Shown: positions 1 through 37,507 of the stretch, one piece after another
Position numbering within the stretch: position 1 is the first letter of the stretch
Layout: each line of letters starts with the position of its first letter
Source: Deltaproteobacteria bacterium
Lineage (GTDB): Bacteria > Desulfobacterota > B13-G15 > RBG-16-54-18
Direction: 5' to 3'
Assembly (NCBI GenBank): GCA_030672385.1
Contig: DAOVGN010000057.1
Span: 1 to 37,507 of the forward strand
Length of the DNA: 37,507 nt
The notes under the pieces: model-generated
What the model saw: only the letters and a program-made list of their open reading frames with translations
Databases searched by the model: none
What the model was told of the DNA's origin: nothing
Made by a program: the position numbers and the translations under genes

Positions 1-201
1 TATATAAGTGGAGCGATAGAAAACTCTTTTATTAGCGAAAAGGCTAAAATTCCGATTGAAAGGCAAGGCATAAAAGAACACGGTATTGATATCTTAGAAG
101 GAGGTCCTGAAGCATTTGGGACGCGCGAAGATAGGTACGATATCAAGAGATTAAAAAAGTATGAGCTCCAACAAATCCCCGATAACCCGACAAAGCATTG
201 A
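1..201 (+). CDS. C-terminal end of an unidentified protein (cut by window edge)
   Basis: Frame 1 is open from the first base to a TGA at 199-201, giving the last 66 residues of a protein whose start lies outside the window. The tail is charged and hydrophilic, with the stretch GIDILEGGPEAFGTRED followed by a lysine-rich end, and has no membrane segment. I do not recognise the family. It precedes a broken toxin gene and an antitoxin-like gene in AT-rich DNA, so it may be accessory. The absence of a start codon and the smooth run from the edge are the only support for its being coding. Confidence 0.45.
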   Translation, partial: YISGAIENSFISEKAKIPIERQGIKEHGIDILEGGPEAFGTREDRYDIKRLKKYELQQIPDNPTKH

Positions 202-319
202 AAGAATAGTTGAAATAGACGGAAATTAATATTTCCTTTTGCGGGAGAAATTGTGGGGACGTCCATTTGTAAATAAGTAACTCAATTGGGCAAGGAGGAA
301 AAAAGAATAACGTAAAGGG

Positions 320-439
320 GACGATCATGAAATTATGCTTTTCTTTTGAAATACAAATACAAAGACAAAGAAGGGTAATATTGTGGTTGTAGTAAAGGAT
401 TGTAAGCCGGGATTTATTATTACGGCGAATAGGAGGTGA
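320..439 (+). pseudogene. Frame-broken toxin-like remnant (DUF4258/YgiT-partner type)
   Basis: No frame is open across this stretch, but protein-like pieces continue each other in different frames. KYKYKDKEG is read from 349 and runs into a TAA at 376. One base on, from 377, NIVVVVKDCKPGFIITANRR is read to a TGA at 437-439. The strand-like valine run followed by an IITA ending resembles the C-terminus of the small DUF4258 toxins that usually precede YgiT-type antitoxin genes. The stop lies six bases before the next ATG, inside its ribosome binding site, as expected of a toxin-antitoxin pair. One or more frameshifts would make it inactive. Family assignment is tentative. Confidence 0.4.
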
Positions 440-444
440 TTATT

Positions 445-681
445 ATGGAGTGTCCAAATGGCTGTCCATCCCCCATGGAGGAAAGGAAGGAAGAGAAGAT
501 CTTCCATCGTAACAGCGAATCTGTCGTTATTTCGGACTTGACTATGTATGTGTGTCCAGACTGTGGGCAAGAATCAATGCCTTTGTCATCAGCAAGAATT
601 GTCGAGGATGTCTTAAATGGGAGGATCAAGCCATCAGGCAAGTTTACTGCTGAGTTGTACGAAATTAGTTCCATTGGATGA
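445..681 (+). CDS. YgiT-type zinc-finger protein (putative antitoxin)
   Basis: A 78-residue protein with two cysteine pairs, CPNGC near the N-terminus and CPDCG in the middle, the pattern of the zinc-binding N-terminal domain of YgiT/MqsA-like antitoxins. The ATG at 445 is chosen over an in-frame GTG at 436 because AGGAGG at 431-436 lies eight bases before it. The first pair is spaced CX3C instead of the usual CX2C. It lacks the helix-turn-helix extension of full MqsA, so it is the short YgiT class, usually paired with a DUF4258 toxin. Only a broken candidate toxin is seen upstream, so the antitoxin may now be an orphan. The role is known for the family and inferred here. Confidence 0.65.
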   Translation: MECPNGCPSPMEERKEEKIFHRNSESVVISDLTMYVCPDCGQESMPLSSARIVEDVLNGRIKPSGKFTAELYEISSIG

Positions 682-694
682 CGGCTGGTAACAC

Positions 695-750
695 AGCATA
701 AGCGGTTTCGCTACGCTTCACCTAACTTGCTTCGCAAGTTCGCTTATGCT
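695..750. repeat. Nested palindromic element
   Basis: Perfect 10-bp outer arms AGCATAAGCG (695-704) and CGCTTATGCT (741-750) enclose an inner perfect hairpin, AACTTGC-TTC-GCAAGTT (724-740), which abuts the right outer arm. The remaining 19 bases between the left arm and the inner hairpin are unpaired. There is no T-run, so it is not an obvious intrinsic terminator. It could be a REP/MITE-like element, an insertion-sequence end or a structured RNA. Confidence 0.6.
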
Positions 751-951
751 CAGAACATTACTCGATAGATTACAAGATGAAGTAACCAAGGGGGTACCTT
801 TAACTATTCTGTTTATTTGCGTTTCAAATAAAAGGCGTAGATTTTTGTTATTATCTGTAATCAACAACCCTTCACAAATGCTTTGATATGGTTTTGATAT
901 CTTCAACCCGGGAAGGGTCTGGAGGCAAGCTTGATGCTCATGGAACACCAC
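751..951 (-). pseudogene. Possible N-terminal transposase fragment
   Basis: A minus-strand reading frame starting at an ATG at 951 contains the segment LPGLKISKPYQSICEGLLIT, reminiscent of the N-terminus of some DDE transposases. It runs into the palindrome at 695-750 and ends shortly after, far too short for an active enzyme. No ribosome binding site is evident. The whole gap from 682 to 1074 otherwise holds nothing I recognise. The assignment rests on weak resemblance and could be chance. Confidence 0.25.
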
Positions 952-1074
952 ATCATGAGAGTTTCTTCGTCTGCTATCTCCAAGGAATTCAACAGTAATT
1001 AAAGAGAAAAATCGTGGGAGGTATCCATTTATCTTATCCTTCCACTCGCAAATCTACAGAGGTATGGGGAAATA

Positions 1075-3927
1075 TCACCTCTTGGATGGAACGCTTTTAC
1101 CTGACCGAGCAAGCTCCTCCAGTATCCTTTTCATTCTGTCGAGTGCCTTCCCATATCCTGCCCAGTCCCCTGCCTTCAGGCATTTCTGAGCCCTCTTGTA
1201 TTGGTCCAGGGCAGAGGTGACCAGATCCTGGATCGATCTCTTCTCTACCCTTTCCCCTGGCATGGTCTCTTTGGGAAGCTCTATTCCTTCAAAGATTGCG
1301 GCCAGTGCGCTAGCCAGATTCTCTCTCATGACTAATTCGTTTCCATAGGCCACAATCACCCGCTTCAACTCGGGAAGGGCAATGGAACGTGTGGGCCGTT
1401 CCGGTCGGCCCAGTGAGGATCTTGCTATCCTTCCAGTGGGTTCAACCTCTGGTTTTGATTCCTGGGTGGCCTGCAGGTAGACTGGCTCCGCATAGAGGAA
1501 GGACTGCTCGATGGGTATTGCCATGATGTTTCCCCGAATAACTCGTGAACCCTTCTGTCCCCAGAGGGTCAGCTCACGGGAGATTTCAGTCTGTTGATCT
1601 ATCCGGGCTTCCACCTGCATGGGGCCGAAGATAAGTTTATCCTTTGGAAGTTTGTAAACCAAGAGGTCACCATAGTTGGGCATATCGCTTCGTGCCGCAA
1701 GCCAGGCAATCATGTTGGCCTTCTTGGAAGGCGTAAAGGGAAGCATCAGGAGAAATTCCTCACGCTTCTCGCCCGGCGGCTTGATGATGATGTAATAAGG
1801 TACCATCTCTTGCTGGGTATCGGCGTACAGTTCATTGGGAACCTCCCATAGGTCTTCCTTATTGTAAAAAACCTGCACGTCCTGCATATGGTATGATCGG
1901 TACATGGCAACCTGAATATCAAACAGGTCTCTTGGGTAGCGAATATGAGATTTTAGAGACTCGGGCATTTCATCAATGGGTCGAAACAGATCCGGAAAGA
2001 TCTCCATAAAACTCTGAATGATCGGATCGGTCTCATCTATAACATAGAAGTCAACCTTGCCCGTGTAGGCATTGACAACGGCCTTGACCGAATTCCGTAT
2101 GTAGTTGATTTCCAAACCGAATTTTTTTGACATCCTGGCGGAATATGGATACATGGATGTTGTGGTGTAGCTATCCAACATCCAGAAAAGATGGCCGTCG
2201 GCAATAACCAGATAAGGGTCCCGGTCGAACTGGAGAAAAGGGGCAATCTTTTTCACGCGTTTGTCGATGGTTCGATAAAACATGATCCGGCTTTGCGGTG
2301 TGAGATAATGGGTAAAGAGAATATCCGTGCTCCTAAAAGTGAGCGCAAAGAGAAGCCTTCTCAGGAAAGAATTAACGAGAACCCCTCCATCGCCCTGATA
2401 AATCGTATAGACATTGCTGTCTCCTTTGGGGTAGTCAAACTCTTTTTCCTTTGTTTGAACGATGACATAGTTTTTCGTCTTCTCTCCATAATAGATCTCG
2501 GGTCGCTTGATTTCAATGCCCCGGATCCGGGTCACAGGGGGGAGATCCTTGATCAACAAATTTGGGAGCCCCTCCTGGGTGACCTGGTTGACAGGACTCA
2601 GAGTCAGTCCATAGCCGTGAGTAAACTTCAGGTGCCTGTTTACCCATGTTCTCGCCTGGAGAGGTAACTGATCTATAGAGATTTCACGGGCCGAGAGGGT
2701 AACCTGCCTGTACTGACCATTGAGAAAATAGCGGTCTACATCAATACCTGAAAAAAGATAGTATAGCCTAATCGACTGGAGTTGATCGTATGTTTCCTCC
2801 AGAGGCCGTTCGTCCCAGATCCGAATGTTTTCGATGGTCAACCTGTTTTTCACGATGTCGGCCATGGTGAGATTCTCGTTGATGATGAAATCCTTCTCCT
2901 GAATTCTATCGAGGTTATAAGCCCTGCGAGTATTTTCGATGTTATAGGCGATGTATGGCCTTTCCATATCGAGTTCATTTGGTCTCACGACGACCTTCTG
3001 CACGAGAGAAGGAATGATGAAGCCAGCCACCACCATTGCTCCCATGGTTCCTGCCAGGCCAACCAAAAGAAAGCCCCTCCTATGTCTGACCATGTTTATT
3101 GCCAGGCAGATGGCAAAGGCTCCAAGGACTACCATCAAAATTCTGTATGCTACCAATTGTACGTGAATATCTGTATAGCTCGCTCCAAAGGCTGGCCCCC
3201 CGGTTGAGTACAGAAGCCCGTAGGCTTTCAGCCAGTATCCCCATATCAAAAGGGCAACGATGATCATCCCCAGAATGGACAGGTGCTTCCTTGCGGGCGG
3301 ATCTATTCTCAGTTTAGTAGGTAGCTGCACCTTTTGGTCCTGGGCCTGGATGGTTCCTGCCTCCATGTTTATGAGGTTTCCCTTGGTATATAGCAGGGTA
3401 GCAACAACACCGGAAAGAACAACAAAGGCCATGATCCAGTTCTTCAGGAACAGGTAGAAAGGCAGGGAATAAACATAAAATGCCACATCCCGGCCGAAGA
3501 TGGGATCAGAGATCCCGAATGATTTGGGGTGAAAATAGAGCAGGATCATACTCCACTTTGTAGAGGCAGCGCTGCCTATCATCAGGACAACAATGATGAG
3601 AAAGGCTCCAATGGCCCAGCGGACCCCCCTTTCACTGATGGGAAGGCCCTCTACAGAAATCCCGCCCTCTCCACCACTTACAGGATGGGTCTTTTTTACG
3701 TAGAGTCGGGCAACATAATAATTGATCCCCACGACTAGGAGGAAAACCAGTGCGGCAGCCAGCCCAATCAGAATTTTTGAGATCACCATGGTAAGAAACA
3801 CTGAGGAAAACTGTAGATTCTGAAACCAAAGCCAAACCGTATAGAAGCTCAAGGCTAACGCGCCCAGCACAACGAGAATCACTATGGCTACAATAACCAC
3901 TCGGAAAAGTCCTGCCTGCTCTCTCAT
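1075..3927 (-). CDS. UPF0182 family integral membrane protein
   Basis: A 950-residue protein of the UPF0182 (COG1615) family, at the usual length for the family (roughly 900-1000). The first ~320 residues carry seven strongly hydrophobic segments, beginning with VVIVAIVILVVLGALAL. They are followed by a long soluble region and a C-terminal helical tail containing QYKRAQKCLKAGDWAGYGKAL, like the tails of other members. The ATG is preceded by AGGAGACG at 3933-3940. Function is unknown in the family; a large extracytoplasmic domain anchored by N-terminal helices is expected. It is transcribed alone, divergent from the lipoprotein gene. Assignment to the family is secure, function is not. Confidence 0.9.
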   Translation of the reverse strand: MREQAGLFRVVIVAIVILVVLGALALSFYTVWLWFQNLQFSSVFLTMVISKILIGLAAALVFLLVVGINYYVARLYVKKTHPVSGGEGGISVEGLPISERGVRWAIGAFLIIVVLMIGSAASTKWSMILLYFHPKSFGISDPIFGRDVAFYVYSLPFYLFLKNWIMAFVVLSGVVATLLYTKGNLINMEAGTIQAQDQKVQLPTKLRIDPPARKHLSILGMIIVALLIWGYWLKAYGLLYSTGGPAFGASYTDIHVQLVAYRILMVVLGAFAICLAINMVRHRRGFLLVGLAGTMGAMVVAGFIIPSLVQKVVVRPNELDMERPYIAYNIENTRRAYNLDRIQEKDFIINENLTMADIVKNRLTIENIRIWDERPLEETYDQLQSIRLYYLFSGIDVDRYFLNGQYRQVTLSAREISIDQLPLQARTWVNRHLKFTHGYGLTLSPVNQVTQEGLPNLLIKDLPPVTRIRGIEIKRPEIYYGEKTKNYVIVQTKEKEFDYPKGDSNVYTIYQGDGGVLVNSFLRRLLFALTFRSTDILFTHYLTPQSRIMFYRTIDKRVKKIAPFLQFDRDPYLVIADGHLFWMLDSYTTTSMYPYSARMSKKFGLEINYIRNSVKAVVNAYTGKVDFYVIDETDPIIQSFMEIFPDLFRPIDEMPESLKSHIRYPRDLFDIQVAMYRSYHMQDVQVFYNKEDLWEVPNELYADTQQEMVPYYIIIKPPGEKREEFLLMLPFTPSKKANMIAWLAARSDMPNYGDLLVYKLPKDKLIFGPMQVEARIDQQTEISRELTLWGQKGSRVIRGNIMAIPIEQSFLYAEPVYLQATQESKPEVEPTGRIARSSLGRPERPTRSIALPELKRVIVAYGNELVMRENLASALAAIFEGIELPKETMPGERVEKRSIQDLVTSALDQYKRAQKCLKAGDWAGYGKALDRMKRILEELARSGKSVPSKR

Positions 3928-4279
3928 TTTATCGTCTCCTTTTTAAAAGCCAACAATCCCGGAAAATGACAAGAACAATGAAGGAGTATATACAGGACAG
4001 GCCGGATTGGCAACATAAAAACATGCATAAAAAGGCCTCTCTAGATGGGAAGGGTGGGGTAGGGGGGTTAGATATCTTTTCAGCTTTCTTAAACAATTCT
4101 CCTCTCTGTCAATTATCGCCTCAGTTTACTAAATAATATCAGCATGTTTCTCCTACAAAGTTAATCCTACATCAAAGGTATGCTGAATCCGGGGCAATAA
4201 AAAGAGCCCCTCGTACGGAAGACAGAAGTCGAAAAAGTCCTGTTGAAATGTCCCATATATCCCCATAAGCTCCCTTCCC
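3928..4279. other. Intergenic region between divergent genes
   Basis: No gene is seen here. It contains a small hairpin at 4191-4210 (GGGGC / GCCCC arms around an AATAAAAAGA loop). The 12-mer GGCAATAAAAAG within it recurs at 4778-4789, on the other side of the lipoprotein gene. A G-rich stretch lies at about 4050-4068. No convincing promoter for the UPF0182 gene was found. Confidence 0.4.
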
Positions 4280-4308
4280 TTGAAATTATCGAAGAAGGAG
4301 GATATGAT
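4280..4308 (+). promoter_or_regulatory. Sigma-70-like promoter of the lipoprotein gene
   Basis: TTGAAA (4280-4285) and TATGAT (4303-4308) are separated by 17 bases, a near-consensus vegetative promoter. The -10 element ends 48 bases before the lipoprotein ATG, giving a short leader with the AAAAGGAGG ribosome binding site at 4341-4349. Confidence 0.6.
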
Positions 4309-4356
4309 GTTTGCAAAGATTATTTCGTTACTGTCCTAACAAAAGGAGGCATTGCT

Positions 4357-4656
4357 ATGAAAAAAAGATCGTGGGTCAAAAAGGCTGGTATTTGTCTTTC
4401 CTCTCTGGTTCTTATCATGGCCCTTGGGGTGGGCTGTGCTACCAACCAACAGATCAAGGAGGACAGAGCGGCCACGGAGGCAGCCATGAAAAAGGCTCAG
4501 GATGCTGCTACAAAGGCTGAGGCCTCTGCTGACAGGACCGATGCTGCTGCCGACAGGATCGATGCTGCTGCCGACAGGATCGAGGCCTCTGCTGACAGGG
4601 CAGAAAAGGCTGCTGCGAAGTGCGAGAGGACCTTTGAGAAGGGATTGCGGAAGTAA
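4357..4656 (+). CDS. Small alanine-zipper lipoprotein (Lpp-like)
   Basis: A 99-residue secreted lipoprotein. The start at 4357 is set by AAAAGGAGG at 4341-4349; an upstream in-frame ATG at 4243 lacks such a site and would spoil the signal peptide. A basic N-terminus (KKRSWVKK) and hydrophobic core lead to GVGC, a plausible lipobox, with the lipidated cysteine at residue 27. The mature part is a continuous alanine-rich helix with heptads such as DRIDAAA, like the trimeric alanine-zipper coiled coils of Lpp/OprI lipoproteins. It ends KGLRK, where a C-terminal lysine could link to peptidoglycan as in Lpp (inferred). The gene sits alone behind its own strong promoter, as expected of an abundant envelope protein. 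Confidence 0.75.
   Translation: MKKRSWVKKAGICLSSLVLIMALGVGCATNQQIKEDRAATEAAMKKAQDAATKAEASADRTDAAADRIDAAADRIEASADRAEKAAAKCERTFEKGLRK
4519..4602 (+). repeat. Four tandem 21-bp units inside the lipoprotein gene
   Basis: Units at 4519-4539, 4540-4560, 4561-4581 and 4582-4602 each encode one helical heptad. The second and third are identical at the base level. The outer two both begin GAGGCCTCTGCTGACAGG, giving an A-B-B-A arrangement. In-frame expansion or contraction by slippage would change coiled-coil length in 7-residue steps. Confidence 0.85.
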
Positions 4657-4865
4657 GATCGTTTAAGGGTAGTAATTTCTTCGGTTGTCTCCCTTTCTTT
4701 TTTGCATGATATCAGTGAAGATCCACCTTTATCCCTATAGGGCTTGGACGGGGAGTCATGTTCTCCCGAGATCTTGAGGCAATAAAAAGCCCTGCTTGGG
4801 GGTGTAGAAGTCCCCTTGGCTTGACTCTCCATCCAACCTATTACTATCTTTCTCTTTGCCCTTCC

Positions 4866-4893
4866 TTGACAACGGTCAAACCCTCACTATACT
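4866..4893 (+). promoter_or_regulatory. Sigma-70-like promoter of the GNAT gene
   Basis: TTGACA (4866-4871), a 16-base spacer and TATACT (4888-4893) form a strong match to a vegetative promoter. It lies 52 bases upstream of the acetyltransferase ATG. Confidence 0.6.
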
Positions 4894-4945
4894 TATCTTT
4901 AAAAGGTTGGCGTCGCCAAAAATAAGAAGGAAGGGAAGAAAGGCA

Positions 4946-5392
4946 ATGGACCTAACAGAACCGATCAAGATAAGGGCTTTGGACTATGGCGATCTGGATG
5001 CCATTGTGGAGATAGATAAACTGGTATTAGGCAAGGAAAGGCCAGAGTATTGGAATATGAAGATAGAGCTCTCTGAGAACAGGTCGCCCATGTCCTCTAT
5101 AGTGGCTGAGTTAGATGGTAAAGTAGTAGGATTCATCATGGGGGATGCCAGTGGTTGGGAGTATGGTGTCCCTGATACGGTGGGTTGGATCGACACCATC
5201 GGGATCCACCCCGACTATCAGAAAAAGGGGATTGCCAGATTTTTGTTCAAGGAGATGGCAGCTAATTTGCAGAAGGTGGGGGTGGATACCATCTACACCT
5301 TTGTCAACTGGAAAGAATGGGATCTCCTGCACTTCTTTGACAAGATGGGTTTCAAAAAGGGGGATATGGTCCATATAGAGCTTAAATTGTAA
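4946..5392 (+). CDS. GNAT-family N-acetyltransferase
   Basis: A 148-residue acyltransferase of the GNAT fold. The substrate side carries KIRALDYGDLDAIVEID. The acetyl-CoA site is the strand-loop IDTIGIHPDYQKKGIARFL, with the family's Q/R-x-x-G-x-G/A-type loop written QKKGIA, followed by a C-terminal NxxxxxFFDKMGF motif. I start it at the ATG at 4946, since the longer frame from 4856 would include the promoter. It converges on the benzoyl-CoA operon and shares a terminator-like hairpin with it. The substrate cannot be read from the sequence. Protein-lysine acylation of CoA-pathway enzymes is one possibility suggested only by location; small-molecule or ribosomal substrates are equally open. 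Confidence 0.8.
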   Translation: MDLTEPIKIRALDYGDLDAIVEIDKLVLGKERPEYWNMKIELSENRSPMSSIVAELDGKVVGFIMGDASGWEYGVPDTVGWIDTIGIHPDYQKKGIARFLFKEMAANLQKVGVDTIYTFVNWKEWDLLHFFDKMGFKKGDMVHIELKL

Positions 5393-5419
5393 TAGCGTAT
5401 TTCTTGAGAGGAAAGAGGG

Positions 5420-5462
5420 AGAGTGGGGAGCCTTTTCTAAAAGAGGGGTGGCTCCCCACTCT
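5420..5462. terminator. Putative bidirectional terminator hairpin
   Basis: A perfect 13-bp stem, AGAGTGGGGAGCC (5420-5432) with GGCTCCCCACTCT (5450-5462), around a 17-base loop that holds a further CTTTT/AAAAG pairing. It lies between two convergent genes ending at 5392 and 5479. U-tracts are poor on both sides, so termination efficiency is uncertain. Confidence 0.6.
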
Positions 5463-5478
5463 TTGTGGTGGGGAGGTA

Positions 5479-6618
5479 TTATTCTTTCTTTTTTGGAAAG
5501 ACCCTCTCCACGAGATCCGGGTACGGTGTAAGTTGAGCAAGTTGACGGCGGTATTCAGCATAATCGATCTCGCGTGTTTGAGATAGCTTCTGGCTACTGA
5601 CGTTAAAGGCGTTGAAGCCGAGGAAGGCCTCGGTATTCATGTTGGCAGCGAGCCAGTATAGCTGATACTGTTTTTCGAGATCCCAGAAGAATTTCTTCCT
5701 CATCCTGACGCTCTCTAAGGTGGTCATCAGGCAGAGGTAGGTGGTCTGATTCAGTGTCCAGACCATTTGATTGACATAATCGTCGAGGAGCGTCCAATCG
5801 GTCTCGAGCTGCTTGAGTGCCTCCTGAGCCTCTTTGTAGTCCGCGCCTTTTTTGAGCTCGCCGTAGACAATTTCGCCGTTTTCAACGTAGTTGTCAATGA
5901 TAACTCGGGGGTCACGGACCCATTCGCCCTTTGCGTTCTTCTTTATGGGAAGGGCCTTGGTAATGGCACCGAGGCGCTCCATCTTGTAAGCGCTCCACTG
6001 CTCATTGGAGGCGGACTGCCACATGGCGTGCTCCATAGACAGGTTCCAGGTCAAGAAGTTCGTTGAGCCACCAGTAGGTGTTGAACCATGTCTGGTGCCT
6101 GCCTGGCCGAAGGTTGCGGTGTCCGCTGCGACGGTAAAGTCACATGCCTGACCGATCTCCTGTCCACCCGCAATTCTCATTCCATTGGCGCGGCAGATGA
6201 CAGGCTTGCGAGCCTTGAGAATGGCATCGATCATCCCAGAAAAGAGGTCCATGTACTGCATGTACTCCATTGGCCTCAGGGTGTAGTACTCGGCGTACTC
6301 TTTGGTGTTTCCACCGGTGCAAAATGCGCGATCTCCCATACTGGTAAAAATGATCGCCACGACGTCTCGCTCCATGGAAGCCCTGTGCATCCCTGCAATA
6401 ACGCCCTTGATCATCTCGGTGGTGTAAGAGCCGTACTGAGCGGGGTTGTTGAGGGTAATCCATGCCGTATAGAGCCCATCAACCGGCTCCCCGGTTTTGG
6501 GGTCGATCATGGGTTTCTTTTCGTACATGGTGCACGGAGGTTCGGTCCCAAAAAATTCATCTCCCCATAAATTGTGATCCTTTTCTTCATTGTCTCTTGG
6601 CCACCAATCTAATAACAT
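5479..6618 (-). CDS. bamA: 6-oxocyclohex-1-ene-1-carbonyl-CoA hydrolase (BamA/Oah)
   Basis: A 379-residue crotonase-fold enzyme at the family's usual length (about 375-385). It hydrates and hydrolytically opens the ring of 6-oxocyclohex-1-ene-1-carbonyl-CoA to 3-hydroxypimelyl-CoA in the cytoplasm, the step that commits aromatic carbon to beta-oxidation. Recognisable features are the conserved N-terminal segment with DHNLWGDEFFGTEPP, the oxyanion-hole regions AFCTGGNTKEYAEYY and NGMRIAGGQEIGQACDF, and the GTRHGSTPTGGSTNFL segment, all characteristic of BamA and not of ordinary enoyl-CoA hydratases. The ATG is preceded by AAGGAGAGAG. It is the last gene of a five-gene operon, 28 bases after had, and the ring-opening product of the neighbouring dehydrogenase is its substrate. 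BamA is widely used as a marker of anaerobic aromatic degradation. Confidence 0.95.
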   Translation of the reverse strand: MLLDWWPRDNEEKDHNLWGDEFFGTEPPCTMYEKKPMIDPKTGEPVDGLYTAWITLNNPAQYGSYTTEMIKGVIAGMHRASMERDVVAIIFTSMGDRAFCTGGNTKEYAEYYTLRPMEYMQYMDLFSGMIDAILKARKPVICRANGMRIAGGQEIGQACDFTVAADTATFGQAGTRHGSTPTGGSTNFLTWNLSMEHAMWQSASNEQWSAYKMERLGAITKALPIKKNAKGEWVRDPRVIIDNYVENGEIVYGELKKGADYKEAQEALKQLETDWTLLDDYVNQMVWTLNQTTYLCLMTTLESVRMRKKFFWDLEKQYQLYWLAANMNTEAFLGFNAFNVSSQKLSQTREIDYAEYRRQLAQLTPYPDLVERVFPKKKE

Positions 6619-6646
6619 AACTCTCTCCTTTTTTTGAATTTTTTGT

Positions 6647-7759
6647 TTAGAAATCTGGTGTTAAGACAATCCTTTTAGCAGGTGAGCCTGCCTTGTGCAC
6701 CTCCTCGTAGACCTCATTGATCTTGCTCATGGGCTTGGTTTCCACGAAAGGCTCGAGCTGGAGCTTACCAGTCAAGACCATGCCCAGAACAATAGGATAA
6801 TACTCAGGGAGGCAGCCCCAGGTACCGATGATCTCAGCGTCGAAGGCCATCAGTCGTGCAATGCTGTACTCGTTCTTGGCCATCCCAAAGCCTACCACAA
6901 TGAGCTTGCCGGTAAAGGATAAGAGTGTCAATGCCATATCCTGACCAGGCCTGGTTCCTGATACCTCAAATATCTTCCAGCCGTAGCCTGCCTCAATACC
7001 GTTTTCTTTGCATAAGCCCCTGAACTCTTTCTGAACATCGCGCGGTTCTTTGTCCACGGAGCTGATGACGAAATCAGCACCGTAATCAAGGGCCCTCTTG
7101 AGCTTTTCGGGATTCCTGGCGATACCGATGACGGTCTTGGCGCCCAGGGCCTTGGCAGTCTGTACCATATGGACACCGACACCACCGGTAGCCCCGATAA
7201 CGATGACATTATCCCCGGGCTGTAGGTCCGCCCTTTTGGCTGCCTGATAGGGGGTGGTCATGGCATCGGCGATAACTGAGAAGTGGGATAGGGGGAATTT
7301 ACCGCGGTCTTTTACCTCGCAGAGGTCTACCGAAGGAACAGGGATATGGCTTGAGTTGCCACCATAGATACCAATGCTATTTCCAGGCATCTTTTGAAAG
7401 AGACAGCGATTTCCTCTACCGGTCTTGCAGAGATAGCACTGCCTGCAGGGCATAACAGCCGGTATGATAACCTCTTTGCCGATCCATTTTTCATCCCCTG
7501 CCACCACCACTCCACTGATCTCATGGCCCAGGGTGAGGGGAGGTTTGGATACGGTGGGTACCCCGTCGAAGAAGAACCCGAGGTCAGTGTGGCAAACCCC
7601 GCATCCTGCTATCTCTACCAGGACCTCCCCTGGTTTCAGTTCCGGAACGGGGATAGTGGTTTTCTCGATCTTTCCCTCAGTGACCTTCCCCGTCTCTCTG
7701 TCCTTGCTCCATGGCTGTACCATCTGCCATGTCTGAATCTTATCGGGTATTGCTGACAT
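6647..7759 (-). CDS. had: 6-hydroxycyclohex-1-ene-1-carbonyl-CoA dehydrogenase (Had/BamQ)
   Basis: A 370-residue zinc-dependent medium-chain alcohol dehydrogenase that oxidises 6-hydroxycyclohex-1-ene-1-carbonyl-CoA with NAD+ to the 6-oxo compound, the substrate of BamA. Catalytic zinc ligands sit in CGVCHTD and GHEISG. The structural-zinc cysteines are in CRQCYLCKTGRGNRC, and the nucleotide-binding glycine motif is GATGGVGVHMVQ. The N-terminal sequence, with TWQMVQPWSKDRETGKV, matches the Had family rather than general alcohol dehydrogenases. The ATG follows AAGGAGGTG. The gene lies directly upstream of bamA in the operon, as in known benzoyl-CoA degraders. The preceding enzyme, the dienoyl-CoA hydratase, is not in the window. 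Confidence 0.93.
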   Translation of the reverse strand: MSAIPDKIQTWQMVQPWSKDRETGKVTEGKIEKTTIPVPELKPGEVLVEIAGCGVCHTDLGFFFDGVPTVSKPPLTLGHEISGVVVAGDEKWIGKEVIIPAVMPCRQCYLCKTGRGNRCLFQKMPGNSIGIYGGNSSHIPVPSVDLCEVKDRGKFPLSHFSVIADAMTTPYQAAKRADLQPGDNVIVIGATGGVGVHMVQTAKALGAKTVIGIARNPEKLKRALDYGADFVISSVDKEPRDVQKEFRGLCKENGIEAGYGWKIFEVSGTRPGQDMALTLLSFTGKLIVVGFGMAKNEYSIARLMAFDAEIIGTWGCLPEYYPIVLGMVLTGKLQLEPFVETKPMSKINEVYEEVHKAGSPAKRIVLTPDF

Positions 7760-7785
7760 TTTTCACCTCCTTGAGTTATGATAAT

Positions 7786-8538
7786 TTAGGTCATTCCATA
7801 GCCACCATCTACGCAAAGGACCTGCCCTGTGATGTAACGGGCGTCGTCTGATGCGAAAAAGACAAAGGATGGGGCTATATCCTCTCCCTCGGCGAAGCGG
7901 TTCAGGAGGATGCGTCGCATGTAGATCTCTGCAAGTTTTGGATCAGTCCTGATTTTTTCCGTCATCTCGGTGGCTACGATCCCAAGTGAGATGCAATTGA
8001 CATTAATTTCATACCTAGCGAGTTCCCTTGCAGCAGATTTGGTCAAGGTTATTATCCCCCCCTTGGCGGCACTGTAGTTGATTTGACCGACCGTACCGAC
8101 AAGACCTGCGACGGAGGTAACATTGATGATGGAGCCCCTTTTTTGCTCCATCATATACTTACTTGCGTGTTTAATACAGAGCCACGGTCCCTTGAGGTGG
8201 ATACCCAGCACAGCTTCCCACTGTTCCTCTGTCATCTTGTGGAGCATGGACGGCCGGGTGAACCCAGCATTGTTGACCAGAATGTCAATCCTACCAAACT
8301 GATCAACCGCGGCCTGAATAACTGCCTCTGCCCCCTTGTCGGTTGCCACATCAGCTTGAACAGCTACCCCCTTGCGACCAATCTTCTGTATTGCTTCCAC
8401 CACCTCATTGGCTGTCTTGGGATTGGAAACATAGTTGACGACGACATCAGCCCCTTCTTTGGCGTAGGTCAGGGATATGGCTCTCCCAACCCCTCTTCCA
8501 CCCCCGGTAACTACAGCCGCCTTACCCTCCAGCTTCAT
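7786..8538 (-). CDS. Short-chain dehydrogenase/reductase (FabG-like)
   Basis: A 250-residue classical SDR. The cofactor motif TGGGRGVG lies at residues 11-18. NNAG, the catalytic serine in NVTSVAG, and YSAAK (active-site Tyr and Lys) are all present, and the C-terminus is the typical GQVLCVDGGYGMT. I start at the ATG at 8538 because GGGAGGTG lies eight bases before it; a TTG at 8562 is unlikely. It closely resembles 3-oxoacyl-ACP/3-hydroxyacyl-CoA reductases. In this operon, between the biotinyl carrier and had, a plausible role is oxidation of a 3-hydroxyacyl-CoA such as 3-hydroxypimelyl-CoA, the product of BamA. That is inferred from position; the substrate cannot be read from the sequence. 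Confidence 0.85.
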   Translation of the reverse strand: MKLEGKAAVVTGGGRGVGRAISLTYAKEGADVVVNYVSNPKTANEVVEAIQKIGRKGVAVQADVATDKGAEAVIQAAVDQFGRIDILVNNAGFTRPSMLHKMTEEQWEAVLGIHLKGPWLCIKHASKYMMEQKRGSIINVTSVAGLVGTVGQINYSAAKGGIITLTKSAARELARYEINVNCISLGIVATEMTEKIRTDPKLAEIYMRRILLNRFAEGEDIAPSFVFFASDDARYITGQVLCVDGGYGMT

Positions 8539-8572
8539 CCTTCTTTCACCTCCCTTCCCCAAACCATAAAGC

Positions 8573-8782
8573 CTATTCGATGATCATGAGAACGGAATCA
8601 GACGTTACCTCATCGCCCGCTTTTACATTGATCTCCTTGACAGTACCTGATACCGGAGCAACAATCGGCATTTCCATCTTCATGGCTTCCAACGTGGCCA
8701 CCTGATCGTTCTCTCTGACCTGTTCTCCTGCTTGGACCAATACCTTAACTACTTTTCCAACCATAGGTACAGTTACTTCCAT
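8573..8782 (-). CDS. Stand-alone biotinyl (biotin carboxyl carrier) domain protein
   Basis: A 69-residue protein that is only a biotinyl domain. EAMKMEMPI places the biotinylated lysine at residue 35, flanked by the two Val/Gly-rich half-domains of the flattened barrel (PMVGKVVKVLVQAGEQV and VKEINVKAGDEV). It lacks the proline/alanine linker and membrane parts seen in the carrier subunits of decarboxylase pumps. The ATG is two bases after the acyl-CoA dehydrogenase stop, implying translational coupling. Such a carrier needs a biotin ligase and a carboxylase or decarboxylase partner, none of which is in the window. Partners could be a glutaconyl-CoA decarboxylase or an acyl-CoA carboxylase handling the dicarboxyl-CoA products of the pathway (inference). 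Confidence 0.88.
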   Translation of the reverse strand: MEVTVPMVGKVVKVLVQAGEQVRENDQVATLEAMKMEMPIVAPVSGTVKEINVKAGDEVTSDSVLMIIE

Positions 8783-8784
8783 TT

Positions 8785-9945
8785 TTAATCCCTCTTTTCT
8801 ATGAAGTTTCTTGCAATAATGACCTTTTGGATGTTTGAGGTACCCTCAACACTCTGATAGGACTTGGCATCTCTGTAGTACCGCTCTATCGGATACTCGG
8901 TACCGTAACCATACGATGCATAGACCTTCATCGCCTCATTGGCAGCCATAACTGCGGCTTCTGCACAGTAGTATTTTGCGGTGGAAATAGCAAGTGTTGG
9001 TCTCCCTCCTGCTTGCTCTAGGTTGTCCATGGTCCAGGCAGCCTTCAAGACTAGGAGTTTTGCCGCCTCATGCTCGCACCACATCCTGGCCAACTGATCC
9101 TGAATCATCTGGAACTGGACAATCGGCTGACCGAACTGAGTCCTCTCGTTGGCGTACTGCTTGGCCAGTTCAAAGCACTTCTCAGCCACCCCAGCGGCAC
9201 GTGCTGCGCAGGAGAGGCGCGTTCTGTCAAGCATGTACATGGCGATCTTAAAACCATCCCCAGGCTTGCCCACTATGCTGTCCTTTGGAATTTTTACATC
9301 CTCAAAGATGATTTCGCCGGTGGGTGAACTGAAAAGGCCTAGCTTTTCAGTAATCGCCCGCTGTTCGATTCCAGGTGTCTTCATGTCAACCATAAAAGCG
9401 GATATCCCCCTGTGTTTCTTCTCACGATCGGTCATGGCAAAGATGATCCCAATAGTTGACACTGGTACACCGGAGATCCACATCTTGCTTCCGTTCAGGA
9501 CATAACCGTCATCTACTTCTTTGGCCGTGGTCCTCATAGAGGCCACATCCGACCCGGTGTCGGCCTCAGTCAGTGCGAAGCAACCGTATTCATCTGCGCT
9601 GATAAGAGGCGGAATATATTTTTCACGTTGTTCCTCATTCCCAAAGGCCAACAGGACACCCTGAACGGCGTTCATCTGGAGGTTAAAGGTGACTCCGTAG
9701 GAAGGGCTCTCCTTGGCAACCTCAATGGTCGCAAGGGTAGCGGCGAGATACCCCATTTCAGTACCGCCGTATTTCTCCGGTGCAATACAACCAAAAAAGC
9801 CGAGTTCTGCCATTTTTTTAACAATTTTCTCGTTGTAAACGTGATTCTTCTCGTCTTCCTCTACCGTAGGAGCGATTTCATTCTGGGCAAAGTCTTTGGC
9901 CATATCTTGTAGGATTCGTTGTTCCTCTGTTAAACCAAGTTCCAT
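8785..9945 (-). CDS. Acyl-CoA dehydrogenase, first gene of the benzoyl-CoA operon
   Basis: A 386-residue FAD-dependent acyl-CoA dehydrogenase with all family landmarks: N-terminal helical domain, FALTEADTGSDVASM, the WISGVP segment, RTQFGQPIVQFQMIQ, and the C-terminal VEGTSNIQKVIIAR, in which Glu367 is the canonical catalytic base. The ATG follows AAGGAGGAA. Candidate substrates in this context are alicyclic acyl-CoAs (cyclohexane- or cyclohexenecarboxyl-CoA), pimeloyl-CoA or glutaryl-CoA. Glutaryl-CoA dehydrogenases carry an arginine after a tyrosine (YRS) that binds the distal carboxylate; here the corresponding segment reads SYGVTF. A glutaryl substrate is therefore less likely, though alignment is needed. 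Electrons would pass to an electron-transferring flavoprotein encoded elsewhere. Confidence 0.88.
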   Translation of the reverse strand: MELGLTEEQRILQDMAKDFAQNEIAPTVEEDEKNHVYNEKIVKKMAELGFFGCIAPEKYGGTEMGYLAATLATIEVAKESPSYGVTFNLQMNAVQGVLLAFGNEEQREKYIPPLISADEYGCFALTEADTGSDVASMRTTAKEVDDGYVLNGSKMWISGVPVSTIGIIFAMTDREKKHRGISAFMVDMKTPGIEQRAITEKLGLFSSPTGEIIFEDVKIPKDSIVGKPGDGFKIAMYMLDRTRLSCAARAAGVAEKCFELAKQYANERTQFGQPIVQFQMIQDQLARMWCEHEAAKLLVLKAAWTMDNLEQAGGRPTLAISTAKYYCAEAAVMAANEAMKVYASYGYGTEYPIERYYRDAKSYQSVEGTSNIQKVIIARNFIEKRD

Positions 9946-10031
9946 GACATTCCTCCTTATTACTAAGTTAATAAAATAAAGCCTTTATGTCTCCAAACTT
10001 GATTGCCGCTGATGACGACAACTTTGTGCAA

Positions 10032-10060
10032 TTTATAACAAACTCCTCCATTTTTGTCAA
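10032..10060 (-). promoter_or_regulatory. Promoter of the benzoyl-CoA operon
   Basis: On the minus strand, TTGACA (10055-10060) and TATAAA (10032-10037) are separated by exactly 17 bases, close to sigma-70 consensus. The leader to the acyl-CoA dehydrogenase ATG is about 80 bases. No other strong promoter was seen within the operon, so it probably drives all five genes. Confidence 0.65.
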
Positions 10061-10138
10061 GCCCTTAAATTTAACCACTGGTAAAAGAGGGGATGAAATG
10101 GTATGTTACTGTACTGTAAAACCATCACGCAGGAGAAG

Positions 10139-10152
10139 ACCGTATATACGGT
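10139..10152. promoter_or_regulatory. Perfect 14-bp palindrome, candidate operator
   Basis: ACCGTATATACGGT is a perfect inverted repeat, extendable to 18 bases with one G-T mismatch. It lies about 79 bases upstream of the -35 element of the benzoyl-CoA operon and 130 bases upstream of ruvX. Its symmetry fits a dimeric regulator site. No regulator gene is adjacent and no second copy was noticed, so the function is unproven. Confidence 0.45.
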
Positions 10153-10174
10153 TTAAGTAACCTTTTGGGGAAAT

Positions 10175-10187
10175 GGGGGGGGGGGGG
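10175..10187. repeat. Homopolymer of 13 G
   Basis: Thirteen consecutive G residues, preceded by GGGG at 10167-10170, lie in the divergent intergenic region between the benzoyl-CoA operon and ruvX. The length is prone to slippage in the cell and to sequencing error. Confidence 0.8.
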
Positions 10188-10281
10188 TTATCTCTTCAAC
10201 TAAAGGTGTGTAAAAGGATCGGGGTCTTTTAAACGTCCGAGGTCAGCACAATCTCTCATAAGCGATTAAAAAAGGAGTTTT

Positions 10282-10719
10282 ATGAAGGTCTTAGGGCTTG
10301 ACGTGGGAGAAAAGAGGATAGGTATCGCCATCAGCGATGAATTGGGATGGACCGCCCAGGGGCTGAAGGTGTTGAATAGGAAGGGTATAGGTGACGACCT
10401 ACAGGAGATAAAGGAACTGATCATGGACTCAGGGGTTTCTGGGGTAGTGGTGGGACTTCCCAAAAACATGAACGGTTCCTTGGGAGAGAGTGCACAGAGG
10501 GTATTATCCTTTGTGGAAAAGATGGAGGAATTCTTGTCTGTTCCCCTAATACTTTGGGATGAAAGATTAACTACATTAGAGGCCACCCGTATCCTTTTAG
10601 AGGCGGATCTCAGCAGAAAAAAAAGGCGCAAGGTGGTGGACAAACTGGCTGCTGTCCTTATTCTGCAGGGGTATCTCGATAGCTTGGCTCAAGTTGAAAA
10701 AGGGGAAGATCAGAAATGA
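10282..10719 (+). CDS. ruvX: Putative pre-16S rRNA nuclease RuvX/YqgF
   Basis: A 145-residue RNase H-fold protein of the YqgF family (usual length 135-150). The acidic motif GLDVGEKRIGIAISD holds Asp7. GLPKNMNG, the WDERLTTLEA segment and the final VDKLAAVLILQGYL complete the conserved set of acidic residues. Family members process the 5' end of 16S rRNA, and a Holliday-junction role has also been proposed. The ATG follows AAAGGAG. The stop overlaps the next start as ATGA, so it is translationally coupled to mltG, a common pairing in bacteria. Confidence 0.92.
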   Translation: MKVLGLDVGEKRIGIAISDELGWTAQGLKVLNRKGIGDDLQEIKELIMDSGVSGVVVGLPKNMNGSLGESAQRVLSFVEKMEEFLSVPLILWDERLTTLEATRILLEADLSRKKRRKVVDKLAAVLILQGYLDSLAQVEKGEDQK

Positions 10720-11738
10720 CGGGTCGTCTTTGGAGGACATCTTCTATTGGGGTGCTCCTGCTTGCCTTTTACCTCTTCTTGGACGCCTTTTCGTTCCTCT
10801 TGCTTCCCCCGAAATTCACGGGTGAAGAGAGGGAGGTAGTGGTCCCCAAGGGTTCGACCTTTAAACAGGTAATGCGTATTCTGGAGGGGAAGGAACTGCT
10901 GCGCAGTCCGATGAGATTTTATCTCATGGCGAGGATAGTAGGCGCTACGGGGAGGGTAAAGGCGGGAGAATATAATCTGAGCACCTCCATGCTCCCTCAA
11001 AAGATCCTGTGGAAGCTTGTCAAAGGGGATGTGATAAAATATCAGATTACTATCCCAGAAGGATATAGTGTCCGACAGATCGCCTCCTATTTGGAAGAAA
11101 AGGGGATCATAGATAGGCAAGAGGAGTTTTTCAAGCTGGCCTTCTCTTCCGAATTTGCCGCCAGTTTGGGGATAGCAGGAGAGGGTATGGAGGGCTATCT
11201 GTTCCCTGATACCTATCTCTTCTCCAGAGGGCTTATCCCTGAGGAGGTGATCAAGACAATGGCCATAAGTTTTAAGAGGGTCTATAAACCGGATTTTTCC
11301 CTGAGGGCCGCTGAGTTGGGACTAACGGATAGGGAGATCGTCATCCTCGCCTCCATCATCGAGAAGGAAACAGGTCTGCCCGAGGAGCGCATCCTGATCT
11401 CCGCAGTCTTCCATAACCGCTTGAAGAAGGGTATCCCCCTCTGTAGTGACCCCACTGTAATCTATGGGCTTGAGGGATTTGATGGAAACCTCAGAAAAAA
11501 GGACCTGAAGAAGAAGACGCCCTACAACACCTATTTGTTCCGGGGGCTTCCCCCTGGCCCTATAGCCAATCCAGGGAGAGCATCCATCTGGGCGGCCTTG
11601 TATCCTGCCCCGGTCAAATACCTCTATTTTGTTTCCCGCAATGATGGATCTCATCATTTTTCCGTCAGCCTAAGAGAGCACAACAAGGCTGTATGGCGGT
11701 ATCAAAAAGGAGGCAGGAGGGGTCTTAAGTTGCAATGA
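10716..11738 (+). CDS. mltG: Endolytic murein transglycosylase MltG
   Basis: A 340-residue YceG-family protein, near the usual 330-360. One membrane helix at residues 10-31 anchors it in the inner membrane. A LysM-like subdomain follows (VVVPKGSTFKQVMRIL and TIPEGYSVRQIASYL). The catalytic domain contains LASIIEKET with the catalytic Glu at 216, HNRLKKGIPLCSDPTVIYGL and YNTYLFRGLPPGPIANPG. It cleaves nascent glycan strands in the periplasm and so sets their length. The start overlaps the ruvX stop by four bases. Confidence 0.95.
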   Translation: MTGRLWRTSSIGVLLLAFYLFLDAFSFLLLPPKFTGEEREVVVPKGSTFKQVMRILEGKELLRSPMRFYLMARIVGATGRVKAGEYNLSTSMLPQKILWKLVKGDVIKYQITIPEGYSVRQIASYLEEKGIIDRQEEFFKLAFSSEFAASLGIAGEGMEGYLFPDTYLFSRGLIPEEVIKTMAISFKRVYKPDFSLRAAELGLTDREIVILASIIEKETGLPEERILISAVFHNRLKKGIPLCSDPTVIYGLEGFDGNLRKKDLKKKTPYNTYLFRGLPPGPIANPGRASIWAALYPAPVKYLYFVSRNDGSHHFSVSLREHNKAVWRYQKGGRRGLKLQ

Positions 11739-11780
11739 TCCTTTTCGATGGTTAAATTTTGATAAAGGGGCGTTTTTGTT

Positions 11781-12938
11781 ATGGAGGCGGATAAACTCAT
11801 TTTTGAACAGGGACCGATAAGACCTCCTAGCGAGGCCTATAGCCTCTTGATAAGAGCCACCAGGAACTGTACGTGGAACAAGTGTGCCTTTTGTCATACT
11901 TATAAAGGGAAAAAGTTTGAAAAAAGATCGGTCAACGAGGTCAAAGCTGACATCCAGGCCGCCAAGGACATAGCTGATGAGATAAAGGCACTCTCCTGGA
12001 GATCTGGCTATGGTGGTGATGTAACGAGAGAGTTGGTGGAGACCGTCTTTCGATATCCACATCTCTATAATGACCACTTCCGCAGCATCGCCCTTTGGTT
12101 ATATGTCGGGGGAAAACACGTCTTCTTGCAGGACGCCAATTCCATCGTCCTCAAGACCACAGAACTAGTTGAGATCCTGACGTTTTTAAAGGATACATTC
12201 CCCCAGGTGGATAGGATTACCAGTTATGGTAGGTCCAGAACCATAGCTAAAAGAAAGAGTATCGAGGAATTGAAGGAGCTCAAAGAGGCAGGCCTGACAA
12301 GGCTACATATTGGCCTTGAGTCCGGATGGGACTTTTTATTGGAGTACATTAACAAGGGGGTTACCGCAGCGGAACATATCGAAGCCGGCAGGAAGGTGAT
12401 GGAATCCGGGATTGAGCTCTCGGAGTATGTGATCTTGGGTCTAGGGGGAAAGAAGTGGTGGAAGGAACATGCGCTGGAGACGGCTAAGGTATTAAACCAG
12501 ATCAGCCCCCACTTCATCCGCCTGCGTACCCTGAAGGTCCTCCCCCAAATGCCCTTGCAGAAAAAGATAGATGAGGGTGACTTCGTCCTCCAGACAGAAG
12601 AAGAGATGGTCAGAGAGGAGAGACTCTTGATAGAGAACTTCAACGGGATTGACAGCACTTTCTTGAGTGATCATATCCTCAACCTGTTAATGGAAGTAGA
12701 GGGCAAGCTTCCCGCGGAAAAAGAGAAGATGCTTAATATCATCGATGCCTTTCTTATCCTTCCCCCTGAGGAAAAACTCAATTTCAGGCTGGGAAAGAGG
12801 GCAGGGATCTATAATGTCATGGAGGATATGTCTGATCCTGTATTATATCGCCAAGTAGAAGATCTGGCAGAGAAACTCGAGGCTGAGCAGGGTGGGGTGG
12901 AAGCAGCCATATCTAAGATCAAGGAGGCCTTCCTCTAA
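11781..12938 (+). CDS. Radical SAM protein of unknown function
   Basis: A 385-residue radical SAM enzyme. The [4Fe-4S] cluster cysteines are Cys30, Cys35 and Cys38 in RNCTWNKCAFCHTY. The spacing is CX4CX2C instead of the common CX3CX2C. Downstream, RITSYGRSRTI and LTRLHIGLESGWDFLLEYINKG match the SAM-barrel strands found in B12-independent Elp3-like radical SAM proteins. The C-terminal ~100 residues are helical and charged, without an extra cysteine cluster or a recognisable substrate domain. It follows mltG by 42 bases and may be in the same transcript. The substrate is unknown; annotation as oxidoreductase in similar genes is generic. Confidence 0.85.
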   Translation: MEADKLIFEQGPIRPPSEAYSLLIRATRNCTWNKCAFCHTYKGKKFEKRSVNEVKADIQAAKDIADEIKALSWRSGYGGDVTRELVETVFRYPHLYNDHFRSIALWLYVGGKHVFLQDANSIVLKTTELVEILTFLKDTFPQVDRITSYGRSRTIAKRKSIEELKELKEAGLTRLHIGLESGWDFLLEYINKGVTAAEHIEAGRKVMESGIELSEYVILGLGGKKWWKEHALETAKVLNQISPHFIRLRTLKVLPQMPLQKKIDEGDFVLQTEEEMVREERLLIENFNGIDSTFLSDHILNLLMEVEGKLPAEKEKMLNIIDAFLILPPEEKLNFRLGKRAGIYNVMEDMSDPVLYRQVEDLAEKLEAEQGGVEAAISKIKEAFL

Positions 12939-13028
12939 GTCTTCCCAAAGCTCTCACAGTTTTATTTCTCCCTGTCTCTTCCAGATGGATGCCGAGATCT
13001 GCCAAACCTTAAAAGTTCTTAAAATTTA

Positions 13029-13057
13029 TTGACTTCTCACTATAATATGATTTAATA
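13029..13057 (+). promoter_or_regulatory. Possible promoter of the PilZ-like gene
   Basis: TTGACT (13029-13034) and TTAATA (13052-13057) are separated by 17 bases in very AT-rich DNA; a TATAAT also lies inside the spacer at 13041-13046. The start codon is 24 bases further on. AT-richness makes chance matches likely. Confidence 0.35.
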
Positions 13058-13081
13058 GTTAAAAAACATGGGGTAGGACAT

Positions 13082-13498
13082 GTGTTAAAGGGAATTTGGG
13101 GGAAGAAGGTAGTGGGGAAAGGAAGGTTCTTCAGGACTAAGGTCTTGATGTCGGTGAGGCTGAGGCTCATTGACCTCGTTAAAGGAAGAGGACTTACTTC
13201 TTGGATAGAAGGAAACACCAGGGAGTTGGCCGATGATGGGTTTGTAGTCGAAGTTGCTCGAGTTATGGTAGATGGCTTTCACATATTTACCGATGCCATG
13301 AAAGAGGGTAGGGGACTAGAGTTAGAGTTGGAACTTCCCTCAAATGGAGGAACATTGAGGGGAAGGGGGAAGGCCCTTTGGTTCAAGCAGTCAGCGGATG
13401 GTTCTTCGCGTCCCTTTGAAGCTGGTGTATTATTGACCGAGATAGGTGAAGAGGAGAAAGAGAGTTGGTTGGAGTTTACAAGGGGGTTGCCCGAATAA
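13082..13498 (+). CDS. PilZ-like domain protein
   Basis: A 138-residue small protein whose C-terminal half, with LRGRGKALWFKQSADG and FEAGVLLTEIGEEEKESW, resembles the barrel end of PilZ domains. The c-di-GMP-binding signature (RxxxR, then D/NxSxxG) is degenerate: RLRLIDL and NTRELADDG are the nearest matches, with no serine. It may therefore not bind the nucleotide. The start is uncertain. A GTG at 13082 gives a basic N-terminus, and an ATG at 13148 would give 116 residues. PilZ proteins commonly control pili and motility, and a pilus gene block lies further along this window, but there is no direct linkage. Confidence 0.55.
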   Translation: MLKGIWGKKVVGKGRFFRTKVLMSVRLRLIDLVKGRGLTSWIEGNTRELADDGFVVEVARVMVDGFHIFTDAMKEGRGLELELELPSNGGTLRGRGKALWFKQSADGSSRPFEAGVLLTEIGEEEKESWLEFTRGLPE

Positions 13499-14085
13499 TA
13501 ATAAAGTTAGCATGACCTCTGCATATTAGGTACAGCTAAACCTTCACTCCTAAAAAATAAGGTTTTTCGAATTCCATGATGGATGAAAGATAAAATGGTT
13601 TACCTTATACTGTGAGAGGGAAAAAGAAAATCCCAAGAGAATAGCCATGAAAACGTATTCTTTCCCTTCATGAAAAATCCATCCTAGAGCCAACCCTGCT
13701 TCTCGCCGCTGGGTCCTCGCAGCGAGGGTAGGGCCCTTACCTTTTGTTGCAAATATTGGACATCCCCGAAATTACCCCATAGACCTGGCTTCAATAGCAG
13801 AGGGAGACAACTGCGCTTTTTTTGCGGACGTAGAAGCACATCCTAAAGATTCTAGCCATAAAAAGGCTTTAATTTTAACCAGTTATCATTGAAAACATAA
13901 AGTATCGTATCAGATAAGACATGCTTGCCAGTGTTCTTAAGAGCTCAACAAGTGGGGGATCACAGGAAATAGGCTTAAAAAACGTGCGTAAGACCCCAGA
14001 GACATACAGATATGTAGATTGATATCTAAATTAGTTTACATAATATATCTTATCAGACTCAATATGACTCAAAAAATAAGGTCCT
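13499..14085. other. 587-bp gap without a recognised gene
   Basis: Nothing convincing is encoded here. A frame without stop for about 80 codons (roughly 13690-13890, plus strand) gives a protein-like stretch including DLASIAEGDNCAFFADVEA, but it has no start with a ribosome binding site. A small hairpin AGCC-ATAAAAA-GGCT lies at 13854-13868, followed by a T-rich run. The sequence may be decayed coding DNA. Confidence 0.35.
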
Positions 14086-14607
14086 TTACGACCCGCTTTG
14101 GCTAGGGCCATTTGCTAGGGTGTCAACAGATACTATTTCTCCTTTGATTTCATCGCCTTCAATGGTCAAAAACCCAATGCTATTTGCTCTACTGTCAGTC
14201 GGAGAACCGGGATTAAAAAAGAGAGTATCACCACGTATATGATTTGCGCCATTATGGCTGTGCCCATAGATAATGCACTTCACATCCTCTCCCTGGAAGG
14301 CTTTTTCAATCCTCTCCTCCAAGTCATGCGGTGCGCCCCATCCATGGATTACTCCAATCATAATACCTTTTACCTTAAAAATCCTCTTCTCAGGGAGCAA
14401 GGAACGTAATTCAGGTGGATCCATGTTTCCATGTACAGCAACTAAATTGCCTGAAACCATTTCATTTAGATAATAATAGACCTCCGGACTGGTAAAATCG
14501 CCTGCATGGACCACCATTTGGCAGTCAATAAAACGATTTTTGACCAAATCCATAAATTCCTTCGTTAGATATGCCAGATGAGTATCTGAGATTACGCCTA
14601 TACGCAT
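14086..14607 (-). CDS. YfcE/MJ0936-type metallophosphoesterase
   Basis: A 173-residue calcineurin-like phosphodiesterase of the small YfcE/MJ0936 class. Metal-binding motifs appear in order: SDTH (Asp8, His10), HAGDF, GNMD (GNCD/GNHD in most relatives), VIHGWG and GHSH. It is expected to be cytoplasmic and to hydrolyse phosphodiesters with Mn2+ or similar metals; the physiological substrate is unknown in the family. I start at the ATG at 14607; a TTG at 14616 is also in frame. There is no Shine-Dalgarno sequence, and a TATAAT lies only 11 bases upstream, which suggests a leaderless transcript. It stands alone on its strand. Confidence 0.88.
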   Translation of the reverse strand: MRIGVISDTHLAYLTKEFMDLVKNRFIDCQMVVHAGDFTSPEVYYYLNEMVSGNLVAVHGNMDPPELRSLLPEKRIFKVKGIMIGVIHGWGAPHDLEERIEKAFQGEDVKCIIYGHSHNGANHIRGDTLFFNPGSPTDSRANSIGFLTIEGDEIKGEIVSVDTLANGPSQSGS

Positions 14608-14618
14608 TTTTGTCAATA

Positions 14619-14624
14619 ATTATA
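14619..14624 (-). promoter_or_regulatory. -10 element immediately before the phosphoesterase start
   Basis: A consensus TATAAT on the minus strand ends 11 bases before the ATG at 14607. Transcription from it would begin within a few bases of the start codon. The -35 region is weak (TTAAAG at about 17 bases). Confidence 0.4.
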
Positions 14625-14830
14625 TATTGTTAGGATTTATTCTTTAAAAAATTACCTTAAATATTTCCATTCTAGTGGTCAGCTCGTACATGTGAAAGGG
14701 CTCATACGCTAACTGTATGCTTCACGGAAATTGCCATCCAGTCCTCTTTATGTAAGGTAAAGGAGCTTTGTTGTCAACCCTTAATCCCTCCTTGATTAGA
14801 AGGGGGAATAGTGGTATTTTAAATATATCC

Positions 14831-15451
14831 ATGGGATGGGATGTAACTTGTGTCATCTTGGCAGGGGGAGAAAATCGCCGCATGGGGCAGGACAAGCTCT
14901 TCGTCCAAGTGGGAGATGTTCGCCTCTTTGATTGCGTCTATGGTAGATGTCAAGATCTATTTTCTGAGATCATCATCGTGACCAACCAACCCCAACACTT
15001 CGACGACTATCATGCCCTTATAGTTACGGATGAGATTCCAGGGGCTGGTTCCTTGGGAGGTCTTTACACGGGGCTGTTGCGGGCGAGCCATTATCATACA
15101 TTTTGTGTGGCCGGTGATATGCCCTTTCTCCAATCCAAACTCATCGCTCATCTTATCCAGATGAGGTTCAATTATGATGTGGTCATTCCCATTACAAGAA
15201 AAGGGTTAGAACCCCTTCACGCCCTCTACTCAAAGAGGTGTATTGAACCCATCTCAAAGCTTCTGGCAAGGGGGAAGTTCAAAATCGCCAAGTTTTTCCC
15301 CGATGTGCTGGTCAGGTATTGTGAGGAAGAAGAGATCGGAAAGCTCGATCCATCTCTTGCCTCTTTTACCAACATTAACACCAAAAAGGACCTCTTGAAG
15401 ATACAAGAGCTGTTAAAAGATAATGGATGGAGGGACAAATTAAAGGCTTAA
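14831..15451 (+). CDS. mobA: Molybdenum cofactor guanylyltransferase MobA
   Basis: A 206-residue nucleotidyltransferase at the usual length for MobA. The N-terminal CVILAGGENRRMGQDK is the GTP-binding LAGGxSxRMGxDK loop. GAGSLGGLYTGL and the metal-site VAGDMPFL follow, then PLHALYSKRC and the C-terminal FTNINTKKDL. It couples GMP to molybdopterin to make the guanine dinucleotide cofactor used by formate dehydrogenases and other DMSO-reductase-family enzymes. I choose the ATG at 14831; a TTG at 14768 with AAAGGAG nearby would add 21 residues before the conserved start. Its 3' end overlaps the TPR gene by 25 bases. Confidence 0.9.
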   Translation: MGWDVTCVILAGGENRRMGQDKLFVQVGDVRLFDCVYGRCQDLFSEIIIVTNQPQHFDDYHALIVTDEIPGAGSLGGLYTGLLRASHYHTFCVAGDMPFLQSKLIAHLIQMRFNYDVVIPITRKGLEPLHALYSKRCIEPISKLLARGKFKIAKFFPDVLVRYCEEEEIGKLDPSLASFTNINTKKDLLKIQELLKDNGWRDKLKA

Positions 15452-17352
15452 TAAAGAATATATATTTAGCCCTACTACTCGCTATCCTCCTTGCTCCCCT
15501 ACCCTCTTCCGGATCTTCTTCTAAAGAGCTTTTGCAGGTAGGAACTGGAGCCTTTAAAGACGGTTTTTATCAGGTAGCTGAGGCCCAATTTCGTGAGTTT
15601 CTACAGTTATATCCCGGACATCGTCAGGTTCCGAGGGTTATGTATCTCTTGGGGAAGGCGCTCTATGAGCAGAAGAAGTTTGCTGAAGCCAAGGGTGTCT
15701 TTGAGAAGTTACTTTACGCAAAAAAGAATTTTAAAGAAAGAGAGGCGGTATATTTCTGGCTGGCCCGCTCCTGCGAAGAGCTAAATGATCTCACCTGTGC
15801 TAAAAAGGGGTTTTTGGTCATCATCGAAAGGTATCCCAAAAGCCCTTGGTATCTTTCCTCCCTTTACCTGCTTGGTAAGATCTCATTTCAGGAAGACCAG
15901 TTCAAAAGGTCGGAGGAATACCTCAGGAAGGCCCTCGGAAAGGACTGCAAGATCGCTGCTCCTCTGTCCTGCCACGTCAAGTTTTGGCTTGGACTAACCC
16001 TCTATGAACAAGGGAAGTATAAGGAGGCAGAGGATTCATTCCATGAGGCAGTAAGCAGCGTATTTAAAGATGGTCCCCTCGAAGAGACCCTCTATTGGCT
16101 GGGAGAGACCAAAATTAAATTAAAAAAATATAAGGAAGGGGCAGAGACCTTTTCCTCCCTTCTGAGCGACTTCCCTCAATCTCCCCTTACCCCCAACGCC
16201 CTCTATGGGAAAAGTTGGTGTTTGTATATGTACGAAATGAAAGAGGAGGCCTTGAAGGGGCTTTTAACATTACAGAGGGGGTTTCCACATAGCCCGTTGT
16301 TCCCCCAAGTCTTGTCCCTCATGGGGGAGATATATATGGGCCTTGACAGATATCAGGAGGCCATAGAGGTCTTCAAAGAAGTCCTCAGCCGATTTCCTAA
16401 AGATCCTATAAAGGGACAAATCCTTTTGAACCTGGGTTGGTGTTACCTCCAAATAGGTGACCTCCACCGGCTCAAAGAGATAGCCTTTGAAATAGTTAAA
16501 CTCCCTCCGGGAGAGCGCGAAAGGGACTTGGCGCAGTATATCCTGGGTGAGCTCAATTCCTATGAGGGTAAGTGCCAAGAGGCCCTGCCCTACTGGTTCA
16601 ACCTCCTCAACGTCACTCCTTATCGTCAATATGCCCTATTTAACATCGCCCTCTGCTCCTTCAATGAAGGAAGGTTTAAGGAAAGCCTCGTTAACCTCGA
16701 CCTCCTGCAGCTGGAGTACCCAAATTTTAAAAAGATGGACGAAGCCCTATGGATTAAAGGGGAGTCCTTCCGGGAGCTTAGAAACCTGTCCGAAGCGAGC
16801 AGGGCCTACCAGAGTATCATAAAACAGTACAAGAGGTCCCCGTGGTATCCTTGGTGCGTTTACAGGATGATGCTTATTCTCTTGGATAAGGGGGATCTTG
16901 ATAGGGGTGAGAGATGGTTTCATATCCTGCATAGAAAGTTTCCCTACCATAAACTGTCTTATGAGGCGGCCCTAAAATTGGGCATACGGAAGGTGGAAAG
17001 TGTAAAATACGAATCCTCTCTCCGCTATCTAGATATCGCTGTCCGCTCTCCTGATAGAGGGGTAGCCCAAAATGCCCTTTGCTGGCAGGGTGAGATCTAC
17101 TTTAACCTCAAGGAGTATCAGAAGGCCTTGAGTTGTTATCAAAGGGCCATCGGTGAAAAACCCACCAAAGGGGATGCGTGCGCTGCCGTGGCATATTTGG
17201 AGACAGGAAACATCAAACACCTCTTGGGTGATCAAAAGGGGGCAAAAGAGGCCTATAAAAAGGCCTTGCATATCTCTGGGGATAAAGAATTTATAGACAA
17301 GGTAAAAGGGCTGTTAAAGGAGTTGACTGAGGCCATGGAGGAGGGCCATTGA
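15427..17352 (+). CDS. Exported TPR-repeat protein
   Basis: A 641-residue protein with a signal-peptide-like N-terminus (NIYLALLLAILLAPLPSSGS) followed by about 14 to 16 tetratricopeptide-like repeats across the whole mature length. Each has the A-x-x-x-F/Y and P spacing of YbgF/BamD-type repeats, for example AEAQFREFLQLYPGHRQVP and AIEVFKEVLSRFPKDPIKG. It is probably periplasmic or outer-membrane associated and a scaffold for protein-protein contacts. No catalytic domain is seen. It starts inside the end of mobA, and its stop overlaps the rimI start (TGATG), so expression is coupled, though no functional link to molybdenum cofactor or pyrimidines is evident. The exact partner is unknown. Confidence 0.85.
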   Translation: MEGQIKGLIKNIYLALLLAILLAPLPSSGSSSKELLQVGTGAFKDGFYQVAEAQFREFLQLYPGHRQVPRVMYLLGKALYEQKKFAEAKGVFEKLLYAKKNFKEREAVYFWLARSCEELNDLTCAKKGFLVIIERYPKSPWYLSSLYLLGKISFQEDQFKRSEEYLRKALGKDCKIAAPLSCHVKFWLGLTLYEQGKYKEAEDSFHEAVSSVFKDGPLEETLYWLGETKIKLKKYKEGAETFSSLLSDFPQSPLTPNALYGKSWCLYMYEMKEEALKGLLTLQRGFPHSPLFPQVLSLMGEIYMGLDRYQEAIEVFKEVLSRFPKDPIKGQILLNLGWCYLQIGDLHRLKEIAFEIVKLPPGERERDLAQYILGELNSYEGKCQEALPYWFNLLNVTPYRQYALFNIALCSFNEGRFKESLVNLDLLQLEYPNFKKMDEALWIKGESFRELRNLSEASRAYQSIIKQYKRSPWYPWCVYRMMLILLDKGDLDRGERWFHILHRKFPYHKLSYEAALKLGIRKVESVKYESSLRYLDIAVRSPDRGVAQNALCWQGEIYFNLKEYQKALSCYQRAIGEKPTKGDACAAVAYLETGNIKHLLGDQKGAKEAYKKALHISGDKEFIDKVKGLLKELTEAMEEGH

Positions 17353-17855
17353 TGCTGCGGTGGGAGATCAAAGAGATGAGGAGGGATCACCTAAAACAGG
17401 TTATGGAAATTGAGAGAAAATCCTTCCCTACCCCTTGGACCAGGGGTATGTTCCTCTACGAGCTAACCTCTCCCAAATCCTTTAATTTCGTGGCCACCCC
17501 TCTGATGGAAGAGGAAAAATTGGTCTTAGGCTATATCATCTTTTGGATGGCCAAGGGGGAGGTTCATATATTAAATTTGGCCACCCATCCCTCCTTTTGC
17601 AGATTGGGGATTGCCTATTCCCTCATCCTTTTCGCCCTAGACTTTTCCTATAAAAAGGGGGGGATATTGTACATTCTAGAGGTCAGGCAGGGGAACCATG
17701 CTGCCCTCAACCTTTACCGGAAGGTGGGCTTTGCACCTTGGGGGATTAAAAAAAGATACTACCCCGATACCGGTGAAGATGCCATTATAATGAGGCTCTT
17801 TTTCGGGGATCGAACACATGGCCAAGATGCCGATGGGCAACCCCACCTACCTTAG
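17352..17855 (+). CDS. rimI: Ribosomal-protein-alanine N-acetyltransferase RimI-like
   Basis: A 167-residue GNAT enzyme. It opens with the RimI-typical DHLKQVMEIERKSFPTPWTRGMF. The acetyl-CoA site follows as LNLATHPSFCRLGIAYSLI, where CRLGIA replaces the usual R-x-x-G-x-G/A loop. The C-terminal LEVRQGNHAALNLYRKVGF contains the conserved N-x-x-A-x-x-x-Y motif. RimI acetylates the N-terminal alanine of ribosomal protein S18. The ATG at 17352 overlaps the preceding TGA and is preceded by GGAGGAGGG. The absence of the first arginine in the cofactor loop is mildly unusual. Confidence 0.85.
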   Translation: MLRWEIKEMRRDHLKQVMEIERKSFPTPWTRGMFLYELTSPKSFNFVATPLMEEEKLVLGYIIFWMAKGEVHILNLATHPSFCRLGIAYSLILFALDFSYKKGGILYILEVRQGNHAALNLYRKVGFAPWGIKKRYYPDTGEDAIIMRLFFGDRTHGQDADGQPHLP

Positions 17856-18624
17856 GGGACAAATAAGGGAGAGGAAAAGGATAGGATCCCTTTATCATCG
17901 TTTGAGGATCTCACTTCCCCAACCCATTGGCCCTGTACTACCCGGGCAATTTGCCATGTTGAAAATAGAGGGCGGAGGGAGCATTATATTGCCCCGTCCC
18001 TTCTCCATCCATAACTTTGAGGAAGGGGAGAGAGTTCCTTGGCTGGACTTCCTCTTCAAGGTAGTGGGCAAAGGAACAGGTCTATTGGCCGAGATATCGG
18101 TTGGTTCGCCAATCATGGTTTTGGCCCCCTTGGGTAAGGGCTTCCCTGCCCCACCGCGGGGTTATAAACCCTTGTTCATTGCAGGAGGGATGGGTATTGC
18201 CCCACTCTTCCCCCTTATCATGAGGATGAAATCATCTTCCTCGCCCCTCTGCCTTCTCTATGGGGCGAAATCCCAAGGTGACCTCATCTGTCTGTCTGAG
18301 CTCCTCGATCTGAAGGAGATAACGATCAAGATCGCTACCGAGGATGGAACAGCGGGAACAAAGGGTATGGTGACAGAACTCCTGAAAGGAGATGATGACG
18401 ACGGAGGGGATCAGATAGTGATCTATGCCTGTGGTCCAGAGCCTATGTTAAGGGCTGTATCTAAATTTGCCGCTGAGCATAAGAAGCCCTGCTGGATCTC
18501 TTTAGAGAGGCGGATGGCCTGCGGGGTTGGCGCCTGCCTCGGTTGTGTGGTGGAGACCAAAAGAGGATATAAGAGGGTTTGTAGGGAAGGACCTATATTT
18601 GAGGCCCGAGAGATACTATGGTGA
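17818..18624 (+). CDS. pyrK: Dihydroorotate dehydrogenase electron-transfer subunit PyrK
   Basis: A 268-residue iron-sulfur flavoprotein of the ferredoxin-reductase class. LPRPFSIHNF binds FAD, GGMGIAPLFPL starts the nucleotide-binding domain and YACGPEPMLRAV follows. The C-terminal cysteines in CGVGACLGCVVETKRGYKRVC-type spacing (CX4CX2C and one more) hold the [2Fe-2S] cluster. PyrK passes electrons from PyrD to NAD+ in pyrimidine biosynthesis. The gene starts 38 bases inside rimI and is followed one base later by pyrD, its partner, so the pair forms a class 1B dihydroorotate dehydrogenase. Confidence 0.94.
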   Translation: MAKMPMGNPTYLRGQIRERKRIGSLYHRLRISLPQPIGPVLPGQFAMLKIEGGGSIILPRPFSIHNFEEGERVPWLDFLFKVVGKGTGLLAEISVGSPIMVLAPLGKGFPAPPRGYKPLFIAGGMGIAPLFPLIMRMKSSSSPLCLLYGAKSQGDLICLSELLDLKEITIKIATEDGTAGTKGMVTELLKGDDDDGGDQIVIYACGPEPMLRAVSKFAAEHKKPCWISLERRMACGVGACLGCVVETKRGYKRVCREGPIFEAREILW

Positions 18625-18625
18625 G

Positions 18626-19540
18626 ATGATGCCTAGCTTGAAGGTAAAATTGGGGGAATTGGAGCTGCAAAACCCGGTAATGCCGGCTGCGGGGACCTTC
18701 GGTTATGGGGAGGAATACTCCTCTCTCATCGAACTTAATAGACTAGGGGCTATCGTAACAAAAGGGGTCTCTTTAGCACCCCAGGAGGGCAACCCTCCCC
18801 CCAGGATATGGGAGACCTGGGGAGGAATGTTGAACTCCATCGGGTTGCACAATGTGGGGCTGGAGATATTCGCCAAGGAAAAACTACCCTTTTTGCGTCG
18901 CTCGAAGACGCCTATCATCGTAAATTTTTTTGGACATACAATAGATGAGTATGCCGAGAGTGCCCGAAGACTGAGTGACTTAGAAGGGGTGGCCGCCCTA
19001 GAGGCGAACCTATCCTGTCCCAACATCAAGGAGGGTGGGATCCACTTTGGGGGCAAACCTCAAACAGTAGCTAAAACAACAAAAATGATAAGAAGATCAA
19101 CAAAATTGCCCATAATAATTAAACTATCTTCTAACGTATCAGATATCAAAGAGGTTGCCATAGCAGCCGAAGGAGAGGGGGCGGATGCCATCTCCTTGAT
19201 CAACTCGATCCCTGCCATGGCGATAGACTTGGAGACAAGGAAACCTGTATTGGGGGGCATAACCGGAGGCCTTTCTGGACCGGCCATTAAGCCCATTGCC
19301 TTAAAGGCCGTTTGGGAGGTGGCATCTAAGGCCAAAGTCCCACTAATTGGGGTCGGGGGAATAATGGACTACAGGGATGCCCTGGAATTTTTGATTGTGG
19401 GAGCTACGGCCGTTCAGGTGGGTACAGCCAATTTCATCAACCCCAAGGCGTTGCTGGAGATAATTGAGGGAATTGAGGCTTTTCTCAAGCGAAAAGGAAT
19501 TGAGGATATAACGGAGATGATCGGAAGCCTGGAATTATGA
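18626..19540 (+). CDS. pyrD: Dihydroorotate dehydrogenase (class 1B catalytic subunit) PyrD
   Basis: A 304-residue TIM-barrel FMN enzyme oxidising dihydroorotate to orotate. PVMPAAGTFGYGEEY, the loop ANLSCPNIKEGG with the class 1 catalytic cysteine, and IGVGGIMDYRDALEFLIVGA (phosphate-binding part) are all present. I start at the ATG at 18626, just after the pyrK stop; a longer reading frame overlapping pyrK is not needed. The cysteine in the active-site loop (class 2 has serine) and the adjacent pyrK identify the NAD-linked 1B type. Its stop overlaps the recJ start as ATGA. Confidence 0.95.
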   Translation: MMPSLKVKLGELELQNPVMPAAGTFGYGEEYSSLIELNRLGAIVTKGVSLAPQEGNPPPRIWETWGGMLNSIGLHNVGLEIFAKEKLPFLRRSKTPIIVNFFGHTIDEYAESARRLSDLEGVAALEANLSCPNIKEGGIHFGGKPQTVAKTTKMIRRSTKLPIIIKLSSNVSDIKEVAIAAEGEGADAISLINSIPAMAIDLETRKPVLGGITGGLSGPAIKPIALKAVWEVASKAKVPLIGVGGIMDYRDALEFLIVGATAVQVGTANFINPKALLEIIEGIEAFLKRKGIEDITEMIGSLEL

Positions 19541-21255
19541 ATTTAAAGTGGAATATATTCCGCTGTCCTGCCGATTTGAGGGAGGAACTGGGCAAACAAC
19601 TGAACATACCCCCTGTGGTCGCCCAACTCCTTATCAAGCGTGGGATCACGGATCCTCGAGAAGGTGAGAGGTTCCTGTCGCCCTCTCTCAATCACCTCTA
19701 TGATCCCTTTGTCATGAAAGATATGGACAAGGCGGTGGCAAGGGTCATCCAGGCTATACAAGGGCAAGAGAATATTTTAATTTACGGGGACTATGATGTA
19801 GATGGTATAACTGCCTGTGCCCTCCTGGTGGATTTTTTGCGTTTATTAGGGATTCAAGCTTCTTATCATATCCCCCATAGATTGAAGGAGGGCTACAGTC
19901 TCAACCTAGAAGCCGTGAAGAAGTTTGCTGCCCAAGGAGTAGAACTCTTGATATGTGTCGATTGTGGGATCAGCGATCGAGAGGAGATAAAATTTGCCCA
20001 GCAATTAGGGATGGATACCATTGTAGTAGATCATCATGAGGTTCCAGCCCAACCCCCTCCAGCCAGTGCCATCCTCAATCCCCTACAGTTGGATTGCCCT
20101 TTCCCCTTTAAGGGGTTAGCCGGAGTGGGGGTGGCCTTCAATCTCGTTGTGGCGTTGCGCAGCAGGTTAAGGGAGTTAGGGTTCTGGCGGGACCGGGGGG
20201 AACCGAACCTTCGTCGCTACCTGGACCTTGTGGCCTTGGGGACTATAGCGGATATAGTCCCCCTGATGGATATGAATCGAGTCCTCGTGAAACATGGTCT
20301 GAAGGAATTGGAAAATAGCGCTCGACCAGGCCTCTCAGCCCTTAAAGAGGTGAGTCGTATAGGTGGGAGAGAGATCTCTACGGGGCAGGTGGCCTTTCGC
20401 CTTGCTCCCCGCCTCAATGCCGGGGGAAGGGTGGCCGATGGGCAGATGGGAGTAAAGCTCCTCCTGGCAAAAGAATATGCGGAGGCCAAAATGATCGCTG
20501 AAGAGCTGGATCGGGCCAATCGAGAACGCCAGGCCATTGAGGAGGGGATTTATAGAGAGGCCAAGGAGGTAATCCAACAAGAGGGGCTCATGCATCGGAG
20601 GAGTTTGGTTTTGAGCAGCGACAGCTGGCACCCCGGTGTCATCGGGATCGTCGCCTCCAAGCTCGCCGAAGAGTTCTGGCGGCCTACGATCTTGATCGCT
20701 ATGGATGGGGAGGAAGGGAAAGGGTCGGCGCGGAGCATAGTGGGATTCCACCTCTATGAGGGCCTCAAGGAGTGTGGCAAGCACCTGTTGGGGTTCGGTG
20801 GGCATAAATATGCTGCTGGCCTGAGGATCAGCCGCAATAAGCTCAAGGCTTTTAGTGATGGTTTTGAAAAGGCGGCAAAGGGGAAGGTAAAAGATGAAGA
20901 CCTCACCCCCACCATCTTTATCGACGCCGAGGTGCAGCTGAAAGAGATCACCCCCCAGCTCTTAGGCCACCTCGCCCTCTTTCCACCCTATGGAGCAGCT
21001 AATCCCAGGCCCCTCTTCTCCACAAGAGATAAACTCCCTCTATACGATGTCAGGACAGTGGGGAAGGACAGTCTAAAGTTTAAACTAAAGGAAGAAAAGG
21101 CGGCCTATGAGATCATCGGCTTTGGTATGGGATACCTCGCCCATCATCTCCCCCCCGAATTGAGGATAGCCTTTCATCCGCAGATGAACGACTGGAAGGG
21201 ATTAAAGAGGCTTCAATTAGAGCTGAGGGCTGTGGAAATAGACCGTGATGGTTAA
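19537..21255 (+). CDS. recJ: Single-stranded-DNA exonuclease RecJ
   Basis: A 572-residue DHH-superfamily 5'-3' exonuclease of normal length. Motif I is YGDYDVDGITAC (residues 83-94), motif II is VDCGISD, and motif III is VVDHHEVP with the DHH at 165-167. The DHHA1 motif GFGGHKYAAGL and a C-terminal OB-like domain follow. It acts in mismatch repair and recombination on single-stranded ends. It overlaps pyrD by four bases and converges on the amidase gene, with which it shares four bases at the 3' ends, leaving no room for a separate terminator. Confidence 0.95.
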   Translation: MNLKWNIFRCPADLREELGKQLNIPPVVAQLLIKRGITDPREGERFLSPSLNHLYDPFVMKDMDKAVARVIQAIQGQENILIYGDYDVDGITACALLVDFLRLLGIQASYHIPHRLKEGYSLNLEAVKKFAAQGVELLICVDCGISDREEIKFAQQLGMDTIVVDHHEVPAQPPPASAILNPLQLDCPFPFKGLAGVGVAFNLVVALRSRLRELGFWRDRGEPNLRRYLDLVALGTIADIVPLMDMNRVLVKHGLKELENSARPGLSALKEVSRIGGREISTGQVAFRLAPRLNAGGRVADGQMGVKLLLAKEYAEAKMIAEELDRANRERQAIEEGIYREAKEVIQQEGLMHRRSLVLSSDSWHPGVIGIVASKLAEEFWRPTILIAMDGEEGKGSARSIVGFHLYEGLKECGKHLLGFGGHKYAAGLRISRNKLKAFSDGFEKAAKGKVKDEDLTPTIFIDAEVQLKEITPQLLGHLALFPPYGAANPRPLFSTRDKLPLYDVRTVGKDSLKFKLKEEKAAYEIIGFGMGYLAHHLPPELRIAFHPQMNDWKGLKRLQLELRAVEIDRDG

Positions 21256-22445
21256 CCCCTCACCATCTTGGTATCCTGGGCATATCTCCTCAGTCCATCC
21301 AAGATAGCGGTAGCCAATTCATCGAGATACCTTTCGTCTCTAAGCCTTCTTTCCTCCATCGGGTTGCTGATGAAGGAGACCTCGATCAGTATAGAGGGCA
21401 TCTTTGCCCCGAACAGTACCACAAAGGGGGCCTGCTTCACACCGAGGTCTTTCACATCGCTATACCTCTCTTTAAGCCTACTTACCAAGGCCCCTTGTAC
21501 ATATTCGGCGAGTTGAGATGATTCATTCACTTTGGCATTAAGCATGAGGTCGTAGAGGATGAGCTGGAGGTCACTTATCTTCTCGGGTGATACCCCACTC
21601 TCTCTTGCTGCTAGGCGTAAGGCGTCCTCATCGGTGGTAAAGTTGAGAAAATAGGTCTCTATTCCATGAGCCTCTCTCTTCTTGGTGGCGTTGGCATGAA
21701 TGGAGACAAAGAGATCACCTCCCTTTGTATTGGCGATGGCTGTCCTTTCCTCCAAAGGTATGAAGCTATCATCCTGGCGAGTCATGACAACTTCCCACCT
21801 CAACTCTTTCCTGATCTTATCCCTCAACTTTTGGGCGATCTTTAAAACCACGTCTTTTTCCCTAAGACCTTTGGGCCCTATTGCCCCTGGATCTCCGGCC
21901 CCATGGCCAGGATCTATCACCACCCTGAAGGACCGGGGCCTCTGGAGAGGGGGGGGCTTGATGACCTTCGCCTTCACAGGCTTGCCCAAGACGTCTATCA
22001 CGATCCTAAAAGGATCGGTCAGGGAAAAGATCTTATAATCGATGAGACTCTCCAGATCCAGCACTACACGCACGGTATCGGGATTATATTGTCCGGCCCG
22101 AGCCCTCTTAAGGAGTCCATCCTCAATGGGGATCGGTTGAGTGAGCTGAGGGCTGAGTCTGGCAACCTTAAGGTCTATATAGAGTCGGTGGGGTTTTTTT
22201 AGCGTGGGGTCTTCTCTTAAGAGATGGTCCTTGTAGGTAACCTCTTGGTCGAGATCGATCACTATGCGGGTGTAAGCGGGATCGGACCAGTGCCTAATGC
22301 CCGTGACCAAGCTCTTTTTCTGAGATGTACCAGGAGGAATTATTTGAAATGCCAGAACCTGATCTTCACCAAAAAGGAGGGGATGTGAGGCTGAAACCCA
22401 CGACAAAAGACAGACAAACACTAATCCTGCAACCTTTTTTAGCAT
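21252..22445 (-). CDS. amiC: N-acetylmuramoyl-L-alanine amidase with AMIN domain
   Basis: A 397-residue periplasmic zinc amidase. A signal peptide (GLVFVCLLSWVSASHP) is followed by an AMIN domain at about residues 45-155 (TRIVIDLDQEVTYKDHLL, YKIFSLTDPFRIVIDVLG). An Amidase_3 catalytic domain then carries VVIDPGHGAGDPGAIG (zinc His), a metal-binding glutamate in LREKDVVLKIA, SIHANA (zinc His) and the catalytic glutamate in SILIEVSFISNP. It cleaves the peptide stem from peptidoglycan. AMIN domains target septal or secretin-associated wall. It is the last gene of the pil cluster, 77 bases after pilQ, so it may open the wall for secretin assembly (inference). Confidence 0.92.
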   Translation of the reverse strand: MLKKVAGLVFVCLLSWVSASHPLLFGEDQVLAFQIIPPGTSQKKSLVTGIRHWSDPAYTRIVIDLDQEVTYKDHLLREDPTLKKPHRLYIDLKVARLSPQLTQPIPIEDGLLKRARAGQYNPDTVRVVLDLESLIDYKIFSLTDPFRIVIDVLGKPVKAKVIKPPPLQRPRSFRVVIDPGHGAGDPGAIGPKGLREKDVVLKIAQKLRDKIRKELRWEVVMTRQDDSFIPLEERTAIANTKGGDLFVSIHANATKKREAHGIETYFLNFTTDEDALRLAARESGVSPEKISDLQLILYDLMLNAKVNESSQLAEYVQGALVSRLKERYSDVKDLGVKQAPFVVLFGAKMPSILIEVSFISNPMEERRLRDERYLDELATAILDGLRRYAQDTKMVRG

Positions 22446-22522
22446 TCCTCAAGACATCCGTAGAACTCCCCCAAGGGAGGCCCTTCAGAAAAGGGGAGAT
22501 AGTAACGACGAAAGGTCCTTTG

Positions 22523-25189
22523 CTAAGAAGTCGTGATCCTCCTCGGCTGTACGATCCGGGGGGCTATAAAGATCAAGAGTTCCTTTTTGTCCCTATCCTT
22601 CTTCTTCTTTTTAAATAGCCAGCCCAATAACGGGATTTTGTAAAAGACGGGGACCCCATGCACACTACCGGACTTTTCATAGGTATAGATCCCACCGATC
22701 ACCACTACCTCTCCATCCTTGACCAGGACCTCTGTCTGGGCCTCTTTTTTGTCGATGGCTGGTACACCCAGTACCGTATTGCTCCAGTCAGGGGTATCTT
22801 TAGAGATCTTGATCTCCATCCTTATGTGCCCATCAGCAGTCACATGGGGGGTGACAGTCAGTTTCAGGTTGGCCTCTATGAACTCGGTGGAGATCGTACC
22901 CTCCTCTGTATACTTCGGGTAGGGTATACGCAGACCCTGTTCTATATATGCCTCAGTATGATCCAGGGTAGTAACCCTGGGACTTGAGATCACCTGTCCG
23001 TCCCCTGTCTCCTCCAGGGCTGAAATCTTTACCTGCAGATATTTGGTATTTTTTATATTCGCAATTATCATTTCTATGGCACCACCATGGCCGCTACTTG
23101 CCCCAGCAGGTAGGTCCACCACAAAGTCTCCACTGCTGGCCCCCTTAGTCTCTACATTGACATTTTCTTTGGGAAAATCCTCCGTGATTTTCCCACCCCA
23201 CGATATTCCCAGCTCCCTGGCGAAGTTAGTGCTGGCCTCTATGACCTTCGCCTGGATCAAGATCTGAGGGGTCTGGGCATCCAGTTTTTGCACCAGGTCC
23301 TTCGCCTTTTCCACATTGGTTAGAATGTCCTTTACGATAAGGGTATTGGTGCGCTCATCCACGGTTACGGTCCCCCTGCCGCTCAGGAGGTCTTTGACCT
23401 TAGGGGCGAGTTCCGTAGCCGTGCTGTAGTTCACCGGTATCAATTCGGTGACAAGGGGTGCCAGCTCTTCGCTGGCCTTGGTAGCCGCTGCCCTCGCCAG
23501 TTTATCTTTTTGCAACCTCTCCAGGGGGGCTATTCGGATGACGTTGCCTATCATCTCCATCCCCAAGTTGTTCGCCTGCAGGATGACATCTAGTGCCTGA
23601 TCCCAAGGGACATCTACCAATCTGATGGTGACCTTTCCCTTTACATCCTCGGTGGTGATGATATTCAGGTTGCTCACCTCTGCAAAGAGCCGCAGTATGT
23701 TATCGATGTCTGCGTCCTTGAAATCCAGGGTGACCTTCTTCCCTGTATAGACCTTTTGTGCCACCCTCTCAGGGAGGGTGGCAACCGGCACAACCTTCGG
23801 CACCGGCGCTGGAGGGGCAACCTCCTCCTTTTTCACCTCTGCAGGTTTCTCCACCACTTTTACCTCAGGGGGCTTTTTGACGGTGACCACCTCAACAGGT
23901 TTGGGTTTTTCTACCCTAAATTCTTCAGGCCTCGCAAAATCGAGATAGATCCTGCTGTCCTCCTGCTGGACATCAAAGGCCACCATCTTGCACAACTTCA
24001 CAAGGATTCGGGCACTCTTTTGGTCATCAAGCACAATATTACTGGGGGTGATCATCACCACAGGGCTGGCGAATTCATGGGTATCTAAAGGTCTGGTAAG
24101 CTTTGAGGGGACAATCATTCCCTTTACCTCTACCAGCACCGTATCCTCTGGTCCCTTCACCACATCATAGGGGGCCTTCGCCGAGGTGCAGATAATAATC
24201 CTCGATTTATCCTTCAGCTGCTTAAAGTCTATCCCGGTGATCTCTCCCGTCACAGGTACTGCAGGAGGAACCTTTTCCTCCTTGACAACCTCCTTTTGGG
24301 GCGCAGGAACAGGAGGAACAGGGACCTCTGCCTTCACCTCCTTCCCCAACACGACCCTCAACTCATCACCGACGCGATCGATCCTGTGGGCAGGGAGTGC
24401 CTTGGTTGGAATATCGAGGACCACTCTGACCTTCTTGGGGTGATCTCCTAAACGCACCTTTTTCAGAAAAGGGGAATCGACCAAGACCGCCCTCGAAGGA
24501 AATTTTCTCTTTATCTTCCACAGATCAATTACCAAACGTGTCGGCTTCTGCAGAGCAAAGGTATTGTAATCTCCCACCCTTCCGTCTGTCTTCAAACTCA
24601 AGATCACTTTATCTTTTTGGGACTTATCTGCATAGACGCCGACTAAACTCTGAGCAGGAGCCATTTCTTTTGGGACAACTTTCTCCTTTACTGGTGGAGG
24701 GGCCTCTTCAATGATCTCTATTTCCTTCTTTTTCTCCTCTTCCCTGGCAATAAGAGGGCCCCGTTTACCAACGTCTATGTAGAGGAGGGGGCCTTCCTTT
24801 TGGACTTGATATCTGACTAGTTTATTCAGACATATACAGATCTTGGCATTCCCTTCCTGTTGAGTGGCAACGATCTCCTTTATTACATCATCACCAACCG
24901 TTATGGGGGTGGAGACTCCTTCAGCCAACTCCGTTTGTGGGATATCGATCACCAGCTTCAACGGTTGGGGGATGAGCTTAAAGAACGTATACACCAGAGG
25001 GGATTCCCCCTCGATGATCACTCTCTTGCCCTCATCCCTGTCTACTACCTCTATATTCTTAATGAAATTTTGGGGGACGGCTTTCGGCAAGGGTTGTACC
25101 TTTTCACGGGGGGCACAACCCATTACCAATAAGATAATGGAGATCACCACTACTCCACAGCACCCCTTCTTCTTATTAAGGCTCTTCAT
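22523..25189 (-). CDS. pilQ: Type IV pilus secretin PilQ with three AMIN-like domains and a lipobox
   Basis: An 888-residue outer-membrane secretin, longer than many PilQ proteins because of its N-terminal part. The signal ends LLVMGC, a lipobox-like site with Cys25. Three AMIN-like domains follow at roughly residues 45-130, 180-285 and 315-420, separated by Pro/Lys/Val-rich linkers. An STN/N0 domain (VTLDFKDADIDNILRLFAEV), N1-type ring domain, and the secretin channel with VPVFYKIPLLGWLFKKKKK and LLIFIAPRIV complete it. It forms the gated pore through which the pilus passes. AMIN domains bind peptidoglycan. The ATG overlaps the pilP stop (ATGA). Confidence 0.95.
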   Translation of the reverse strand: MKSLNKKKGCCGVVVISIILLVMGCAPREKVQPLPKAVPQNFIKNIEVVDRDEGKRVIIEGESPLVYTFFKLIPQPLKLVIDIPQTELAEGVSTPITVGDDVIKEIVATQQEGNAKICICLNKLVRYQVQKEGPLLYIDVGKRGPLIAREEEKKKEIEIIEEAPPPVKEKVVPKEMAPAQSLVGVYADKSQKDKVILSLKTDGRVGDYNTFALQKPTRLVIDLWKIKRKFPSRAVLVDSPFLKKVRLGDHPKKVRVVLDIPTKALPAHRIDRVGDELRVVLGKEVKAEVPVPPVPAPQKEVVKEEKVPPAVPVTGEITGIDFKQLKDKSRIIICTSAKAPYDVVKGPEDTVLVEVKGMIVPSKLTRPLDTHEFASPVVMITPSNIVLDDQKSARILVKLCKMVAFDVQQEDSRIYLDFARPEEFRVEKPKPVEVVTVKKPPEVKVVEKPAEVKKEEVAPPAPVPKVVPVATLPERVAQKVYTGKKVTLDFKDADIDNILRLFAEVSNLNIITTEDVKGKVTIRLVDVPWDQALDVILQANNLGMEMIGNVIRIAPLERLQKDKLARAAATKASEELAPLVTELIPVNYSTATELAPKVKDLLSGRGTVTVDERTNTLIVKDILTNVEKAKDLVQKLDAQTPQILIQAKVIEASTNFARELGISWGGKITEDFPKENVNVETKGASSGDFVVDLPAGASSGHGGAIEMIIANIKNTKYLQVKISALEETGDGQVISSPRVTTLDHTEAYIEQGLRIPYPKYTEEGTISTEFIEANLKLTVTPHVTADGHIRMEIKISKDTPDWSNTVLGVPAIDKKEAQTEVLVKDGEVVVIGGIYTYEKSGSVHGVPVFYKIPLLGWLFKKKKKDRDKKELLIFIAPRIVQPRRITTS

Positions 25190-25785
25190 AGTTTTTCCCC
25201 CTCCCCAGGGACATGTAATCTCAAAAGGATCTCCTTTGACCTGATATTGCCCAAATAATCTTTATACCGCTCCTCTATGATTACACTGTCTTTGAGGATT
25301 TTTTTCACTTTGCCGAAGTTTCTCCCGATATATGTCCCCTTCTCGACGATATAACCTTTCCCCTCAGAATCCTCCACCATCGCCCTTCCCTCTGTTTTTC
25401 CCACCAGGATGGCCACCAGTTTCAGTTGACTGAGGTCATATTTCTGCAGGGGGGTGAGGGATATCTGTTCCCCGGAGGGTTTTACAGGGGTTTGCATGGC
25501 GATGAATGGCTGAAAGGGGTCCCTCTTGCCTGTGGGATCGTAGACATAATGGCGCTTTTCCTCCTTTTGCTGCAAGGGCGATGTAGAGGTCGCCGGTGCC
25601 GGTGTGGGGACACTTGGTGAGGGTTTTCGGGATTTGGGTGCCAGCATAACCTTTTCCCGACCCTCTTCTTTTTTGCTATCGGTGCGGGGTGACCTGTCGC
25701 ATCCCCCCAGGATAAGGGCGATACCGATAATCAAGATGAGGGCGCAAGGCCCTTTTGACCTTCTTTCTCTAACCATTTTCACCAC
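25186..25785 (-). CDS. pilP: Type IV pilus inner-membrane lipoprotein PilP
   Basis: A 199-residue lipoprotein. The basic start and hydrophobic run LILIIGIALILGGC give a clear lipobox with Cys29. A proline-rich linker with PSPSVPTPAPATSTSP leads to the PilP homology domain, recognisable by YDPTGKRDPFQPF and GKGYIVEKGTYIGRNFGKV. It connects the PilMNO alignment complex with the periplasmic domains of the secretin PilQ. The start is uncertain: GTG at 25785 or 25782, or ATG at 25776. It follows pilO by two bases and overlaps pilQ. Confidence 0.92.
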   Translation of the reverse strand: MVKMVRERRSKGPCALILIIGIALILGGCDRSPRTDSKKEEGREKVMLAPKSRKPSPSVPTPAPATSTSPLQQKEEKRHYVYDPTGKRDPFQPFIAMQTPVKPSGEQISLTPLQKYDLSQLKLVAILVGKTEGRAMVEDSEGKGYIVEKGTYIGRNFGKVKKILKDSVIIEERYKDYLGNIRSKEILLRLHVPGEGEKL

Positions 25786-25787
25786 GC

Positions 25788-26381
25788 CTATTTCTTCTTG
25801 GCTCCCTCAACCTTTTCCAAATATCTATAAGTTGTGGCAACGCATGAGGTACTCAACAGGATCTCCCCCTTTTTCTTTGCGGGGGCCTTTACGAGAGAGA
25901 ACTGCGCGATGTTTACTATGCGCGAAAGGGTGCCCACATGATAAAAGAACATCCCTATCTTGTGATACGACCCCACAAACTTTAATTCCACGGGGACCTT
26001 AGCATAAAATTGCCCAGGCTGCTCCCCCTGAGGTTTAAACAAAAGTAATTCCAAGCCAGCCTCTTTGCCCAGATTGGATATGTTCTTCAACAGGTTGGGA
26101 ATCTCCCTTTTGTCCGGCAACTTGCTTAAGGCCTCCCTTAGATCCTCGCTCATCCTCCCCAACTCCTCCTTAAACTTGTCAAAGTCCTTGGCGATGTTGC
26201 TCTTTATATTTTTTTCTCTAATAAGGTCATTCAACTTCGATTCCTTGGCTTCAATCCGCCTTGTCTGCGGAAGGTGAAAGGCGTACACGTAGGTCCCTAA
26301 GATGGCCGCTGAGATCAGCAAGAGGATACCTACTTTTTGCGGTGTAGGTAACTTGATGATGGTGTCCAGAGAGACTGCCAT
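25788..26381 (-). CDS. pilO: Type IV pilus assembly protein PilO
   Basis: A 197-residue bitopic membrane protein. A single N-terminal helix (VGILLLISAAILGTYVYAF) is followed by a coiled coil (about residues 45-90) and a ferredoxin-like periplasmic domain. FYAKVPVELKFVGSYHKIGMFFYHVGTLSRIVNI is the conserved PilO signature region, here spanning residues of both core strands and helix. It pairs with PilN in the inner-membrane alignment complex. The ATG follows AAGGAGGATCCC, a strong ribosome binding site. Confidence 0.93.
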   Translation of the reverse strand: MAVSLDTIIKLPTPQKVGILLLISAAILGTYVYAFHLPQTRRIEAKESKLNDLIREKNIKSNIAKDFDKFKEELGRMSEDLREALSKLPDKREIPNLLKNISNLGKEAGLELLLFKPQGEQPGQFYAKVPVELKFVGSYHKIGMFFYHVGTLSRIVNIAQFSLVKAPAKKKGEILLSTSCVATTYRYLEKVEGAKKK

Positions 26382-26391
26382 GGGATCCTCC

Positions 26392-26931
26392 TTAAAGGGA
26401 AGTTGAACAGAGCAAACTAAACTTTTTTAGCCTGAGACCTCCCCTCACAAATTGTTCTGTCACCTCCAGTTCTACCCCGCCGAAATATCTGGAGCGCTCT
26501 AATAGGGTCATGAAATTAGCGATAGTCTCATTGTCCAACGCTACACCTACAATCTTCAGCTTCTTTCCATTCTTATCCAAGCTCTCGATCCACATCTTCT
26601 CCGGTATACTCTGGCTCAGTTCGTCTAGTACACATACCGCACTTAACCTTCCCGCTTCCAAATTATTGATGATAGTTAACTTTTTCTGAAGCTTGGCCTT
26701 TTTCTCCTTTAACTTGTCTATCTCACCCACCACCTCATTTATCTTAGTTATCTCTTCCTTGACCAAGTGCAATTGGGCATCAACACGTTTCTCGCGCTGC
26801 TTTGTAGACCAGTTAAGATAAGCGACAGCCACAAAGGTCAAAAAGAGGACGAGGATTAAGATGGAGGTCTGAAATCGAAGGGTTTCCTTTTTCCTCGCCT
26901 CCCGTACAGGTAGTAAGTTTATCTCTATCAT
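26392..26931 (-). CDS. pilN: Type IV pilus assembly protein PilN
   Basis: A 179-residue bitopic protein. The first residues, MIEINLLPVREA, are the cytoplasmic INLLP motif that binds PilM. A membrane helix (SILILVLFLTFVAVAYLNW), a coiled coil and a small periplasmic ferredoxin-like domain follow. It starts three bases after the pilM stop and precedes pilO by ten bases. Length and order are standard. Confidence 0.93.
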   Translation of the reverse strand: MIEINLLPVREARKKETLRFQTSILILVLFLTFVAVAYLNWSTKQREKRVDAQLHLVKEEITKINEVVGEIDKLKEKKAKLQKKLTIINNLEAGRLSAVCVLDELSQSIPEKMWIESLDKNGKKLKIVGVALDNETIANFMTLLERSRYFGGVELEVTEQFVRGGLRLKKFSLLCSTSL

Positions 26932-26934
26932 TTC

Positions 26935-27993
26935 TTATATCTTCCTTAAGGCCAACCCTACACCTACGGCCATTAAGGGGCCGATATCCTTTAAATACTC
27001 AGGATCAAAGGCTCGCAGGTTGACCGCTATGTTTGCAAATGGATTGATGATCTCTACTGGCAAATTAAGCCTCTCTCCCACAATCTGTTTTAATCGGGGG
27101 ACCTTGGAGCAGCCACCACCAAGGTAGATGCGAGCTATCCTCTCTTCGGGGAAAGTTGCGGTAAAGAAATCCAAAGACTTGGCTATCTCCAAGGCAATGG
27201 TGGAAGAGGTCTTGTCAAGCACCCTATCGATGGTATGCGGCGTTCCTTTATCCGATACACCACCTAATTTCAAGCCTTCAGCCTCCTCAAAATTTACGCT
27301 TAGCTCCTTTTGGATCTCTTCTGTGTAAAGATTCCCCCCGGTGGAGATATCCCTTGTGAAGAGGGACCTCCCCCCCTTAACGATATTGAGGTTCATTATG
27401 CTGGCTCCAACGTCACATAAGACCACCAAATCTCCTATCTCCAAGGGATAATTTAGTTCGTACATATTCTCCAGGGCAAAAGAATCTATGTCAATAATCG
27501 TGGGACTCAACCCTGCTTCCTTGACGACGGCGACATAATCTTCGATAAAATCTTTCTTGGCGGCAACGAGAAGGACTTCCATATGTTCCCCCATCTCCTT
27601 TTCCGGGGTTGATAATATTTGAAAGTCAATGTTCACATCATTTATGTCAAAGGGGATATACCGCTCTGCTTCCACTAGGACATTCTCCTCTAGCTCCGAT
27701 TCCGTCATCTTGGTGAGGGTGATCTTCTTCACGATTACCGAATGGCCGGACACAGAGACGGCCACCTCCCGCTTTTGAATCTTATAATTAGAGGCCAATT
27801 CCCTTATCGCCTCCACCACTGTTGTGGAATCCATCAAGCTCCCATCCACGATGGTCTCTGGAGGCAGGGGGTTTAGGCCTATGTTGTTGAGTTGGTAGCC
27901 TTTCCCTGTATCCTTGATGTTCACAAATTTGATGGCGCTGGTACCTATGTCCAGCCCTAGTACCTGTTTCCCTTTACTTGTAAAGAGTCCCAT
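26935..27993 (-). CDS. pilM: Type IV pilus assembly ATPase-like protein PilM
   Basis: A 352-residue actin-like (ASKHA) cytoplasmic protein. VLGLDIGTSAIKFVNI is the first phosphate-binding loop, VVLCDVGASIMNLNIV the second, and IYLGGGCSKVPRLKQIV the adenosine region. It binds the PilN N-terminus and forms the cytoplasmic ring of the alignment complex. It is the first pil gene, 91 bases after the end of the sigma-54 activator gene. Confidence 0.94.
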   Translation of the reverse strand: MGLFTSKGKQVLGLDIGTSAIKFVNIKDTGKGYQLNNIGLNPLPPETIVDGSLMDSTTVVEAIRELASNYKIQKREVAVSVSGHSVIVKKITLTKMTESELEENVLVEAERYIPFDINDVNIDFQILSTPEKEMGEHMEVLLVAAKKDFIEDYVAVVKEAGLSPTIIDIDSFALENMYELNYPLEIGDLVVLCDVGASIMNLNIVKGGRSLFTRDISTGGNLYTEEIQKELSVNFEEAEGLKLGGVSDKGTPHTIDRVLDKTSSTIALEIAKSLDFFTATFPEERIARIYLGGGCSKVPRLKQIVGERLNLPVEIINPFANIAVNLRAFDPEYLKDIGPLMAVGVGLALRKI

Positions 27994-28018
27994 CGATCCA
28001 TCCCCAGAAACCTTTTAA

Positions 28019-28047
28019 ATTGAAATACCAACTTTTTTCAATGTCAA
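28019..28047 (-). promoter_or_regulatory. Possible promoter of pilMNOPQ
   Basis: On the minus strand a perfect TTGACA (28042-28047) is followed after 17 bases by TTCAAT (28019-28024), a weak -10. AT-rich palindromic DNA (ATTTTTTAAAAAAT, about 28061-28075) lies just upstream. No sigma-54 -24/-12 pair (GG and GC ten bases apart) was seen here by eye. Confidence 0.35.
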
Positions 28048-28084
28048 GCATTTTTATAGAGATTTTTTAAAAAATTTGTCCCTA

Positions 28085-29470
28085 TCAAGGATTTAATCTA
28101 TAGCGGTTCAACTTCTCCCTCAAGGTTGAACGGGAGATCCCTAAAACCCTGGCCGTCTCCGATTTGTTCCCCCTTTTCTCTTGCAGCACCTTTAGGATGT
28201 ATCTGCGTTCCACTGCGGCCAGAGGGCTGAACCCATCCACATTATCCACCCATTTCTCTCCTAGGGAGGAGGCCCTTTCCACTTTATTCCTCCTCAATTC
28301 AAGGGGGAGGTCTTCAGGGGCAATTAGATCTCCTCTAGCCAAGATCATAGCCCTTTCAATGACATTTTTCAGTTCTCGCACATTTCCCGGCCAAGAATAG
28401 GCCAGTAGGAGATCGAGGGCCTCATCGGTAACACTTCTTATCTCCTTTCCTAATTCCCTTCCTATCTTCTTGTTGAAATACTGTGTGAAAGTGGGTATAT
28501 CCTCCTTCCTATCGCGTAGAGGAGGTAAATCTATCACCATTACCTTGATGCGGTAATAAAGATCTTTGCGAAATTCCCCTGTCTCCACCAATTGAGCCAG
28601 CTCCTTATTGGTAGAGGTAATTACCCTTACATCCATTTTAATGTCTCTTTCCCCCCCTACTCTCCTGAGAAGATAAGTTTCTAAAAATCTCAGTAATTTC
28701 GGCTGAAGGGAGGGTTTCATCTCTGAGATCTCATCCAAAAAGACCGTCCCCCCTTGAGCTAATTCTATGAGGCCCGGCCTGTTCTCCTTGGCATCGGTAA
28801 AGGCACCTTTCTCATAACCGAAGAGCTCGGATTCCAGCAAAGCCTCAGGGATAGCGCTACAATTTATCTTAATGATGGGCTTTTGTCTTCGTCGGCTTTG
28901 ATAGTGGATGGCGTTAGCCACCAATTCCTTTCCTGTACCACTTTCACCCTGAATTAAGACAGGAGTTCGTGGGGTCTGACTTATCAAGGAGATAAGTTCC
29001 CTCACCACGTCCATCTGAGGGCTTACCCCATAGATCTCTTCCTCCTCTTCTTTATCCCTGTGTTTATAACGCAATCTGAGGAGCTCCCCCCTTAGTTCCT
29101 TGGTCTCCAAGGCCTTCTTGACCGCCAACCGCAATTCGTCTATCTCAAATGGCTTATTTATATAATCATAGGCTCCGGCCTTCATGGCTGCAACCACCGT
29201 TTGCACATCGGCATAGGCAGTCATCATGATAACAAGGGGATCGCTATCTATTTCCCTAATCTCCTTCAGTATGTCAAAACCGTCCATATCCGGGAGCTTT
29301 ATATCCAACAGGATGAGATCGAAGACCATCTTCCGGAGGCAATAAAGGGCATCTTCACCCTTCTGGGCAGAGGCCACTTCACAAGACATCTTTTCCAAGA
29401 CCTCTGATAGGGTGCGACACATCACCTCGTCATCATCAACAATGAGTATATTAGGCTTGACTTCCATCAT
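28085..29470 (-). CDS. Sigma-54-dependent response regulator (NtrC/PilR-like)
   Basis: A 461-residue three-domain activator. The receiver has VDDDE and the phospho-acceptor Asp56 in LLDIKLPD. The AAA+ domain carries Walker A GESGTGKE, GAFTDA (the sigma-54-contact loop) and a Walker B region TVFLDEISEM. A Fis-type helix-turn-helix is at the end (NKSETARVLGISRSTLREKL). It activates sigma-54 promoters when phosphorylated. It starts inside the histidine kinase gene (20-base overlap), so the two form a pair. Its position next to pilM resembles PilS/PilR control of pilin genes, but target promoters are not visible in the window. Confidence 0.94.
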   Translation of the reverse strand: MMEVKPNILIVDDDEVMCRTLSEVLEKMSCEVASAQKGEDALYCLRKMVFDLILLDIKLPDMDGFDILKEIREIDSDPLVIMMTAYADVQTVVAAMKAGAYDYINKPFEIDELRLAVKKALETKELRGELLRLRYKHRDKEEEEEIYGVSPQMDVVRELISLISQTPRTPVLIQGESGTGKELVANAIHYQSRRRQKPIIKINCSAIPEALLESELFGYEKGAFTDAKENRPGLIELAQGGTVFLDEISEMKPSLQPKLLRFLETYLLRRVGGERDIKMDVRVITSTNKELAQLVETGEFRKDLYYRIKVMVIDLPPLRDRKEDIPTFTQYFNKKIGRELGKEIRSVTDEALDLLLAYSWPGNVRELKNVIERAMILARGDLIAPEDLPLELRRNKVERASSLGEKWVDNVDGFSPLAAVERRYILKVLQEKRGNKSETARVLGISRSTLREKLNRYRLNP

Positions 29471-30527
29471 CAATCTTTACCGGGAGGTCTAGAATGAACG
29501 TAGAACCATTCCCCTGGGAACTCTCCACTTCAATCTTCCCTCCATGTCCCTCTACTATCTTATGGGTTATGGAGAGGCCTAATCCTAATCCCTTACTCTT
29601 AGTGGTAAAGAAGGGATCAAAGATTTTGGGGAGATGTTCGGGCTTTATCCCCACACCAGTATCCTTAACCTTGACCTGAATCCATCCTCTTGGTAGATTC
29701 CTTCTTTTTATCTCCACTGTCAATTTCCCTCCAGCTGACATAGACTGGAGGGCGTTGAGGAAAAGATTCATAAATACCTGCTGCATCTGATTAAAATCCA
29801 GGGGGATGGGCGGCAAACCATTGCCATATATCTCTTTGATTTTAATCCCTCTATTTTCTGCCTCCTTCGCCAAAAGACCCTTTACCTCTTTAATAAGATC
29901 CTGGATCTGACAAGGAGCAAGGTTAAGGTGTTTGGGCTTGGCAAAGGAAAAAAAGGTGCGCAACAGATCGTTGAGCCTGTCGATTTCTTTAATGATCCTA
30001 TCGAGATACTCCTTCCTAGGGTCATCGTTACCCAACTCTTCATTTAAGGCTTGGGCGGTGGTCTTGATTCCAGCCAGAGGGTTTCTTATCTCGTGGGCCA
30101 AGGTGGAGGAGAACTCCCCCAAATATGCCAATCGATCCATCTTCACTATCTCTCCATGCATCTTATAGACATGGGTCATATCCTGCAAACTTGCCACCTT
30201 TCCCCTCTCTCTCCCCAGATAGTCGTGATATGGAAAGATCGATAGCTTTAAGGGGGTGTTTTCCTTTCCCTTTTGGAAAAATATTGTTCCATCTCCCCCT
30301 TTCCCTCCCAGACTTTCATTTCCTTGTGACAAAAGGCTTAGAAGACGTTTGCCCAAGAGGAGATCTCCTTTTTTCCCCAGGATCTCCTCTGATGCCTTAT
30401 TGGCAAAGATGATTTTTTCCCCCCTGTCCAACAGAATCACCCCTGTCTCAATTCCATCTAAGATCCCTTTTACAAAGGGGCCAGGTCTTTCTACACTCCT
30501 GGATTTCTCGTTACTTTTAACAACCAA
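29451..30527 (-). CDS. Soluble NtrB-like sensor histidine kinase
   Basis: A 358-residue kinase without membrane segments. A PAS domain (about residues 20-120, GVILLDRGEKIIFANKASEEI) is followed by the dimerisation domain with phospho-accepting His145 in HEIRNPL. The ATPase domain has an N-box (MNLFLNALQSMS), G1 VKDTGVGIKP and G2 GLGLGLSI. The start is a TTG with GGAGGG nine bases before it; no nearby ATG fits. It sits 18 bases after the CheW-like gene and overlaps the response regulator, its evident partner. Being cytoplasmic, it must sense an internal signal or a neighbour. Confidence 0.93.
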   Translation of the reverse strand: MVVKSNEKSRSVERPGPFVKGILDGIETGVILLDRGEKIIFANKASEEILGKKGDLLLGKRLLSLLSQGNESLGGKGGDGTIFFQKGKENTPLKLSIFPYHDYLGRERGKVASLQDMTHVYKMHGEIVKMDRLAYLGEFSSTLAHEIRNPLAGIKTTAQALNEELGNDDPRKEYLDRIIKEIDRLNDLLRTFFSFAKPKHLNLAPCQIQDLIKEVKGLLAKEAENRGIKIKEIYGNGLPPIPLDFNQMQQVFMNLFLNALQSMSAGGKLTVEIKRRNLPRGWIQVKVKDTGVGIKPEHLPKIFDPFFTTKSKGLGLGLSITHKIVEGHGGKIEVESSQGNGSTFILDLPVKIDDGSQA

Positions 30528-30545
30528 GGAATCGGTCCCTCCGGT

Positions 30546-31823
30546 TTACAATGATATTTGCTCCACATCGAGAATCCATACCCCCCCCTTCCCTGATACC
30601 CCTTTCCCTAAAATGTAGGGTTTCCCCTCTATGGGGTGGTATTCGATCTCCTCTCGGGATATGGCTTGGTCTACGATAACTGCTGCCGTGCGGTCCTCTC
30701 TTCCCCTTACAATGAGTATAAGGGGTTTTTCTTCTGTCGATGGTCTAAGTTTGAACACCTGAAAGAGATTCAAAAGGGGTATTTCCATTTCCTTTAACTT
30801 AACTCTTCCGCTCTTGATGAAAAAATCAGCCACCCATTTTTTTACCAGGAAGCTCTTCAATATCTGGTTGTCGGGAAGACCAAAGACAACACCCGAGGCT
30901 CCGAAGAGTGAGACGGCCATCGTTGGTACCTTTGCGGGTTCCTGTATAGCGATATCTGATGGTGAATACGATCCCCTCTCTAACCTCCCATTTAAATCTG
31001 CTATCTCTTCTCCCCCCCCTTCCAGTTCCCCTCTAAATTCTTCCCCAGACCCAAATTGCCTCTGCAGCTCTGTCTTATAGGAGGTTATTGCCTGGTGGAT
31101 ATTCCCCAATCTCTTATTCTCCTCCTTGACCGCTTTTTCCAATTCCTCGATTCTGTCTATTAATCTCTTTATTCCTTCAAAAGATGTCTTTTTTTCCTCA
31201 GGAGGTTTCTGGGTTACTATCTCTTCCCCTCCCATCTCTCGTATCTCTACTTTCTTCTCCTTTGGAGCCTTTTCCTCTATTCCCAGTCTCTGAAACTCCG
31301 CCTTTAACTCCTTCACCAAGGCAACTTTATCGATCTCAAAAGAAAACCGCTCATCAGTCATCCCTTTAGCGACCTTCCAAGACTTTTGCAAGAACTTTAA
31401 GGCAGTGGGGTTAAGTTTGCTTTCATCTAAGAGGAGTTGATAAAGTACCTTTTGTATCAGAATTATAACAATCTCTAATTCATCAACCCCATGGGGAAGC
31501 CTTCTTAGATCTTGGAGGAGGGTTAAGGCCCTGTTTATGTGTTTGGAGCTGATATCCCATTCCAAGGTCAACAATTGTGCCTCTACTTCCTCCAGCTTTT
31601 CCTGAAGCGCACGGGAGGCCAACCCCCTCTCTTGTGTCGGAGGTGCTGTTGGGGAAGGATAATCTCTGTTCGCTGCCCTCACCTCTTTGTAAGGGGCATG
31701 AACTCCTTTAGGCTGGGTGACCGGATTTGCCTGACCTTCTTTTTCTACAAATAGAGTATCTACAGCGGCCTCTATATCTCTTTCTAGATCCGATAAGTCC
31801 CAACTATTATCTTTATCATTCAT
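30546..31823 (-). CDS. Coiled-coil protein with C-terminal CheW-like domain
   Basis: A 425-residue cytoplasmic protein. Residues 1-70 are acidic and disordered-looking. About 75-190 are helical, with LEWDISSKHINRALTLLQDL. About 210-265 form a coiled coil (IKRLIDRIEELEKAVKEENK). The last ~120 residues, with VSLFGASGVVFGLPDNQILK, MEIPLLNLFQVFKL and AAVIVDQAISREEI, read as a CheW-like beta-barrel adaptor: hydrophobic entry strand, IPLxxLxxxF core, and a VDxxxxxEE end. The ATG overlaps the mglA stop (TAATG). CheW domains dock kinases and receptors, so this may connect MglA with a signalling array. I know no named family with this architecture. Confidence 0.7.
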   Translation of the reverse strand: MNDKDNSWDLSDLERDIEAAVDTLFVEKEGQANPVTQPKGVHAPYKEVRAANRDYPSPTAPPTQERGLASRALQEKLEEVEAQLLTLEWDISSKHINRALTLLQDLRRLPHGVDELEIVIILIQKVLYQLLLDESKLNPTALKFLQKSWKVAKGMTDERFSFEIDKVALVKELKAEFQRLGIEEKAPKEKKVEIREMGGEEIVTQKPPEEKKTSFEGIKRLIDRIEELEKAVKEENKRLGNIHQAITSYKTELQRQFGSGEEFRGELEGGGEEIADLNGRLERGSYSPSDIAIQEPAKVPTMAVSLFGASGVVFGLPDNQILKSFLVKKWVADFFIKSGRVKLKEMEIPLLNLFQVFKLRPSTEEKPLILIVRGREDRTAAVIVDQAISREEIEYHPIEGKPYILGKGVSGKGGVWILDVEQISL

Positions 31824-32443
31824 TAAAATTGCCTATCTGCTAGTGTTTTTTTGCTCACATCCTTAACCACCAATTTGCTTATCTCCCTCAGGGTTTCAAA
31901 AACCCCTTGCCCCTTGAGGGCACTGGCAGGGAAAGAAGGTACCTTTAGATAAGAGTTGAGATCCCTCTCCATTTCTGCGATGGTTAGCACAGGTATATTA
32001 CTCCCCTCCAAGTCCCTTTTATTGTATTGCATGATCAAGGGTAGATTGGTGACGTCTAATCCCCTCTCTTTGAGATTATAGGCCAAATTTTCCAAGCTCT
32101 CAATGTTCTTTTCCCTCTGCACCCGCATAGAATCAGCCACAAATACCATTCCATCAACCCCTCTTAAGACCAGTTTTCTCGTAGCGTCGTAATGCACCTG
32201 TCCTGGTACAGTGTAAAGTTGCACTCTGATCGCAAAATCCCTGATTCTACCTAAATTAAGGGACAAAAAATCAAAAAATAGTGTTCTATCACCCTTTGTG
32301 TCTATAGAGACCAATTGCCCCCTTATATCATTATTAGTGCTGTCATAGACAAACCTCAAATTAGTGGTCTTTCCCCCGAGACCAGGACCATAATATACGA
32401 CTTTGCAGTGGATCTCTCCTGAACTAAAATTGATGAAGGCCAT
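31823..32443 (-). CDS. mglA: MglA-like small Ras GTPase
   Basis: A 206-residue GTPase of the MglA family, near the usual length (about 195). The P-loop is GPGLGGKT (residues 20-27), the switch region contains VSIDTKGDRTLFFDFL, the G3-like segment is TVPGQVHYDATRKLVLRGVDG, and NKRD gives base specificity. The TVPG in place of the Ras DTAG is typical of MglA. In Myxococcus, MglA-GTP marks the leading pole and controls type IV pili and gliding. It follows mglB, its GTPase-activating partner, by 13 bases. Confidence 0.95.
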   Translation of the reverse strand: MAFINFSSGEIHCKVVYYGPGLGGKTTNLRFVYDSTNNDIRGQLVSIDTKGDRTLFFDFLSLNLGRIRDFAIRVQLYTVPGQVHYDATRKLVLRGVDGMVFVADSMRVQREKNIESLENLAYNLKERGLDVTNLPLIMQYNKRDLEGSNIPVLTIAEMERDLNSYLKVPSFPASALKGQGVFETLREISKLVVKDVSKKTLADRQF

Positions 32444-32456
32444 TATTTATATTGAA

Positions 32457-32870
32457 CTACTCCCCTCTATTCCTCTCTAAGATCTCCCTGAAGATATTAC
32501 GCAATTCATGTATCACTTTTTCTGTTCTCAATCTTACCAGCCCTAAGGTGGTCCGGTCATCAAATAATGTCACCATGATAAATTCTGTGCCGATCTTAGA
32601 AAAATGTACATTCTCATTTTTCCCTTTGTGGAAGAGAAGGGCAAATTCGTCTTCTCCCAGAAGTCTCGCTATCTCTGAAGTGGCACCAAAATTGGCTGCG
32701 GTTAGGGCGGAAAGGGCGATGACATCCAACGTTGAGGGGTCACCGCTGGAGGCGATCAGCTGTCCCGACCTATCGATTAATAGGGCACAATGGGCCCCAG
32801 AACTGCTTAACATCTTGTCAAGGCACCTCTCAATCTTGACAAGATCTTGATCAGAAAGGATGAGATTCAT
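32457..32870 (-). CDS. mglB: Roadblock/LC7 protein MglB
   Basis: A 137-residue single roadblock/LC7 domain: helix, the strand ALLIDRSGQLIASSGD, a central helix with AANFGATSEIARLLGEDEF, then VHFSKIGTEFIMVTLFDD. MglB homodimers stimulate GTP hydrolysis by MglA and sit at the lagging pole in Myxococcus. The ATG follows GAGGTAGGA. It lies immediately before mglA, the standard order. Confidence 0.92.
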   Translation of the reverse strand: MNLILSDQDLVKIERCLDKMLSSSGAHCALLIDRSGQLIASSGDPSTLDVIALSALTAANFGATSEIARLLGEDEFALLFHKGKNENVHFSKIGTEFIMVTLFDDRTTLGLVRLRTEKVIHELRNIFREILERNRGE

Positions 32871-32929
32871 TTCCTACCTCGTTTGCTGGTTTATGGATGT
32901 ACAATTTTAGCCCATATATTTTTGTAATC

Positions 32930-32958
32930 TCTATAGCATTTTACATGCTTTATGTAAA
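32930..32958 (-). promoter_or_regulatory. Possible promoter of mglBA
   Basis: On the minus strand TTTACA (32953-32958), 17 bases and TATAGA (32930-32935). The -35 is embedded in an inverted repeat TTTACAT-N5-ATGTAAA (32940-32958), which could be an operator. It lies 60 bases upstream of mglB. Confidence 0.4.
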
Positions 32959-32993
32959 GAAAGGATGTTCATAAATCAATCAGTGGTCAAAAA

Positions 32994-34016
32994 TCAAGGG
33001 CCGAAAATTTCCGGCATGCTCGATTTCAAGCCAAGATCTTCTATCCTCCCGCTATACTTTTCAATGGTAGATCGCAGTGTAAAGTTTATCCTTGTGTGCA
33101 ATTCATCCTTGGTGATCTTCAAGGGCGCCTTTTCCAAAGTCAGGTCTATACAATCCTTTATCCCTCGGAGAAACTCCTCCAAGGGCACCTTCCCCCAAAA
33201 TTTTATCTCTCCATTCTCATACTCAAATTCGGCTACAAATGGATCGAGGAACGGATAGTCCTCGGATTTTTCCACCTGAGCTCTTTTGAAACCCTCGCGG
33301 AAGGATCCTTTTTGTGTGGTCAGGCCATCCACCAAGCCCTCAATAATATCCATAACCTCTTGTATCACCTCTATGGCCCCTTGCAGGTCTCTGGTTTGAG
33401 CTATCTCCGTCCGTTCAGCCCCCCTCTCCAACAGGCCAGCGCGATATACATTAAAGCTTGCACCAATCTTTTGGGCGTCATCTATTACCTTGGACAATAT
33501 CTCCTTGCCATACATCGTTTTATTTCCTGCACCAGACATGGCAACCTCTAAAATCTCTCCTTCTTGTAAAAAAACAACCCCCTTGCCTTTGTCGCCAGTT
33601 AAAACTATATCGATGTATCCTGAATGTTTTTCCTTGCTCAGCTTTTCTACTAATTTATCCAAGCTGGTGAACTCCGTGGACAAATTTTTGTATATTGCTT
33701 CTTCCGTAGATGTGCTGGCCAAAATGGTCACCATCTCTGGGGCCAATCTATGGACATTGATCCTTCCATCCTTTTGCTTGGACATGAGGATGATATTCTC
33801 TACTGCATCTTCCCCTACCCTTCTCGTACCTTGCGTCTCTTCGATAGCATTCACTATCTCTCCAGCCTCCAAAAACAGGACCCCTTCATGATCCCAAGAG
33901 GAGAGTTGCACGTAACCGTCGAAGTCATCCTCTTTTAACGATTGGAGAAAACTGTTGAGATCGACAAAAGAGGTCCTCAGATTGTCATAAACCGCTTCTC
34001 CTTTTGGTAAGATCAT
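32994..34016 (-). CDS. Double-PATAN (DUF4388-like) protein
   Basis: A 340-residue cytoplasmic protein with two similar N-terminal units at about residues 10-105 and 115-205. Both end in the PATAN pattern: YVQLSSWDHEGVLFLEAGEI in the first and YIDIVLTGDKGKGVVFLQEG in the second. The remaining ~130 residues are helical with a negatively charged FEYENGEIKFWG segment and no recognised domain. PATAN domains are found in bacterial motility and two-component regulators and often bind partner proteins. The ATG follows AGGAGG. It lies between the REC-PATAN-roadblock regulator and mglB, suggesting a role in the same switch. Confidence 0.65.
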   Translation of the reverse strand: MILPKGEAVYDNLRTSFVDLNSFLQSLKEDDFDGYVQLSSWDHEGVLFLEAGEIVNAIEETQGTRRVGEDAVENIILMSKQKDGRINVHRLAPEMVTILASTSTEEAIYKNLSTEFTSLDKLVEKLSKEKHSGYIDIVLTGDKGKGVVFLQEGEILEVAMSGAGNKTMYGKEILSKVIDDAQKIGASFNVYRAGLLERGAERTEIAQTRDLQGAIEVIQEVMDIIEGLVDGLTTQKGSFREGFKRAQVEKSEDYPFLDPFVAEFEYENGEIKFWGKVPLEEFLRGIKDCIDLTLEKAPLKITKDELHTRINFTLRSTIEKYSGRIEDLGLKSSMPEIFGP

Positions 34017-34047
34017 ATGTAAAACCTCCTCTTTCTTTATTAGGACA

Positions 34048-35172
34048 TTAAACTTGGAACTTGGTTGGTTTCTGCTCTAAGATATTTCTGGCCCTAGAAT
34101 AAAACTCATCAGCGGTGGTATTATTCAACAGTGTGACCATCAGAAAGAGGTAATTGTACCTCATGATGATAGATTGATTATTTTTGTGCCCGAGATTTAT
34201 CCTCAATAGTTGATGGTTCCCCACGGATTTTTCCAACCTGGCAGCCATGGTGGACAATAGCGAGGGGATTAAGGCGTCCTTTTCGTTAAAATCTTGATCA
34301 TTGATGGTCAATACCCTTCCTTTTTCGTTGACCCACATCCCCTTTTCATAGCCGTTAATACTGGCCAACATCTTCAACAATCGTTCCAGCAATTCTTTCG
34401 TTTCGATCTTTTTGTCGAGATCCTCAAATGCCTTCTCTACCTCCTGCAGTAAGACCGAGCTATCTCTGTCTTCTGTGACAGTGCTTTCATCCCTTCTTCT
34501 CATACCCTCCAACAGGAGGTGTTCCCAACGGTCCGTTATAGTCTCTTTGGGGATTGGAACTCCCATCTGAGAGATGAACCTCCCATCTTTCCAGCTCAGC
34601 ATGGTGTACAGGGCTTCTTCTCCCTCCAGGTCCCCTATTTTCGCATGAACGATCTCGCCGTTCCTGAAATAGATCATACCCTCTTCATCACCCCTGGAGA
34701 CGGCGATTGACATGCTAAACCTGCCCAAACATCCCATCTGGATGACATCAACGAGTTGCAGGTCGAGGACTTGACCTACAAAACCACCCCTCTCCTCCTC
34801 AAGGGCCTTAAGGATAATGTTCCTGATATCAGATATCTCAAAAGGTTTCTCGATGTAATGGTATGAACCTCTCTTGGTAGCCTCTTCTTGGACTTCCGGT
34901 GATCCGTAGGCCGTCATGATGATTACCTTGGTCCACGGATACTCTTCCCTTATCTTTGACAGTAAATCGAGTCCATTGATGTCTGGCATCCTTATGTCTG
35001 TTACCACCACATCGATACGAGATTTTTGTAGGGTCTGAAGGGCCTCTGTTCCTGTATTGGTGCTGATGAGCTCATATTTATCTCTATCTTTGGCCAAGGT
35101 TTTGGTCATACTCCAAGTCAGGGTCTCTTCATCGTCCACTACGAGGACCTTCCTTGTCTCTTTTTCTGCCAT
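34048..35172 (-). CDS. Response regulator with PATAN and roadblock-like domains
   Basis: A 374-residue regulator. The receiver (residues 5-125) has VVDDEE and the phospho-acceptor Asp59 in TDIRMPD. A classic PATAN/DUF4388 domain follows at about 130-225, from GGFVGQVLDLQLVDVIQMG through GMIYFRNGEIVHAKIGDLEG to LSWKDGRF. The C-terminal 110 residues look like a roadblock/LC7 domain (GYEKGMWVNEKGRVLTINDQ, then the FLMVTLLNNTT strand). I start at the ATG at 35172, with GAGGT upstream, instead of a TTG at 35244. No DNA-binding domain exists, so output must be by protein contact. A roadblock next to mglB and mglA suggests it competes or joins in control of MglA. Confidence 0.75.
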   Translation of the reverse strand: MAEKETRKVLVVDDEETLTWSMTKTLAKDRDKYELISTNTGTEALQTLQKSRIDVVVTDIRMPDINGLDLLSKIREEYPWTKVIIMTAYGSPEVQEEATKRGSYHYIEKPFEISDIRNIILKALEEERGGFVGQVLDLQLVDVIQMGCLGRFSMSIAVSRGDEEGMIYFRNGEIVHAKIGDLEGEEALYTMLSWKDGRFISQMGVPIPKETITDRWEHLLLEGMRRRDESTVTEDRDSSVLLQEVEKAFEDLDKKIETKELLERLLKMLASINGYEKGMWVNEKGRVLTINDQDFNEKDALIPSLLSTMAARLEKSVGNHQLLRINLGHKNNQSIIMRYNYLFLMVTLLNNTTADEFYSRARNILEQKPTKFQV

Positions 35173-35318
35173 TTCTTGTACCTCAGGAATCAAGGTTTTG
35201 CTTTTTCCTTCATTGAAAGGAAAAGAGTGTGTGACAGCAGCCAACGACTAATGAGTTTGCCAAATATTAAATCTCCCATTTTCCTTGTGCTAACCTTTGG
35301 ATAACTCGCCTTAAAAGG

Positions 35319-36188
35319 TCACCATCCCTTGACCTTTTTCTGATACTGCTCCAGGTAATTGGCCGGCACTGGAACAAAACGCCTTATATTGTTGGTCCTC
35401 AAGACTGGGTGGCCAACGGGAATATTCAACAGGGCTTCCTGAACCATCTTTTTTGCCTTTGCTGGCAATTTTTTATTTGCGCTGAAGACCCAGTTGGGGG
35501 TTCCCTCGGTATGGGCGATGATCTGTATATCCTTCGTTTCTCCTGGGGATAGTAAGCCCTTGCTCTCTATCCTCCCCAAGGTCTCTCCAGAAATAAAGCC
35601 TGCGTCAGCCTTTTTTTGTATCACATCGAAGACGACGCTCTCCGCTTTGTTCTCCTTCGCTTCAACAATAGTGAAGTCGACATATATAACCAGTCCTCTT
35701 TCTGCCAAGAAGATTCTTTGGGCGATGAATCCCCCCGCACTGTGCAGTGAGACGACGCTTATTTTCTTTCCCTTCAGGTCCTCTATTTTTTTTATTCCGC
35801 TGTCCTTCCTGGTGATAATTATCCCTCTGGACTCAACCCCCCCCTCTTTCCCTTTCTCGGTCAACGTAAGGGGGGAACTGGCCTCCCATACCTCAATAAA
35901 GACATAGGGATTTTGATATGAGAAGTCCACCTCCCCTCTTTTTACCATTTCAATATGTTGCTCAAAGGAACGTGGGATGACGAGCTCGAACCGAACACCC
36001 AAGGTATCCTCTAAATAAGTCATCAAGGGGTTTAGCCTCTGCCACATCTCAATGCGTAGATATTCAGGGACGACGGCAATCTTATAAGTTTCTTCTGCCA
36101 GCAGGGGCTGTTGAAAAACGACATGGGAAAATATCGAAAATATGAAAATTACAAGAACAATAAGGAGCCTTTTCCTCTCCTTAGTCAC
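35319..36188 (-). CDS. PhnD-like periplasmic phosphate/phosphonate-type binding protein
   Basis: A 289-residue exported protein. The signal peptide (LLIVLVIFIFSIFSHVVF) is followed by a type 2 periplasmic binding fold of the PhnD family: YKIAVVPEYLRIEMWQRL, VDFSYQNPYVFIEVWE, the IEDLKGKKISVVSLHSAGG hinge and ADAGFISGETLG. The start is a GTG with GGGAG located in the end of the preceding gene, five bases away. No ABC permease or ATPase is adjacent. Instead it directly follows a Cache-HAMP receptor gene, so it probably feeds a sensor and not a transporter (inference). The ligand is unknown. Confidence 0.85.
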   Translation of the reverse strand: MTKERKRLLIVLVIFIFSIFSHVVFQQPLLAEETYKIAVVPEYLRIEMWQRLNPLMTYLEDTLGVRFELVIPRSFEQHIEMVKRGEVDFSYQNPYVFIEVWEASSPLTLTEKGKEGGVESRGIIITRKDSGIKKIEDLKGKKISVVSLHSAGGFIAQRIFLAERGLVIYVDFTIVEAKENKAESVVFDVIQKKADAGFISGETLGRIESKGLLSPGETKDIQIIAHTEGTPNWVFSANKKLPAKAKKMVQEALLNIPVGHPVLRTNNIRRFVPVPANYLEQYQKKVKGW

Positions 36189-36193
36189 TGAAC

Positions 36194-37063
36194 TTATCTC
36201 CCTCTCAACCTCTCGATGGCGGCTTTGAGGCTTATCTGCATCCTCCGTAATGCCTCAGCCAACACCCTAATTTCGTCCTTCGTCTTCACCTCTATACTCG
36301 CCCCCAGATCCCCAACGCTTATCCGATCGGCTACCTTGGCCAAATGTAGAAGGGGCTTCGTAATCCGCCGTGAGAAAGAGATCGCCGCGATTAACGCCAC
36401 AAGCAGCGCAACGACGCCCACGATACCGATAGCTACCATTTGTCTTTGAGCTCCCTTCTTAAATGTTTCACTTAACCTCACGACAGGAGAACGAAATTCA
36501 TCTATATAAGTTGTGGCCGCAATGCCGTATCCGCTTCCCTCTACAGGGACACATACCATAAACTTGTCCCTTATCTTGCCATCAGGATCCTCCCATTTAT
36601 AATAACCCTTCGTAAAAGTACCCTCCAGATGGGGCTCTAGTATCCGCCAAAACTCAGGAAGCTTGGTGGCCAATTTGTGCAAATCCAGGTCCTCCACCTT
36701 GGGATTGATGTGAAAGCGGTTTATCCCTGTCTTCAGCTCATGAAGAGCCGTATAACCTGTCTGCCCTACCGGCTGTACTGCCAATTCCCTAAACTCGGGG
36801 TCCTCCCGCAGATCCTCCAAGGTGTAGTCGAGATGGGCCTCTAGATAAGCTGACACTTCCTCGGCCGCATCCTTGCCCACATCTTCTATGATCTGCTCTC
36901 CTACCTTTCCTAATACCTCATCTCCCTTTTGGGTGATCACCTCACTCATATCTTTTATTTCAGACAAAGAGACATACCCGACTATCCCCAAGGGGATAAC
37001 GGTGGCAATAATGGCCAAAATGGTCAATTTACCTAAGATCCCGAATCCGCCCATCTCTCTCAT
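36194..37063 (-). CDS. Cache-like/HAMP membrane receptor lacking an output domain
   Basis: A 289-residue inner-membrane protein. A first helix at residues 10-31 (LTILAIIATVIPLGIVGYV), a periplasmic domain at about 32-205 of the Cache type (FMVCVPVEGSGYGIAATTYID is its characteristic strand pair), a second helix at about 210-231, then a HAMP linker (RRITKPLLHLAKVADRISVG, VKTKDEIRVLAEALRRM). The protein ends 20 residues after the HAMP, with a natural stop and a ribosome binding site AAAAGGGGG before the start, so it is not an obvious frameshift. Without kinase or methyl-accepting part, it must signal by dimerising with another protein. A near-identical copy precedes it. Confidence 0.8.
   Translation of the reverse strand: MREMGGFGILGKLTILAIIATVIPLGIVGYVSLSEIKDMSEVITQKGDEVLGKVGEQIIEDVGKDAAEEVSAYLEAHLDYTLEDLREDPEFRELAVQPVGQTGYTALHELKTGINRFHINPKVEDLDLHKLATKLPEFWRILEPHLEGTFTKGYYKWEDPDGKIRDKFMVCVPVEGSGYGIAATTYIDEFRSPVVRLSETFKKGAQRQMVAIGIVGVVALLVALIAAISFSRRITKPLLHLAKVADRISVGDLGASIEVKTKDEIRVLAEALRRMQISLKAAIERLRGR
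36498..36614. repeat. 117-bp exact repeat, copy 1 (in the first complete receptor gene)
   Basis: Identical base for base to 37391-37507, at a constant offset of 893. It encodes the end of the Cache-like domain. A second shared block, 36209-36376 and 37102-37269, has about 13 differences in 168 bases. The intervening transmembrane part is strongly diverged yet equal in length. Confidence 0.9.
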
Positions 37064-37083
37064 TCCCCCTTTTCTCTGATCTT

Positions 37084-37507
37084 TTAAGGTCTCCTCCTGA
37101 GCCTCTCGATGGCGGCTTTGAGGCTTGTCTGCATCCTCCGTACGGCCTCAGCCAACACTCCAATCTCATCCTTCGTCTTCACCTCTATACTTGCCCCCAG
37201 GTCCCCAACGCTTATCCGATCGGCCACCTTGGCTAGATGCAGAAGGGGCTTCGTAATCCGCCGTGAGAAAAATAAGCTGAGTCCCACAGCGAAAGGAACT
37301 GTGAAGATCAAGGTGATAAAAAATATCTTTACGGCCTTAATTTTAACAGAGTCAATATATCTGTAAATCCTGTCCCGGGGCAGGAGAAACTCATCTATAT
37401 AAGTTGTGGCCGCAATGCCGTATCCGCTTCCCTCTACAGGGACACATACCATAAACTTGTCCCTTATCTTGCCATCAGGATCCTCCCATTTATAATAACC
37501 CTTCGTA
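37084..37507 (-). CDS. Tandem paralogue of the Cache/HAMP receptor (cut by window edge)
   Basis: The last 140 residues of a paralogue of the next gene, open to the right edge of the window. It encodes the end of the Cache-like domain, a second transmembrane helix (IFFITLIFTVPFAVGLSLF) and a HAMP linker, then stops after LKAAIERLRRRP, like the downstream copy. The periplasmic end is identical to that of the downstream copy at the DNA level, whereas the helix region is unrelated in sequence. It lies 20 bases upstream of that copy, and its start is beyond the window. Confidence 0.8.
   Translation of the reverse strand, partial: TKGYYKWEDPDGKIRDKFMVCVPVEGSGYGIAATTYIDEFLLPRDRIYRYIDSVKIKAVKIFFITLIFTVPFAVGLSLFFSRRITKPLLHLAKVADRISVGDLGASIEVKTKDEIGVLAEAVRRMQTSLKAAIERLRRRP
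37391..37507. repeat. 117-bp exact repeat, copy 2 (continues past window edge)
   Basis: Same sequence as 36498-36614, with no mismatch up to the last base of the window, so the identical block is probably longer than seen here. Confidence 0.9.

Follow-up and report, generated by a model that had tools for sequence, protein, structure and literature searches.

The window analysed here, i.e., the whole stretch of DNA, is one entire contig (C63, 37,507 bp) of a metagenome-assembled genome of 1.58 Mb that is 93% complete. Thirteen genes lie on its minus strand, from position 35172 down to 21252, in the order REC-PATAN-roadblock response regulator (hereafter REC-PATAN), double-PATAN protein, mglB, mglA, ccX, histidine kinase (HK), NtrC-type response regulator (RR), pilM, pilN, pilO, pilP, pilQ and amiC (Table 1), where ccX is our name for the gene that a first-pass annotation of the sequence had described as coiled-coil/CheW-like. 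All the genes listed by that annotation, and their order on a single strand, were confirmed by matches to Pfam/NCBIfam models and PDB entries. The block includes the pilMNOPQ order of the type IVa pilus alignment complex, and contains no gliding or chemosensory genes.

Table 1. Genes of the block and of the region upstream of it (positions in the window).
Feature	Position	Strand	Basis
REC-PATAN-roadblock response regulator	34048..35172	-	Pfam Response_reg 4e-27, DUF4388 1e-21; start ATG 35172, or possibly a longer form from TTG 35244
Double-PATAN (DUF4388) protein	32994..34016	-	Pfam DUF4388, 2 stretches
MglB, roadblock GAP	32457..32870	-	Robl_LC7 6e-12; M. xanthus MglB 6izw_B 3e-28 over residues 3-133
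MglA, Ras-like GTPase, Group 1 type	31823..32443	-	Pfam Ras/Arf; best PDB match M. xanthus MglA 5ymx_A 2e-67; GDRT and TVPGQ
ccX, kinase-less CheA-like scaffold	30546..31823	-	Pfam CheW 3e-6 at C-terminus; AF2 model, Foldseek, hhalign
Soluble PAS histidine kinase	29451..30527	-	PAS, HisKA, HATPase_c
NtrC-type sigma-54 response regulator, GAFTDA loop	28085..29473	-	REC; Sigma54_activat 4e-65; HTH_8 (Fis HTH)
pilM	26935..27993	-	PilM_2 1e-79
pilN	26392..26931	-	PilN 9e-20
pilO	25788..26381	-	PilO 2e-40
pilP	25186..25785	-	PilP 9e-17
pilQ secretin	22523..25189	-	TIGR02515 7e-127, above cut-off
amiC-like N-acetylmuramoyl-L-alanine amidase	21252..22445	-	NF038267 4e-59, under that model's cut-off
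PhnD-type periplasmic binding protein, upstream of block	35319..36188	-	Phosphonate-bd 5e-50
Cache-TM-HAMP protein without output domain	36194..37063	-	HAMP 1e-14

From the REC-PATAN gene to amiC the intergenic distances are 31, 123, 13, -1, 18, -23, 91, 3, 10, 2, -4 and 77 bp. The largest spacings are those before mglB (123 bp), pilM (91 bp) and amiC (77 bp), and internal promoters could lie in the wider ones (double-PATAN to mglB, and RR to pilM). A scan of the block for sigma-70 promoters and terminators gave counts at the level of shuffled sequence and was uninformative. Upstream of the block, the PhnD-type gene is found at the same position in the related genome G006 (locus L033), and is not there in G001 or in family f9; its product is a possible input to the block. 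The Cache-TM-HAMP gene is followed at the contig end by a second, cut copy (37084-37507), the copies being 91-99% repeats that lie 893 bp apart. Elsewhere in the genome, pilB, pilT, pilC, a membrane-bound pilS and pilR stand together on contig C101 (pilC, pilS and pilR as read from the sequence), and a second HK/REC-PATAN pair is encoded on contig C95. Because these five pilus genes are on another contig and no chemosensory array was found, the initial description of the block as a complete signal-to-pilus route was too strong.

Three features define Group 1 MglA proteins (PMC4316618): an intrinsic arginine finger next to the G2 threonine, the G3 motif TVPGQ and a coupled MglB gene. The MglA of the window carries both the arginine finger (GDRTLFFDF) and TVPGQ, and mglB, the sole Robl_LC7 match in the genome, is located 13 bp upstream of mglA. 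The MglB protein has no C-terminal tail past about residue 137. In one relative (locus L038) the MglA reads GDKT instead of GDRT.

The AlphaFold model of ccX has a mean pLDDT of 73, with folded domains mostly at 80-93. The protein starts with a short helix bearing the motif LEKEIEAAVDxLFVE, followed by a five-helix P1/Hpt-like bundle (residues 71-179), a long coiled coil (a 44-residue helix, 215-258) and a C-terminal beta domain of the P5/CheW type (301-418). Foldseek matched this C-terminus to CheA P5 and CheW (best 2e-9), whereas the bundle was matched to CheA P1 (3kyi_A, 1i5n, 8c5v_C) with a probability of 0.92-0.99 and E-values of only 0.17-0.6. Since these E-values are weak, the bundle was tested by profile comparison with the CheA P1 of related genomes, where it aligned over its full length with an E-value of 3e-4 and a low hhalign probability (18%); unrelated profiles gave 0.29 or worse, and 0/100 column shuffles came near. 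Two lines of evidence of weak to moderate strength thus indicate, but do not prove, that the bundle is homologous to CheA P1. The ccX alignment (19 rows) has no HxxKG phospho-site; in the rows that were read, Q, L, E or V stands at the aligned position. A P4 ATPase (HATPase_c) was likewise not found in ccX, for which Pfam gives only CheW. Proteins of a wider ccX group show full-length homology that includes the P5-like end (probability 99.7, E 1e-26), and Pfam has no match in them. The N-terminal motif and a LEWEI helix are conserved across many families.

A scan of the source genome (93% complete) found no methyl-accepting receptor domain and no CheW domain except that of ccX. The block carriers G001, G006 and G007 likewise have a single CheW domain each, and four family members without the block have zero. 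The CheW-like label of the first-pass annotation was right as to the domain; the protein is, however, not a usual chemosensory adaptor, as no CheA or receptors were found in the genome, and chemosensory input through this domain was rejected for the same reason. A plain CheW adaptor was rejected as well, given the P1-like bundle and coiled coil. Thus, ccX resembles CheA/CheW in its P1-like bundle, coiled coil and P5/CheW domain, and differs from them in having neither P4 kinase nor phospho-histidine, in the lack of receptors in the genome and in being encoded with mglA. It is a conserved partner of mglA and looks like a CheA without kinase or phospho-histidine.

On the input side, the C-terminal roadblock part of REC-PATAN had been proposed from the sequence and has no Pfam match. 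Foldseek of this protein was swamped by receiver domains, so a profile-profile comparison with MglB was made for the roadblock part; it backed the proposal (E 2.5e-4 across 120 columns, with controls no better than 0.09), in agreement with the topology of the AF2 model. The roadblock tail is present in families f1, f21, f74 and f95 and absent in f9, and so is not essential to the design; the REC-PATAN proteins of f1 and f9 are 54-59% identical. The receiver Asp, Thr and Lys are kept in 14/14 aligned rows. In the double-PATAN protein, the second DUF4388 stretch was under the cut-off in the genome scan. The kinase has an intact HE[IL]RNP H-box in 18/18 orthologues and no clear membrane span, i.e., it is soluble, and its gene overlaps that of the NtrC-type RR by 23 bp. 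The RR has all of REC, AAA+ and Fis-type HTH, and its loop reads GAFTDA, not GAFTGA, in 14/14 orthologues; the same loop change in E. coli NorR (G266D) yields a constitutive protein still active with sigma-54 (PMC2941729). RpoN is encoded in the genome, which contains ten sigma-54-like sites versus none for a reversed control pattern. As read by eye, such sites precede two pilin-like genes, which are outside the block, and one PilZ-like gene. The window itself has no -24/-12 site beyond chance, and sigma-54 autoregulation of the block was rejected on this ground.

Both mglA and pilM are carried by 35 of 59 related genomes. In G000, G001, G008, G028 and G053 (four families) the two genes share a contig and a strand at a distance of 1-8 kb, where random placement would give well under one such linkage versus the five seen. 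Contig ends that fall within the RR gene divide the block of G006 and that of G007, leaving pilMNOPQ on the far side. The HK, the NtrC-type RR and REC-PATAN are all missing from the G008 block, and G009, of the same order as the source, has pilMNOPQ without adjoining mgl. For a wider view the ccX profile alone was searched across the phylum (395 genomes) and 25 loci were fetched, 23 of them with sequence upstream of ccX; the ORFs of relatives were called mechanically and many of the assemblies are fragmentary. In 23/23 of these loci mglA is immediately upstream of ccX (one retains only the last 45 codons of mglA). Two loci, L135 and L138, had been called as lacking mglA, and this was rejected, mglA being masked by a longer antisense ORF. 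Among named genomes, ccX matched a single contig, QMLM01000203 of the close relative Deltaproteobacteria bacterium isolate B11_G15.

The block order is kept in at least seven families of the phylum (f1, f2, f9, f13, f21, f74 and f95) at a protein identity of about 20-60%, so the neighbours are not scattered in relatives; scattering was what the first-pass annotation had named as counting against a compact system. A single order, REC-PATAN, mglB, mglA, ccX, HK, RR and pilMNOPQ, is found in many genomes of f9 and in f74 and f95. Variants occur in f21, in which L038 has pilMNOPQ first and L135 reads pilQ-HK-RR-REC-PATAN-mglBA-ccX, and in f13, which has double-PATAN, mglA, ccX, pilMNOPQ and amiC. 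The double-PATAN gene is kept in f1, f2, f13 and f74 and absent in f9. Where a locus has only ccX, pilMNOPQ is elsewhere.

To place these genes by descent, a single-gene tree was made of 56 MglAs, with L138 (f13) left out. Every ccX- or pil-linked sequence fell into one 35-row clade (support 100/100), and M. xanthus MglA fell, with strong support, into a separate clade of unlinked genes. For six of the 35 rows of this clade no neighbouring ccX was called; three of the six are cut by or near contig ends or have ccX a few kb off. Within the clade, the early branches (f1/f2, f9/f74/f95 and f21) are pil-linked and the loci that have ccX without pil are nested, which makes the linkage to pil appear old, with later loss. 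The suggestion that this is an undescribed compact system stands in so far as this MglA subfamily is distinct from that of Myxococcus and searches of open-access papers turned up no description of an mglBA plus pilMNOPQ block, of the ccX family or of the TPR-PilB-type fusions beside mglA that are described below; PATAN genes near some mglA genes had, however, already been noted (PMC4316618).

At eight loci in seven families (f29, f30, f39, f56, f62, f78 and f101), the gene beside mglA-ccX encodes a fusion of TPR repeats with MshEN-T2SSE, i.e., a PilB-type ATPase, of 768-797 aa. It is directly downstream of ccX in 7/8 loci, mostly overlapping ccX or within 11 bp of it; in f62 the ORF calls do not include ccX itself, which leaves six families in which the two genes are read as being in direct contact. 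The N-terminal TPR repeats were seen by Pfam without strict cut-off in the two proteins examined and by a custom TPR profile in all eight. These long TPR genes had been taken for SgmX homologues, which was dropped as Pfam shows MshEN-T2SSE in all eight loci. The TPR gene of a ninth locus (L136) encodes a fusion with a protein kinase. Families f1, f9, f21, f74 and f95 have a separate, short TPR gene next to the block. In the source genome the short TPR gene (308 aa; 68% identical to the G001 copy) is the first gene of contig C69 and, because this block-side gene opens C69, that contig is probably the neighbour of C63. In the Myxococcus system PilB is taken to the pole by SgmX, a TPR protein to which MglA-GTP binds (PMC7519303), yet direct contact of SgmX with PilB or PilM was not found (PMC11580455). 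A TPR-bearing PilB-type ATPase beside mglA-ccX has the appearance expected of a direct link and, by analogy, fits the MglA-SgmX(TPR)-PilB route.

Compared with known systems, the block shares with the Myxococcus xanthus MglA/MglB polarity module, which acts on type IVa pili with SgmX, FrzS and SopA, a Group 1 MglA with one MglB and a putative output on type IVa pili, with a TPR protein and PilB as candidate next steps (PMC7519303, PMC11580455); PATAN proteins also surfaced in an association screen around SgmX (PMC11580455). Unlike that system, the block joins pilMNOPQ in one operon, its MglA is in another clade, and ccX is absent from the Myxococcus papers compared. A Frz-type chemosensory input (CheA, receptor) was not found in the source genome (93% complete), and the gene list of the block has no RomR (REC plus RomR-C) with RomX. 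Actinobacterial conservons (CvnA-D) likewise combine a histidine kinase, a roadblock protein and an MglA-type GTPase in one operon, whereas the block has a Group 1 arginine-finger MglA (Group 2 in conservons), a soluble kinase and the pilus linkage. The cyanobacterial PATAN-CheY regulators PixE, LsiR and PixG share a receiver with PATAN and are pilus-directed, with PATAN-receiver proteins linked to the pilus apparatus and PixE to PilB1 (PMC7690835); the block protein differs in its order REC, PATAN, roadblock and in being encoded with mglBA. The pilSR/pilMNOPQ clusters of type IVa pili share the pilMNOPQ order and an NtrC-type two-component pair, yet the block has a soluble kinase and a GAFTDA-type RR, besides the canonical pilSR next to pilBTC on C101.

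The window thus encodes an intact Group 1 MglA with MglB, ccX, an intact soluble kinase, two intact receivers and pilMNOPQ. In our reading, the block is a module in which an MglA-type switch is dedicated to the control of type IVa pili, and it has been passed on as a unit together with the pilus alignment complex; we give this reading a probability of roughly 0.55, and each interaction within the module, and its spatial role, we infer from sequence. The soluble HK would phosphorylate REC-PATAN and/or the NtrC-type RR, and REC-PATAN, via its PATAN and roadblock parts, would bias either the pilus motor or the cycling of MglA/MglB. Recruited or reshaped by MglA-GTP, ccX would link the switch with the base of the pilus on its cytoplasmic side (PilM/PilN, or PilB through a TPR protein) and so license extension at chosen sites. 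The NtrC-type RR, alone or with the separate PilR, could drive sigma-54 promoters, e.g., those before pilin-like genes. More speculatively, ccX might represent a new class of small-GTPase partner, i.e., a former chemotaxis kinase that acts as the direct adaptor from MglA-GTP to the pilus base (PilM/PilN) or to a TPR-PilB-type motor. The REC-PATAN receiver would then dock on the P1-like bundle of ccX, and one scaffold would bring together two-component signalling and the Ras-type switch; this we put forward as a tentative proposal.

The block may instead contain two independent routes. In one, HK and the NtrC-type RR would form a PilSR-like transcription pair that serves the pilin genes; the other, REC-PATAN-Mgl-ccX, would act post-translationally and be fed by another kinase. 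The overlap of the HK and RR genes, the presence of RpoN with sigma-54-like sites before pilin-like genes, and the second HK/REC-PATAN pair on C95 with the canonical pilSR on C101 speak for such a division, against which stand L038, where HK directly precedes REC-PATAN with no NtrC-type RR between, and the joint loss of HK and REC-PATAN from the G008 block. We regard it as possible, if doubtful. Control of polarity or reversal, as first proposed for the block, is drawn by analogy from Myxococcus, and the polarity label may have been carried over with it: MglA/ccX could tune the output of the pili (their number or extension activity, adhesion, DNA uptake) and have no part in setting polarity. 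The block's lack of gliding or chemosensory genes would suit this account, as would the Thermus MglA/MglB, reported to affect pilus functions and competence according to a title cited in PMC11112851. MglA-MglB pairs are, however, best known for spatial switching, and placement is just as compatible with the conserved link to the pilus base; we consider output tuning on its own rather unlikely.

That the genes are linked in organisation only, hitch-hiking in a cluster maintained through descent with no direct functional coupling, appears very improbable. The pil-linked MglAs may all share one ancestor, and mglBA-ccX and pilMNOPQ are apart in some relatives, as such a history would allow; but the order persists over seven families at the identities given above, and loci that have lost pilMNOPQ often continue with a TPR-PilB-type pilus gene, not a random one. 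We give still less credence to ccX being a decaying CheA remnant or the ordinary CheW adaptor of a chemosensory array, to which its P5/CheW fold would point: neither an MCP nor a further CheW domain occurs in the genome, the other block carriers also have one CheW domain each, and conservation of the N-terminal motif and LEWEI helix over many families is unexpected of a remnant.

Conservation of the block suggests a dedicated, so far undescribed control of where or when pili form. In Myxococcus, direct contact of MglA with PilM, PilB or PilT was not detected (PMC7519303, PMC11580455). The block, with mglBA, one scaffold and pilMNOPQ, and the TPR-PilB-type ATPase at the same spot in relatives name candidate links between MglA-GTP and the pilus machine, which are testable with a handful of proteins. 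If the proposal for ccX is true, a CheA-like protein would have been reused as the partner of a GTPase, without kinase or receptors.

Eight loci from seven families of the phylum carry, adjoining mglA and ccX (the gene for a kinase-less CheA-like protein), PilB-type ATPases of MshEN-T2SSE architecture with N-terminal TPR repeats (Table). In family f64, ccX is followed by a TPR-Ser/Thr protein kinase fusion in place of the PilB-type ATPase (L136:11855-14011).

Table. Genes adjoining the mglA-ccX module, by fetched locus
Feature	Adjoins	Position	Family
TPR + MshEN-T2SSE PilB-type ATPase	mglA-ccX	L044:11885-14224	
Same	mglA-ccX	L047:626-2971	
Same	mglA-ccX	L137:11069-13414	
Same	mglA-ccX	L139:11471-13864	
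Same	mglA-ccX	L143:6768-9074	
Same	mglA-ccX	L144:6381-8714	
Same	mglA-ccX	L145:11094-13436	
Same	mglA-ccX	L146:6367-8694	
Large CheA-like genes with REC-PATAN genes	mglA-ccX-TPR-PilB	L139:363-7345	f101
Same	mglA-ccX-TPR-PilB	L146:12357-19161	f56

Upstream of the block, positions 35319-37507 of the window encode a PhnD-like binding protein together with a near-identical pair of Cache-TM-HAMP proteins that lack an output domain. This repeat probably caused the contig break at the window end, and contig C69, which starts with a TPR gene, is probably the continuation. Elsewhere in the window (5479-9945), putative anaerobic benzoyl-CoA degradation-like genes (ring hydrolase, alcohol dehydrogenase, acyl-CoA dehydrogenase) were recognized by eye.

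In the NtrC-type regulator (window 28085-29473) and its 13 orthologues, the loop that contacts sigma-54 reads GAFTDA instead of GAFTGA (14/14); the same loop change makes NorR constitutive (PMC2941729). Two pilin-like genes of the window genome (L163 on C83, L157 on C19) have sigma-54-like -24/-12 sites a short distance upstream.

Outside the block, the same genome encodes a second histidine kinase/REC-PATAN pair, its REC-PATAN protein bearing a roadblock-like tail (C95, L089:3373-5486), and an 858 aa fused receiver-T2SSE-receiver secretion/pilus ATPase with one Hpt-like gene and a pair of pilin-like genes as neighbours (C93, L091:156-5270). The block-carrying relative G001 has an additional roadblock-like gene and a PATAN gene immediately upstream of REC-PATAN (L035:4990-6228).

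In f101 and f56, large CheA-like genes and several REC-PATAN genes adjoin mglA-ccX-TPR-PilB, and therefore a chemosensory kinase lies beside the module in some relatives.

Follow-up and report, generated by a model that had tools for sequence, protein, structure and literature searches.

How a membrane receptor can signal when its cytosolic part ends with the HAMP domain is the question raised by two tandem genes at the right edge of the window, a stretch of 37,507 nt that makes up the whole of contig C63 in a 104-contig draft genome of 93% completeness. They head a minus-strand gene run in which all intergenic gaps, from the receptors to the pilus genes, are below 125 nt, and which reads as follows from the right contig edge:

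37084..37506, minus strand: receptor copy 1, cut on its 5' side where the contig stops; the 140 aa seen cover the last part of the sensor domain, TM2, HAMP and the C-terminal tail (from ORF and Pfam)
36194..37063, minus strand: receptor copy 2, 289 aa (TM1 at about 4-36, Af1503-like/Cache-like ectodomain, TM2 at about 204-235, HAMP 230-280, tail end RMQISLKAAIERLRGR)
35319..36188, minus strand: periplasmic solute-binding protein of the PhnD type, separated from copy 2 by 5 nt
34048..35244, minus strand: response regulator receiver with DUF4388 (PATAN)
32994..34016, minus strand: DUF4388 (PATAN) protein, 340 aa
32457..32870, minus strand: MglB homologue (Roadblock/LC7)
31823..32443, minus strand: MglA homologue (Ras-like GTPase)
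30546..31823, minus strand: CheW-domain protein
29451..30527, minus strand: PAS histidine kinase
28085..29473, minus strand: NtrC-type response regulator
22523..27993, minus strand: five ORFs, pilM-pilN-pilO-pilP-pilQ (type IV pilus), named by sequence reading without a family search

The locus thus contains an MglA-type GTPase gene with an adjacent Roadblock MglB gene. Both products match solved mutual-gliding proteins (E 2e-67 for the MglA and 3e-28 for the MglB homologue), and a module of this kind would be expected to show GTPase activity and polar localisation. Elsewhere in the window, a run at 5479-9945 resembles, by reading, anaerobic aromatic (cyclohexene-carboxyl-CoA) degradation and is unrelated to the receptors.

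The sequence-only reading had described the two genes as Cache-HAMP receptors lacking any kinase or methyl-accepting output. That both copies end straight after HAMP is borne out by the agreement of ORF ends and HAMP positions (residues 230-280 of 289 in copy 2 and 79-130 of 140 in the partial copy 1), and Pfam finds neither HisKA/HATPase_c nor MCPsignal in either ORF. Hydropathy gives two TM helices for copy 2 and TM2 alone for copy 1, since the latter is cut. The label holds for HAMP, while the Cache part yielded only sub-threshold Pfam matches for this protein; yet a family profile restricted to the ectodomain matches that of the archaeal receptor Af1503 (E 7e-14). A single-sequence structure prediction reached a pLDDT of 42, too low to be of use. 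The ectodomain would serve for ligand sensing, perhaps with the adjacent PhnD-type binding protein as a possible co-receptor.

A homolog search through 395 genomes of the phylum gave matches in 51, and the proteins were split by the number of residues after HAMP into HAMP-terminal ones and those with long C-terminal regions (fused). In a FastTree phylogeny of 58 sequences, midpoint-rooted without an outgroup, 37 HAMP-terminal proteins group apart from 21 with output domains. The HAMP-terminal clade carries a class-specific C-terminus, RMQxS(x4)IxRL, with 0-7 residues following this tail: R285, M286, Q287 and I294 are invariant in all 37 members, S289 is conserved in 97%, and R296 and L297 in 91%, whereas most of these positions are variable in the fused set. 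Because the C-terminus is conserved, the missing output domain is not a result of decay, and a truncated MCP or kinase gene was rejected as an explanation in view of the 37-member clade, its conserved end and a genome with no MCP found. The sequence-only reading did not recognise that receptors ending in HAMP form a long-standing, conserved class linked to PATAN/MglAB operons. As a separate observation, some HAMP-terminal receptors (L079, L125, L139 and L165) have an N-terminal cytosolic zinc ribbon ahead of TM1, which was identified as Zn_ribbon_4 in L079 and by reading in the others.

The family profile matches the engineered Af1503 structure 4cq4 over positions 45-297 (E 3e-28), and this profile evidence places the two tandem receptors in a class of HAMP-terminal proteins that share homology with the archaeal Af1503. 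Af1503-like receptors have been described as an archaeal family with nothing but HAMP in the cytosol and, in many cases, a coupling to STAC (PMC4834066). HAMP is likewise the only cytosolic part here. The short STAC partner gene, which is frequent but not constant in that family, is not next to copy 2, the next gene, 5 nt on, being PhnD; the members found here are bacterial, and the range of hosts says nothing about mechanism. Another type of HAMP-terminal receptor was seen at L036, L037 and L041, where the tail ERLRFSLKAAMERL resembles that of Af1503 and the receptor is preceded by small proteins that, by eye, resemble Roadblock; their assignment as Roadblock proteins was not upheld, as the one scanned (at L037) gave no Pfam match.

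The gene neighbourhood separates the two classes. At 31 of 39 HAMP-terminal loci, and at none of the 20 fused-homolog loci, DUF4388 is encoded no more than 1.5 kb away on the same strand (Fisher p 1e-9, a value that overstates the evidence because the loci are related), and by family the association holds for 15/17 against 0/5 (p 8e-4). Both sets of counts were tallied by hand, with L165, a 717-aa ORF that is over-read at its N-terminus and ends after HAMP, moved from the fused to the HAMP-terminal class; otherwise the fused count would be 1/21. MglA or MglB lies within 6 kb at 16 HAMP-terminal loci and at no fused one. In an independent Pfam scan, DUF4388 was present in 29 of 104 proteins neighbouring HAMP-terminal receptors and was not among the 25 families listed for 61 control neighbours. 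Among 296 genomes centred on a Nitrospirae genome, a search returned two matches, both HAMP-terminal with a different ectodomain; in these two Nitrospirota genomes the order is DUF4388, DUF4388N, DUF4388, receptor, MglB, MglA, with the receptor immediately before MglB-MglA. A different ectodomain with the same neighbours indicates that sensors are exchanged while HAMP, the tail and the gene context are retained. Five receptors of family f1 (L076-L080) and L125 have neither DUF4388 nor MglA nearby, so that some members must act in another way or rely on genes located elsewhere.

Many of the loci border on genes for solute-binding proteins, PhnD and DctP among them, which suggests that sensing may be assisted by binding proteins. 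In one case the gene directly after the receptor (L075:7476-7985) encodes a protein of the class III cytochrome c type, perhaps a redox-sensing partner. DUF2226, known as an archaeal family, is matched by five neighbour proteins of HAMP-terminal receptors and may connect these with the Af1503-like loci of archaea. The occurrence of PATAN proteins near MglA/MglB has already been reported (PMC4316618), and it is the association of the receptors with PATAN/MglAB operons that is new; among open-licence papers we found no report linking HAMP-only receptors to PATAN/MglAB, which is a weak sign of novelty.

The two copies also differ from each other in a mosaic manner, with the blocks distributed as follows:

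37391..37507, minus strand: sensor block of copy 1, same sequence as 36498-36614, reaching the contig end
36498..36614, minus strand: sensor block of copy 2, same sequence as 37391-37507
37269..37390, minus strand: TM2 stretch of copy 1, unrelated to that of copy 2 (31% identity)
36376..36497, minus strand: TM2 stretch of copy 2, orthologous to the relative G006
37090..37268, minus strand: HAMP and tail of copy 1, with 90.5% identity to those of copy 2
36197..36375, minus strand: HAMP and tail of copy 2

The mismatch-free block at a constant 893-nt offset, reported in the sequence-only reading, was recovered in full (117/117, with 0 synonymous differences in its 38 codons), 117 nt being a lower bound since the contig ends inside the repeat and copy 1 is incomplete. 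The unrelated middle part was recovered as well (31.1% identity over 37269-37390); the HAMP block is highly similar, at a measured 90.5% rather than about 92%. The same reading had ascribed this pattern to recent gene conversion of both the sensing and the HAMP parts. A comparison with G006, which belongs to another genus of the same family, separates the two. In the sensor block 11/114 nt differ between the window genome and G006 and none between the window copies; by a simple calculation, zero differences in 114 sites at the between-genus rate has a probability of about 1e-5, and recent gene conversion of the sensor block is thus supported by the sequence comparison. The HAMP part is about as alike between genera (84.4%) as between copies (86.5%), so that its conversion would be older or is unproven. 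TM2 of copy 2 has 79% nucleotide identity to its G006 counterpart and 32% to that of copy 1, which makes copy 2 old and places the homogenisation of the sensor block later.

In G006 the same operon lies on contig C91, which ends within the same sensor block; contig C50 also ends there, and the two ends overlap exactly by 114 nt. On C50 a DUF4388 gene precedes the receptor. These breaks fit a tandem pair split by the assembler at its own repeat; a single gene with unjoined contigs, the middle piece lying outside the bin, is a possible alternative. The operon is present in G007 too, and the contig end again falls in the receptor gene. The receptor copy on C50 of G006 (L071:8584-8600) contains a 5-bp TTTGG tandem duplication that causes a frameshift about 200 nt from the contig end and may represent a pseudogene, slippage or an assembly error.

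With respect to signal output, classical array signalling is unlikely because no MCP domain was found in the genome (93% complete) and its single CheW domain is that of the window operon (30546-31823). PilB/PilT-type ATPases are present. We lean, by a small measure, towards the reading that the receptors pass their signal non-covalently to a PATAN/CheW-like/MglAB switch controlling type IV pili. Each receptor consists of one periplasmic sensor domain, two TM helices, and HAMP with the conserved helical tail as the whole cytosolic part. A periplasmic ligand, perhaps sensed through the adjacent PhnD-type binding protein, would alter the HAMP/tail bundle, which would touch a protein of the same operon non-covalently, the likeliest candidates being the CheW-domain protein and a PATAN (DUF4388) protein; this contact would set the MglA/MglB GTPase switch and hence the pili. 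Gene conversion would keep the same sensor in both copies while the TM helices differ. More tentatively, and at somewhat less than even chances, we suppose a phosphorylation-free path from receptor to GTPase in which HAMP and the RMQxS tail dock directly on PATAN, the CheW-like adaptor or MglB, thereby switching MglA. Against the proposed signalling to the PATAN/CheW-like/MglAB switch, neighbourhood is no proof of contact, the histidine kinase and response regulators of the operon could carry the signal, and an MCP or CheA may possibly have been missed in a genome that is 93% complete.

The receptors could instead be a separate sensor subunit for the PAS histidine kinase/NtrC pair and control pilus-gene transcription, MglAB and PATAN being co-transcribed but separate. 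The kinase and NtrC do sit in the same gene run, and the PATAN-receiver proteins are response regulators that could be phosphorylated; we nevertheless regard this as unlikely, as the recurring neighbour is DUF4388 and not a kinase (HATPase_c in 2 of the 104 neighbour proteins). Slightly less probable still is a role in regulating transport, the function put forward for Af1503 of archaea together with STAC and transporters, the pairing here being with solute-binding proteins. It agrees with the frequency of such proteins beside the loci and with the transport genes noted near Af1503-like receptors in the CASP11 paper (PMC4834066), but the PhnD gene of the window has no transporter gene beside it, some fused homologs share solute-binding neighbours (NMT1), and the link to DUF4388 is stronger.

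Decaying or truncated MCP or kinase genes, or an artefact of assembly at the contig end, would be very improbable explanations. The contig does end inside a repeat and the G006 copy does carry a frame-shifting duplication, but the conserved C-terminus of the 37-member clade and the lack of a detected MCP speak against decay, and none of the close relatives has an output domain, so the kinase or MCP fusion that the sequence-only reading had envisaged among them did not appear. Its other concern, a pure assembly artefact, was rejected, since sequences that diverge so strongly in TM and HAMP come from two real copies, even if the assembly across the repeat is still uncertain.

Each of the elements discussed has counterparts in known systems. 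Af1503 of Archaeoglobus fulgidus, from which the first HAMP structure came, shares the homologous ectodomain, HAMP as the sole cytosolic part and a similar C-terminal helix, RLRRSLKVAMESL, but it stands beside STAC and a metal transporter, whereas the bacterial receptors have the RMQxS tail and stand beside PATAN/MglAB. The polarity module of Myxococcus xanthus has a homologous GTPase and GAP (MglA/MglB) with pilus genes close by, and its input is the Frz chemosensory system instead of HAMP-only receptors. In actinobacterial conservons (CvnA-D), a membrane sensor is likewise encoded with Roadblock and MglA-type GTPase proteins, but that sensor is histidine-kinase-like, while the receptors described here have no kinase module. 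Methyl-accepting chemotaxis proteins resemble them in the Cache-like sensor, TM and HAMP, and a CheW domain occurs in the operon; the receptors differ in lacking the signalling domain, and their genome in lacking a detected MCP.

The HAMP domain of Af1503 is the prototype for HAMP signal relay, and its family has been described in the literature as being without a recognisable effector. A bacterial branch that consistently adjoins PATAN and MglA/MglB offers a concrete, testable partner and suggests an input route to the MglA polarity switch that would need no chemoreceptor arrays. If true, the phosphorylation-free path would amount to a module general among bacteria, in which ectodomains can be exchanged, and would account for the partner of Af1503-type HAMP-terminal receptors.
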